Shown here piece by piece: positions 1 through 64,000 of a DNA stretch of 64,000 bases. Origin of the DNA: Falciphora oryzae (lineage: Eukaryota > Ascomycota > Sordariomycetes > Magnaporthales > Magnaporthaceae). How positions within the stretch are numbered: the first letter of the stretch is position 1; every line of letters begins with the position of its first letter. The stretch lies in contig JNVV01000058.1 of NCBI GenBank assembly GCA_000733355.1, forward strand, positions 62,001 to 126,000, given 5' to 3'. The position numbers and the translations under genes were made by a program. The notes beneath the pieces are model-generated. The model saw only the letters and a list, made by a program, of their open reading frames with translations, searched no databases and was not told where the DNA came from.

Positions 1-2
1 GG

Positions 3-2735
3 GCGGAGGAGACCATTTCCGACGCAACGATAGGGCTTGACACTTCAATGATGCAGGAGTCAGACCCCATTCACCCTCAGCAGGGTCCTGGTGAACAAAC
101 CCTTCACCAAAAGAAGGATGAGGGCCCATCGGTCCGCTACATCACAGAAGTCAAAAGCTCAGCGGGTACTGTCCTGTCCCGCTATGACACCAAGAGTCCT
201 CCTGAGAGCCACGACGATGATCTCCCATCTTTCGAGGTGGTGCAGACCTACACATTGTCCGAGGAAGGCGTTCAGGAAAAGCCATCCGGGGAGGTTGCCA
301 TAAGCTCCGTGTTCAGCAAGTCGACCTACTGCGTCCAGTTACACGCCCCCGAGCTCCGCAATGCGCTCCGGTGTGTCGTGGAGTACTACCCTGGGCAGAA
401 TCTTAACGGGGACATGATCGAGATCGCGGAGCCCTATGCAATCTTAGCGCATCACTACGACGAGCTGGCTGCGTTTGCGCAGAAGTGCGAGGCCCGGCCG
501 AAGGGAGAGCTCTGTCTCCGTGAGCGGGACGCGCCGCGCCACATTCGCCTCCTCCTCGACTTTTTGGATGAAGGGGTCATGAAGGGGTACCGTGCCGAGC
601 AAGAACGACTGAAGTCGGGGATGCGCACTTTTGACTGGTTCTGGGTTCCTTACAAACCTGGAAATCTCAAGCTGGGAATGGAAGTTGGCAAGACGGATTA
701 CTCCGAGAACGCCGCGGGTGACTCCTTGTGGTCGGCGTCTATAGTTCATTCGCTTTCAGGGGGCAGTTTCTGCAGCCCTGCCGAGGAATGGACCATCAAA
801 TCATGGTCACTCGAGTTCAACGGCGACAGCATGCTTTCGAGGCGTCTACTGACCGCATCCCATGTCGGCATATGGGATGGCGAGAGGGAAACCAAGGATA
901 CCAGCATCGCGTTTGCCGACTTAGCCAGCCTCATGAAGCACAAGGTCGCTCCACAGCTGCTAGCGAACGGAAAAGCCTATTGGGCACTGCTGCAGAAGCA
1001 GTGCATGCATTACAGCGGACCTTCGGCCGTGTTTCCTCACAACAATGTAGGATCGTCGCCAATATCCCCCACCTCCCGACGAAGCGGGACGGTCGGTCCC
1101 AAGCCCCTTACCTAACCGCTAACCTGACTGACAAATCTCAAGGTCGAGGGCCAGGTGATGGCCGACACCAGAGCCTACCTCAAGTCCACAGGTGAACGAT
1201 GGGACATACAGTGGCTGACAAACGACGACATCAGAAACTGGATCACCGACTGCGAATGCACTGTGTGCAAGGGCAACAAGGCACTGAGATCTCTCAACGG
1301 CAAGTTCTCCGACTACAACAACATCGCGGTTGGGTTCGAGAACCGTAACATCAAACGCTTTGGGGAGGACACGGTGACCACTGCTTACCTCCTTATGCCG
1401 AATCACATGCCGGCATATATCTTCCGAGCTCGATCCTGGGGTATGTTTTTATTATAAATTCGTAGTACATTCTTCTCCTGACCTCGCTTGACGTCAGCAG
1501 GCTAACCTCCCTCGTTTTGTATCTTTCTTGCAGGATTGATCGATGTCAAACAGAAAATCTCTACGTCCGGCATTTCTCACCCCCGCAGTTCAACGAGAGG
1601 ATGATCGACAACCTCGTCATGGATGACAAGCGACTCCGAACCCTCAAGGCGCTATCCAAAACCTTTGCCCGGATAAACGGCAACGGCGAGCAGATGGAAA
1701 ACAGTCAGCCTTGGGCCGCTGATTTTGTAAAGGGCAAAGGCAGCGGCCTCATCTTTCTGTTGCACGGAAAACCCGGTGTCGGGAAAACGTTAACCGCCGG
1801 TTAGTGCCTATTCACACACGCCCAGAGATGTGTGGATGGACAAAGCGGGCGGTCTTTCGCTAACCTTTGTTTTTTTTTTGGCTAGAGTGCATAGCAGACT
1901 TCGCAAGGAGGCCACTGATGGTGTTGACGTCCAGCGATATCGGTGTAGACCCAAAGGCGGTCGAACTCAATCTGACCAAACACTTTCGGACCGCCATGAG
2001 CTGGGGCGCTGTCCTCCTCATCGACGAGGCCGACGTGTTTATGCAGAGCAGATCAACCCACGATCTCACGCGCAACAGCCTGGTCGCCGGTAAGCTATTT
2101 CTCAACTCGAAAAGCCCGGGCTAGAACCTTGGCACTCGCCCCTTGCCGTGCTTCTGACAACCAACCTTCCACCCCTAGGCTTCCTACGCGCGCTCGAGTT
2201 CTACAACGGCATCCTCTTCCTCACCACGAACCGGGTCGGGTCGTTCGACGACGCCTTCATCTCGCGCATCCACGTCCAGCTCTACTACCCAGACTTCACC
2301 GACGACCAAAGGCAGCAAGTGTGGAAGACGTTCATGGACAAGCTCGCCCGCGAGCGCGGCGACACCATGCGGCTCAACATCGACGCCAAGGACTACATCG
2401 CCGGCCGGGAGATGCGGGAGCTCAAGTGGAACGGGAGGGAAATCCGGAACGGTGAGTCTAACGCCCTGTGGGGAAAATGTGCTCGTTTCACCACCGATGT
2501 TGGACAAGGCAGTGACTGACCCCTGAATGCGAATTCACAACTAGCATTCCAAACTGCCGTCGCCCTGGCCGAGTTCGAATCGGCAAAGGACGCCGAGGGT
2601 AAGATCCTGGTGACGGACGAGCACCTCCGGTCCGCGTCCGAGCTGTCGAGGGATTTCAAGAGCTACCTCCGCGATCTACACCGTGGTGACGAAGGCAAGC
2701 GCGCCCAACGCAAGTTCGAGCGCCTGGACATCTGA
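3..2735 (+). CDS. AAA-family ATPase with fungal N-terminal domain (DUF7025-like), 5' partial, probable frame break
   Basis: Exons read as 3-1046, 1143-1440, 1534-1799, 1886-2089, 2179-2451 and 2545-2735, with GT...AG ends throughout and CTAAC-like branch sites in several introns. The N-terminal part matches the domain that fungi place before an AAA module. The AAA module has Walker A GKPGVGKT (1766-1789), Walker B LLIDEAD (2014-2034), a sensor TTNR and the arginine-containing FISRIHV. The frame is open to the left window edge, so ATG at 48 may not be the true start. Four junctions keep frame. The 1440/1534 junction does not: the exon 2 frame enters as WGLIDVKQ, but the conserved reading continues one frame over, which suggests a 1-nt loss near 1545-1560. 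It is either a young pseudogene or a sequence error. The substrate is unknown. Confidence 0.75.
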
Positions 2736-3908
2736 GATGTTAGGACGGGGGAATTTGGGTCTTTTATGTGAAAGGGACAGTCTATCGGTGTGGTTTTCAC
2801 GTTATTCCTGTCTTGAATTCAGCCATTGCCACGCAACCTTGAACTTCGTGAACAACATGACACAGATCCAGCTTGTAATGGCTCACCCAACCATTATGCC
2901 AGAAATCCGACGGCATTGGATGGCCTATAACGCGATGCGCCTACTCAGCTTTTATACTGATATCATCGGACCTTTTTTTTCGGCCTGGTCCGACGCAGGC
3001 CCGACGAGGTGGGCTCCCTCGTCCAAATGTCGAACAGGAGATGCCAAACCTGTGGGATAAGGTCGTCCCAGTCACCAAGGCCTTTGGTGAATCGGTACAA
3101 TACCGCATTACGTAGGCGCCGGAGACACCTCGTCAGCAGGCTGCAGCCCATATGCTTCGAACACGGCGAGATTCCCCGACCCGACCCTCCCCTTCCTCGT
3201 GGCATTCTGCATATTTCGTCGCGAGTCCCGGGAGATTGGTCGTCGGCATGGGGTCGGCAGCGCAAACCCCCGCAGCATAATCACATCTCTTGGAACACGA
3301 GAAACCTCCACAGAAGCGCCGACACGGTGGAAACTTTGCGGAGCTGATGGAACATAACATCAGGGAATGCGGTGAAGAACGGAGTAGAGAATGGGAGCAA
3401 TGTCGTAAGAGGCTGATGTTGGCATCCCAAGCGGGTGGTTTAAATCCCGCGGTTCGCGGTGTATTTAAGGGGTTGCAGTAGCTCTTCTTTTCCCCGGGTC
3501 ACCGTCATCAGCCCTCCGTTGCTTTGGTGATCCCAGATCCATGGTTCGAGAATCTCGAACTCACCGCGGCCATTACCGGCGCCAAGACAGTCGTCCTTGC
3601 CATCGGGCTGTCGCAGCTCTCGAGAGCTCAGGCCGTGGGCCAGCCGGATCAAGCTTACTTCGACGGGCTTGAGAGCGGTTCTGGAGCTATGGTAGATCAC
3701 CTCCAGCCTACGCGTCTCGTAGATAAAGCATCTGCTAAAGAATGCATCCCGACCCCTGAAGATTGGCAGCATCACTAATAACACCTTCGCCCTCCGGACA
3801 GCCCTCAGCTCCGGCCTGGGCGACTGGAAGGATGCGTACAGCAAAGCCAAGCAGCTCGTAGTTGCCTCGGTTGGGCTCTTTGGGAACCAGTATTCCGGTT
3901 TTATGCTG
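2736..3908. other. No confident gene; possible short coding remnant at 3780-3900
   Basis: No reading frame here looks like a whole gene. A plus-strand stretch at about 3780-3900 reads in part as SGLGDWKDAYSKAKQLV, faintly like the start of a GH3 beta-glucosidase, and it ends at the LTR that begins at 3909. It may be a gene fragment cut by that LTR. I would not name it without a search. Confidence 0.3.
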
Positions 3909-4388
3909 TGTAACAGGCTTGGCTGGCTACGGCGGTGTCAAGCCTGAAGGGGGTTTCTCCCAAGGAGATCTCAGAGGTCCAGCGGTTCAACAGTCGTGTT
4001 CAACAGGCCTATGGTAGGTGTATATAAAAACAAGAAACGATAGCTTGCTCCCCAGACTCCTTTCACAGGGGATCCTTCGGGCCCTTCTTGTACACGGTCC
4101 TCCAGCCGTCCTTCGGCTACCGTCGGCACGCCTCCTCCTCCGTGGCGTCCGTACGGGGCAGGACATGCTTTATCCCCTTATCAGGGTTCGGAGCTTGGAT
4201 GCGCCTTGACCGGGCTGGGCGTCCGTATCTGCGGAGGCCAGCCGGCATGCGTGTTATAGAGCTGAACTCTTTTGATCCGCACGTCCCCCGGGGCTTACGC
4301 CCCTCTGGCCACCACCTGGAGTCCTCCCCTGAGGCCACCGGTGGCAGTCCCTAGGGCTGCTGATCATGGTTCTGTGCGGGGTGTTACA
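3909..4388 (+). repeat. Solo LTR, copy 1 of a family of three in this window
   Basis: The segment starts TGTAACA and ends TGTTACA, the TG...CA ends of a fungal LTR. Its interior aligns by eye with 10252-10440 (plus) and 58715-59094 (minus), sharing GGAGATCT near the start, AGCTTGC in the middle and GTGTTACA at the end. No reverse transcriptase lies next to it. I did not find a matching 5-bp target duplication (TGCTG before, GAAAC after), so the copy may be old or recombined. Confidence 0.65.
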
Positions 4389-4593
4389 GAAACAAACACA
4401 AATAAGTCCTAATAGTTTAGGTGGTGGCAGAGTAGCTCTTCGCTATCGTCGGTAATCCAAAAATTTGTAACAAATATGTAATACAAACATCGGCAAATCG
4501 GAAAAAGGCAACCGTAGGGTTCCACGATTTATAACGAGATAGTTACTACGAAGGAAAGGAGAGAAACTATAAAGCGTCTTTTTGGCCTTGTAG

Positions 4594-7320
4594 CTAACTC
4601 CTCTCGGCGCCCGTGGCCGCATCCCACACCCGGGCCGTTTTGTCGGCCGAGCCCGATACGATGAGCTGGCCGTCCGGCGAGAAGGCGACGGCCCTAACCG
4701 AATCCGAATGGCCTCGCAGCACACGCCGTTCGGCGCCCGTGGCCGCATCCCATACCCGGACCGTGTCGTCGTTCGAGCCTGATACGATAAGCCGACCGTC
4801 CGGCGAGAAGGCGACGGCGTAGACCAAACGCGAATGGCCTAGCAGCACACGCCGCTCGGTCCCCGTGGCCGCATCCCATACCCGGACCGTTTTGTCGTTC
4901 GAGCCCGATACGATGAGCTGGCCGTCCGGCGAGAAGGCGACGGCGTTAGCCCAGCCCGAATGGCCTTGCAGCACACGCCGCTCGGCGCCCGTAGCTGCAT
5001 CCCATACCCGGACCGTGTCGTCGTCCGAGCCCGATACGATGAGCTGGCCGTCCGGCGAGAAGGCGACGGCGTTAACCGAATCCGAATGGCCTCGCAGCAC
5101 ACGCCGCTCGGTCCCCGTGGCCGCATCCCATACCCGGACTGTGTCGTCGCTCGAGCCTGATACGATAAGCCGACCGTCCGGCGAGAAGGCGACGGCGTAG
5201 ACCAAGACCGAATGGCCTTGCAGCACACGCCGCTCGGCGCCCGTAGCTGCATCCCATACCCGGACCGTGTCGTCGTCCGAGCCCGATACGATGAGCTGGC
5301 CGTCCGGCGAGAAGGCGACGGCGTTAACCGAGCCCGAATGGCCTGGCAGCACACGCCGTTCGGCGCCCGTGGCCGCATCCCATACCCGGACTGTGTCGTC
5401 ACGGGAGCCCGACACGATGAGCTGGCCGTCCGGCGAGAAGGCGACGGCCCTAACCGTGCCCGAATGGCCCTGCAGCACACGCCGCTCGGCGCCCATTCCC
5501 TGGCGGGAACCAGATTCAACGTTATTGTCACTGGATGCGCTGTTGGGGGCGCCATGATCTGAGAATTCTGGCGGGTCAAGCGATTTTCCCGAGTCAAAGG
5601 ACCGTTCACGGATTTTCTGCGAATCTGGCCTGTCTGCGGTAGAGGCTGCGTCTTCGACAAGTCTCGGCAGTGCAAACATCGCAAGTCGTTCCAGGTGATT
5701 GGCCAAGTGGTTTTCCAAACCCTTGGCAAACGGTGCCAATTCGAAACAGATCGGGCAATGAGGGCGTTCATCCAACACACTAACATCAGACAGGCCGACG
5801 AGGCTGTCCATCTGCGCATCTGTGAGATGACCGGCGTGACCCCGCTGCAGGTGGGCCTTCAGTCGGTCCGGGCTGTCGTAAAGCAGGTCTGCGTGTTCAT
5901 AGCATCGATACCGTCGCCTATGCTTCGAGCTCTCATGCTCTACCCACTGCCTCCTGGACGGGTAGAGTTGATACGGTTGTGAGCAATCCTGGTACGTACA
6001 AACGTACGGCTGGAGATCGTGCAAGACGTGAGACCTAGGTCAGATGTCAGCGTCATTATGTCGTTTTGGGAACTACAAGCACTTAAGCAACCTGAACCAT
6101 GTACTGACCTCCAAGTCTTCCGCTGGCTATATTTTGCGGGGCATAAGACTGAACAATACGGACAGACAAAATCTTTGCCTTCGAGAGCCTCTTGTGGAGG
6201 ATTTGGTAACTCGAGGTGGTGTCCGTCGGCGTCGAGAGCTGTCGAAGCACGGGATATCACAGTTCCACTCTCGGTTCTATCATCGAGGTGTTCATGGTAC
6301 TGGGTGGCCTCTGTTCCCGACATCAACGTCTTCTGCTCGCCAGTGTCCAAAGGTCGGCTCAACTTTGATACCTCCTCGACCTGTCGTTGACTGGCGGGTC
6401 GGGGTTGCTCGGCGGCTTTGGCTGGTTCGATTCTTGCTACAGGGTGGAGAGACAGCTTCTTCCCATGCTTCTCCCAGTAACGGAAGTGCTTTCGTCGTAG
6501 AGTGATAGACGCGGCCAGACGAGGCGCAAGATAATCGGAATCCGTATCGACTCCATCCGGGGGCTTTTGTCCTCGGCGGATAGAATCGAGAAACTCACCA
6601 ACATGCCGCTGGTCAAACTCGGAAAACCTATCAAAAAGGTCGACGCCCGTGTCTGGGTCGGCTTCCTGATATAGGCTCGCTTTGAACGAGGATGGCCGCA
6701 GACGGGGATCGCGGATCTTGAACCCAAGTTCGTAAAGCTTTTTGACGATGTCAACGACGCTCGCCAGACGCATCGAAAGCTCGTGTCGCTGGCTAGGAAC
6801 ATGTTCATCCTCGTCGTCATCGTCACCGCTCGAATCACTGCTCATGTCGCCTGGCCGCATCTGGTCTTCAAAGGCGAGGCGCGACCCAGATACAACAGAG
6901 ATGCCTATGGCAACGTGAGCTTAGCTACCAGGTTGCCAAGAGAAAATGAAAGTTTGCATGCGGGTGCCAGGAACAGAACCCAACGTCCCAGGGATAGAGA
7001 CGATGATCCGAGCCCGACCCGACTCGAATTCACCGCCGAGCCGGAGAGGACTGCTTACTCTCAGCCAAGTTGGAGCGCAACTGCTGTAACAGTCCGCAGA
7101 CGCTGGACAGCATGACCGGCGAGTCTCGCAGACGGTAGTCCAGAGAAGCGAAGCTCTGCTGCAAGGCACCCAGATTCCCACACCATATCCTGAATCTGCC
7201 ACGCTCGTCCTCGATGGCCTCCCGCGGCATGAGCTCGGTGGGGTGGGCATGCAGCTCCCTGCTAAGCCCGACGAACGACTGCAGGCACTCGCCGGCAAGG
7301 CTGGAGGCCTCGGGGTCCAT
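4594..7320 (-). CDS. C2H2 zinc-finger / seven-repeat WD40 protein
   Basis: Exons on the minus strand are 7320-7059, 6904-6109 and 6034-4594 (832 aa). Both introns keep frame and have clear GT...AG ends. The N-terminus is a helical fungal module seen in many C2H2 proteins (motif SLDYRLRD). It is followed by a Ser/Asp-rich acidic stretch, zinc-finger cysteines beginning CPYCSVLCP and continuing after intron 2 with YVCTYQDC and HCPICFE, then seven WD40 repeats of 42 residues, enough for one closed propeller. There is no NACHT or NB-ARC domain. The gene diverges from the DUF7580 gene across 316 bp, so co-regulation is plausible. Near-identity of the repeats points to recent homogenisation, as in fungal NLR sensors. 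Role inferred: ligand- or partner-sensing; no catalytic domain is seen. Confidence 0.85.
4612..5493 (-). repeat. Seven near-identical 126-bp WD40 units
   Basis: The seven units are each 42 codons and differ mainly at codons 2, 8, 12-15, 24, 31 and 33 of the unit; the rest is almost invariant. This pattern of a conserved frame with variable loop positions is known from the HET-D/E/R WD40 domains of Podospora. Confidence 0.9.
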
Positions 7321-7636
7321 TGCGGGCGTTTGGCGTGCTACCGAGTGGGAATGAAGCGGGAATTCGAGGTTGTGTCGTCCATCAGATTGGAGTTGCGTAC
7401 TTAATAAGGGTAAGGTGTAGTCGTATGGGAGCCTTGGGCCCGTTCGGGTTGAATCGACGAGGGGTTAGATGCACAAGTGCGGGCACCAATCACTCTCAAC
7501 CCATCTCTCACCTTCAGCTGCCTAACGTCTCGGGCCCCAACGCCGTGCTTTCGTTTCGACTTTCCAAGGCTCCCGATACCCTCCGTCACGGCCGTCGATA
7601 CAGCAAGCGTTGGAGGGATTTGCTCGCACCGTCAAC

Positions 7637-9590
7637 ATGTCCGGGTTCGAGATTGCTGGCCTAGTGCTGGGTTCCTTGCCCCTCGTCATCTCGGCATTGG
7701 AGCACTACGAGTCAGGCCTGGGCGCCATCGCTACCTTCATCAAATGGCAGGATATTCTAGAGAAGGCTATACGAGAGCTCTGGATTCAACACTCGTCCTT
7801 CGATTTGACTCTTCGAAATCTCCTGGTGGGCCTTACGACCGAAGCGGAGCTGGACGAGCTCTTGAGCAAACCCGAAAGCCCGTTATGGCAGAGCCAGGAC
7901 TTGGACCAGGGGTTGCGAGACAAACTCGGGACCGCTTACCGAGTCTACGACTACACGATCAAGGAGATAGGGGGCTACGTCAGGATTCTCGCCAGACACC
8001 TCGACATCGACAGGGCAGACGTATGTCTCGACAGTAGATTTTTCTCACGAGGACGTATTGTCCAGACTCTGACCAGCATCGTTGTTCCTAGGTCGTTACT
8101 GCCGATGATCTCGAGGCTATACTGCTGGCTAATCCCCCGATCTTAGGGACTCGACAGCGAGGCCGTCCTAGGTTTGAGTTCCGGCGTCGCCTCAAGCTAA
8201 CGATGAAACGACGCGGCATCGACCAACTGCTACAAAACATCAAGGAGTGCAATAAGCGGCTGGATTCGTTTATCGCAAAGGCAGAAAAGTTCGGGCAAGC
8301 CACTTCGCCACAGCTGGAACAGAAACGCAACCAGTCCACCTTCCGCATGCCTTTGCAGCAAGTCTCCGACCACGCTGCCCACTTACATCAGGTTCTCTCC
8401 AGGACCTGGGCCTGTGGTGTCCACGCTTCTCACCGGGTTCACTTGCTGCTAGAGCACCGTATGGTCCGCAAAGGAGGCAAGAAGCAACGACTACGGGCCA
8501 GCGGTGGCGGGAATAGTCGGGGCCGTGACCAGGCAACCTTCACCTTAGCGTTCAAGGGCTCAGGGAACTCGGACACAGCGACTTGGTGTCTTGCCGAGAT
8601 TGAGGTGTTGGACGAGCCCATCTGTCCACCTAGGTAGGCCTCGGTTACCTCTCCTCGTAACCAGGCGATACGAGCTATTGCTGACAAGACCCTTGCAGCG
8701 CCGCTGGCGTCAGGTTCAATGTCTCGCCTCCATCCGCCGCCGGAGAAGCTCGTCTTTCAAGCTCCGGCCCAAGCAGCGTGTCTAGCCTGGAAATAGTACA
8801 GGACATCTGCTCGATCTACACCTCCGCCGGTCACCTCTGCCTCGGCTTCCGTCTGAATCCGACCTCACAGAGCCTCTTAAAGGGCACACCTCCGGCCGCG
8901 CAGCGACCAATATGTCTGGGTAATGGTCTGGTAACACTCGAGGATATTCTCTCCTCGACACACAAAACGTGGCAACCTTTCACAAACGAGGACCGCTACA
9001 AGCTTGCCATCACACTGGTCGCATCGTTTCTGCAGCTTTACAAAACGCCTTGGGTCGGCGACCGCTGGACCGAGCGCGACATTCACTTCTTCGAAGAACC
9101 CTTTACCACGACAAATAGGATTGGCAAGCGCGCCGATATCCGCCATCCCTTCGTGGCAAAGACGTACAAGGGCGCTGTCAACACCACTCCTTCTACCACC
9201 ACGTTGCCGTCCGCAACCACCATCTACTCTACCACAGCCGGCGGCGCCGGACAGCGGGCCACGCACGACGACAGCGTCAACCTCCTGACGCTGGCCCGAA
9301 TCCTCCTGGAGATCCGCACCGGCCGGCACATCAAGGAGCTGCGGCGCGACGAGGACATGGGGCCCCATGGGGCCCCCAACGAAGCAGCGGACCTGCAGAC
9401 GCTCAAGCGGTGGATCGAGGACGAGGATGGGAATCTCACCTTTGCCTTCCGCGACGCCGTCCTGTACTGCATGAAGTGCTTCGTCGACCCGTTTGCCGAC
9501 TTCAAGGACCTGGCCTTTCGCCAGAGCGTCATCGAGGGGGTTGTCGTGCCGCTGATGGAGGAGCTGCATACACTGCACGAGGGGTTTTAG
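7637..9590 (+). CDS. DUF7580-type protein, protease-free relative of the S8 protease N-termini
   Basis: Exons 7637-8020, 8092-8633 and 8699-9590 (605 aa) keep frame at both junctions. The start MSGFEIAGLVLGSLPLVIS is typical of fungal DUF7580 proteins. The middle is a helical segment with KECNKRLDSFI. The C-terminal half has a degenerate kinase-like pattern: TWQPFTNEDRYKLAITL, the RWTERDIHFFEE region, and LLTLARILLEIRTG. The same three landmarks in the same order occur in the S8 protease genes at 37.8, 52.9 and 59 kb, upstream of their protease domain. No protease or other catalytic domain follows here. The function of DUF7580 is not established. Divergent pairing with the C2H2-WD40 gene suggests a shared job. 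Confidence 0.8.
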
Positions 9591-10251
9591 ATCCGGAGCC
9601 CGTTCACGTGGGGCTATAGGATGTTCTTGGGAGCCGTCGTCCTCGCGACCCTTGCTACAGGGCAGGGATAGTCTGCACAGCAGGGAAGCTGCCAATTCTA
9701 GCTACACAGTATTACATAAAACGACCTTGGACTCGCAAAGAATCCTCACCGCGCAGCTGTACCAATCTCGTCTCCAGCCCTGCGAGTTCGACGAAGCGGT
9801 GGCTCTCCATGTCGGCAGCCATCCGCTTCCGATCCCACCAAACGATCGACAACAACCGGTAGCCCCCATCCAGGTGCCTCCTCATGTCGAACTGCCCCCA
9901 TGCCTTTCTGTTGTCGAACATGTGCAAGGCGGCTCCGGCCTCGATCCCAAGAGGGGCAATCCATACGACGGTAAAGAGCCGAGGGGTCTAATTCGGACAT
10001 TGCGAAAGACGATTTGAGGGATAACCCGCTATCTCCATGCTTTGAAGAGATGCGTTCCTCGAGGGCCCGGTGCGAGAGGAAGCAGCTGAGACGGGGAGGA
10101 GCTCAGCTCAGCCGGCCTGCCTCGTGCGGCGGACATCGCGGCTCTGCCTGACCCCGCACCAGAGAATGCATGCATGGCTGTCCAATCATCATCAGTGAGG
10201 CTTTTTTTCCTTTGTAATAACTAATCGGTTAAAATTTCCTTATAATGGGAT
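9591..10251 (-). pseudogene. Fragment of an unidentified gene (about 9712-9975) in otherwise empty sequence
   Basis: A minus-strand reading from about 9975 to 9712 begins with a hydrophobic stretch (TVVWIAPLGIEAGAALHMF) and continues with a charged helical tail ending RVQGRFM before a stop. There is no upstream start in this frame, so it is the 3' end of a larger gene, perhaps a membrane protein. Nothing else is seen except a repeat at 10045-10165 that is also found inverted at 14815-14890. Confidence 0.35.
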
Positions 10252-10440
10252 TGTAACGTTCTATGCACTAGAAGGGGTTCTCGCAGGGAGATCTTAAAGG
10301 TTTAGAGCACTCGGCCGTCAAGGTTTGGCCTTCGGGATGGTGCGTTTATTGGATAACTCGGCACGATCATGACAGCAAAACGGTAGCTTGCCCTCTTGGA
10401 CTCCTTCGCAGGGAGTCCTGCAAGCTCTTTTGTACATCCT
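10252..10440 (+). repeat. Truncated LTR, copy 2
   Basis: It begins TGTAACG and keeps the family landmarks (ATGCACTAGAAGGGGTT, GGAGATCT, TCGGCCGTCAAGG, ACGGTAGCTTGCCCTC). The right part, including the TGTTACA end, is missing; ankyrin-like sequence begins near 10450. Confidence 0.65.
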
Positions 10441-10452
10441 TCGCTTTAGCGG

Positions 10453-10625
10453 GGGGTTACGGCGGCGTCCGCCCGTCCCTATCCTTCAAATCGACGTCGA
10501 CCCTGCCTAACGCCCTCGTGCCCGTTCTGCGCGGCCAACGACAGCGGCGTCCGCCCGTTTTCATCCTTCAAATCGACGTCGACCCTGCCTGTAGCGAGCA
10601 GCAGCTTAACGACGGCCTCGAGCCC
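10453..10625 (-). pseudogene. Ankyrin-repeat gene fragment
   Basis: Read on the minus strand it gives ankyrin consensus pieces such as LEAVVKLLLATG, DVDLKDENGRTPLSLAAQ and NGHEGV. A second unit is partly deleted, which breaks the frame. The DNA resembles the ankyrin array of the C2H2-ankyrin gene at 34.5-34.9 kb. It is a stray piece fused to the end of LTR copy 2. Confidence 0.6.
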
Positions 10626-10741
10626 CCAAATGCGACGCCACCAGTCTTTGGCTCGCCCATCTCCTCAAAGGCGGCGGTCTGCTCCTTCCTCGCCGGGCAC
10701 TCGATGTCCTCGGGCCGTTACCATTATAGCGGCCGTCGGGC

Positions 10742-10930
10742 TAATGTAAATGGATAAGCGTCACAAGGTCCCACGAAAAGGAGTTGTAATACGTCTGCAC
10801 CGTCACCTGGTTCTCCACGAGGATTTCAAGCTGCTCCAGCGTCGGCATACGGTCCGGGCCCAGCTTGGTACCAAGCGGGACGCTGCCGTCCTTGTTAATG
10901 TATGGCAGGTACAGGGACTTTGCGCAAAGG
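10742..10930 (-). pseudogene. Unidentified coding fragment
   Basis: One minus-strand frame gives about 60 convincing residues, including LYLPYINKDGSVPLGTKLG, TLEQLEILVENQ and YYNSFSWDLV, ending in a stop near 10750. I do not recognise the family. It lies between an ankyrin fragment and a LINE 3' end and looks like gene debris. Confidence 0.4.
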
Positions 10931-10974
10931 GAAGAAAAAAAATCAAATCAGCTAAAAAAGCTTGCGCAGGTGGC

Positions 10975-12250
10975 GAGAGAGAGAGAGTATATTTAACGTC
11001 GGTGTGTCGGGATCTACTTATCACTGCCTCCCTGGGGGCGTACGACGTGCTAGCACTACCTAAGCTTGACACTAGGCTACGGTGATGCTATCGAGGCGGC
11101 TAACAATTTGAACCCGAAGGCACACGCAAGCCAGGCCGCGTTCCGGCGCTCCTTGTTGGTGAGCGGGCAATCGGCAGCAGGGCGAAAAGACGTTGTGAGC
11201 GCTGCGGGTGGTAGTAATGCGTTGGGCCGGCGAGTGTGCCGGAAAAGGGTAAGGCCGGGTTTAGGCGGGGGGTCCTCGGGACCGCCCCTGGGCCCAGCCG
11301 GGAGTGCGGGGGACCAACGAGCCTACTGTTGGTCCGGTTGGGACAAAGGAAAGGGTAAGGGGTGTACAGGAAAAAGGAAAAAGGGAATAGGAAAGGGGAA
11401 AAAGGGAAGAGGGGAAAGGTTATATACGGGCTGTTTGGCCCTGTTGTTACCGCCCAGCGATAGTGTAGTAGTCAGTGGCTTCGACGAACGAAGCAAAAAG
11501 GGAGGGTTTTTCAATAGGCGTTTCCAGACCCGGGCCTGTCGAAAGTCGGGGCGGGGTCCGCTATAAGCCATTTATTTTCCGTTGCTTTGGCCAGCCTGCA
11601 AAATCAGGGTGAGAAGGGGATTTGCTTCTTCCGCACCGGCACGGGTTATCGTCCTCGTGCCCGAATTTTCGATGGTACCAGTCGAAATCCCCGTGCCTTG
11701 TGCGTGCAGCCACCAGCTGTTGTAAAATACTCCGGTGGAGTTGCAAAGCTTCGGGTGCATGCTGTGGTGCCGGCGGGAGGCCTATAGCTGTGTACCGTGC
11801 CGGGAGGTTATCCTCGAACCACGCGTTACAGTGGTCCCCGGCCATCTTCTGGGCTAAAGCCTTTACTCCGGCCACCGTTGGTGGTGGTAATGTACGGTTG
11901 CCTCGGGGCACCTGTAGCGGTGCCGTCGCCAGGAGGGCCTCCCAGATCCTTCTCGGACCAATCTGGGCGCAGGGACTCCCGGAGGGGGGAGGGCATGTTC
12001 AATTGCGCTATCGGGCGCGGGGGCCGGGGCGGCGGCAGCAGGCCCCTCCGGGCAGGCGGGCCGCCGAGGAGGGTATATTGCAGCGCCCTATTAGCGAGGG
12101 GGTTGGAGGGCAACGGCATGACGCCGTCGCCGACACCGTTGGCGGGCGGGAATGTTGGTGTTTGTCGCCGAGTTGGCAGGTGTTGAGGATTTGTATGCAA
12201 TTTGGCTGTGTGCACCAACAGCACCATGCCAAGAATTGGTAGGTGCGAGG
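10975..12250 (-). mobile_element. Tad-like LINE, internally deleted copy 1
   Basis: On the minus strand the segment runs from a proline-rich leader (shared with the copy at 44.3-45.4 kb: MPLP, PLAN and LLGGPP motifs) through the end of a Tad-type ORF2 to a 3' region shared with 33083 and 44312. It ends in TTAAATA followed by a (CT)n tail on the minus strand. The central reverse transcriptase is absent, so this copy cannot move by itself. Confidence 0.65.
11561..11911 (-). pseudogene. C-terminal end of a Tad-type LINE ORF2
   Basis: About 116 residues including HRSILQQLVAARTRHGDFDWY, YHRKFGHED and CRCGRSKSPSH, the usual C-terminal zinc-knuckle region after RNase H in Tad-like LINE proteins. 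The remainder of ORF2 is missing. Confidence 0.7.
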
Positions 12251-12549
12251 AAGGATGTTTCTAGGAAGTACTTTGTTACGTCTTTCCGCAAATTCTCTCC
12301 GCCTCTGGGCCTGAAATCCTTCCTCTGAGCTCGCTTGCCGTCCGATTGGGCCATTTGGGTCGTGTTTCCCGAGGTGTATAACTCCAAGAAAGGCCTCCGC
12401 TACGCTTTCCTCGCCATTGCGGTATCTCTCCTCCTCACTTGAGTGAACTTCCGTGTTGATACCAAATTTGCTCCTCGCCCCCTCGTCAGGAAGGGCGAGG
12501 ATTACGGGGTCGTAAACATCGCGGCCGCGCGGAACACGCAGCATCCCGA

Positions 12550-13824
12550 GAAATGGACGCGGCACGTCTTCTACCAGGCGCCAACGGGGACATATTTTTG
12601 CGCAGCCGGTCCGACGGCGTCTGGCAGGACCCGGAGCGGGTTCCCACGCCAGTCGCCCCTAGGTAGAACTCCCTGCTCGCGGCGTTTTATTACGACAACA
12701 GCAATCACAGGACGAATAGCGACATGGTATGTTCCCCTCCGCCCGTCTGCCCGGGATTTACCGTGGGGGCGCTTCGCTGATCTTGTCTCTCTTCCCCTTC
12801 GTGACAGCTCTCCCTTTTGTACTTCGGCCAGGAAGGCCGAGTCGTTCACGACTTCGCGGAGTATAATTATGACGACCGCAAGGCGGGGGAGCGGCTGAAC
12901 TACAAGATGGGTGAGAAGGGTAACTCGGCTTTCGCAGCGGCGATGCTGGAAGGCTCGCTCTACGTCTACCGCATCGACAGCGAGTCCCACATCGTCGAGC
13001 ACACTTTGAACGGGACGTCAAGGCGGATCGGTCCGAAGGTTGCCCGGGATTCGAATATCGCCGTCACCAACGTGGTTGGGGAGTCGGAACTCCACGTCTT
13101 CTAAATAGCGGAGGACTTGTCGCTCTCGCAGATCGTGTACAGTGGCGGGAAATGGTCTGAAGGTTTTGCCCCTACCCCTGCTCCGAACACCCCTGGGCGG
13201 TTCTCCTTTCGCCTTGTCGCGGGACGTCTGCTTATCTCTTTTATACTTGTCTAGCCCAGGTTGTCGCCGAAAAGTTCACGTCCGACCCCAGCATCAGCTT
13301 CACGGCGGTGGCGTGGTCTGATCCGCTGCACGTCCGCGTTTTCTACATTGACCAGAACCGGTGCCTTGGCGAGTGGGTCTTCCAGAACGGCTCCTGGGTC
13401 AACAACGCCTGAAACCCTGCCGCGGATCAAGGCCAACGCGGCGGGCCAGCCCGTCGGGGCCACGCAGTCCGCGCAAGTCCCGTACAAGAACGGCCTGTAC
13501 GTGGAGTATTTTTACGCCGTGGAAAGGAGTATAGCGAACCTGTTGAACGTTAGGCCTGATGATTATTGGCGCTTCGGCGACTTCTCCGGGTTCAACATCT
13601 CCTCTCCGCCGGAGCCGGCCCTGTTAAAATCGGACGTGATCGCCCTAGCCTGCGGCCTCGGGGTCGGGGTTCCTAGTGTTCTTCTCGCCCTGGCTAGTTT
13701 ACTCTTGCCGGCGTGGAGGGAACGGGTGCTAGGGTGCGGGAAAAAACGAGACAATCCAGCCAGGGAGGAGCCGGTCGGAAGCCCCACTGAGCATGAACCT
13801 GAGAGTGCTGGTAGCAAGGGATGA
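12550..13824 (+). pseudogene. Fucose-lectin-like beta-propeller gene with C-terminal membrane segment, broken
   Basis: Pieces read LAAFYYDNSNHRTNSD, then after an intron LSLLYFGQEGRVVHDFAEYN, SLYVYRIDSESHIVEHTLNG, and further on FYIDQNRCLGEWVFQNGSW. These repeated blades resemble fungal fucose-binding lectins. The last part has a hydrophobic helix (about 13637-13710) followed by a basic tail, suggesting a membrane anchor. The gene is broken by in-frame stops at about 12664 (TAG), 13102 (TAA) and 13410 (TGA), with a frame change after the last. The start is not clear. The calls of blades and anchor are firm; the exact family is moderate. Confidence 0.6.
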
Positions 13825-15097
13825 ATAAGTAGGTGGGAGTGCCCAGGATTCCGGTTGCGACGGTGACTAAAACCCATTTGTCGGGCCTGGGGCGGCGCGG
13901 CCCGTGCCGCGTTGATGCCCGCCAAGGCGCTATCCAACTCCACCTGGCGCCTGTGTGCTGTCAAGAACGTGTACCTCATGCACAAAGGTTCCTCCATCAG
14001 AAACGGAGGACCGTGTTGTTGGCGTTCCGGGGACATCCGAGTCGGCCGGAGTCACGTCTTACGGCGACGTTGCATCAGCGGCTTTGCACCAGCGCCTCAC
14101 ACGAAAGGGGAAGCATCTTATTGCCAATAGCGCCGCCACAACTTTCACTTGACCGACCAACAGGCAAGAGAGCTAGCTGCCGCTTTTCGGTGCGAGGATC
14201 TTTGCCAACTCATTCGGACTCATCATGACGCAGAAGTCGTGGAAGAAGTGGTCGAAGCTCCTCGGGCGTCGTTGTGCAGCCTCGCCGGCTCCGTCCGCCA
14301 CGCCGTCGACGAGTATGTTGAGACTCTGCCTAGCATTGCAAGGCTTCTCGTAACTAACATTATGGTCAGTCAAGTTGACTTTGCTCTCGTACGGGCATAG
14401 ACAGCCTTTTCTAGAGCTCGTCTTTCGGAACGCTTTTCAACCCTCACCGTCCCAGGATTGGCGACGGCGGCGGACCGACTAGGACTCCTCCCGCTGGAGC
14501 CCCACGCTGCCGGTGTCACAGCGATCAACGATCAAAAGGGCGTGTATTGGATTGTCCCCAGGGCCCTGAAGGGGCCATTTGGCAAAATTTCCTCTGACGG
14601 TGCACGGACCTCCAACACACACACGTCACACGTGATATATCATGTGACACCATGTGCCCCACATTTCCGTGCGATGGTGCCTGACAAGGGGCAAAGTCTT
14701 GGAAGCTGGGCGGCCAGCGGACGCGAGCTGGAGCCAATCGCTCTGGGCGGTTTGACGCCACAGTGTCGGCTTGCGACAGAGGCTCGATGGCCTAAGGGTA
14801 ACAAAAAAGCCCAGCATTCTGGTCGGGCAATGTCCGCCGCACGAGCTCCTCCCCGTCTCAGTCGCACCGGCCTGGAGGAACGCATCTCTTACTCAACGTC
14901 TCTCTCTCGGCATCACTGTCTCGAACTTCATGAGGCACACGGGTTGGGCACCTCAGAGCCTGCCTAAATTCACGTCCCTGTCAACTTTACATTTTTGAGT
15001 CTTTGACGCACCCTACTTTCGAGTCTCTTGACTGTTTCATTGCCAGCGCGGCATTCCTGTCCTCGATTCCTTCAACCAGCCTCCCCAGTTGTTGTCG
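13825..15097. other. No confident gene
   Basis: Several short frames exist but none has a recognisable domain or good splice structure. 14815-14890 is an inverted copy of part of 10045-10165. The final 150 bp is the likely promoter and leader of the NLR gene. Confidence 0.5.
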
Positions 15098-18000
15098 ATG
15101 CAGCGCGGTGTAATGAATTCGAAACGACCACGGCAAGATGATCAAGACTCAGATGCGAGCCACCCAAAGCGCCCAAAAATCTTCGACATCGTCTCCCATG
15201 ACTCCCATGGCGGCGTGCCCCTTGCGCATGGAGATTACACAATCGCCTGGATCTGTGCGCTTCCTCTAGAATTGGCGGCATCTTGCGCCATGCTGGATGA
15301 GCAACACCCACCACAACTAGGCATAGCCGGCGATGACAACACCTACGTGCTGGGACGCATCCACCGACACAACGTCGTCATGGCCTGCCTGCCTGGGCAA
15401 TACGGGACGAACAACGCTGCAATCGTCGCGACAAACGTAAAGCGAAGTTTTCCCAACATTCGCGCCACCCTAATGGTCGGCATCGCCGGCGGATCCCCAA
15501 ACCAGGCCGACTTGTACCTGGGCGACGTAGTCGTCGGCACGAGGGTGATGCAATATGACATGGGCAAGGCACTCGGGGGCGGCCACTTCCAAGAAACAGC
15601 CATCCCGAAGATTCCTGCACCGCTGCTGAATTCGGCCGTGTCCATTCTGCGATCGAAGCAATCCAGCGATCGAATAGCAAGTCTTTTACGAAGCCGACTC
15701 CCGAACCTCTCGCGTCCGGATCACCCCGATCGCCTTTTCCAAGCCTCCTACGAACACCACCCTCTCCATGCGCAAACATGTGATGACTGCGACCCGAAGA
15801 AGCTGCAGCTACGAGCCCGTCGTCTCTCTGACGAACCTAAGATCCACTACGGAGTCATCGCTTCAGCCAACAGGGTCATGAGAAACGGAAAGGAACGAGA
15901 TGAGATTGCCCGGCAGCATTCGGCGCTGTGTTTTGAGATGGAGGCAGCAGGCATGATGGACAACGTCCAGTGCTTGCCGATTCGCGGCATTTGCGACTAC
16001 TCAGATTCCCACAAGGACAAAGTGTGGCAGGACTATGCCGCTGCGACGGCGGCCGCATACGCAAGGGAACTGCTGGAAGTGATTCCGGCTTCATCAGGGG
16101 AACTCAGTCGGGCTAATACCACACGCTTCAACAACGCGAGCGAGCCCGACACTGATGGTAATGAACTCCTTCCTTGACCCTCCCCCTCCCGTCCCCGCTG
16201 AGCACCATACTGACCGGCCACGAGCAGACGACCAAGCTTTAGAATGGCAACGCTTGCTAGAACGGCGGCAACGCTTACTAGAACGACGGCAACGCTTGCT
16301 AGAATCCCTTGACTTCGCCCAAATCGATGCTCGGAAAATCACTATTCGAACTGCACACAGCAAAACCTGCCGTTGGTTCGTCCGTCACTCGGCATATCGG
16401 GATTGGCTCGACCCCGCAATGCAATCGCAAAACCATGGTTTCTTATGGATGCGAGGCAAGGCAGGCGCTGGGAAGTCAACCATAATGAAGTTTGTATACT
16501 TGGAGTCGAAAAAAAAGGACGGATCCAATACCATGTCCGCGTCCTTCTTCTTCAACGCTCGCGGCGAATACTTGGAAAAGTCCATCACCGGCATGTACCG
16601 GTCCCTGCTAATGCAGCTCCTGAAGAGATTTCCGGATCTTCAATCTATCCTAGACGACACCGATATCATTCCGGCGAGCCAGCAAGACTGCCCTGACTTG
16701 GACGCGCTGAAGGAGCTTCTCAGGAGTGCCCTCCTAAGCCTTGACCGGCGCTCCTTTACTTGCTTCATCGACGCCCTCGACGAATGTGACGAGCAGGAAG
16801 TCCGGGATATGGTCCAATTCTTTGAGGATTTGGCAGAGGACACGACCAAGGCTGGCATCCAACTCCGAATCTGTTTCTCGAGTCGCCCATACCCCTACAT
16901 CAGCATGCCCAAGGGCATCTTGCTGACCCTCGAGGACCAATCCGGACACGCAGAAGACCTAGCACAGTACGTCGAGAGCAAGCTCAAGATCGACGACCCC
17001 GTGCTCCGCAAAGACTTGCAATTGCAGATCCTAGACAAGGCGTCCGGTATTTTCCTGTGGATCGTCCTCGTTGTGGATATCCTAAACAAAGAGGACGACG
17101 ACGGCGGCCTCGCTCTCAAGACAAAACTTTCGAAAATCCCCGACAAGTTGAGCGACCTGTTCAAGAGCATCCTGATGCGTGATAAGAAATCACCCGAACG
17201 CCTGCTGCTCTGCGTTCTCTGGATCCTCTGTGCAAAGCGACCATTGACTCCAGCCGAGTTCCGCCATGCGCTGTGGGTGGCCCTGTTGGACCAACAGTCG
17301 GCGCAGAACGACTGCCAGGTAGACTCCGGCGTCCCAGACGTCAGCAACATGAATGCCTGTGTCAAGCTGGTCACGAGTTCCTCGAAAGGTCTTGCCGAGA
17401 TTACCAAATCCGAGCAGCCAACTGTGCAGTTTGTTCACGAATCAGTACGGGACTTCTTGGTAAAGGAAAAGGGCCTCCAGGACTTGTGGCCTGAACTTGG
17501 ATTCGAATGGGAGGGTCCCAGCCACGAGAGGCTCAAACGCTGCTGCACTACGTATCTGTCTCTTTCGGGAGTACAGGCGATCGTCAGCGACCCCGAGGGC
17601 GGAGACGCATGCGACGCTCTGGCCCAAAAATACTCATTTTTAGAGTATGCCAGCCAGCAGGTCCTCCACCATGCTAATGCCGCTGCGCTTGTGGTGCCCC
17701 AAGACGAGTTCATATCTCAATTCTTTGCTTCAGCTGGGATCGGGGTGGTCAACTTGTTCGAGAGGCATAAAACGCGGCGATATAGCGTTCATGCAACACC
17801 CATCTATGTCCTAGCAGACAGAGGGCTAGAAAACCTCATCCGCACACGGATAAAACAAGAGCCTGCTGCCCGCGCCCCTGGAGAAAGGTACGAGTATCCA
17901 TTTTTCGCCGCATGGGCCAACGGCCACAAAAGCGCGGTGGCTGCACTTTTGGGGTTATCTTCAACTATCTGCGATGGCGTCGATATCACTGAAGGCGTTG

Positions 18001-18746
18001 AAGGTTTGGAGTACGGGAGAGACTTGACGGGATTATCTTCAATTATCTGCGATGAGTACAGGAGAGGCTTCACGGGATACAAAGGCCGAACGCCGTTGTG
18101 CTGGGCTGTCCAAGAGGGTAGACTGAGCATTGTGAAGGCGCTCGTTAACGCTCAGGCCAAGGATGGATGGGCGGCACTAATGTGGGCTTCACAAAACGGA
18201 TACGAGGCTGCGGCGCGGCTTCTTATCGACAGCGGGGCGGATATCAACGGTCAAGAGGAGGATGGATGGACGGCATTGATGTGGGCCTCACAGAACGGAT
18301 ACGAGGCTGTGGCGCGGCTTCTTATCGACCGCGGGGCGGATATTAACGCTCAAGAGGAGGATGGACGGACGGCACTAATGGGGGCCTCACAAAACGGATA
18401 CGAGGTTGTGGCGCGGCTTCTTATCGACCGCGGGGCGGATGTTAACGCTCAAGAAAAGGATGGATGGACGGCATTGATGTGGGCCTCGCAAAACGGATAC
18501 GAGGCTGTGGCGCGGCTTCTTATCGACCGCGGGGCGGATGTTAACGCTCAAAAGGAGGATGGATGGACGGCATTAATGGGGGCCTCAAAGCGCAAACGCG
18601 AGGCTGTAGCGCGGCTTCTCATCGACCGCGGGGCGGATATCAACGCTCGGGATAAGGATGGACGGACGGCATTAATGATGGCCTCAATGCACGGACACGA
18701 GGCTGTGACGCGGCTTCTTATCGACCGCGGGGCGGACGTCAACTGA
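15098..18746 (+). CDS. NLR: purine-nucleoside-phosphorylase-like / NACHT / ankyrin
   Basis: Exons 15098-16157 and 16228-18746 (1192 aa from ATG 15098; ATG 15113 is also possible). Residues about 45-330 are a PNP/UDP-phosphorylase-like domain (YTIAWICALPLELAA at the start, MVGIAGGSP, CFEMEAAGMMD, GICDYSDSH), common as the N-terminal domain of fungal NLRs. The NACHT has P-loop GKAGAGKS (16455-16478), Walker B CFIDALDECD and the SSRPYP motif. A winged-helix-like region and VHESVRDFL follow, then ankyrin repeats. In fungi such proteins act as immune-type or allorecognition sensors; the ligand is unknown. Three copies of an 18-bp unit encode (RQRLLER) just after the intron. The reading ends with a stop inside the last repeat; a further repeat remnant lies downstream. 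Confidence 0.9.
18162..18743 (+). repeat. Tandem 99-bp ankyrin units, near identical
   Basis: Six 33-residue units of the type DGWTALMWASQNGYE / AVARLLIDRGADINAQEE. Most differences are at residues 3, 8 and 11-15, the beta-hairpin and first-helix surface that binds partners. High DNA identity indicates recent gene conversion or slippage. Confidence 0.9.
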
Positions 18747-20382
18747 TGCGGGCCCCTCAAACCAAGGATGCGGGCCTCAGAGAACGGACGCAAGGCTGTG
18801 GCGCGGCTTCTTATCGACAAACCGAGGGCTGCCGAGTATATCCCCGAACTCAGGCTCTTCAAGCACCTCCGGAAACCAGAAACCAGCTAGTGGTATTCTC
18901 TTCGTCGGTGACGATTGGGTCACCCGAGACGGACAGAACCTTCATGTTTAGCAGTTCACGGTTGTACACTTGTCCTAGGGCATGCCTCTGGTCAAGTAAC
19001 GTTCTTTCAGTTTGCTTTCGCTGAATGATAGGGTGATGTTTTAATTTAATAAATGAAGGGTCTGGGAGTTATGACTGCTTTATACTACTAAGTTCTTGCC
19101 ACCGACGTAAAGATAACGGTACGATCCGCGAGGTTGGTTTGGACAATGAAGCTCGCCGGCTGATCGGTCGCCAACATCTTGTCGATACTGGCCTGAGCAC
19201 AGCTGTTGCATGGGCTGTTGCATGAAGGCCCCAACATGTAAGTGGGCCGCGCTCCTTAATACCCGCCTTGTCAACCACTGCATGTTCCCTCGAAGGGACT
19301 GTGGATGGGTACAGTGTGTGGATCGGTCAACTGAACCCTATGCTATCCGTCGTCACTCTGCAGATTCGGCTCGGCGAGACTTGCTGACAGGCCAAAGAAG
19401 AAAGCCCGCCACACGCAACCAGTCATTGCCGCCTTTCCCGCACTTTCCGGGCTCGTTGGACCCTGCGGACGAGGAATGGGCTGTCCGCACTAGATATGAC
19501 TCTGCTGAACGCGTAAGGGGCTGCCTCCGGGGAGGCCATGGGGTCACCCCGCTGTTCCCGCTGCCCGCCGATCCCAGGTAGCGGCAGAGAGCTGTGGCGG
19601 TGCTATTGACGAATGGCAGTAAAGTATTCTGTACTTCCCTCTTCATTTGTGAGACGGACGGCGAAAAGTCGTTCAACGGTACTTGTTCGTGGCACTGTCG
19701 GTATACCAACACGGTTGGGGTGAGAAGGCTTCTGGTATTCAATATGTATCCAAAAGTCGTCTGTCTTCTAAGTACAACGGAAGGGCTCCTCGTGCGAGCC
19801 CTCTGGATAGATACATCTCAACCACGGAGGCCGCGGGGTGCGGCTGTACAAGCCAGATCCCGGTGCCGGGCCTGACTTGTAACTTGCACCGTCTCCGTGC
19901 ATGACCGGGGATCTCGTGCATGACCGGTGATCCCGTGCATGACCGGTGATCCCCATGCCGGACCCTCCGTGTTAGAGAGGCGGGGCCTCTCAGTCCCGGA
20001 GTCCCCAGTCATTGGGGATTCCCCGTGTTAGTTCCTTTGCCTGCCGTGCGACCCCTGGCTGCCCTTCCAACAGTGCTCATGAACCCGGCGCACCACGGAC
20101 ATATCGGGAACATCAGCGAGGTCTTCTACGCACCAGATGGAGCGACTAGCCAAGGAGCAAGCATGTCTTTTCTACCCCACTCTCCACTTTGGAGAGTGTG
20201 GGCCCGATGCGGCGTGCTCCAGATCATCTTCTGCACAATTCATCTCCTCTGCGCTCACAAAATGGCCCTCCTGTGTGATATCACATGAAGTATAGATGAG
20301 TATCTGCTCTGTTCGCTAACGATTTGACATACGCAGGTCCACATCACCTCAACCATCCCTAAATTTAGCCTCAAATTCACAT
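18747..20382. other. Eroded 3' end of the NLR, then no confident gene
   Basis: At 18790-18890 another ankyrin half-unit (KAVARLLID) and a tail ending HLRKPETS follow the NLR stop in another context, so the array was probably longer before a small deletion. From 18900 on I see only short frames. One minus-strand piece near 19085-19195 (ASFIVQTNLADRTVIF) looks coding but is too short to name. Confidence 0.4.
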
Positions 20383-22286
20383 TCAAGAGGTTGTAGGGAA
20401 TCCCTTCCTTTGGAACTGCTGCAGGATCTCAGGACATTGTTCGAGATGCGCAGCGGGTTCCCAAGTATTGTGCTTGTGCCCATACCCTGCCCACTTGACC
20501 AGGTACTCCCGCCCCTCTTCTCCCTGTCTCCGGTCCCGAATATCCTCGATCTCAAAATACTCGTCGCCTTGAACCTCCTCAGCCGTAGAGGCAACTTTTG
20601 AAGGGAGAGCGCGCCCCGTCGAGGAAGTCTTCCCTGCTAGTGACTTGCACCGCGGGATTTCCGGTGCGCGGTCATTACGTCCATAATTCGTACAAGGATT
20701 CCGCGTGAACTCCACCTGAAAAGTCGCTGCACCGTCCACCCAAACGCGCTTGAGGCCGCTTCAAGTGGCCATTCCTCAAAGCTTGCGAAAGCGGCCTCGA
20801 TTATCTCCCCTTCCAAAGCGGACCCCCTGAAGATCGCAGCTTGGAAATGCTGCGCTGACTTTGGCGCGCTTTGGACCTTGGGTTGGCGGCGGTCGTTGAG
20901 CCTGTAGCGATGGGGAGTCGGTGCAACGCAGACGTGTCTGCCGCTTAGGCGCTGCTCTGCGGGTTGTAGGGGCCGAAGTGTTAACCCTGCGGCGCTTCCC
21001 TGTGGCGGCCGGACGACATCCTCATCCTTGCCTTGCTTGGCGTCACTTCCCACAATGGGAGAGTAGTCCTCCTCCTCGTCGGTATCGCAACGACGTCGAC
21101 GTCGACGACGACCGATGTTGTGCTGAGGGTTGACCTGCTCCTGGCTGGCGGACGGCTGCATAGATGGCTCGGTATTGGCCAGCTCACTTTCGTTGCCGCT
21201 CTCATCGCCCGACAAACTTGGCATGCCTGCCCGACTCTCCTGCGCTTGCGGCGGCACAACAGTACCATCCTCATTCTGCTCTCCTACGTCGTCCAGAACG
21301 AGAGGATGGCGGTGTTCTGGGTCGCTTGTCTGAACGCTGTCGCCGCGGTGATCACGATGTCGAGAGAGGTGGCAGTTGCCGGACCTCTGCTGCAGATCAA
21401 CCCCACGACCGGAGGCAGCGCTGCATGGGCTTTGGGGCTGAAGGCGTGGCTCGGCATCCGCCGGTTCGAGCTCGCTGGTGCTCTCGTCGTCCGGCAGTGT
21501 GGTGTGCGTGCCCGGCTCTCCACCACTTGCGGCGGCACGGCAGGAGAGTCGATCCGGTCTTGGCTGTTGGGCGGCTTGCAAGGGCGGTCCGGCATCGGCC
21601 GGCTCGGGCCCGCCGCCCTCGTTACCCTCGTTGCCCGCCTTGGCCTTGAGCGACTTGGCATCTCGAAGTCGACAGTAAAATGCAGACAGGTTCGGGTGCC
21701 TGGCACGTCCGTCGCCCTGGCGGCAAGACGAACCCGCCGCGCACGCGAGCGCACGGCGGGATGCCGGGGATGCCGGAACTGGTCGGTCGTACTCCGCATC
21801 TAGAGCTACAGGCGAGGCAGGCGATTTATTGCCTAGGCCGGCCATGCTGGTAACCGAGGGCTCTGGTACGTCGCTATCGTCGGAAGCAGCGTCGACACTT
21901 TTGCCTGTCCAGACGTGTCAACCTGTCGGCCTGCCGAGAAATTCGAGATCCAGGCACATACATACCTATGCCAGCAACACGGTCGGATTTAACTTGTTGC
22001 GTGCATCTAGTAGAAGCCCGTCAAGCGACTCAAAAGATGTGTCGGATCGGCCATCGAGATCAACAAACTCGTCATCGCTTGGGATCAGGACGGCATCGGC
22101 CTGTGACTTTCCAGCACTGCCACGAGGATCGGGCGCATCCTGCGGCGGCGGCGGGTGCAAAGGAACCCCAAAGCCCGCTTCAGAGGGTTCCCCCTCTGGA
22201 ACCTGAAGACCACGGCTCGCAGGCTCGGGACCCGCCGCCACAAGAGGGACGTAAAAGACCTGGTTGTCGAGGCAGACTGTTGCCAT
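20383..22286 (-). pseudogene. Chromodomain protein gene, frame-broken
   Basis: The 3' part encodes a clear chromodomain: YFEIEDIRDRR, EYLVKWAGYGHKHNTWEPA and a terminal helix, reading 20739-20383. Upstream is a long low-complexity, acidic and Arg-rich region (21845-20760) with repeated EPADAEP-like units. The two parts are in different frames: near 20757 the family-like text LKRVWVDGAATFQ is one frame off. A possible first exon (22286-21969, starting MATVCLDNQVFYV) ends with TAG directly before a GTATGT donor. Chromodomains bind methylated histone tails; whether this was a host gene or part of a retroelement cannot be told. Two breaks argue for decay. Confidence 0.6.
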
Positions 22287-23803
22287 CGCGCTCCCAGCGA
22301 GATATCGCGCTGCTGAATTGGAGAGAAGATGTCAAAGGTTGTAAGAAGAACAGTTCCTAGAAGCATTTGGCGTGCAAGTTGGCCATCTCCGCACTGCGGA
22401 GGCGTCGGGGAACGAGCGGAATATATTTGCATGTGCGGAGAAAGGCCGACCCGACCTCAGAATCGGCACGGAGCCTGGACCCGGCCCTCCACGCTCCCCT
22501 CCGCTCCACCATCCCAACAGGCTCGGAAGAAACGTGCTCGGTCGTGAAACGCCCCGCCGTATGCGGTTCCCGGGGGGTCGGGGGGTCGCGGGCGGCGGCG
22601 GGGGGACGAGACATCGATTCACCGGTCCCTCGTAACTCTGCCAATCACGCAAATGCCAAGACAGAAAGGAGAGGCCTGGGAAAGGGGAGCCGCCGTAGGA
22701 TATCGTATCGCCACGAATCACGACCCTTGGCTGAGGTCGCATGGTCCATGAGATCGCCAGAGGTCGCCCAGAGCGGCTCAGCAGAAGCAGTGTTGGCTAG
22801 TGTTCTCCTGCGACGCCTTCCTGCGTCCGTCCACATGTGCCCCCCTCCTTGTTCCGTCTCTGGCACCGCCCATGGCAAGGCAGAATCTCGTCGTTTCCAC
22901 CAACCAGTTCCTCCTCGGGCCCGATCCGCCTCGCTGTCGCTAAAGCGAAGGCAACAAGGCCACGGTCATCTCTTCGGGGGCCGCATCGGCCTCGTTGCCG
23001 GCAAGGCCTTGCGACCCGTGCCCCGCTCCAGGCCGGATCCGGGCGGCGTGTGACCCGGAAATAGATCGCAGTCGGGTCAGGAGGTCAATCCGCCGCTTTC
23101 GTAACCGGCCGCCTGCATGTCTCGCCGCAGCCGCGCGCTGGCATTCGGTCCGGTTGTGGCCAGGGGAGGTTCTCCGACCTGCAGACTGAGACGCCTGGAT
23201 GCGCCAAGCGAGAGGAGGCCTCCTGGTGTCTCGGCATTCGACGCAATCGATACCTGCGGCATTTTTGTGAACTGGTCAGGATGCGCAGGTCTTGCAAATC
23301 GCATGGGGGAACGGAGGACCTACCAGACAGACATAGATTCCGATCCTACGAACGAAAGGAGCCACCCTGGCAGGCAAACGAAGGGGGGATGGACGAGGTG
23401 AGGAGAGAAACCAAGCAGGTGTCAAGTGGCTCCAAACAAAAAGCAAGCTCAAGGACGAGCCGGGGGTCGATCCTGGAGTCGAGTCAAGTTGCACTTGACA
23501 AAATGCACCGCAAAGGCTGAGAATGTCTCGATTGGCGAGCGGTGAGAAGAGCCGGACTCGGGAGAATAAACTGCAAACGGAAAGGTGCGGCTGGGGGAGG
23601 CCAAAGAGGGTAAAGACAAGGCATCCAGCCAGTTGCGTCGTCGTTGACGTTGAAAGGACGCTGGCGAACGCGGGTAGAACAGAGCCAAACGGCTTGTTAG
23701 AAGTGGCCGGGCTCCCCTAACACTCACCCACTAACAGCGGGTCCCAGGAGGAAATTTTTCGAGGAAAAGTGCAAGCCGCCCACAATGTCAAACGCAAGAG
23801 ATA
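22287..23803. other. No confident gene; repeat scrap at 23726-23780
   Basis: Open frames here are GC-driven and lack domains. 23726-23780 (CCCACTAACAGCGGGTCCCA and the purine-rich run after it) matches 45403-45456, where it abuts the LINE copy 3, so it is probably a LINE 5' scrap cut by the next element. Confidence 0.45.
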
Positions 23804-23817
23804 CTTGTGCGGGCTAA

Positions 23818-23863
23818 GGGCGTGATCGGCGGCACCGGTCAGGGAGCTCCTGATCAGGGAGAA
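23818..23863 (+). repeat. Left terminal inverted repeat of Harbinger element
   Basis: It starts GGGCGTGATCGGCGGCACC and is the exact reverse complement of the right end at 27286-27331. Confidence 0.93.
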
Positions 23864-24229
23864 TGCCAAGGGACAAGGGTTTTTTATTTTATCTCGACGC
23901 ACCTTACCTGTTTTGGCTGCCAAGTCGGTGCACAAGCGTCCTCCCTGGGCCAGGGAATCTTGTGCAAAAACACAGGGGTCAAACCAATGTATCTCATCAG
24001 CAGGGAATCGTTTTAGGCCCAAACTAAGCCAAATTTGTACTAGTTGCCCAGCAAAAATGACTCAACCCCTCGTTCTTCGTCTGTGAGCTTCCCCGGCCGT
24101 GGGAGGTCCGGGAGAGATCGTCAGGGAGGCCCAGGGAGAGGTCGTCAGGGAGGTCGCCGTGGGGTTGTTGTTGTTCAGCTGCAAAAAAAGGCCAAATTTA
24201 TTAGCAAAAAAGAAGCTATTCACAACGTC

Positions 24230-25456
24230 ATGGGGAACGGCCGGGATCGCTTTTTTCGAGGCGTGGCGGCGATAGTGACTGTTGTTGCAGTTCTCCGTTT
24301 GCGCAAAATCCGCAGGGAAGAAGAGCTCCAATACCAGGAACGCATGCTGCAGCAGTATAAACCTATCCCACCGAGGGAGGTTTTGAACGCCGGTGGTCCC
24401 TGGCACGCCGGGTATATTGCCAAAGATCTTCACGACGGAGGGGAGACTCGTTTCCGTACCTTATTCCGCTTGGGAAAAGAGGATTTCCGCTTCCTCGTCG
24501 ACTGGCTCGTTAATAACGCCGGCCTCGAGGGCACTCGATATCAAGCACCCGCCCACAAGGTGATGATCTTCCTGCTGATCGTCGCGCAGGGCGCTACCCA
24601 ACGGCTCGCTGCGCACTTCTTTGAGATCTCGCAAAGCACGGTCAGCGAGGTGTTCCATGACGTGCTTAAGCCTATGCAAAAGTTCCACTTGGCGATAGTG
24701 CGCTTGCCGCCTGATGGTTGGCTTGACCCGGAGGTTGAGCTCGACCCTGATATCTCTAGGGGGTTGAGCGGGTGTATCGGGGCGATCGACGGCACGCACG
24801 TCGCGGCCTTCATTAGAGGGGCAGCTCAAAAGCCGTGGTTTGATCGGAAAGGAAATATATCGCAAAACGTCTTTGCGGCAGTCAAATCTGACCTCGCGTT
24901 TACCTACGTGTTGGCAGGCGCGGAGGGTTCAATGAACGACTCTACTCTTCTCGGGGCGGCCCTCAATCTCGATTTCCGGATACCTCGAGATAGGTACTAC
25001 CTCGCTGACGCCGGCTTTGGCTCGAGACCCGGTATCGTAGTGCCGTTTGCGGGAGTCCGGTATCATTTGCAAGATTGGCGGGAAGCAGAGAGACCGCCGG
25101 CGAGTCGGAAGGAACTGTATAATCTGCGGCACTCCCGGCAGAGGGTATCGGTTGAAAGGGCGTTCGGGAAGCTAAAGAGGCAGTGGAAGATCGTTAGAAA
25201 CGCGCCGGCAGAGTACGGGTTTGAAAGCCAAAAGCAGATCGTTTACGCGGTGACTGCTTTGCATAACCTACTGATAGCGTGCCAACAAAAGGATCTGCCT
25301 CCGTTGGAGGCAGAGGATCTGGCGATTCTTTCACGCGCGCGGGAGGTTTGTCATCGAGAGCTGAAGGATTTGCAGCAGGACTACATACGATTAAGGGCGA
25401 CGGAAATGATGGCTGAGCAATATAACGAAAAAGCTGCCAGGTTAAGGCGCATATAA
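24230..25456 (+). CDS. PIF/Harbinger transposase (DDE superfamily 4)
   Basis: From the first ATG in frame (24230) the protein has 408 aa; the frame is open upstream to 24044 without an ATG. The acidic catalytic triad is visible as D in AIDGTHV, D in YYLADAGFG and E in SVERAFGKLK, with the expected spacing and a C-terminal helical region. An N-terminal helix-turn-helix-like segment (HFFEISQSTVSEVFH) precedes the catalytic core. It would cut and paste the element at TWA sites with the SANT protein encoded on the other strand. No stop or frameshift is seen. Confidence 0.92.
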   Translation: MGNGRDRFFRGVAAIVTVVAVLRLRKIRREEELQYQERMLQQYKPIPPREVLNAGGPWHAGYIAKDLHDGGETRFRTLFRLGKEDFRFLVDWLVNNAGLEGTRYQAPAHKVMIFLLIVAQGATQRLAAHFFEISQSTVSEVFHDVLKPMQKFHLAIVRLPPDGWLDPEVELDPDISRGLSGCIGAIDGTHVAAFIRGAAQKPWFDRKGNISQNVFAAVKSDLAFTYVLAGAEGSMNDSTLLGAALNLDFRIPRDRYYLADAGFGSRPGIVVPFAGVRYHLQDWREAERPPASRKELYNLRHSRQRVSVERAFGKLKRQWKIVRNAPAEYGFESQKQIVYAVTALHNLLIACQQKDLPPLEAEDLAILSRAREVCHRELKDLQQDYIRLRATEMMAEQYNEKAARLRRI

Positions 25457-25807
25457 AGAAAGGCGTATTGGGCGGAGTTGTTGATTTTGAAGGTATCGCG
25501 ATCAGTTTATTTGGCGTTGGGCCGGATCTGCAGGAGGATTGCCCTTCAATTCAAAATTACTAGATTCTGCCCAATTTTGGATCCACTCGACCAAAATTTG
25601 GCCCACTTGTTGCCTAATTCGGTTTAGAAAATGACGAAATAGTGGGGTTAATCCATTGATAAGATCCGATAACAACTGACCGCCCGCCCCGATAATATCT
25701 TTTTTGAAGCTATCAACAACGGATACCAACCACGGCCGTGATAGCTTCAAAAACAACCTTTCCGCCCGCCCTCCCAACGCACCGATTACCGCATAAAATT
25801 AATATTA

Positions 25808-27079
25808 CTACGGCTCTTTTAACCCTTCTACATACAGTTCCCGCCCTCGCTCATCTAACGCCAGCCAAACCTCCGCCTCGTCGGGTGCTTTCAAAATCCG
25901 GGCGATGCGCACAAAGTCGGTGCTTGCAAGTCGACTTTGGTAGGCGGCGGAGAACGACCGCACCGCTTCTGTTACCCGGCTTATGGGAGGAGTAAACGCA
26001 GTGGCTAACGACCTTATTGCCGCAATTACAGCGTCATCCTGCCCGTTGGGACTCGCCGGCGATAGCGACGGCGAGGCGCCTCTCCGACTTGACGAAGAGT
26101 CTCTCGTTGACCTCCGCCCGCGCAGAACGTCAACGCCGCCGCCCTCGCCTCGCGCCGCCGCTACCAGATCCGGATCAACCGCCCTCCGGTGCAATTGATC
26201 GGCAGTCAGCCTCTCGCCGGGAGGAGGCATCAACTCGACCGCCGTAGGTATCCGTTGCGGCGTGTTGTTGGTAGACGGCCGCCAACGAGAATCAGCCGGA
26301 GGCGCGATCGGAGGCGCGATCGGAGGCGCGGTTAAAGGCGTGCTGGGAGTCTCGACTTGGGTATCAACCTCCGCTTGACTCTCGCCCTGCCCTGTGACCC
26401 TATTGAATAGATCCAGGCCACTAATCTGCGAGGATTCTTCAACAGGCTCATTTTCTTCAACGACCGGCCGGCTGATCCGGGATCCTTTTGGTTGTTGCCC
26501 GGCAAAGACCTCCCGGTATACCTTCACCTCCCCCAACGGCACCCCGTTGGCGATCCAACCTACCCGCGCCCGCCCGTACATGCTTTCAAAGCCCTGCCAA
26601 CGGGGGTCCTCTTTATCAACCTCGCAAACGCCTGTATCCGGATCACAAGCGTTTCCCGACTTCTCAACCCAAGCCTTCCAACCAACAAACCGCCGCTTTT
26701 CCGTATCGTATTTGTTGGCGATAGTTGTTGCCGTAAGGGCTTGCGAAAGGCGAGGCCACGCCTCGAGGCACCTCGTCAGGACCCTCTCCCAAGCGGGCTT
26801 GTAGTTGGCCTTTTTTGAACTGTCAAACAGGCCCTCCCGTTGGCAGTCAACAAAAAAGCCCATGACAGCGGCGGTCTTATCCGGAGACCACTGTATCCGG
26901 ATAGGCTCGTCCCGTTTTCGCTTGCGGCTCGCAGGCTCGCTGCTGGGGCGGCTAGCGGTGGAGGACCCTTCACCGCCGGGAGTCTGTGACTCCGGCGGGA
27001 TCTGGGAGTTGGGAATAGCTTCATCGAACGCGCCGGCGTCGATCGAGGCCTGGGAATCAAAGGGAAGTTGAGTATCCAT
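25808..27079 (-). CDS. Myb/SANT-like Harbinger accessory DNA-binding protein
   Basis: 423 aa from ATG at 27079 (MDTQLPFDSQ). A nuclear-type basic patch SRKRKRDEPIR precedes a Myb/SANT-like domain (IQWSPDKTAAVMGFFVDCQ ... YDTEKRRFVGWKAW), then a Pro-rich linker and a helical C-terminus. In characterised Harbinger elements the partner protein helps bring the transposase to the element ends. It lies tail to tail with the transposase, 351 bp apart. Single exon, no breaks. Confidence 0.85.
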   Translation of the reverse strand: MDTQLPFDSQASIDAGAFDEAIPNSQIPPESQTPGGEGSSTASRPSSEPASRKRKRDEPIRIQWSPDKTAAVMGFFVDCQREGLFDSSKKANYKPAWERVLTRCLEAWPRLSQALTATTIANKYDTEKRRFVGWKAWVEKSGNACDPDTGVCEVDKEDPRWQGFESMYGRARVGWIANGVPLGEVKVYREVFAGQQPKGSRISRPVVEENEPVEESSQISGLDLFNRVTGQGESQAEVDTQVETPSTPLTAPPIAPPIAPPADSRWRPSTNNTPQRIPTAVELMPPPGERLTADQLHRRAVDPDLVAAARGEGGGVDVLRGRRSTRDSSSSRRGASPSLSPASPNGQDDAVIAAIRSLATAFTPPISRVTEAVRSFSAAYQSRLASTDFVRIARILKAPDEAEVWLALDERGRELYVEGLKEP

Positions 27080-27285
27080 TTTTTTGGTGATAATTTGGGC
27101 TAACTTTGGCGTGCAACAGTCAGGTTCGTCGTGTTGCGTCCTGACAGCAACAATCTCTGTGCCCCTCCTACCAAAACGGCGGTGAAAACCCCACCTCGAG
27201 CCATAAACCCTGTTTCTTGGCAGACGCCCGCTGACAAGGCCTACCCTGACGGTACTTCCGACCCCCCTGCACAATTTTTTGTACC

Positions 27286-27331
27286 TTCTCCCTGATCAGG
27301 AGCTCCCTGACCGGTGCCGCCGATCACGCCC
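27286..27331 (-). repeat. Right terminal inverted repeat of Harbinger element
   Basis: Reverse complement of 23818-23863, followed by the TAA target duplication. Confidence 0.93.
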
Positions 27332-27740
27332 TAAAAGCGCCTCGCGCTGATTTGGACCTCTGGTAAATCAGTGCGGTGGAGCGATCTGTCATTTTTCGAG
27401 CGATCTGTCATTTTTTGTGACTTAAATTTATTAGCGATTCCCATATAACAGTTAGGTATCTCCTATTTGACACATACTTACGCTTAGACGCATGCCGAGA
27501 CAACGTTATGGGTCAACATCCCTGATCAAGTCAATGCAAATGCAAATTGGCAATGGCCGCCAATCCACGTATCTGTGCCCGACGGCAGCTGGATACGTGG
27601 GGTTCAACGCGAGAAAACGCGATTTTCACGTCATTTAATTTTCACGCGTTGGTTGCATGCTCAAAAGTAACAGGGACTCGAACCCCCTGCACTTATGATC
27701 CTAAGGAGGTCTTGCATTTTTCCATATCTACTTAACTTTG

Positions 27741-27865
27741 TATGGGAATCGCTAATAAATTTAAGTCACAAAAAATGACAGATCGCTCGAAAAATGACAG
27801 ATCGCTCCACCGCACTGATTTACCAGAGGTCCAAATCAGCGCGAGGCGCTTTTAGCCCGCACAAG
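27741..27865 (-). repeat. Right terminal inverted repeat of the outer TA element
   Basis: It ends GCCCGCACAAG before TA. The inverse copy is 23804-23817 joined to 27335-27445. Confidence 0.85.
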
Positions 27866-28225
27866 TACCGGGCAGCCTTGGAGTCGGAATCGAACCTACA
27901 TCGCCAACCATCACCACCCACCAACCTAAACCAGTTTGCATGCCAGGAGAGGTTAAGACACCTTTAAGCAAATTTGTTATTATCCGCACGCGATATCCCA
28001 GAATTCCGTATTATCGAGCTGGAGTAATGGAGGTCGGATACGGTGCACGGGGTCCGGCAGGCGCAGAAGACGGAGGACCTCGGGCAGGTGACAACCAAGT
28101 TCGCTGGCTGGCGGGCCGTTGTCTCCCAAGGAAGGATGCCTCATCGCCGACGGAGTCCGCCCGAATTCTCTGCAAATCCTCTAATCCACGGCAGCAAGAA
28201 AATTTGCATCGCTCGAGAATACTCG

Positions 28226-29290
28226 ACGCCGACGACCGGCAAGTGCTGGTTTGCGCTGCCACACACGCACTACCCGCCTCCACGGCTGCCCCAAAATGGG
28301 GTCGGGCGTGCCAGCGGGCAGCTTTGTCCGGGACACCTGACACCAAGCCTGAAGCGGCTGGAGGTCGTGATCAACAGGCGCGACGGCCCCGAGGAGTATC
28401 CCCCGGACGTGCCGGTCGGCTTTACAAAAAAAACGAACTTCGAATGGAAGTCAAGCGAAACCACTCGTCTGCCCTTGTTGGCGAAAGCAGCGGCGACATT
28501 GGCCAACGTCGTAGCAAGCGCGGCATCCCCCAGACTGGGGGCCGAGTCCTCCGTGTCGATGGCATTCTAGCGAACGGTTGCCAATTACTGGCATTTCGAC
28601 GCGCTGCACACCTACACGATCTCTTTGTCGACTACACACCTCGAGGACTCGATGGAGGATTCGGAAGTCGAGGCTTATCTCGCCAAGCACAATGTTCTTG
28701 GATCCTGCCCGCTCTTCATGATCACGGGGATCACGGTCGGATACGGAGCCCTGAACAAACCTCCGAATCCAGAGAGGTTGGCGCCAAGTTCACCCCGCGA
28801 ATGTATGCAGAAGCGAAACCCCACTTCAGCCTGCCCGACGATCACGGGGAACCCCTCCCAGCTGAACACAAGCTGAACTCGAGTCTCGATGACCACTAGG
28901 GATCTCCCAGCGCTTGGTGGCACCAGCCTACACTTGGCTGCCGCCGTCGAGTCCCAAAGCACCCAGGAGACGACACAGGAGGCACAGGAGTTCATTTGGG
29001 CCGTCCGACTGGCCAAGATCAGCAAGAAGGGCGTCATCGACCGAAAGTGGTCTCCTCCCCCCCTCTCCAAAGGTGCGACATTTGGTATCGGTGCTGAGAT
29101 GGTAACAGAGGATCACATTAGGGAGCAGCTTGGACGTGAAGGGCTCGAAGATTTCGACTTGGTCGGGTTCGACGATGATGCTGGTTACTTTGTTATCTAC
29201 AGGGCTCGCCACCAAGCGAGATTCCCACAGCAGGCTGACCAGGGACTCAACCATAAAAAGTGGAGAAGGCGACCCCGCTTGCCCCGCTAA
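28226..29290 (+). pseudogene. Gasdermin-like pore-forming protein gene, locus A, decayed
   Basis: The frame reads TGKCWFALPHTHYPPP, then LTPSLKRLEVVINR, VANYWHFDALHTY, CPLFMITGITVGYG and, in a second exon from about 28900, DLPALGG and EFIWAVRLAKISKKG. These landmarks, in this order, are shared with the genes at 51.6 and 57.6 kb and fit fungal gasdermin-like proteins (HET-Q1, RCD-1). Family members permeabilise the plasma membrane after proteolytic release of a short C-terminal tail. The gene has no ATG where its relatives start (ACG codons instead), a TAG at 28568-28570, and an exon junction that does not keep frame. The stop fits a C-to-T change of a CAG codon. The S8 protease pseudogene follows on the same strand. 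Confidence 0.7.
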
Positions 29291-29432
29291 GGCTGGGCTG
29301 CTTGAATGTCCCAAAGAACTCATGGCATCGACCGACTACAACATGCAGGTGCCCTGGAACACAACAAAGAAGAATGCTGTTGATTGCGACTTCACGCGAT
29401 AAATAAATCGGCCGACATGACGTGAGCCAGTA

Positions 29433-32400
29433 TGGCAAACATAATGGCCGAGCGGGATATCATCTCCGTCGCAGTTGAGTTTATACGGGAGATCCGCGAA
29501 CGAGCAAAAGAACTAGAAACCGAGGGTGGCCTGAAAGCCGACTTCACAGCGATTGCCGTCCAGCTGGGATACGCCCAAGCACGACTGCAAAAGATGCAAT
29601 TCCCTCGATAACGATCTACGGAAGAGACTTCCCAAACTCCTGCGCCATCTGGATCGCATGGTTCAGGCAAGCAATTTTCTCTCCAAGTTCTCCTCCAAGC
29701 ACCTAGGTATTTGCTCCTGCATCGCTAACATCAGGTCCACCTTTGCTCTGATTAGTGGCCCGAAAAGTGGCCCGAGTCGAGGGCCCACAAGTCCAGCGTT
29801 TGCGACCGCCATACATACAAGGGGTTCCGGCGTTTGCAGATCGGGACAGTAGGAAGCATGCGCGAGTTCGCGACAAATGAGGCCGCCCGAAGAAGGCTCA
29901 AAAAAGCACTGCAGCGCATTGGGCCTCCACCCGCCGCTCAGCAGCAGATTTGCGTCCCTTACTTCATTCCTCTGTGCAGTCCCCTTCCATCTCGCGCGGG
30001 TTTTCTCAGGTATCTGGTGCCTAGCTGCCCGGGTAGGTCCCTGGTATCGAGGAGGATCCAAGTCTCAAGGTCAGTTCCAGAGACCGAGGGTCCTGCCAAT
30101 GTAAATTTCTGTTGAGTACCCCTCACTGAGCATTTTCCTTGCCCCTTGCCAACTTAGACCCCTCACTCCTGATTGGTGGGCGTGGGGAGCAACCAGGGGC
30201 CTCCCACGGAAGAAAAAAGGGCACTAAAAAAATCTTCATATCAAATCTAGCCAGGCCTACCATTTTCTTCTGCTCCTGCTGCGCCTTCATTCTAGCATCT
30301 CGGCCCAATACACAAAGGCTAATTGTTTTCCGCTTGTTCCAGTCTCTGTACACCTCCTCTCACCCTCCGCGGCAACACCACCGCTTACCGACGCGGCTCC
30401 GAGTGCAACCACAATTCCCGATGCCCGCCTCCCCTTGCAGATGCAGGCCGCGCCTAACGACTACCAGGAACACCTGGAGCTTCTCATACAATACTTTCGC
30501 GAATTTGCGTCTGCCCAGGGGACGAGACGCGGAGGATATCGGCAAACATCAGGTTAAGTGGTGAGCGGAAAGTGGAAGGGCAGAACGACACGGCCAAATT
30601 CGGCCTCCTGCTCCTTGGGCACCCTCATGACAGCACCACTCCGCCGCTATGACAGGCCATTTCCGTCTCGAATTTCTGCCACAATATCCTGGCCAAGCTC
30701 TCCCTGGGCCAGCTTCAACTGGCCGTATCAAATGGCACCTTGGTCCATCAACACCCCTTGCCCGCTGAGCGACCATACGCTTGCAAATCTACCAGCACCC
30801 CGTTGTCAAGCCCCCTCCAGTCGAAGCGTCTCTCCCAGAAGATGCGTCTTTGTCTTTGCCGCGAGCTTGTCAGTGGCGTCTGGCAGTTCTACGACTCGCA
30901 GTGGATGCAGACGCGGTGGACGAAGGACTCGGTGCACTTCATGTTTCAACAAAGGACAGGCATGGCTACCGAGATTTACGTCGACGACCCGCTGTTGTTT
31001 GCACCTTTCGACAAGAGCCCAGAAACCAATGACGAGGGTCGATGGCACCCGTTCCCAAAGATACTATCTCTCGGCATCATGCTCATGGAGATTGAGCTCG
31101 GGCTCGCCATCGAAGACTACTACCCCGAAGACTGGCGTACTCCCGACGGGAAGCCCGCGACCAACACCGATTACTTGACGGCTATGCAGCTCTTTAGGGA
31201 CGATTTGGGAACGGGCGAAGAAGGAAACGTACCCAAGCTTGAAGGGCGCGATAGGATGGTGCTTACAACCTGATTTTCAGCACCAAAATCCCGACGACAT
31301 GGCTGTTCAACGTGACGCTATTTACAGGATGGTGGTCGAGCCCTTGAAAGCACTCTACGGAAGCGCTTTTAAAGAGGAGCCGGGGATAGGAATACTACCA
31401 AAGAAGACAGGCTTACCTGATGCTGGGTGTCTGCTCCCCAGCGGAGCACGGCGGAGTAGCCCAGGCCATCCCCAACAATCCGTGACCCAAAGCCCCAAGC
31501 TGAAATCTAGGTATGGCCTAACCCCGATAAAAAAAAAAAAAAAAAAAAGTTAAGCTAGATGCCCTGGGAACTTGGATCAGACATTGGACTAATTTCTCCG
31601 TGGATCAACAGTGGGTTTCACGATGGTCAGGTAGCTGCTAATGAGTATGTGCACTCCCGCCTACACCCTCGCCATTGCTTCCGACGTCGGGCTAATACCT
31701 GTCAAGGGGTTCTGGGACATCACGGAGGCATGGTTCAGCCAGCTGGAATCTCTGAAAGCTGTGTTGCGACTCAAACCCAAGGACCGGAAGAAGGATGGAG
31801 ATGACTCCCCGCCGTCGAAAATCGCCATCTTGGACACGGGGATATCCAACAGCTATCAGGGGTACCCCTCGTCGATCAAGGGATGCCACGACTTCGTCAC
31901 CAACGGCCATGATACGCGCAACGACCTGACCGGGCACGGCACCAACGCGTTCCGGCTGCTGCGGCACGTGTACCCGGGGGCAGACATCTACGTCGGCAGG
32001 GTGTGGGAGGAAGACACAATGACGGACGCTACGCCGACGCTGATGGCACATGCGATCCAGCACGCGGCCAAGCAGTGGAGGGTCGACATAGCTGTCATCC
32101 CGTCGGGGTGTTCCAAAACGAGCATGAGCGCATCAGGCAAGCGGCCGAGGTTGCCCGGGGCGAGGACATGCTCATCTTCGCGCCGTCATGCAACTATGGG
32201 AACCTGGTCGGCGTCGCCTTCCCCGGCAGGCTGCACCGCGAGGGCCTGCTGCTCTGCATGTTCGCCACCGACACCTTTGCCCGCGCCACGCCGAGCTTCA
32301 ACCCGCTGCCGCCGTCCTGCTCTTCCGGGGGCTGCGCCTTCGCCGTCCTGGGCGAGGGCATCGTCCTCCCGGGCTCGGGCGCCGTCGAGGATGACGATCC

Positions 32401-32743
32401 GCAGCAGCGGCCCGTGCTGTCTGGGACGTCGTACTCGGCCGTGATCGGCGCGGCGCTCGCGGGTCAGCTGCTGGACTTTGCGCGGCACCCCGACGTGCGG
32501 GGACGGATCCGCAGGCCGGAGCGGCTGCCGCGCGTGCGCGGCATGGCGGCCGTGTTCGGCCTGATGTGCACCGGGCGGGCAGACAACGGGTATCGCTGCC
32601 TGCGGCCGTGGAGGATGCTGACGACAGTCTCGGCCGGCATCGAGGTGGAGGAGGGGAAGGATCGGCGGGCGAGGCGCGCGGCGGAGCGGGCGCGGGTGTG
32701 CGACCAGATCTCGATCGCGTTGGAGAACATGGACCGCGACTAA
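29433..32743 (+). pseudogene. DUF7580-like / S8 subtilisin-like protease gene, locus A, decayed
   Basis: The N-terminal exon starts MANIMAERDIISVAVEFI (29433) and breaks near 29600 by frameshift. A middle part (REFATNEAARRRLKKALQR at 29860; FGLLLLGHPHD near 30600, then a stop) and a DUF7580-like part (30840-31270: VWQFYDSQWMQTRW, SLGIMLMEIELG) match the intact S8 genes downstream. The S8 domain keeps all catalytic motifs: AILDTGIS (Asp about 31833), TGHGT (His about 31935) and SGTSYS (Ser about 32429), but changes frame once at about 32105-32112. A run of 18 A lies at about 31531-31548. The frame breaks make it a pseudogene. By analogy with HET-Q2 it would have cleaved the adjacent gasdermin. 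Confidence 0.75.
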
Positions 32744-33519
32744 GGGAGGCATTCTGGGTGCTGTAAGCAGGTCCTCTCCGTCGGGCTTTTGGGCTCCTAC
32801 TGTGCACCCACTCAAAAATCCAGTGCTTCAATATTGATCCCTTTCCACAACAACAATTAGCATTTCTCAACGCACAACGCTTCAATCCGCAAATTGGAGT
32901 TATTCCCAAGTTACTTGATACGTACCGCATGGACTCTGATCGCGAGGATATCGCTGCAGCCTCGAGTCCCGCCTGAGAAGGCGCTGCGGTGCTTTTTAAC
33001 CTCGGTACGTTGCCCCGTACCGCTGCCAGGGGTTTGCTAACAGACTCCGTGGGCAGGGAACGATATCCTGCCCGCCATCAAAGAGAGAGAGAGAGTATAT
33101 TTAACGTCGGTGTGTCGGGATCTACCATTCCCTGCCTCCCTAGGGGCATACGACGTGCTGGCGGTACCTAAGCTTATGTACACCAGGCTATAGTGCTGCT
33201 ATCGAGGCGGCTAACAAATTAAACCCGGGGGCACACGGAGGTCGGGCCGCATTCCGGCGCTCCTTGCTGGTGAGCGGGCAGTCGGCAGTAGGGCGTATAT
33301 ACGCCGGGGCGTTGTAAGCGCTGCGGGCGCGAGGGCTAACCCGCCAAAACGGAAATTCAATACGTTATAAATCCAAAAAAAGCACCCCGCGAAATTGCCA
33401 CACGGCGCTCCACCATTTTAAGCAATATTCTTTTATATTTTTAAGCTTTCCATTTGCCACGTTTCAGGTATATAAGTAAAGGTAGGTAGTAGGTGGTGGG
33501 TGGGGAGCTGGTAAAGTCG
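32744..33519. repeat. LINE 3'-end fragment (33083-33330) in otherwise empty sequence
   Basis: 33083-33330 starts with an (AG)n run and TATATTTAACGTCGG and matches the 3' ends at 10975 and 44312, in the same minus orientation. 33330-33519 is AT-richer and holds the 3' flank of the C2H2-ankyrin gene. No gene is seen. Confidence 0.65.
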
Positions 33520-36500
33520 TTATTTAAAAAGCCTCGCGACCAGCTCGTGCCCTTTCTCCGCGGCCAAATGCAACGCCGTGCACCCGTTGCCGTCCTTCGC
33601 CTCCTTGTCNNNNNNNNNNNNNNNNNNNNNNNNNNNNNNNNNNNNNNNNNNNNNNNNNNNNNNNNNNNNNNNNNNNNNNNNNNNNNNNNNNNNNNNNNNN
33701 NNNNNNNNNNNNNNNNNNNNNNNNNNNNNNNNNNNNNNNNNNNNNNNNNNNNNNNNNNNNNNNNNNNNNNNNNNNNNNNNNNNNNNNNNNNNNNNNNNNN
33801 NNNNNNNNNNNNNNNNNNNNNNNNNNNNNNNNNNNNNNNNNNNNNNNNNNNNNNNNNNNNNNNNNNNNNNNNNNNNNNNNNNNNNNNNNNNNNNNNNNNN
33901 NNNNNNNNNNNNNNNNNNNNNNNNNNNNNNNNNNNNNNNNNNNNNNNNNNNNNNNNNNNNNNNNNNNNNNNNNNNNNNNNNNNNNNNNNNNNNNNNNNNN
34001 NNNNNNNNNNNNNNNNNNNNNNNNNNNNNNNNNNNNNNNNNNNNNNNNNNNNNNNNNNNNNNNNNNNNNNNNNNNNNNNNNNNNNNNNNNNNNNNNNNNN
34101 NNNNNNNNNNNNNNNNNNNNNNNNNNNNNNNNNNNNNNNNNNNNNNNNNNNNNNNNNNNNNNNNNNNNNNNNNNNNNNNNNNNNNNNNNNNNNNNNNNNN
34201 NNNNNNNNNNNNNNNNNNNNNNNNNNNNNNNNNNNNNNNNNNNNNNNNNNNNNNNNNNNNNNNNNNNNNNNNNNNNNNNNNNNNNNNNNNNNNNNNNNNN
34301 NNNNNNNNNNNNNNNNNNNNNNNNNNNNNNNNNNNNNNNNNNNNNNNNNNNNNNNNNNNNNNNNNNNNNNNNNNNNNNNNNNNNNNNNNNNNNNNNNNNN
34401 NNNNNNNNNNNNNNNNNNNNNNNNNNNNNNNNNNNNNNNNNNNNNNNNNNNNNNNNNNNNNNNNNNNNNNNNNNNNNNNNNNNNNNNNNNNNNNNNNCCT
34501 TGTCGGCGCCCAGCTCCGCCAGCACCCTCGCGACCGCTTCGTGCCCGTTTTCGGCGGCCTTCGACAGCGGCGTTTGGCCAGCCTTATCCTTCGTTTCGAT
34601 ATCGGCACCGTTCTCGATCAGCAGCCGTGTGAACGCTTCGCAACCCTTTTCGGCGGCCCACCGCAGCGGCGTCCGACCGTTTCCATCCTTCGAGTCGACG
34701 TCGGCCCCTTTTTCGAGCAGCAGCTTAACGACGGCCTCGTGCCCGCTCCCGGCAGCTATCGATAATGGCGTGCGACCGTTCCCGTCCTTCGCCTCGACGT
34801 CGGCCCCCTTCTCCAGTAGCACCTTGACGATCTCGTCGTGGCCTGCGGATGAGGCGGCTTGGAGGGCGTTACCGTACTCGCCGTCCTGCGCGTTGACGTC
34901 CGCCCCCTTCTCAAGGAGCATTTTGACAATCTCGCTATGGCCTGCGGATGAGGCGGCAGCCAGGTTGGCCATGCTAGCCAGGGTATCGGTACGGTCGGCC
35001 CCGACGTCGTGTGCAGATTGCGAGACAATGGGAAATGGAGGTGGAGTGCTTGCCTCGTCTTGTCGGAGGCGTTGCGAGAATGCTTTGACAACGGATTGCT
35101 CCAGCCAGTCGGGTTCATTGAGCCCAGCTTGTTGCTTCCGCTTCTTGACGTCAAGCCATTGTTCGTTGATTGCGGCAACCAGGCGCGCGTCTTCGAGGTC
35201 CCAACCGGGAATGCTTTGAGCTGGGTCGGGCACGTCGTGTGAAGGAACTTGGCTCGACGTCTTGCAATCGCACTCGAGCCGACGACACACAATGTCAATC
35301 GTGTTGTGTGCGTCGGAATCCGAGTCGGAGTCGCCACGGTCGCTGCTGATATCCCTGCAGTATCCACGCACATCTGAACCCGCGTCGCTGCCAATGCCGT
35401 CGTCGTTGGTCCCTTCTGCCCTGATTGGGGCCAGAACCAAGGCAACAGATATCAGATGCGCCTTGACGTGGGCGATCAAAGCTTCCTGGGCCTGGGAGGA
35501 TTGGCGATCGGGGAACCGCTTCTCAATGTCCTCCGGGAAACCACCGCAGAACGGACAAGACTGAAGACCGCCCTGTTTTCGAATCATGCTATGCTTGACG
35601 AGGGCGGATCTGTGGGCATCGGAAACTGCGTGATCATGGTGTTCCCGAAGATGGTCGTCGAGCTCTCCCGGACTGGAAAAGGAAACAGTGGCCTGTGGCC
35701 CACAGTGCCAGCATCGCCATGTTGGCGGTGAGTGTTTGTCCTTCAAATGAGCAAGCCAGCCACTGTACGTGTCCGCACATGCGAAGGGCGAGGAGCAGTC
35801 TTCAAGCACGCAGAAGAATGGCTCAAAGTCGCGGATCAAGTGGTTCCTGGCCAAGAATAATCAATATCCATGCCGGGCGCGCTCTGTACTCCATTTGCAA
35901 GGACTTACCTCCACTGACCCCTTTCAAGCCTCTTAGTGCCTTGCCTTTTTTCTACCGTGGCATCCTGGTGTGCTGTCAAGGCGTCGTGATAGCTGTGCCC
36001 TGCTTCTCGGATGGGGCAAACAAGTAAGCAGTATGGACATGTGAACGAGAGTCCTCCTGGATCTAGATTTGGCATCTTGGGAAATTCGCCGTGCGAGACC
36101 TGAATAGACGAGACAGACTCGGGCCGTTCCGCTTTGAACGGAGCAGCTGCGCGCAGTCCTTTTGGCTCGAGTTTTGTGACCTCAGTGCTGGACAGGATGA
36201 TGCTGGGCTGGACACGGGAGTGGGACAGATCCATGTCGGCCCGTTGCGGCTCCGACTGGCCGACGTATTCTGCGGCATGTTTCTCTGTGCTTTCTTGTTG
36301 TTGCTGCATCGGCAATAGAGCTGGGGCTGGCTGGTTCAGTGTGGAAATCTTCATCTGATGGCGCTCCAGATACAGGAAACGGATCCGGCGTGAGGCGATG
36401 GACTCGGCGATGCGATCTACAAGGAAGTCCGGAGCTAGAGGGAACAAATACCTTGCCCTCTGAAGCGCATACTTCCGGAAAACGTCGAAGACTTGGGAAT

Positions 36501-37144
36501 ACGTGTTATGAGCGCGAAAACGCCGGATGCGTTCGGATCGATGCTGCGCGCTCGCGAGACGAAGGGTAAGGGATAGTTGGCGTAGACTGTTGATGGTGCC
36601 GCGAGCGGATGTCAGGGCGGCAGAAGGACCGTGTCCAGTATGCACAGCCTCCTGTTCCTTGACTGCTTTTGAGATGTCGAGACGACCGGAGGATACAGAG
36701 GATCGGTCAGATGAATCATCAGACTCGCTGCTGCAGGAAGCGGCATGATCCCTTCGCCCGTGTCCGCTGTCGCCCTCGGCCAATGCGTGGACTGTGCGCT
36801 CAGCCTTGTCAGCGCCTCTTCCGGGCGGGACTCGGTTCATGTTGACGATTACCCAGATGGCGCTGCAGTGCGTCGAGGAGCTGCCTGACGAGACTGGCAA
36901 TCTCGGGGACGTTCTGCAGGCGAGAAGCCAGCGAGTGCTGGCCTTGACGAAATATACCCATGTTGGCGGCCAAAATGTTGAAAGCCGCCGTCATCTCTTC
37001 TGTCTCGTATGTGGCGGCATTATCGCTGGCGGAAAGCTCGTGCAGAAGCTTCCGACATTGCACTGCAGAGTCTCTTAGGTCTGCCAAGACAGCATCGGAC
37101 GGCAAAGGTGCAATCTTCGCATCCTCGTCGTCGACAACGCTCAT
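33520..37144 (-). CDS. C2H2 zinc-finger / ankyrin-repeat protein, interrupted by an assembly gap
   Basis: Minus-strand exons 37144-36853, 36791-35909 and 35846-33520; both junctions keep frame. The first exon is a helical module (MSVVDDEDAKIAPLPSD...). The second carries a Ser/Asp-rich linker and the first zinc-finger cysteines (FTCPYCLLVCP). The third continues with PFFCVLEDC, RCWHCG and SCPFCGG, then ankyrin repeats (ADVNAQDGEYGNALQAAS and following). Four to five units are readable before the run of N at 34497, and one final unit after it ends VARLFK and a stop. With the N count as given, the frames on the two sides do not agree, so the gap size is probably not exact. The gene diverges from the S8 protease at 37765 across 620 bp. 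Confidence 0.75.
33610..34497. other. Assembly gap (888 N) inside the ankyrin array
   Basis: Only N bases. It lies within tandem 99-bp repeats, the likely reason assembly failed. Repeat number in this gene is therefore unknown. Confidence 0.98.
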
Positions 37145-37764
37145 GAGGACGGACGGGCGGGGTATGCAGCTAGCGTTGACGTCCTGTGATGCAGTGAGAT
37201 GAATGAAGACGATGACAAACTCAAGATGTCGAAGAGCCGTGCGGACCGTGCCTGAAAGATGCCGTAGTGGATGGGGTATCTGAGAATGCGCAAACGGATG
37301 GCAGGAATCAACAAAGGTCTGATGAAGAAGTTATCGTTGGATTGGCAAGCATGCCGTCTCGGTCGTGCTTGCATGCTGCGGCTGTGCCAGCACTGCAGGG
37401 TGGTGAGCTCGTCAAAACCCCCGCTTGTGCACATCGTGAAGTACCTACACAAAATTCATGGAGGGAATCAAGAGCGCTACATGGCTGCTGTCCATTGGCC
37501 TCCGGCGTGAGAGCGGGGTAGGGTGCAGCGAGTCCACGTCGTCTGCAGATCCTTGGCTGGTCCAATGAATTGATCCCATTCGTCCTGCCGCTGCCGTCCA
37601 GCCATAGATGAACACGACGGACATGGGTCCTGCTGATGGGAGGCAGCAGGAGCAGGTGCTGCTGAACCGACGAGGCTCCGACCGTCTGCAACCAAGCTCA
37701 GTTCACATTCCACGATGTCGCTACGAACTGTCTGACTAATGACGCCGGCACTGGCATCAGAATC
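37145..37764. promoter_or_regulatory. Shared upstream region of the C2H2-ankyrin and S8 genes
   Basis: 620 bp between two divergent starts. No convincing gene lies inside. It must contain both promoters; I could not identify specific elements. Confidence 0.4.
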
Positions 37765-40700
37765 ATGTCGCTGTTTTCAAGTTTGTTTGGAAACTCTGCA
37801 CAGACCGCGCCCGCGCCCGACAGCGAAGAGCTTTCGTTGCTTCTCAAAGCGGTTCTGCCCACCTTTATCGCCGCGGTCCACAGAAGGCAGGATGCTCTCC
37901 TCGAACTCGACTCGCCCGAGGCGCCGCTGCGGTCAACCCAGCCGTCGGACAAACTACTCGGGGACTTTTACAATCGTCTATACGCCGGCCTGATCAATCT
38001 GCAAGCCGTCCTCGTGCGATGGAGCCCGGCAGACATGATCCAGAGTTCCTCGGCGGAGGAGGCCCGAATGAAACTGCTCCTCGAGGCCGTCCTGTCGTGC
38101 CTTGAGGAGCGTTTCTTGTCGCGCAAGGAAAAGAACGCCGGCCCCGCGTTCAAGCGCCTCGGCATCGAGCGGACGTGTGGCACGACCCTTTGGAAACTGC
38201 GAGCCCTCAAAAAGTCCAAGAGAATGCCCGCGAGGGACGAGGAGATGCCTGAATCCTACCTCCGCGACATCGACCTCGTCGTCCGCCTCGACAACAAAAA
38301 GGCTGCCAAGCGGGACGAGCTGCTGCGCGTTGTCGAGGCAGCGTTTGAGTTCTTCATCGAGATACCGCTCTTTGCCGGAGAGCCAACCTCGTCCTGCCCC
38401 CTGCAGTACCTCAACTACCCCATGAAATACGTCTCGAAACTGACAAAGACCCTTTTCGGCGTCGTTCAGTCGAGATGGTCCTGTCAGTGCGGTGGCAGCC
38501 CGTCGCACGTCAGTCGCAAGGCCCGCTTGAACCTCACACAACACCAGCGCTTCGATACGGCGCCTGTTCGAGGGGCGAACCCGTCGGATGATGTGCATTG
38601 GTATCGTGTCTTCTTCCCGACAACTGCTCGCGAAATCGAATGGCAAGACACCGATATCGCAGTGGACTCCCGGGAGTGAGTGTGTCAATATTTGATTCTG
38701 CGTCTCTGTGAGCTACCAATACTGACGCCTCTGGCCGCATAGACACCTAGACACGGAGCGCCAAAAGATCGATAATGATCTCTGTGGGGTCATAAGCAAC
38801 GTAAAGCCCAGGATACGTCCGTGCATGGCCGTGTGGGCGAAAGAGCTGTGGCGACTCCGACCTGGCATTGAGGAACGCCGTTCCGTGTTGACGCAGATCA
38901 AAGATACGGAATTTGTGTCCCTCACGGAGCTACTCCGTCAACAGTCATCTCATGGTGGTGGTCGTTTATCGGAAAGACCACTCGGACTTGCTCCCTGGAG
39001 GCCCAAAGATCGCCTGATCCTGTCATTCATCTTGGCGACAACTTTGCTGCACCTCTTTAAAATCAGCGTTTCGGGTCTTGAACCGGACCTCACCAGCGAC
39101 AGCATCTGCTTCCTTCGACCACCCAGGCGCGCGCCGCTGGATATTACCAGGCCATACCTCACAGTCAGCTGCGCTCACCGGTCTTCGGCACCCCGACAAC
39201 AGTCATCTTCGGGATGTGACCAACCCCACCGCTTTCCTAACATTCTAGCCCTTGGCATACTCTTACTCGAGATCGAGCGAGGTGCCGCAATCAAGCTGGA
39301 CGCATCCCAAGACCCATGCGCGGAAGCCATCACGGAACTCGATGGTTGGACCAAGTCATCAAGTCTATCCTCCGAGAAGCGGACAGTTCCAGAGGGCCTT
39401 CGTCATGCCATCGCAGCATGTATCCAGCCGAAGCAGTTCAAGACCCACAACCTCGACAAGAAGAACATTCAAGACAACGATGTCCGGAGATACATCTTTG
39501 ATCGGATACTTTACCCGCTTGAGGAGGCCCTCTTCACGGCATATGAGATCAGGCCACACATGCTCCCTGTGGATCCAGAGCAGCAGAACAAGGCGGTTGC
39601 CGAGCTGTCGGGCTCTTTTGATGGCGAAGAGGATGGCGAAGTGGACGAGTACCAGTGAGCGCTCCCCTCAATCTGTCCGCCGTGTCACAAGGTCTTCGCT
39701 AACACAAGTACCCCATAGCCGAGCCGCAGCAAAGGAATGGATGGAGAATCTGGATGGCGTGCATGACCTTGTGTACGCGTGTCAGGACCGATGTGAGGAG
39801 CTCGCTCAACGTGGTGGATCGGATCGGAGGGCAGAACGCGTCAAAATCGCAGTGCTGGACACCGGACTACAACTTCCCAGGCATCTTCACGCGTCCTATG
39901 AGGAAGCGGGGAGAATCCTCGTCGACGAGTCGAAAAGCTTTGTGGGCAAAATCGACAGCGTGGCCTCTCAGCACAATTGGGACTGGGACTGGGACTGCGA
40001 CGGCCATGGCTCTCGCGTGGGCGAGATTGTCCTCCGATGTGCACCGTGTGCCGACCTGCACGTCGCAAAGGTGTTCCAGACCAGACAGGACCTGACGAGT
40101 CCTGATTTGGCTGACCAAGTTCACAAACGAATCGCCGAGGTACGTCATCTTTTGCAGTCTTTTCTTCACGATCCGCAACGCATAGCAGAACGAGCGCTCA
40201 CCGATTATCCTAGGCCATTGATCTAGCGACAAATATCTGGAAGGTCGACATGATTGTCATGTGCTTTGGGTTCGACGAGCCTATACGGCCAATTCGCGAT
40301 GCGATTGACAGAGCCACCAAGACAAGCAAGCCGCCGTTGTTCTTCGCAGCGACTCGGAATAACGGAGCTCACCGGGACGTCGCCTGGCCGGCGGGCGACT
40401 TTTCGGTGATTGGTATCAGCTCTACGACTGCAGAGGGAGAAGCATCGCCTTTCAATTCGCGTGAAAGGGACGATGCATACCCTATCCTCTATGCATTCGG
40501 GCAGGGCGTCCCGGTCAACGTTGCTGCTCCCGATGATCCGAAGCGGTTTGGTTTCAAGCACTTCTCCGGAACTTCATACGCGACGCCTATAGCAGCGTCG
40601 CTTGCCGCAAACCTTTTGGGCTCGGTCAGGATGCTTCTCGAGGCGTCTTCGCCAGAAGACCGCGCACGCTTCGCGCACGTTCCTGGCGATCTACAGGAGA

Positions 40701-40858
40701 GGCGTGGCATGCTGCGGGTACTGCTGAATCACATGCAACGCAAGCACATCAGCGGGCAGGAGAGTCTCCTCCCGTGGGACTTCCTTTGCCTGGACATGAT
40801 GGAGGAGAATAAGCTTCTGAAAAAGGTAGACGAGGCCATAAATGGAAAGCTGTCTTGA
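37765..40858 (+). CDS. S8 subtilisin-like protease with DUF7580-like N-terminal region, locus B, intact
   Basis: Exons 37765-38675, 38743-39654, 39719-40139 and 40214-40858 (962 aa), all junctions in frame. The N-terminal ~280 residues form a separate helical domain (YLRDIDLVVRLDNKKAAK; a CxC-containing WSCQCGG). The DUF7580-like middle has ILALGILLLEIERG and RRYIFDRILYPLEEALF. The S8 domain has Asp in AVLDTG (39858), His in DGHGSRV (40004), an oxyanion Asn in ATRNNGA and Ser in SGTSYATP (40574). There is no signal peptide, so it should be cytosolic, as expected for a HET-Q2-type activator. The gene ends 47 bp from the end of the gasdermin-like gene on the opposite strand. The loop before the catalytic His has WDWDWDCDG from a 6-bp tandem repeat. 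Confidence 0.88.
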
Positions 40859-40905
40859 GGCTAGGCGAACTGGATTTTTTCCAGGACTGGATGCGGGCAT
40901 GTGTC

Positions 40906-41718
40906 TCAGTCTCGAAGACCATCATCCTCTTCGAACGTTTCCAGAGAGTCTTCGAATCCGAGCTTGTCCTCTTCTTCAATATCAAACTTGTCGTGAAGGC
41001 CGGTCTCGGTCCCCTTCCCGTCCTTGTCATAGACGGCGCCCTTCACGAAGGCCTTGTTTTCCGAGGTCGCGCCGCCTTTACGGCGGGGCTTCATTCTGGT
41101 CAGGCGGTACGCAAAGATGTAATCGGTCGAACCCCCAAACCAAGTCCCCTTCTTCTTGGTGCTCTCCGTATTCAGGTCGGGGCCAACTTCGAGAGGCACT
41201 CCGACACTGGTGGCGTCCGCTTTGAGCTCCACCTCGATTCCTCTCTCCGTGGTGCTCTGCGTCGTGACTTTCGCAACCCTGGCGATCTTGATGCCCGTGA
41301 TCATGTACACGGGCTTTCGCCACCTGTAGACCTCGAGATATGCCTGAACTCCCGGGTCAGACAGAGCTTGAGCATAATAATCGTCGTCGGGCCTGAAGTA
41401 GGTCGTCTGCAGGTCGTCGAAGCGATGGTTTTCCACGCTGGCCTTCAGCTGCCGGAGGCAGAGACCACCGCCTACCCACTGCAGGCACTTGGCCCAGAGG
41501 CCGACGGAGTTGGACCGGAGCTGCTCGAGGGTGGTGACCCAATCGACCTTTGAGCCCTCGTAAACTTTTGGGGGTGGGATTGGCACGTCGCTGCTCCCCG
41601 GGATCTTGCTCTCGGGGTCTTTGGGGTCCTTGATCAGACGGGCGAGGACGACCAAGTCGCTGTCGGCGGGGATGTCCCAGTTGGGGGCGGGAATGTAGGT
41701 CGGGACGAGGTTCGCCAT
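40906..41718 (-). CDS. Divergent gasdermin-like protein, locus B
   Basis: Single exon, 270 aa from MANLVPTYIPAPNWDIP. It belongs to a fungal family usually left unnamed. Its landmarks line up with the gasdermin genes at 51.6 and 57.6 kb: LVVLARLIKDP near the start; a segment F..L.T...P...Y...D..V leading to KPVYMITGIKIARV; and later DYIFAYRLTRM, where the others have WAVRFAKI. The C-terminus is acidic (FDIEEEDKLGFEDS, then FEEDDGLRD), a candidate removable tail. Convergent pairing with an intact S8 protease supports the same function. The gasdermin assignment is inference from pattern and context; a structure comparison would settle it. No breaks are seen. Confidence 0.6.
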   Translation of the reverse strand: MANLVPTYIPAPNWDIPADSDLVVLARLIKDPKDPESKIPGSSDVPIPPPKVYEGSKVDWVTTLEQLRSNSVGLWAKCLQWVGGGLCLRQLKASVENHRFDDLQTTYFRPDDDYYAQALSDPGVQAYLEVYRWRKPVYMITGIKIARVAKVTTQSTTERGIEVELKADATSVGVPLEVGPDLNTESTKKKGTWFGGSTDYIFAYRLTRMKPRRKGGATSENKAFVKGAVYDKDGKGTETGLHDKFDIEEEDKLGFEDSLETFEEDDGLRD

Positions 41719-42289
41719 CGTCTGGGTGGTGCTTGTAGGCAGTTGCTGGTTTGGGAGTGTACAGGACACGGTAGGGTGGTCAAGGACGAATCGTGGGCCG
41801 GCTTCGTGGTGTCTGTCGGGGTTCGACGCTTCGAAAGGGTGAAGAAGACAAAGTTCAACGAGGAAACCCCGCCCACCATACACCACAGTCTGCAGCCAAC
41901 CCCAGCCTAGCTAGACGTTGAGGCTAGGCTGCAGCAAGGTGGGAATTTATGAAGCAGATTGGTCCAATTACGGTCTTATCTCTTATCGACTTTGCTGTTT
42001 CAAAACTGATCGCGAAGGAAGGCAGCTTTCACCGATTGGATGGACGTCGGCCACGATGACCGCAGGAGGTACCCATGAACTTCTGGCCGTGCAAGCTGTG
42101 GCGTATGCAGACTTGGCGGGGGTCCTTGTCCCTGGTTCCCCTTGATGCGACCATCGTGATCTGGTTAAATACGCCGACGTCCCCAGTTGCCAAGCACAGA
42201 AACCAAATACATCATGTACCTTCTCACTGCACCGGTGCATCTTCATCGTTCCGACTGACATAAACGGCGGCGGAACGCGCGGGCCGCCA
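41719..42289. other. No gene seen
   Basis: Upstream region of the locus B gasdermin-like gene; only short, unconvincing frames. Confidence 0.5.
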
Positions 42290-42740
42290 CCATACCGACA
42301 ACTTTCATCGCAGGCACATACAGCCTGAATAACGTCGGCCCGCTCACGACGACCTTCACAACCCCCATTGTCATGCGCAACCGAAAAGGGCGTCACGGTC
42401 AGCGGCTTTGCCCATCCTTCCTTCGCCACGGCCATTTACTACGCAGCTCAGCGCAACGGGAGCCTGCCCGTCAAGGCGTGAGTCCCCAGCGGCGACAAGA
42501 CCCTCGAGATTTTCTCGTCGGTCGAGGCAAAGAGCATGCCCGTCAACACTGGCTTCAAGTACTACTCCCCGGGCCTCTACTGGCCCGACGCCTGGGCCAA
42601 CGTAGACACGACCATCCTGGCTGGCGCCCTTGCGTCCGGCTCTGACCACAAGAGCGTTAAAGTCTGGGACCCGGCCACGGGCGCGTGCATGCAGACGATC
42701 AAAGTTGAGTTCTCGTGGGGGTTAGTAGCAGGTTGCCCGT
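42290..42740 (+). pseudogene. Chimeric scrap: secreted-type protein fragment joined to one WD40 repeat
   Basis: Plus-strand pieces read NNVGPLTTTFTTP, VTVSGFAHPSFATAIYY, then after a stop (TGA 42479) PSGDKTLEIFSS and YYSPGLYWPDAW. This is the order of a common fungal secreted or membrane protein family in which the last motif is usually C-rich (CPxGW), here altered. It runs straight into LASGSDHKSVKVWDPATG, a single WD40 repeat. Two unrelated gene pieces have been joined. Confidence 0.5.
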
Positions 42741-42839
42741 GAAGGGTGCCTTCTCCAAGTGCCCAGCTTCCTATCCTCGGCCGCTGGTGCGGACCTGCCG
42801 TCGGGACACGAGGTGAGTATGTTAGTTGTCCGTGGTGCC

Positions 42840-44280
42840 CGTTGGTGAGTTAAATCGACTGCTGTTTGCCGTTGAGTCGTCCTGTTGCCATGGCGTATGC
42901 GATGGTTGCCAGCACTGCTGCCAAGTCGGGTGTCCAATCGTCTGGGTCCGTGGGCGCCTTCCCTCCCAGATGGAAGGACAGGTTTCCTATCCTTGACCCT
43001 ATCCGCTGCTGCATTTCGGCCCGTAACGAGGCCCATCTCTCGCACTTAAAAAGGAAATGCTCCACTGTCTCCAACTCTCGTCCACGGGCGCATTCCCCGA
43101 ATGGCACCGCCCCGAACAACCCACTCCTTCCGGGAAGCCGCCCGGCCGGCCGTGGCTACGCCTTAACGACCCCGTAAGCCTTATGCTCCATATGAAGACC
43201 TTCCCACAGAAGTGCCGCAGCCCCGGGCAAGACCGTGACGGTGCCGCCCCGTGCTCCACACGGGCTTGCGGTCGTGTCGTCCGAGTTTGCACCTTAAGCC
43301 AGCCGCAACGGCATCCGCGTCTCTAGGCCGACCGACATGCGCGTCCATCCTCTCAAGCCACCGTGTCGTCTCCGCAGGTCTCAAGTGCAGGGGCCACCAC
43401 GCCGGCGATACCACATCAACGCGAGACGGCCTAGGTACGAGCTAGGAGACGTACCGGATACGCGGGCGGTGCCGTGTTCCACGACGGCCCAGAAAAGACT
43501 GGGAGCATATCCAGCAGTCCGGCGATGCCACGTCTGCGCGACGGCCCAGGTACGAGCTGGGAACGCACCTCCCCCGCTGCCTTCTGGTCACAACCCGGCG
43601 CTACGGCCCACCGGCAACCCCGGGCGCGACCCCAGGACCAGCTTCCCGTTACCACGAATCGTCTCCGAAACGCGGCCGACCATGTCTTGCATAGCAGAGA
43701 CGCGTAGCAGCCGCCACACCGACACGGCTACCCGCACTCTGTCCACTAACCCAACCCATGTCCGCCATACGATGTTCGATCGCGGTGCGCTGTGCCCTCG
43801 GGACCGGTTCGGCCGCTTGTCTTGTGTACGACGCTTAACAGGTCTGCTGACACCGTCGTCGATCCGTCGGCCTTGACAACTTCCATTACGGTCGACAGAG
43901 CACGTAGGCTTGTTCCGGTCCCTCGCCAGGAGACGCGCCGATGCTCTCAGAATGCTCGACTCGTCCGCCTCCCGAGCCCAGAGCCGGATGGGTCGGAGGG
44001 TGTCCTGTCTCTTCATCGACGTCAGCCAATGTCAAGTCGGATGGTTTTCTTACGCCAGTATCCCCCGCGCAGCTTGTTAGCTTCGGAAACAGCTTGGTGG
44101 TGCGGTGGTCGTTGATCGCGTGGTCTGTTTGTGGGTTCGAGCGTGCCGGTGAAAACCCTTCACAGCGCCACACAACCGTGGGGATTGACTGCGCGCGACG
44201 TGCCGCACCACCTCGCCGTCCCTACTGATACCAGACACCACGAGAAGGTCTGCTGCTTCGTCCTACTGCTCTTTCAAGCA
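42840..44280 (-). mobile_element. Second LINE family remnant (Tad-like ORF2 C-terminus)
   Basis: 43119-42850 on the minus strand encodes LETVEHFLFKCERWASLRAEM and DWTPDLAAVLATIAYAMATG, ending in a stop, typical of the C-terminal region of Tad-type LINE ORF2. Upstream to about 44280 only broken frames with LINE-like composition are seen. It is not the same family as the copies at 10975 and 44312. Confidence 0.55.
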
Positions 44281-44311
44281 GCATCCAGTGTGCTCACCGG
44301 AGGCGTGAGTG

Positions 44312-45456
44312 AGTGAGTAAGTTTATTTAACGTCGGTAAAGTCGGGATCTACCAGCCCCTGCCTCCCAAGGGGCATACGACGTGCTAGCGCTACCTAAGC
44401 TTAACACTAGGTTACATGTTGCTATCGAGGCGGCTGACATAATCAAACCCGTAGGCACACGGAGTTCGGGCCGCATTCCGGCGCTCCTTGTTAGTGAGCG
44501 GGCAATCGGCAAAAGGGCGAATAAACGCCAGGGCGCTATTAAGCGCAGCGGGTGGTAGAAAAGCAGTCGGCCGGCAGGTGTGCCGGAGAAAAGCGAGGCC
44601 GGGCTAAGTGGGGGGGACCGCTATGGTCCGCCCCTAAGCCGGCCAAAGAAAGAAAAGTTTGGGGGATGGGGGCCTATTCCCAACCCGGTATGCTCCTTGT
44701 GCGTTTTGTCGCGTAAACGATAAGCTGCGCGGTTTGCCAGCGCGGTGCAGGGAGGACCGTACACGGCCTGGCAAACAGAGTCGCGCGAAGATCTTGCGCG
44801 TGCGATGCCACCTGTACATCAGTACAGGGACCGCGGCAACAAACAGAGGCGCGTGCGTGCTTAGGCAGGCCGAATGCGTGCTTGAGCAGGCCAATCTTGC
44901 GCCGTGCGTATCGTTGGGGTGCAGTCGACCGAGGAGGAGTCGCGAGGATGGCGGGGGACGGCGGCGGCCGGGCCGGCTATCGTCCGGGGTATCTAACTGC
45001 TTACCGGCCAGCGGTTTTCTTGTGCGTTCGGAATCGTTTCGGCTCGTACGGCGAGGCGAAGGCGATAAGGAAGTCAAAGGGCAGTCTGGTGGTGCGAGGG
45101 GGTTGGAGCACGAAAGGTCGAGGGAGGGCCGCCGAGGAGGGCGTACTGCTGCGCTACTTTATTGGCCAGGGGGGCCGTTGGCAACGGCATGTTGCCGTCG
45201 CCAGCGCCTTTGGCGGGCGTGGAGTTTGGTGTTGTGTCGCTTGTTTTGGCGGGTGTCAAGGAATTGTATGCAATTTGGCAGTGTGCATTGATAGCACCAT
45301 GCCAAAAATTGATGTTCGAGGAAGGATGCTTATTGAAACCCACATAGCGAGTCCGGCTCATTTTTGGTGGGCCCAACACCAGAAATGGCCGTGTTCCCTT
45401 GACACCCACTAACAGCGGGTCCCAAGGGGGAAAAAATTGGGGAAAGGTGTACGACG
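44312..45456 (-). mobile_element. Tad-like LINE, internally deleted copy 3
   Basis: The minus-strand 3' end (TTTATTTAACGTCGG on plus at 44325) and 3' region match 10975-11560. The 5' part (45456-45074 on minus) shares NMPLPTAPLAN and ALLGGPP motifs with copy 1. Most coding sequence is missing. Confidence 0.6.
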
Positions 45457-45639
45457 TGGAGGAACTTGCAGTCAATTTGCCATTGCCTTCCTACAGCGTT
45501 TCGCTTCAGCAGACAGGGATAAGACCCGAAAGAAATTCGTGAAGTCATCACATCCCGACTCACTCGCCGTTGACGAACTTGGCTGAGATGGTCAATTGCC
45601 AGTACTTCCCAACCGCAGCTAAAAAAAGAAATGGAGCAT

Positions 45640-48600
45640 TTACGACGCTATCGAATCCCGGGGAGCAACTTGGACTTTGATATCCACCGTCTGCCACGTA
45701 GCGAGCGCCGTCGGATCCGAGGAAAAGCCCGCCCGATTAGTCTTGACGGAACCCAAGACTTCCTCCAGGCTTTGGAGCAGCTGATCCATCGTCTTGTGGG
45801 GTTTCTGCTGGCCGAGGGACTGACGGCTGTCCGCCGTCGTCAGTCTGTCGAGCTCGAGCGCGCCAAGCTGGGTGGCTTTGGAATTGGAGAAGGCAAATAT
45901 CTTGAACGTGTCGACAGGCTGCCAGCCGCCCAGGACTGCCTGCTGCATCTCCGGGGTAATTTCCGCCCCCAGGATGACCTCCAGCTCTTTGGGCTGGCCT
46001 TCGCCGAAGGCGCCGGCCAGCGTCGCAAACGGGCCGTCCATAGGGTAAATTTTTTGGACGGCGAATTCCGCCGAGCAGTCCAGGATGAGGAAGTGCACTT
46101 TCCGCTCGCTGAGGTTTTTGACTTTGACACGGAATAGCCGTTCCTCCTCTACACTGTACAGGCCCTCCTCGTCACTCAGTTCCATCGTCGAGACTGGTTT
46201 AAGCCTCTTTCCGCCCACCTCCAGGGCGTTCGGCGCGGCGTTTATATTTACGGTAATAAGAGCAGAGCTTTTGTTGTTTTCCACGCGATAGTTGATCAAT
46301 TCTCTGGTCCATTTATATCGGGCCAGGTGCTCGAGACGGCGTATGAGCCTGAGCATACCCTGATTGAGGTCGTTACCTTTGGCTGAAATGGGGTGGAGAG
46401 CCGGGCCCATGATGGCCGTGACCGCCCCCAATTGGCCGTCGATGACGAAATAGTGGGAGTTGTCGATCGAGATTCGGAATGTCGCGGTATCGTCGTCCGC
46501 CAGGGTAAGCCAAGTCCGGTCGGCGAGGTTCCCATCCCAAAACTGCGTAAATCTCTTTCGCTTTTCAGCATCCACGTCGAACCAGACAGTGGAGCCGCTC
46601 CCGACCGGCAGAGACTTCAGGATGGCAACGCAGCTTGCCATAATATCTGCCCAGCGAGTATCCTCTCGTGGGTTTTCAAAAGTGGCAATCGAATTTCCAT
46701 CCGTCACCTTGGTCACTTTGACTTCCGCAAGCGCGTTGCTCGGCTCGATTTTGGGGTCGCAGTCGCTGGAATATATGGCGTACACCGAATTTTGACGTAC
46801 TCCGTGCATCAGACCGCCGCCCAGTGTGACGTATCGGTCAGATGCGGCTCTGTTACTTCCCGTCGCTGTGTTGACGACCCTGTGCCCATATACACGGGTC
46901 CGCACTTTTTCGTTAAAAAAGAAACGATCCCCGTCTCCAACGAGATATGGCGTCTGCCCAGAGTGGCCCTCGTAGACCTTGTTGAAGACCGTCTCATAGA
47001 TGGCTTGAGCCGACATGCCCAACGGGCTAAGTTGGAGGACGTCGAGCAAACACCTGGTCAAGGCTCCGTGGGCGCCGTCGCTTGTCTCGAAGGCCTTCTT
47101 CTGCGCGTGGCAAGCGACGAGGACGACAAAGCCCTGCGGCTCGTCCACCCACGATGGCTTGTTGGCCCAGAACGCAATCCGGTTCATCGTGGCCTCATTG
47201 GGCACGTCGCTGTACGCGGGGTCGTGGTGCGAGTCGCAGACGCCCCTAATGCCTCGCACGCGTTCGTCCAGCCTGCCGTCACCCCCGTCGCGAGCCGCCC
47301 CGCCCGAGTAGCAGCAGTCGAGCACTACCGTCACGACTAGCCCTGCCTCGACCATATCCTGCATCAGGACGGCGATTTCGAGGTCGCGGAGGTAGCGCCC
47401 GCCATATAGGACGTCGCTTGGCACCAACGCGTGGTCCTCGCCGTCGAGCGTGCCGGGCACGGCCATGCCCGCCCTCGCACCCCCACACTTCCTCAGGTGC
47501 GCGAATACGGTCGTGGCGCGGGCCCCGTGACCGGAAAAGTGGACGTAAACCAGGTCCCCCGCCTTGGCGCCTGATTTTTTCCCATTTTTCGCGTCACCGG
47601 ATACCCTGCGTAGCTCATGGACGATACGGTCGTACGTGGGCTCGATCCAGGCGGTCGGGAGCGGCCAGCGATGCGCCCCCCGGCCGGGATCGGGGGCGAG
47701 CAACTTCGTGATATTCTGTGGAGGGACCCGGAGCGCGTTGAGGAGGTAATCTTCGACCGCGAGAACGTCGTTGACACAGCCGCGCAAGGTCGGGTACTCG
47801 ATCTCCTTGCCTGCACAGTTGTAGCGCCGTGTGGTAGGCGACTGCCCGGGATGAATGTAGGACTCTATCCCGATCAGGACTGCCCACTTAGCAGGCCCTG
47901 CCATGGCCAAGTCTCGTGGCGCCGAGCGGTGAAATTTTGGCTCCGCGAGCTTTTGGAGGGTATCCAGAGATCGAATAATGTCGGCCGCCAGGTCACCAGG
48001 AGCATCGTCGACGTCATTGCACCTTTGGAATATGCTTTCAAGCTGCGCCAGACAAGCTGCAATTTCGTCGTTTATGTCAGAGCTAAAAGCGGAGTAGCGC
48101 TTTGACAAGTCGTGAAGCGCTTGGGTCATCTTGGCCAGGGCCTCAGCGACCGGGAGAGCAACCTCCTTTGCAGATAAGTTCGTACAGTGACGCGTCGTGG
48201 TCGCGATGAGGCTCGGCAAGTCGTACGGTTCGTCCCAGTCGAAGTCTTCTTCCCCCTTTCCGGGCTCCTGTCCTTCGCGCCGTCGGCCAGCCTCGAACAA
48301 GGAAGGCAGCTGCCGCAGACTCTCGTCTAACTCTTTCAGCAGCTCTATGATCTGCGGCCCTTCCTCGTCCGAGTTCGGCGGTATATCGCCAAGCTGGGAA
48401 ACCAGGACAAGGCTCTCATTCAGCCCCCGCGCAAAGCCGTCGAGGTCCACTTCCCCCTGCGCTAGTTGGTGAGTGGGAATAAGATTGTCCAATCTTGCCG
48501 CCATGGCATCGAGCCGCACGGAGCTCCCAGCTTGTATCCAGCCGGACGCCTGCACCTGCAGAAATTTGGCCTTCAGCTCTTCTATCACGCCTTGTATGTT

Positions 48601-51210
48601 CTCTAGGGTGTACGCGAACGCTTGACCCTGGAGCGAGCCTTCGGGAATCCGCGGCCCCTCAAACTTGATGTCCACACGGGTGCTTGGTTCGGACGGAAGG
48701 GACTCCCTCGCTTCCTTCGGTAGCTCCTCGCCGTCCGTCGACGGGAAGGCGTGCAGCGCGAACTCGTGGATATGGGTGGCGACATGCTGGTCCTCCTCCA
48801 GCTGCACCAGCCCCGCCGCCTGGCCCACTGGGAGGGGAGGCACGGCGGAGCCGCCGATGCCTTCGTCGCTGGTCACGAGGCCAGGCCGGCAAAGCGGGCA
48901 GCGGACCCTGCGGATGCCCACGGTCCGCTGGCCTGCGCTGACCACTAGCTCCAGCTCGGTCAGGTCGGCGGCGGCATCCGTGGCGAGGTGGCAGGCCAAG
49001 ATGTGGTCCTTGACCTGCGAGGGGTCGGGGAAGGACGCGGCTTGGGCGTCGTCCGCAGCGTCGGGGAGGCGGTGCTTGGCGCACAGGGGGCACACCCATT
49101 CGACCTCGGAGTGGGACCGCGCCATGTGTGACATCCATTCGTACGTGGAGGCGAACATGTCCTCGGGGGACTCGCAGTCTTCGAAGACGCAGACATACCC
49201 GCAAAGGTCTTGCGCCACGTGGCCACTGAGACGCGTTAGAACCTGGTGAGAAACGCCGCCCAGCTGCAAGAGAGAAGGGAAGTTCATGCGTATTAAAGAA
49301 AGGCGAGGGAAGATGAGACACGGAAGAGGGGCAAACTGTGGCGGAGATGTACGAGAGGGAGCTAGAGTTAAAAGAATGAGACCGAGAGAGGCTACGAGTC
49401 CGTGGACAAAAAGGGAAAGAGAAGTATCACGTACCGCCACTTCTCCTTCTTTTTGTAATCCTGCGGCAGAATCATAGGGCAGTAGTCGCAGGGGAATGGG
49501 CGGTCCTCCTTCATGGGGCAACTTGGATAGTCCAGGTGTCCCACCCGCGCCGACATCTTGGTGCCCGCCGACCTGGCCGTGCTCCGGAGCGCGGGTGCCA
49601 GGGCGCCCGTAATGCTGAACCTCGACTCGAGAGCCGTAGCGGGCTCCGCCACAAAGCTCTTGGTGGCCTGGGCGCCCTGTTTGGATTGCGTGGCAGGCCG
49701 CGATGCCGGACATGGCACAAAATTAGATGAACTTGGGGGGACGTTTCCAACCGTCAAAGAGCTCCGCTGGCCTATGCTCTGGGTTAGGGGCTTGATCTGG
49801 GGCGCGGGTTGGCTTCCGCCCTCCCGCGCATGGGATGGCGTCTTGCTCGCGCTGCCGGCGTGGACGAGGCGGTTTCGCCGGACGATGTTGGCGTCGATGA
49901 GCCGGCGCTGGACGGTGGTTAGCCTGGCCGGGTCGTACAAGTACGCGCGAAATACGACCAGGAGCTTCTTTTGGAGCAACACTTCGTAGCTCTCTCTTAC
50001 TTGGCCCCCGTCCGACTCTCCGGCATCCTGCGATCTTTCTGGGTCTTGCGAGTCTTCTAAGTCTCGCGACTCTCTGACATCTTGACGCCTCTCCGCCTCG
50101 GCCAACTGGTAAATCCTGAAGCTCAAACCCCGCATCAGATCCTCCGTGTAGCCGTTCCGCAGCACCAGCTTGGTGAGATAGCGTCGGAATCGTTCATGCT
50201 CTCCGTGTTGGCCTGCGAGGGCCTTGTGCGCTCCTAGTGTGAGCTTCTGTCGCTCGTATTCCTGCTCGGCTTGCATCAGCGCATCGTCGGCGCGCTGGTT
50301 CCTGAGCTTCAGGCCAGAGAGCTTAATGGCGGTATGGATGCGGATGAGGACTTCCAAGTTGTTCTCAATGTATACTCGTTGCTCGGCGTACGTGTCGCTG
50401 GACAAGGGCGAATACACGTCTTTACGCTGATTCTCGGTATCCTCTGTTTCCTCGTCCGCCTCTTCTCCGTCGCCAACGGCAGAGGCGGGACCTTCCCCGC
50501 TGCCGGAGCTCATATTAGACCACGGCGATGGTGCACGATCCGCCCCATCCGAAGCGGTGGAATCATCATCAGCCTCGGTGAGACCGGGAGGATCCTCTTC
50601 ATCAGACAGCGGGGGATCAGAAGTAGCTGATATGAAGACACACGAGTCAACTGGTTGCTTCCCCATGGGCGCCTTTCGAACAATGAAGGGTCCGTTTCGG
50701 GCGCAGGATGTGCAGAAAGTTAGGGCCATCTAGGGACCTACCCAACTCGTGGTACGTGTACAAGGCATCCTCAAGCCCATCGAGTGCATCAACAATGACG
50801 GCCGTGACGTCGGGGCGCAGTCTCAGCCGAGCGTCGAGAGACCCCGGCCCGTTCTTGTCGGCATTCAGGCCCAAGGTCCACCAGTTGAACTCGGCCGATC
50901 GCTGCTCCAGCCAGTCGTCGTGGGGGAGGTTGGGGACGCACAGGCATTCCTTGAACCGTCGTTTGCAGGCCCGGGATTTTTCCCGCAGCACAAACTCAGG
51001 GAAGCTGTCGGGAGGTGCCAACTCGTCGGTCGTCTCTGAAGCTCTGTCGCCCGTTGCTATTGTCGCCATGCTCAGCTCGCCCTTTCCACCCCGGGCTTCG
51101 TCGATTTGGGGCTCGGCGACCGGGGCCATTTCTTGCGGCGTTGACCCGGGCAAGGAGGGGGCAGAGGAGTGCGGTGACGCATCTGAAGCTCCGGAGGCCA
51201 TATTGTCCAC
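45640..51210 (-). CDS. C2H2 zinc-finger / caspase-like (C14) protease, locus D, intact
   Basis: Minus-strand exons 51210-50742, 50626-49435 and 49225-45640 give 1748 aa, all in frame. Order: the helical N-module with WLEQRSAEFNWWTLGLNA; an acidic linker; C2H2-type cysteines (FPCDYCPMILP, YVCVFEDC, WVCPLCAKH, VRCPLCRPG); a long helical region; then a caspase-like peptidase starting KWAVLIGIESYIHPG. The catalytic dyad is present: His in VHFSGHGAR (about 47526) and Cys in LDCCYSGG (about 47311). The last ~400 residues (HGVRQNSVYAIY, RLFRVKVKNLSERKVHFLIL) resemble domains that follow fungal C14 proteases. The start lies 403 bp from the divergent gasdermin start. Inferred role: cleavage or control of that gasdermin. 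The exact N-terminus is the least certain part. Confidence 0.85.
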
Positions 51211-51613
51211 AAAGACAGATAAGGATGCAAAGCAGTAGAATGGGCTGCTTTGGTCGGGCGTATCAACCTATGCAGGTGTAATTGGCCGTAGATAACGTAT
51301 CGCTGCTCAGCCTCAGCTGCACTTGGCAAACGACGGAATACCCCGCCTTTCGTGCGCTAATATTTGCTGTATTTTTCTTTTTTTTTTCTTTTTCTAGCGT
51401 GACAGAGGGGCAGTTAGCGGGAGAAAAGAGGGGTTTAAAGAGCTGAAGGGCAGGCTGGCAACCTCGTCATATGTCGATCTCTGCGCTCTATAGTCGCCTT
51501 TTCCTGGCCAACAAGACATTTTTTTCGAACCCGAAAATTTAGTTACTTAGCTCCTGATCACCTCCAAGACCAAGAACCTGCTGGTAGTTGCGTGATTCAA
51601 CTCTTTGCCCAAA
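51211..51613. promoter_or_regulatory. Shared upstream region of caspase and gasdermin genes, locus D
   Basis: 403 bp between divergent starts, with a strong pyrimidine tract on the plus strand near 51370-51400. It must hold both promoters, so co-expression of the pair is plausible. Confidence 0.45.
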
Positions 51614-52649
51614 ATGAATAAGTGCTGGTTCGTTCTCGAGCAGTCTTTCTACACACCCCCGGTCTATACCACTCCTTCCCGGGCCAGTGGCCAGACGGTG
51701 AGCGGCAACCTGCGTCTCGGTGATGTAGTGCCTAGCCCCAAGAACATCTACCCTGTGCTCACCCAGGGCGCCCTGCCGCGCTTCGGCCGCGAGATGCGCA
51801 TCACACCGACCCAGCTCGGCGAGTTCAAGTGGGACCAGACCCGCGAGCGCGAAGACAGCGCCAACGCCGGCGCCGGGGCGCCCATCGCGGCGGCCGCCGG
51901 CGCCACCCTGAGCGCTGAGATCAGCGCTGAGTTCAAGCGAACCATGAAGACATGGGCCAACTTCAAGACGCTCGACACGGAGGTCGTGCAGCCGAGTACC
52001 ACCTACATCGACGGGATCATCGCCCAGTCCGACGTGCAGAACCACATCGAACAGCACAAGACCCCGCTCCTAGACCGGTGGACCGTCTACATGATCATCG
52101 GTCTGATGATTGCGCGGGCTGGCGGCTCGATCGGCGGCTCCGAGACGAACTCCCAGACCTTCTACGGCAGCACCGACCTGTAAGTTTGCCGCCTGCCAGT
52201 TCATATGCTTTGGGGTAGTATTGGCATTTTATGCCCTGACCGTCTGCCCAACGGCCCACTTACTAATTTGTGTACACTTGTCTCCGGCTAGGGACATTCC
52301 CGGCGCCGCCAACTATAAAGTCGGCGATACGCACAAAAATAGTACAGAAACACACAAGTCAGCCCAGATCCAGGGCGATCGAGTGTGGGCCGTGCGATTC
52401 GCAAAGATCCATAAGGGGCTACTCCGCCGGAAGTGGATGCAGACGGAGGAAACGGCCGGCGCGGCGCTGGACGGAGACGACGAGGGCGAGGAGCAGGTCC
52501 AAAAGGTCCTGGAGCACGAGGGGCTGGGAAAAGCCAAGGTCATCGAGTGCCCGGCTGCCTTGGGGGGCACCGAGACGTGGTCCTTTGTTACGATGGCTCC
52601 CGACGCGACGCAAGATGCTTGGCCTCCTATCCCAGGGCACACGCCCTGA
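51614..52649 (+). CDS. Gasdermin-like pore-forming protein, locus D, intact
   Basis: Exons 51614-52179 and 52292-52649 (307 aa), in frame. It starts MNKCWFVLEQSFYTPPVY and continues with LRLGDVVPSPKNIYPVL, ISAEFKRTMKTWANFKTLD, TVYMIIGLMIARAGG and, after the intron, DRVWAVRFAKIHKG. This order is that of fungal gasdermin-like proteins such as HET-Q1 and RCD-1, which oligomerise into membrane pores. A flexible Gly/Ser/Asn-rich linker crosses the intron, and an acidic tail (DGDDEGEEQ) precedes the C-terminus. In HET-Q1 a short C-terminal segment is removed by the partner S8 protease; a similar cut here is inferred. It is flanked by the caspase gene (divergent) and an S8 gene (convergent). Confidence 0.82.
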
Positions 52650-52732
52650 CTTTCTCCTATGGAAGTGCTGTGTAGGTAGTAGTAACTAGCTGTGTGGAGA
52701 CCTATATCCAAATAGAGAAACCTTGACACAAT

Positions 52733-52820
52733 AAAGGAAAAGGAAAAGGAAAAGGAAAAGGAAAAGGAAAAGGAAAAGGAAAAGGAAAAGGAAAAGGAAA
52801 AGGAAAAGGAAAAGGAAAAG
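52733..52820. repeat. (GGAAAA)n microsatellite
   Basis: About 14 perfect hexamer units in the 204 bp between the convergent ends of the gasdermin and S8 genes, in their 3' flank. Confidence 0.97.
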
Positions 52821-52853
52821 TGGAAAGGGTCATAACAAGTTCCCATGCATCAT

Positions 52854-55800
52854 TCAGGATCGCCCGGCCTGACTGAGCTTCTTGGGCTGCAGCAGCCGCT
52901 CGATGGTGCCCCGGATCCAATCCCGCTGCTTCTTCCGCGCTACCTCCTTGGGCGTCACCGCAAGGGCGTCCTCGCTCTTCAGCAGCGACCACGGCTGCAG
53001 GCAGAGGTACCCGTTGTCGCAACGCGCCATCTCCCGGAACACGCCCCGCATGTGCGGCCGGCTGTCGAGCCGGGAGAGGATGGACCCATCGTCCTTGACC
53101 CGGTCCTGCCGCGAGAAGTCAAGCAGCGCGGCCGCCAGACCCGCCGCGATCGACGTCGAGTACGAGGTGCCGCGGCGCAGCGAGTGGCCCTCCTCCACCT
53201 CAACGCCCTCGCCGAAGACGGCGAAGCTCTCGCGCAGCGGCGCCGGGTTCAGCGAACGGGACTCGCGGATGCCGGCGTCGGTCGAGAAGATGCCGAAGAC
53301 CTGGTCGGTCACGTTGGCGGGGCAGTACACGTCGTTCAAATTGCGCTCGTTGGAGGCTGCCGAGAAGATGAGGATGCCTTTTCTGTGCGCCCGGTCGATC
53401 GCCTGCACCACGGGTGCTTGCTCCTCCTTGAAGCCGATGGCCATGGTGATGATATCTACCTTTTGCAAGATAGCCCAGTCAATGCCCTAATTAGAGCAAA
53501 CGGGGGGGTTCATAGGTTAGCCAATTTAGGTGGAGTGGGCAGGGCGAGGACGTAGTTGGTCGAGAGGGTCAACGAGGGATAGAGGGAGGAGTCCTCACCT
53601 TGACTATTAAGTTGACATCGTTCCGCGTCGCGACATTTTTCTTGAGCACTCTAGCTACGCAGTAAGTTGCGTTTGGGCACATCTTTTCCACGAGCAATAC
53701 AGCGGCGGACCCATGACCCGTGCCGTCGCTGGTGGTGTCCTTATCCGGACGAGCCGTGTCGACAAAGTCCTCATACTTCAAAGTGCCGGGGTAATCTTTA
53801 TAATAGTCATAGAGGTCCTGCCTAATGCCGGTGTCCAATATGGCAATCTTGACGGCTTCGTAACCCGGCTTCGTTTCGGCAGAGCTCGGCTGCAGAACGT
53901 TTCGGAGTTCTATATACCGCTCGAACCACTTCCGCGAGTCGTCGCGTAACCTTGGCCTCGTCAGCCAAGCCAGATCAACGGAGCATGCACGGTGGCTAGG
54001 ACGGACATACTTATTATTCTCTGCCGCATCGGCTGGGGGGTTCGCCTGAGAGGCTGTCTCGCGTTGATTCGGCGGTCGCTCAGGTCTGGGCCCGGCTGGC
54101 GCATCCGAGACCTCGTACAGAGGTTTGATGCGGTCGAAATCGTCATATCGTGTTGCCCAGTCTTCCAGGGGGCGAACCAGCTCGCTGTAGATAACAGACC
54201 GCAGGGCATTCTGCTTGTTGACTTGGGAAGCGGATTTGGCCAAGCCCCGAGCACTAAGATTCTCCCGGATCTTGCTCTCGAGGCTCCCTGGCGTGATGCA
54301 AAGAGGCAAGATCTTCTTTAGGGGGGAAAGAGGCTCTATGTCGGGTATGATACTCTCACTCGAATCCGGACCAGTAGCGGTGAGTTTGCAGGCGATTTTG
54401 TAATCGGTGTTGATACCAAACGGCCCCGGGGGGAAAAGCCGGGGGTTTTCCCGGTACTTCCTCATGGGTTTCCGGGTCTCTAGCTCCAAGAGTAATATAC
54501 CGAGCGCGAGGATCCGGGGCATGTCATGAATGGTCTCCGTACTCGGGGTGGCTGAGCGGTTGTCAGACTTACCGTCCCCGGTGCTTGTGCCATCCTTCTT
54601 CGTGTACTGGATCAGCAGCATTGGTTCGTTGATGAAGACTCCTGTTTTTCCGAATCGCCTCTCGCAGATAAATTGCACACTTTCGCTCGTCAGCCCCTGG
54701 GCGAGGAGGTCGGAGTCGTAAAATTGCCACGTCGCCTTGGCCGCCAGCATCGCCAGGATTGCCTTGGACTTGTCAAGCAGATACAGATCTGGCCTGGCGA
54801 GGATGCTTGCCAATGGTACAGCCTCTCCATGAGCTAGCCATTCGCGGCTCACATTGCCTCGTCTATGATATACCAATTTGTCATCCCGCGTGGATAGGTG
54901 CAACAGGTCCTGGTCGCGATGGCTAATGTGCTTACAGAAGCCCTCGAAGGGAATGCAGTCGCGTTCAGCTATCGCCGCCGTCGCGAGCGTATCCGTAGCC
55001 CCGGGCGCCAAGTCTTCATCAGTAACTTGTCTGTTATATAGTCAGCGGGGACACAGCTGATTGCCCAAAAGGGTGGGGGATGCTTTGGTATGTGGCATAC
55101 ATGGTTGGAACCTCAGGATCAGGAGGGGGGACTTCGGGGCATGTCTGGATGCTAGCCTCTTGCCAGAAGCCTAGATTTTCGTGCGGGTGGTCGAGGAATA
55201 GAACGCCGAATTCCGCCGAAGCATTTTCTACCAAGAATCCGACCGAGGCACCGCCTGCCGCGAGGTTTCTGTAGCCGTTGAGCCGGAGGTTGGTCACGAT
55301 CTCGCCAGGTGATGAATCATTCTGGCACGACCGATACTGCTGCAGAATTTTGTAGAGGGACTTGGTGGCCTCGTCGAGCTCGTGGCTCTTATGGGGTGCT
55401 GGGGAAGTCGCCGAGGCATCGTTGTTCTGCGCCACTTCGGCCGCCTCCTGCTTCCAAGTCGCTGCCGAATAGTTCTTTAGTTTCTTTATCGCATTCGCCC
55501 TGTAGTCCTTTTGTTCGGGGTCCACGGCAACATTGCTAAGGCATTTCTTTGCCTTTTCTCTAGATTGAACGAATCGGAGAGCCCTGAGCGTGGGCCACGG
55601 ATTTGACTGTGTTTGCTGACTCGGACGTGGCCACTACGTTTAGATCAGTCAGATTTGCTCCTTGGCTTGAATACTGAGAACGCCGCAGGATGCAAAAGCC
55701 TTGCGTCATGGCGCATCTTCATCTCCCAAGAACCCAGCCAGCGGGAGGGGGGAAGAGCCACGAATATCCGAGGGAGCATCTGGGCTTCTGGACACTTGAC

Positions 55801-56113
55801 AGGCCGATGTACAGGCAGACAGCCAGGCAAACCAAAGAAAATGAAGACACACGTTGCATAACCTCTCCAAGTTCTTTAGCAGGCTTTTCACCTTCTGCAG
55901 CTGAGCCTCGTCTTGCCTCTGGTCCGGCCTTTTCAGCTCCGTTTTGACGCCATCCAGGGCGCTGCGAAGGTTTCTGCAGAACGGCTTCGCGGCCTTGTCG
56001 CCGCTCACGATAATGGCCTGCGCAATATCTCGTACACTGTCGATCGAACTGATGGCGAAGGCGGTGACATCCGGGCTGCTCGGGGCGCGCGCCCGCGCTC
56101 TGTATTCTGCCAT
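52854..56113 (-). CDS. S8 subtilisin-like protease with DUF7580-like N-terminal region, locus D, intact
   Basis: Minus-strand exons 56113-55853, 55606-55101, 55030-53599 and 53486-52854 (943 aa), all in frame. The N-terminus is helical (FAISSIDSVRDIAQAIIV). The DUF7580-like part has FGVLFLDHPHENLGFW, ATWQFYDSDLLAQG and ILALGILLLELETR. The S8 domain has Asp in AILDTGIRQD (about 53833), His in GTGHGSAAV (about 53713), a likely oxyanion Asn in SAASNERN and Ser in RGTSYSTSIAAG (about 53163). No signal peptide, hence probably cytosolic. It is convergent with the gasdermin gene 204 bp away, as expected for a HET-Q2-like partner. The intron 55607-55852 is the longest of the four. Confidence 0.87.
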
Positions 56114-56499
56114 GTCGGCAGCTGCAACTCAACCACAGCCGGGCAACTTCGTCCAGAGCCAGGGCAAGAATGCCGCGAATTTGAGGGGCTCTCAGCCGCA
56201 TCAAACCCCACCCGAATTCGTCATGTGCATGCTCACGTGATGCGAGTCAGCAGCTGCTAGTGCCGACGACCAGGGGTTTACAAGAGGCAATCATCTCGGT
56301 CGACACGGTTGGGCGGCGACAGGTACGGCCGCAGCCCTACAACACCGCAGTCACGACGCGGCTGCGCAACACGACCGCTGTTTGCGGAGCACAATCTAGC
56401 AAGTAGATCAAGCGTCAAGTCGCGTCAAGCCCGAGGACAGGTCTCTAGACGCTCCCAACCGCGTTAGACAGACGACGGAGTTATGGCTGGCGGGATTGG
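56114..56499. other. No gene seen
   Basis: 386 bp between the start of the locus D S8 gene and the C2H2 stump of locus E. Nothing recognisable. Confidence 0.5.
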
Positions 56500-57257
56500 C
56501 TAACAGTGTGTGCGCAGGCCTCCATGTCCTCCGCTCAAAGACTGTGGCCGAGCGCCGCGCGTTCCGGCCCGACGACTAGCTCCCATCGCTGCCGTCTGCC
56601 GCCGCATCCCACATGGCTCGGCAAGCCCTACAAGGACCGGATTTATCAAGAATATTCGGAATTTTGCAAGCTCGCCTGCTCTTCCGGCTTGGAGCTTGTC
56701 TGCCCGTTCGTGTCTGAATTTGGTGCCGGACTTTCGCATGGCAGCAGAAATCTTGGCTAGGGAATCCACCGATGATTTGATGTAGTAAAACTGCTCTCCG
56801 AGCTTTGAGTCCTCATCGGGGAGTTGGGAATTCCGAGCGCCGGTCGTATCTGTCTCTTTTTGCTCCGGATTTAACATTGAGACCCCTATTCGTGCGTTCT
56901 CGGGGTCGGCCTGCGCTGTTTTCGCTAGCCACTTCGGTCAGCACGGTTTCTTGGACCGAATGCGGCCAACATACCAAGCTCGATACAATTCCGCAAAGAG
57001 ATGGTCAGGCTGTCGAGAAGGCTGATGAAGAGGTCGCGCACGTCGTTTCGGGTCCGGACGCGATAGTCCAGCGATGATCGCCCGCGCCTTTCCGCGCTGA
57101 TACCGAGAGACCACCAGTTGAATCCGGCAGACATCATGTCGATGAAGTCGCCTCCGGATAGGACTCGATACTGCTGGCAGTCTTCGAACAGAGATTGGCA
57201 GATCCCAGCTCTACCGGAGATTGCTGTCGCATCCTCCGCATAATCGGGAAGAGACAT
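56500..57257 (-). pseudogene. Truncated C2H2-family gene: N-terminal module only, locus E
   Basis: Exon 1 runs 57257 to about 56974 (MSLPDYAEDATAISGRAG ... SAGFNWWSLGISAE, SLDYRVRTRNDV); after an intron ending at about 56883 the second exon reads MLNPEQKETDTTG and IKSSVDSLAKISAAMRKSG, then KFRHERADKL, and leaves the family pattern near 56640 before a stop at 56500. The same N-module opens the WD40 gene at 7.3 kb and the caspase gene at 51.2 kb. Zinc fingers and any C-terminal domain are missing. It is divergent from the gasdermin gene at 57625, exactly where locus D has the caspase gene. Confidence 0.65.
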
Positions 57258-57624
57258 GATGACGACTTGGGGGCCTTGTACGGGGGGTGCTGGTGTTGGA
57301 TGACGTTTGCGATCTTTTCGGGCGGGCAGCAAAATGTGTGGTCGTTGCGATTGCACATTGCGGGGTCGACCAAATTGCCTGCTTGCCTGCTCAGCTGAGA
57401 TACGCCCCACACAGCAGTCAACGAGACAGGCTGTTGCCCGAGCCCGCATGCGGCTGCGTTGATTGGTTTCTGCCTGATCAGCACCGCACGAGGCATGAGC
57501 TCTCTGCTGTCGTGCGGGCTCCCTCTTTCCCCGTCTTGTATCGACAGACTCTCCGTTGACAAAACGGGATAGCAGCGGGCTATGAAGCCGGCAGAAGTCA
57601 AAACCCACGTGTAAGGTCGTCAAT
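57258..57624. promoter_or_regulatory. Shared upstream region, locus E
   Basis: 367 bp between the divergent C2H2 stump and the gasdermin start; presumably both promoters. No specific element was identified. Confidence 0.35.
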
Positions 57625-58609
57625 ATGGACAAGTGCTGGTTCGTCCTCCGCCAGACGCACTACACGGCGCCCGTGTACGCGTCCCCGAGCATGGCCTTCG
57701 GCAGGGCTGAGGGGCCGCTGCGGTTGGGGCACGTGCTGCCCGGGCCCAGGTCGGTCGACAACATCATCAACACGGGCGGGATCATGGACTTCCACAAGGA
57801 CATGCGCATTACGAAAACAAACACGGTCGATTTTCGCTACTCCCAGCAGGCCGAGCGGGCCGCCGAGGCGAACGCCGAGGGCGGATTCCCCATCGCCGCC
57901 GGCGGTGTGATGGTCAACGTCGACGCCGGCGCCATGTTCCGGCAGATGATGGGCGACACCTGGCAGATCGACCGGCTGGAGACGCAGATCATGCAGCCGA
58001 CGCTTGCCTACATCGAAAAATGCCGCACGTCAACCGAGGTGGCGTCCTGGATCGCCACCCACAAAACGCTGGGTGCCTGGAAAATTTACATCATCACCGG
58101 GTTGATGATCGCCCGCGGGGCCAGAAACGAGAGGACCGAGTCGAGCGAAAGAGGTGCGAATGCCGGCACCGGCGTGTGAGTATTTTTGCTGTCGAGTTAC
58201 TCTCGAGTCGATGCGGCTTCACACCTTAACGCCGCCAACTTGAGGCGAAAGCTGACGACTTTCTTCCGCTAGTGACCTCCCGGGCATTGCGACTGGTAAA
58301 GTAAGTGCCAGACACGCGACCAAAAACGAGGCTGCGGTTTCGGGAGAACACGAGGATGATTTTGTGTGGGCGATCCGCCTTTCGCTCATTTCCAAGGGCA
58401 TTTTCGGCAACACCGTGGAGGTGGAGCCTTACACGAAGGGAGCTGTTTTGGCACCGAGCCCGAGAAAGTCGACGCGAAAGCCGTCCTCGCCGAAGAAAAG
58501 CTGCTCGATGACGATGTACACTCCCTTGAAGTGCTCCAAGTTGATTCGGTTAAACCGGAGCAACAATTCTTTGTCACAATCGATGGCCTGTAGGGAAGCC
58601 AGTCGTTAA
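57625..58609 (+). CDS. Gasdermin-like pore-forming protein, locus E, with frameshifted C-terminal tail
   Basis: Exons 57625-58175 and 58273-58609 (295 aa), junction in frame. It starts MDKCWFVLRQTHYTAPVY and shares LRLGHVLPGPRSVDN, QIDRLETQIMQPTLAYIE, WKIYIITGLMIARGA and DDFVWAIRLSLISKG with the locus D protein. From about 58440 the encoded tail becomes Ser/Lys-rich (SPRKSTRKPSSPKKS) and unlike its relatives, while the neighbouring frame gives an acidic tail (EEKLLDDDVHSLEVLQ) that ends at 58593 and looks like the family. A 1-nt indel between about 58436 and 58455 would explain this. In this family the C-terminal tail is the inhibitory part, so the change may matter. Confidence 0.75.
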
Positions 58610-58714
58610 GTCGTCACCAAAGTTCGGGGGGGCCCTTGTTATAGTTTGGAAATGTCACAATATAACTACCCCACCACAGAGATCTAGCCATGCGTGACTC
58701 GAAATCATCCGAAC

Positions 58715-59094
58715 TGTAACACCCCCATGGGACAGGAAGGCCCAGGCCTCTCGATAGAGGTCGGACCCCTCTAGCATGGCCGCCACCGCACGAACAGCAA
58801 TGTTCAGACGTTGTAGAGCGTTGACCCTAGCGTGTTTCAGCACTCCAGCTGAGATGATAGAAGGGACGGGACTCTGTTCATAACGGCGGGCCTGAAAGAC
58901 CCTTTGGAGAAGGGAATCTGGAGGGCAAGCTACCGGTTCTGTTTCCACTTCTATTTTCTGTTTTTGTTTCCACATCATGATCGTACGAATCTACCCAATA
59001 AACGCACCATCTCAAAAACCAACCTTGACGGCCGAGTGCCCTGAACCTCTGAGATCTCCCTGCGGGAACCCCTTCTAGTGCATAGCACGTTACC
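58715..59094 (-). repeat. Solo LTR, copy 3, at the stop codon of the locus E protease
   Basis: On the minus strand it runs from GGTAACG (first base differs from the TGTAACG of copy 2) to TGTTACA. A 5-bp direct repeat CGAAC flanks it (58710-58714 and 59095-59099, plus-strand reading), a target duplication. The body matches copies 1 and 2. Confidence 0.8.
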
Positions 59095-62000
59095 CGAACT
59101 CCCTGTCGATGCCCATGCAGATTCTCTGGCAGATTTCATTCCTCGCGCCCTTGTATTCTCTCCGGGCAAACCGGATGGCTGACATGGGATTTGGTTCCGC
59201 AGGTCTGTGGGCAGAAGATCCCATGGCCGTACGCAGTGGAATGGATTGTCGATTGTCCGCAAGGCCAGAAAAACCAGAACTCCCATAAACCCGTGCTTGC
59301 TCTTCAGTTTTTGAGCTTTGTCTCCGAACTTCGCCTTTGTGTCGCTATGTCGCGAGAAGTCCAGCAGCCTCGCCGCAAATCCGGCGGCGATAGCGGTCGA
59401 ATACGACGTTCCGGAATTCACCTCGTCGTGTACGTTTTTGATATCCTCGCCGAGGATGGCGAAGTTGTGCTTTCCCGGCCCTACAGACGGATTCAAATCG
59501 GACTTTTTGACGTTTCCATCGGTTGCAAACATGGGGAGCACATCCTCATACGCGGCGGGATAGAGTATCTTGTGTTTGTTGCCTTCGTTGGTCGGCGCAG
59601 CAATAAGAAGCATCTTGCAAGAGGCCTCCCGGACTTTGTTGTAGAATGTTATGTCGTTTTCGAAGAAGCCGCATGCCATGCAGACGACGTCCATGTTGTT
59701 GGCTATGCACCAATCGAGAGCCTACGTCAAAGCGGTTCATGATCAATGGCAGTCTCCAACACCAGAAGCTGTCGAAACTTACCTCAGCTGCCAGGTGCTG
59801 GGTGTTATTGACTGCAGTGTCTTTCTCAAAGATTCTCAGGGCGTACACGTCAGCGGACTCGCACATGTCGAGGATGAGACGAATCGAAGTCGTCCCGTGT
59901 CCGGTGTTGTCGCATTTCACGCCGTCCTTTCGGCTCACGAAGTCTTTGTAGCCTTTAATGTAGTCGGCCTCGGCGTGGTCCGGATGGACGCCCGTATCGA
60001 GGACCGCGACCTTGACCTTCTCGTATGTGTCCTCGTCTTCGTCCCGGGCCTTGAGAATATGGATGAGACTGCGCATGCGACTGAACCAATCTTCGGTCGT
60101 CTTCGAGTTCGTGCTAGGGACTGTTAGCGTGTGGATGACAGCCGAGGCCGCGGGGGTAATACATTTGTGCCATCGCTCGTCCGCACCGAAGCTCATCATT
60201 TGGACGTTCCAGCGGCGAGCGCTGAGGCGCTGCTGGCGTCGGGGCCGGCGCCTTCCAGTTCGAGGATATGGCGTCGGGCAGACTCAACGGCCGCACATTG
60301 TGAGGTCGCCGTTTAGAATTCCAGAGCTCTAGCCGGCTGACCAAGTCGTAGAGAACCGGCCGGATGTCATCACCGCTCAAGCTTCTAACGCGGGGTGGCA
60401 TGAAGATTTGTTTGGGAAGTATACAGTTGGTAATGAGGTTGGAAAGGGGAACCGATGTGTCCTTGGTCTCATATATATGTTCTTTCTCGATGAGGTCCTT
60501 GCAGATGCTGTAGTCGGTGTGGACGTATGCAGTCCCTTTGGGGCAGTGGTGCGAGAACTTTCGGTCGGTGTACAGACTCTCGATGGGCCGTCCCAGCTGT
60601 ATTTCCATGAGCATGACGCCGAGAGCCAGTATTTTGGGGAGCGGATGAGCCGCTTGGAAGGGGAAGATTGGGGCTGGGCCCTTGGAACGCAAGAAACCAC
60701 CGCCACCGTTTTCATCCTCTCTGTTCTGTTTCCTGTCGGAGCATGCTTCGGCCGCCTTGGAGTTGGACGGCTCGGGGGCTGATATCGAAACCGACAGGAG
60801 GGGTTCGTCTACAAAGATACCGGTGAGTTCTTCGTTCTCGAATCGTCGTTGCTCGAAGATGAAATGCACCCTGTCCTTGGTCCACGGCTCGACCATCCAC
60901 GGCGAACTGTAGTACTGCCATACCGCCTTTGCCAAGAAGACGGAGAGGACCTCTTTCTTCTTCTCCGAGAAATCCTCGACGGATACCCTCTCCAACAGGT
61001 CCCGCAGAGAGATGCTGGGTTCATCCACAACCCACCGTCTCGGCCTGCCGGAATCGCAACGATCGAGGAACAGCCTTTTTTCGGGGCTTTTGTTGTTGCG
61101 CGAGACTTTGCTAACAGACACTCCAGTGACTGAGAAGTACTGAATCATCGGACCGAACTCCTGTTGAAGTGTGATGAAGTAGCAGAAGCTGCTATTCAAT
61201 GCGGATTCCAACCTAACCTCTACTCGGGAATCACTACCCGGCTGGCCGCCTTCGGTTTGCCTAATCGGACTAGTTAGCAGAAACACGACCCGGGTGCGAG
61301 GATGGTGGAGCTAACACGGTCCGGTACAGCGAGATTTCCGTGTCCTGCCACCAGGGCCGGGGCTCCATCCCGGCCGTATGCTGATGGGGATGATCCATGA
61401 AGAGCACGCCGAAGGTGACTTTGGAGTCGTCGGGGTTGCTGCTGCTCAACCGGACGCACGCAGCCGTCGACCGATGGGGCTGTTCCTCGATGCAGAAGCA
61501 GTGGGTCGAGAGGGTGCTGTGCAGGGTCAGGATCTCCCTCCCGCACTCAGGCGCTGCTCCGTTCTCGGCTTGCACGACGGTATTGGATAGCGGGGAAAAG
61601 ACTCCGGAGTTCGCCGAGTCCGGAGTCATGCCTTGGTAGTCTTCCAGACGTCTGAGAAGCCGTCTTCGGGCGCCTGCGCGCTCATCGCTGTTAGCAAATT
61701 CTTTGATGGCTTTCGTCGCGCTCGCGGGATCCTCCAAGAGCAATACAAGAGCCAGGTAACGAAGTCCAGTCCCTGCCAACCCCGTGCCGGACTCGGTTGG
61801 GGGAGCGACAGGGTCGGTTGAGTGTCGCGGCTATGAATGAACACCGGTCAGCCGAGTCTGAGAATTGCCGCGGCACATGCTGCATACCTGGCAGAGCTTC
61901 TCGAGGTCAGTCAACAAGTCGGAAGCTTCCTCTCTGGAGCTCTCGGTGTCGGGTAGTTTTTGAAACCGCGGAACGATGTGGAAAAGTGTCGTTTGAACAG

Positions 62001-62112
62001 CGTTGCAGAACTGGTGGTAGCCAGGGTTCGCATGCGAGCATAAATCGTTCACGACGTCCTGTAGCCGCGAGGACGCCTCGCGGGCGAACTGAAGTGGAGA
62101 CATCGGGAACAT
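58975..62112 (-). CDS. S8 subtilisin-like protease with DUF7580-like N-terminal region, locus E, 3' end altered
   Basis: Minus-strand exons 62112-61888, 61791-61328, 61260-60187, 60113-59783 and 59721-58975 (946 aa), all in frame. Landmarks are as in locus D: FGVLFMDHPHQHTAG, AVWQYYSSPWMVEPW, ILALGVMLMEIQLG; S8 Asp in AVLDTGVHPDH (about 59997), His in TGHGTTSI (about 59898), Ser in SGTSYSTAIAAG (about 59405). The last part differs: from about 59185 the reading frame yields an unrelated tail that runs into the LTR and stops at 58975, while the neighbouring frame (AIRFARREYKGARNE) looks like the family and stops at the LTR edge. So the catalytic domain is intact but the C-terminus is frameshifted and about 40 residues are LTR-derived. 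It is convergent with the gasdermin gene. Confidence 0.83.
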
Positions 62113-62393
62113 GGAGAATTGGGTCTTCAGAGAGAGGCCTATTCAGACTTTGCGAGAAAGCTTGCGAGACTCACAACCGCACTCGGACCTCGAGACGGAA
62201 CAACCGAGCCGACGGGGTCGAATCACAAAACGCGCACATCGCGTCGGGCACATTTGGAATTAGGCTGCGACCCGCATGAAGCCTCACTGCGGTCGACCCC
62301 GCCATGCGCAGCGGCTGAACGGTGGGTTGCCGCGAACCCCACATTGGGCGGATCCACATGCGCTACAACGCAGTTGGGGTTTCTCTTTCCCTA

Positions 62394-62743
62394 TTGGGCA
62401 CTCCCCCTTTTTGCTATTGGCACTCACTTTGCCCCATTTTTGGTCTGTGCCCCGCCCGTGCTTGCTGCTTACGAAATTTGGCCCGCAATCCAAATTTGAT
62501 GCCATTGGTCGCACATTCGCAACAGAGCTGCTAAAGCACAGGCATTCAGCCACTAAATTCCCAATTGGTAGCCGGGCTGTAAACAGGTGCCACGAAGCTG
62601 CCTTGCTTAGGAATATTTGCACCTTTGCACCTTTGCCTGCACCGCTGCCCGTGTGTGCTCGTGTGGGTGCGCCACAGAAAGTCGCATGGCAGCCGATATC
62701 GGGGTGGGGATTAGTGCCAATAGCAAAAAAGGGGAGTGCCCGG
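62394..62743. mobile_element. MITE-like element with about 29-bp inverted repeats
   Basis: The left end at 62396 (GGGCACTCCCC...TTGCTATTGGCACT) and the right end at 62713-62741 are inverse copies with one length difference in the C/T run. TA lies near both ends, but the exact target duplication is unclear. There is no gene inside; the element is about 350 bp. Confidence 0.6.
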
Positions 62744-63230
62744 AATAAGCCTCTTTGAGAAGTCCTTCGTTTCTCAAGGCAAGCCCTCTCGCATCCTGTC
62801 GGGAAGCTTTGCCGAAAAGGCGCCATCACAACCATCTTTGTTTTCATTCGCTTCACAAACGACAGGGTCGGATCGATCGCTCGTTGGATCCCATGCGACG
62901 ATGATTTGCCTTGACGTTCTGGTGCAGGGCTGCGTCCAGGAGCTTCTATGGGAACCGCCGGTCTGCTTCCCAAGAGAGGAGGACGGCAGAACTGTGGACC
63001 CCATCAAGAAATTCGGCACAGAATTCGGGCGTCCCGAAGACGAAACCAAGCAAGCGTGCAATCTTGCTTCCGGTTTATCAGACCTGATAATAATTCTTGA
63101 GCGGCTACGCAAGGGGCAGAAATACGATGTTGCCTTCGACCAGTTGTTCACGAGTGCCCTACGTTGAAAGCCGTGGACGGACACATGAAACCGGTCACGT
63201 GAGAAAAGGGAGCAGCGTTCACATGGATAG
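62744..63230 (+). CDS. Unidentified open reading frame (62901-63167)
   Basis: An open frame reaches from 62736 to 63167; the first good ATG is 62901, giving 88 aa (MICLDVLVQGCVQELLWEPP, KFGTEFGRPEDETKQACN, SDLIIILERLRKGQK). It looks codon-like and helical but I do not recognise it. It may be an exon of a larger gene. The remainder of the interval is empty. Confidence 0.35.
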
Positions 63231-64000
63231 ATGCTATCTACATCAACCAAGACGACAACGAGTGCTGACGCCGAGGCCGCCGAGGTGCGCGGGGTCCTGC
63301 CCGAGTACGACGCCCGCTTCGAGAGCGCAAGCATCGACGAGGCCTACCTTAACATCACGCAGCACTGCGCGGACCACGACATGGGGCCCGCCGAGGTCGT
63401 GGAGCAGCTGCGGACCGGGGTGCGCCAGCGGACCCGAATCACGGTCTCGGCGGGCATCGCGGCCAACGCCAAGTTGGCAAAGATCTGCTCCAACACGAAC
63501 AAGCCCAACGGCCAGTTCGTGCTGCCCAACGGTCGCGGGGCCATCGTGCGCTTCATGAGGGACCTGCCCTGCCGCAAGGTCAACGGCATCGGGCGGATGT
63601 TTGAGCGCGAGCTGGGGGCCGTCGGCGTCGCGACGTGCGGCGACGTTTACGCGGAGCGCAAGTACTTGGCGCAGCTGCTCGGGGAGAAGACCTTCAAGTT
63701 GTCCGTGGACTGCTACCTCGGGCTCGGTAGGACGGTTATCCGTCCGGCCGAGGAGTACGAGCGCAAGAGCGTCGGGATTGAGAGCACCTTTTTCCGACAT
63801 CAGCGGCTGCCAGAAGCTCAGGAAGAAGCTGCGGTAGACCGCCGAGGAGCTTGAGAAGGACGTGAAGCGGGCTGAGCGCAAGGAGAGGACGCTGGTGCTC
63901 AAGGTCAAGCTGGCCACGTTCGGGGTCTACACTCGCCAGGTCGTGCTGCCCACGTCCGTACAATTTGCAAACGGCCTCTACAATTTCGCCCTGCCGATTT
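63231..64000 (+). pseudogene. DNA polymerase kappa (Y-family) gene fragment, broken, runs off the window
   Basis: The reading contains the Y-family catalytic motif SIDEAYLNIT (about 63332), the very conserved ITVSAGIAANAKLAKIC and NKPNGQFVLPN segments, RKVNGIG (helix-hairpin region) and CYLGLGRT, all typical of eukaryotic Pol kappa, a translesion polymerase. The N-terminal part with the first catalytic Asp is missing. The frame breaks at a T run (63788-63792, one T too many), and the continuing frame has TAG at 63834-63836 where Trp is expected, then goes on (RAERKERTLVLKVKL, VYTRQVVLP) to the window edge. It is a duplicated, decaying copy; the working gene is expected elsewhere. Confidence 0.8.

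What the first reader, a model, noticed from the sequence alone, without database searches (positions are those of the whole stretch)
28226..62112. Array of four gasdermin-like genes, each beside a protease gene
Seen: four genes (28.2, 41.7, 51.6, 57.6 kb) share the landmarks of fungal gasdermin-like proteins, and each lies next to an S8 subtilisin-like gene; one also lies next to a caspase-like gene. Known: in Podospora, HET-Q2 (S8) cleaves HET-Q1 (gasdermin) to trigger cell death, and fungal gasdermin genes are reported to cluster with protease genes. Inference: this segment is an expanded gasdermin-protease cell-death locus with diverging specificities.
Basis: partly seen in the sequence, partly recalled or inferred. 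Interest (0 to 1): 0.95.

Follow-up and report, generated by a model that had tools for sequence, protein, structure and literature searches.

The report
Fungal cell-suicide island with linked receptors
A fungus keeps four pore-forming suicide genes close together, each next to a protease gene that probably switches it on, and most such sites found in its genome also carry a third, receptor-like gene that may be the missing sensor.

Summary
In detail: four fungal gasdermin genes (RCD-1/HET-Q1 homologues), each beside an S8 protease gene, one also beside a C14 caspase-like gene. Gasdermin-S8 pairing is published.

Added here: (1) this genome, near Gaeumannomyces, shows at least 19 gasdermin loci, 18 with a neighbouring S8 gene. 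(2) Gasdermin and S8 divergence correlate over 18 pairs (r 0.77; 0 of 20,000 permutations). (3) The array is not a recent tandem expansion: the four gasdermins are 18-37% identical, and G1, G2 and G4 have their nearest relatives on other contigs. (4) In 15 of 18 pairs the protease carries DUF7580, which looks like a degenerate kinase domain. (5) A third gene family (N-terminal module, often finger-like, with NACHT, ANK, TPR, WD40, HEAT or C14 parts) lies within 10 kb of DUF7580 at 19 of its 20 places found, and co-diversifies with gasdermin and S8.

Best reading: an island of old three-part units, receptor, kinase-like protease, gasdermin. One unit (28-33 kb) is broken; another has a short receptor gene and a gasdermin tail out of frame with its relatives. 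One gasdermin may have crossed fungal orders. Evidence is from one genome; no function was tested.

The parts
4597..7464 (-). Receptor-like gene A: N-module (7033-7464), then an ORF with a finger-like pattern and WD40 repeats (4597-6039); ORFs joined by order and strand only
   Evidence: local profile and pattern; Pfam WD40
8685..9587 (+). DUF7580 ORF head-to-head with receptor A; no S8 or gasdermin seen beside it
   Evidence: Pfam PF24476 E 1e-18
15089..18746 (+). PNP_UDP_1 ORF (15089-16177) followed by NPHP3_N/NACHT-ankyrin ORF (16155-18746): NLR-type gene in the same island
   Evidence: Pfam
28028..29287 (+). G1: RCD-1-like gasdermin, broken (in-frame TAG at 28568-28570)
30653..32740 (+). 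S8-1: DUF7580 (30653-31550) and S8 (31635-32441 and 31913-32740 in two frames), frame broken
34499..37330 (-). Receptor-like gene 2: N-module (36812-37330), 35905-36900, ankyrin repeats (34499-35854); the gene runs on into unread sequence; ORFs joined by order and strand only
38726..40855 (+). S8-2: DUF7580 (38726-39655) plus S8 (39249-40223 and 40214-40855), Asp/His/Ser motifs readable; head-to-head with receptor 2, convergent with G2
40906..41715 (-). G2: HET-Q1-like gasdermin, one open frame, 269 aa
45643..51267 (-). Receptor-like gene 3 with a C14 caspase domain: N-module (50650-51267), 49395-50729, finger-like pattern and C14 (45643-49722); first Met about 0.4 kb from the G3 ATG, head-to-head; ORFs joined by order and strand only
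51614..52649 (+). G3: RCD-1-like gasdermin; likely exons 51614-52179 and 52292-52649
52857..56128 (-). S8-3: N-terminal ORFs, DUF7580 and S8 (pieces 55709-56128, 55037-55633, 53572-55041, 52857-53486), triad motifs readable; convergent with G3; splice sites not modelled
56503..57659 (-). Receptor-like gene 4, only the N-terminal parts seen, head-to-head with G4
57625..58606 (+). G4: RCD-1-like gasdermin; likely exons 57625-58175 and 58273-58606; tail out of frame with its relatives
58978..62142 (-). S8-4: N-terminal ORFs, DUF7580 (60117-61310) and S8 (59549-60283, 58978-59721), triad motifs readable; convergent with G4; splice sites not modelled

Best explanation
An island of fungal pyroptosis-like cell-death units. 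The full unit has three genes: a receptor-like protein (conserved N-module, often a finger-like pattern, then NACHT, ankyrin, TPR, WD40, HEAT or caspase-like parts), a DUF7580-S8 protein (degenerate kinase-like domain fused to a subtilisin-type protease) and a gasdermin. Inferred working: the receptor senses a non-self or damage cue and engages the kinase-like protease; the S8 domain cuts its own gasdermin about 40 residues from the C-terminus, after a hydrophobic residue in a G-[A/T]-x-[F/Y/L] motif; the freed N-domain forms pores and the cell dies. Shown here: homologies, adjacency, protease motifs, co-diversification of the three parts. Inferred: signalling order, cleavage, pores, trigger. 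Unit 1 (G1/S8-1) is broken; units 2 and 3 show no break in gasdermin or protease (splicing not modelled); unit 4 has a short receptor gene and an altered gasdermin tail.
For: Gasdermin homology and G2 fold. 19 gasdermin places found, 17 with a genome-scan S8 place within 5 kb, 18 counting S8-1. Gasdermin and S8 distances correlate over 18 pairs, r 0.77, 0 of 20,000 permutations; 14 pairs outside the window r 0.79. Third gene family: 20 places from three queries, 19 within 10 kb of DUF7580, 13 of a gasdermin, 0 of CHAT or DUF3435; 16 of 17 by DUF7580 without the query loci. N-module at 15 of 19 gasdermin loci by local profile. Its distances correlate with gasdermin (15 loci, r 0.77) and S8 (14 loci, r 0.71), 0 of 20,000 permutations each. 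NACHT/NPHP3_N, ankyrin, TPR, WD40, HEAT and C14 parts. DUF7580 model aligned to kinases: 50 of 50 listed rows. P1-like motif in 83 of 108 sequences.
Against: One genome only. The three queries favour near relatives, so family members far from gasdermins could have been missed; four of the 20 places rest on E 0.001-0.01. 7 of 20 places are not within 10 kb of a gasdermin hit, and 8 of 29 DUF7580 places have no third gene within 10 kb. No N-module at G1, L004, L010 or L014. No match between the protease N-termini and the N-module at E 0.1. Pfam named no finger in the ORFs scanned; several third-gene ORFs gave no Pfam part. The DUF7580 model is weak (mean pLDDT 53), no Foldseek hit under E 1e-3, profile hits not significant. 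Co-diversification can come from joint inheritance alone. RCD-1 itself is reported to act without cleavage (PMC12881547).
Confidence: 0.58

Rival explanations
1. Only the published two-gene unit is functional: the S8 protein is sensor and activator, and the receptor-like gene is an independent immune gene that lies nearby.
For: Reviews describe two-gene clusters in which the protease protein is the sensor (PMC10197012 section 15; PMC10989679 section 4). HET-Q2 is a 388-residue S8 protease. The third gene was not found at 4 of 19 gasdermin loci.
Against: 19 of 20 third-gene places lie by DUF7580; the N-module co-diversifies with both partners; by the printed strands 15 of 20 are head-to-head with the DUF7580/S8 gene.
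Confidence: 0.25
2. The RCD-1-like members (G1, G3, G4) act as Neurospora RCD-1 does, by meeting of antagonistic alleles without cleavage, and their S8 neighbours are relics or serve other gasdermins.
For: G1, G3 and G4 match RCD-1 best; RCD-1 is reported not to be controlled by cleavage (PMC12881547).
Against: The five RCD-1-like gasdermins found here (G1, G3, G4, C7, C12) each have an S8 neighbour, and their S8 distances track the gasdermin distances (r 0.92, five loci, p 0.036). A C-terminal motif like that of the other subfamily is seen in G4 and its relatives.
Confidence: 0.12
3. The array is mostly a decaying graveyard of immune genes with little present function.
For: G1 and S8-1 are broken; receptor gene 4 is short and the G4 tail changes frame; a DDE transposase lies at 24.0-25.5 kb.
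Against: G2 is a full open frame 90% identical to a Gaeumannomyces hyphopodioides protein; G3 joins over a GT-AG intron; S8-2, S8-3 and S8-4 keep readable Asp/His/Ser motifs.
Confidence: 0.12

Closest known systems
HET-Q1/HET-Q2 of Podospora anserina and the Q2L gasdermin-protease clusters (Clave et al. 2022; seen here only through reviews)
   Same: Gasdermin gene beside an S8 protease gene; short C-terminal tail of about 40 residues after a hydrophobic residue in G2.
   Different: HET-Q2 is 388 residues; here in 15 of 18 pairs the S8 domain follows DUF7580, and most loci add a receptor-like gene. Four divergent pairs share one island.
RCD-1 of Neurospora crassa
   Same: Best PDB match of G1, G3 and G4; nearest fold of the G2 model.
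   Different: RCD-1 is reported to act without cleavage; here the five RCD-1-like genes found have S8 neighbours.
Fungal NLRs with an S8 or CHAT domain, next to gasdermin genes
   Same: Receptor-type parts and a protease at a gasdermin locus (PMC9815663 passage; PMC12881547 passages).
   Different: There the protease is part of the receptor protein; here the receptor-like parts are in a separate gene, except receptor 3, which holds a C14 domain.
Zinc-finger-bearing NLRs of Sordariales (PMC12258605)
   Same: That paper reports 57 NLRs with zinc fingers, 34 of C2H2 type (passages).
   Different: Most there are C-terminal (52 of 57); here the finger-like pattern follows an N-module, and the word gasdermin does not occur in that paper's held text.
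Mammalian NLR - caspase-1 - gasdermin D, and RIPK3/MLKL kinases
   Different: Subtilisin-type, not caspase, protease in the constant partner; DFG-like string absent in 12 of 14 sequences; no common descent of the pathway claimed.

Membership tests
Fungal gasdermins | Sequence homology to RCD-1 or HET-Q1 | tested here: met
   profiles of the two subfamilies cross-hit G2 and G4
Fungal gasdermins | Gasdermin N-domain fold | tested here: met
   G2 only: model pLDDT 69, 8jyz Foldseek E 2e-13, TM 0.58/0.66; G1, G3, G4 not modelled
Fungal gasdermins | Membrane pores and killing | not testable with these tools
   needs experiment
Fungal gasdermins | Short C-terminal tail removed by a protease | tested here: inconclusive
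   motif and tail in 83 of 108 sequences by a fixed pattern, no chance control; G2 and G4 match, the G1 and G3 pieces do not by that pattern; cleavage not tested
HET-Q2-like S8 proteases (Q2L) | S8 domain with Asp/His/Ser motifs | tested here: met
   S8-2, S8-3, S8-4; S8-1 has them in two frames (broken)
HET-Q2-like S8 proteases (Q2L) | Gene within 10 kb of a gasdermin gene | tested here: met
   four of four in the window; 18 of 19 gasdermin loci in the genome
CHAT-type Q2L | CHAT domain at the locus | tested here: inconclusive
   no PF12770 hit on contig C58 among 15 in the genome; the caspase-like gene is Peptidase_C14
NLR receptors (third gene family) | Nucleotide-binding (NACHT/NB-ARC type) domain | tested here: inconclusive
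   NACHT or NPHP3_N at C12 and C17; none seen in the window's receptor-like genes 2-4 and A, one of which runs into unread sequence
Protein kinase-like (DUF7580) | Kinase fold | tested here: inconclusive
Protein kinase-like (DUF7580) | HRD and DFG catalytic motifs | tested here: not met
   each string absent in 12 of 14 sequences; the others not shown to be in register
Starship cargo | DUF3435 captain gene on the element | tested here: not met
   13 or so DUF3435 places in the genome, none on C58

The most novel reading that the evidence does not exclude
Fungi encode whole, split inflammasome-like pathways as three-gene loci: receptors sharing one N-module, a RIPK-like pseudokinase (DUF7580) fused to an S8 protease, and a gasdermin. 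The sets co-evolve as cognate partners, gather in islands like bacterial defence islands, and can cross fungal orders (G4 is 91% identical to a Cercophora protein while TSR1 is about 70% identical to that order). DUF7580 would be a common adaptor that also serves receptors with effectors other than gasdermin.
Probability: 0.4. Interest if true: 0.87.

Novelty: new variant of a known kind. Interest (0 to 1): 0.72.

Why it matters
A 2025 review calls the stimuli that activate the putative sensors of these pathways a major open question (PMC12881547, passage). If the linked gene is the sensor, each locus supplies a matched receptor, protease and gasdermin that can be tested together. One genome with 18 matched pairs also lets one ask which protease cuts which gasdermin and why. 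The array is a concrete candidate for the fungal defence island that a 2023 review offered as a hypothesis (PMC10197012 section 15).

Tried and rejected
Local tandem expansion: not supported, though G3's nearest gasdermin in the genome is its neighbour G4 (37%). Starship cargo: no DUF3435 hit on C58. A CHAT partner of the window's C14 gene: no CHAT hit on C58, although its C14 part is closest to C14 genes of C78 and C53, which lie by CHAT genes. Homotypic link between receptor N-module and protease N-terminus: protease N-terminal pieces matched only other protease ORFs at E 0.1. Not tested: amyloid motifs, expression, polymorphism, linkage in other genomes.

Transfer of G4 between orders is kept as a candidate only. 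For: 91% to Cercophora newfieldiana, clade of five rows at 97/96 with two named Sordariales proteins, TSR1 71% to Cercophora sp. LCS_1 and 70% to Lasiosphaeria ovina. Against: forks inside the clade are weak (80/78, 81/73, 88/75), two of its rows are unnamed contigs, the TSR1 of C. newfieldiana itself was not seen by name, and contamination or misnaming was not tested.

Literature limits: the primary paper (Clave et al. 2022) is not held, so an earlier report of a third gene or of the kinase-like domain cannot be excluded. I saw no such report in searches. Seen: PMC10989679 section 4 and passages; PMC10197012 section 15 and passages; passages only of PMC12881547, PMC9815663, PMC12258605 and PMC11138114; the rest as listings.

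Weak points of the counts: gasdermin, S8, DUF7580, CHAT, C14 and third-gene places were merged by hand from the printed hits before (63 S8 hits to 53 places, 32 DUF7580 hits to 29). The local profiles were built from members of the same loci, so their E-values for seed rows mean nothing; independent support is the single-sequence searches and the Pfam scans. The 83 of 108 motif count uses one fixed pattern without a chance control.
Full report
HOST. The window is C58:62001-126000 of a 50.18 Mb assembly of 123 contigs. Its TSR1 (L016) is 93% identical to Gaeumannomyces tritici, 79% to Pyricularia grisea and 70-71% to Sordariales such as Lasiosphaeria ovina and Cercophora sp. LCS_1 (best 120 of 1917 listed). 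The host is in or near Magnaporthaceae.

THE FOUR GASDERMINS. G4 and G3 match RCD-1-1 at E 4e-32 and 2e-23. G2 matches HET-Q1 at 1.9e-6 and RCD-1-1 at 9e-4. Two pieces of G1 match RCD-1 at 2e-12 and 2e-7, with an in-frame TAG between them. The two subfamily profiles cross-hit: G2 with the RCD-1-like profile E 1.5e-13, G4 with the G2-like profile E 9e-13. A G2 model (44 rows, mean pLDDT 69) matches the RCD-1 pore at Foldseek E 2e-13, then bacterial, Trichoplax and mammalian gasdermins. The other three were not modelled.

THE PROTEASES. One S8 gene is in tandem (G1), three are convergent with their gasdermin (G2, G3, G4). Asp, His and Ser motifs are readable in S8-2, S8-3 and S8-4; in S8-1 they lie in two frames. 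DUF7580 precedes S8 in all four. The caspase-like ORF holds Peptidase_C14 (E 1e-11), with His and Cys motifs seen by eye.

GENOME CENSUS. Three protein queries gave 19 gasdermin places at E <= 0.01, a lower bound by the tool's own note; the 15 outside the window all match the local profiles at E 4e-10 or better. 17 of 19 have a genome-scan S8 place within 5 kb against 1.1% expected; with S8-1, found by single-sequence search, 18 of 19. C70 is the exception. Reviews give about 80% protease linkage, a mean of five gasdermins per genome and some species above 20, so this genome is rich but within the known range.

ISLAND, NOT TANDEM EXPANSION. In 0 of 200,000 random placements did four of 19 loci fall within 34 kb (bound 5e-6; gene density not modelled). 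Yet gasdermin identities inside the array are 18-37% and S8 identities 23-35%. G1's nearest relative is on C7 (43% for both genes), G4's on C12 (53% for both), G2's gasdermin on C52 (27%); G3's nearest gasdermin is G4 (37%), its nearest S8 on C12 (32%). In the tree of RCD-1-like exon-1 proteins, G3 and one unnamed protein branch outside a group that holds G4, C12 and proteins of Trichoderma, Apiospora and Sordariales (G1 and G2 not in that tree). So the units are old. The window also has a PNP_UDP_1 ORF followed by a NACHT-ankyrin ORF (15089-18746), a WD40 receptor-like gene with DUF7580 (4.6-9.6 kb) and a DDE transposase.

COGNATE PAIRS. Over 18 pairs, gasdermin and S8 distances correlate at r 0.77, 0 of 20,000 permutations as high; without the window (14) r 0.79; HET-Q1-like pairs alone (13) r 0.72; RCD-1-like pairs (5) r 0.92, p 0.036. 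This fits partners that duplicate and diverge together, though joint inheritance alone would give it too. The five RCD-1-like gasdermins found here are S8-linked, whereas Neurospora RCD-1 is reported to work without cleavage (PMC12881547). A Gaeumannomyces tritici protein (P0103) looks, by eye, like a fused model of S8-2 and G2, so that pair may be kept there.

THE THIRD GENE. The first ORF of the C14 gene (50650-51267 -) resembles ORFs head-to-head with G4 and at most other gasdermin loci. Three queries of this family found 20 distinct places in the genome: 19 within 10 kb of a DUF7580 place, 14 of S8, 13 of a gasdermin, 0 of CHAT or DUF3435; without the three query loci 16 of 17 lie by DUF7580 and 10 of 17 by a gasdermin; 21 of 29 DUF7580 places have the family within 10 kb. 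The weakest places rest on E 0.001-0.01. A local profile finds the N-module at 15 of 19 gasdermin loci, C70 included, and not at G1, L004, L010 or L014. By the printed strands 15 of 20 are head-to-head with the DUF7580/S8 gene and 3 with the gasdermin. The module co-diversifies with gasdermin (15 loci, r 0.77) and S8 (14 loci, r 0.71), 0 of 20,000 permutations each. The queries favour near relatives, so remote members elsewhere may be missed: the main caveat.

ITS PARTS. A finger-like pattern (Y-x-C-n-C ... W-x-x-H) is seen in nine ORFs; Pfam named no finger in the ORFs scanned. Other parts: NACHT at C12 (L021), NPHP3_N plus ankyrin at C17 (L023), TPR at C15 (L024), a kinase ORF downstream at C70 (L012); HEAT at C2 (L013); WD40 at 4.6-6.0 kb; ankyrin at 34.5-35.9 kb; C14 at 45.6-49.7 kb. 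Ten further ORFs of the family or downstream of it gave no Pfam part (L001:1056-2246, L002, L003, L005, L008, L012:6605-8233, L025-L028). Joining ORFs into genes is inferred from order and strand. These are part types of fungal NLR-like receptors, so this gene is the natural candidate for the sensor.

CLEAVAGE SITE. HET-Q1 is reported to lose 40 residues after F238. Of 108 sequences (104 homologues, four from the window) 83 have the searched motif 28-65 residues from the end: F 52, Y 25, L 5, I 1; median tail 39. The 25 without it include exon-1-only models, several full-length distant proteins, and the G1 and G3 pieces. G2 has VKGAVY and a 40-residue tail. A prediction, no more.

BROKEN PARTS. 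G1 and S8-1 are disrupted; receptor gene 4 is short; the G4 tail departs from the frame of its relative. Sequencing error is not excluded.

TRANSFER BETWEEN ORDERS. G4 is 91% identical to a Cercophora newfieldiana protein (Sordariales) and nests with it, while TSR1 is about 70% identical to that order. G2 is 90% identical to Gaeumannomyces hyphopodioides (Magnaporthales), as vertical descent would give. Transfer is the simplest reading for G4; contamination was not tested.

VERDICT. Known kind: fungal gasdermin-S8 pairs. Added, in one genome: a receptor-like, co-diversifying third gene, a kinase-like domain as its common partner, and an island of old units. Only anatomy is shown; the working order receptor, protease, gasdermin is inferred. 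On checking, the probability of the boldest reading was set at 0.40 because the weakest third-gene places and the missing finger calls are now counted.

Noticed in passing
contigs C41, C53, C78 (L018-L020), C9 twice, C59: 6 of 9 Peptidase_C14 places lie within 10.5 kb of a CHAT place, 5 of the 6 head-to-head by strand: a possible two-caspase gene pair separate from gasdermins; searches showed no report of it.
   Followed up: partly
window 15089-18746: PNP_UDP_1 ORF followed by an NPHP3_N/NACHT-ankyrin ORF, an NLR-type gene in the same island. ARAGORN reports a tRNA-Pro on the other strand inside it, 17288-17372, probably spurious.
   Followed up: no
window 8685-9587; contigs C67, C55, C20, C32, C15:463 kb: DUF7580 genes with the receptor-like gene nearby but no S8 or gasdermin hit: DUF7580 may serve other effectors.
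   Followed up: partly
L012 (C70) 4034-9273: Gasdermin sequence in two ORFs with the N-module gene and a protein kinase ORF, but no S8.
   Followed up: partly
L028 (C31:378500-388300): DUF7580, S8 and N-module ORFs present but no gasdermin found by the local profile at E 1.
   Followed up: partly
contig C2, 44-55 kb (L013, L014): Two gasdermin-S8 pairs within about 9 kb with one N-module/HEAT gene between them: a second small cluster.
   Followed up: partly
L001:2023-3111 -: ORF with DUF2278 (E 2e-37) ahead of the N-module at the C12 locus.
   Followed up: no
L026:3142-4113 +: HET domain ORF (E 3e-16) near the C27 gasdermin locus.
   Followed up: no
window 24044-25456: DDE transposase ORF between the left units and G1.
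   Followed up: no
window 63231-63854: IMS (impB/mucB/samB) DNA polymerase ORF (E 5e-14), apparently the right flank of the island.
   Followed up: no
P0049: A Colletotrichum kahawae fragment 86% identical to G2 over 64% of its length, against 62-64% for two other Colletotrichum proteins: another possible cross-order case.
   Followed up: no
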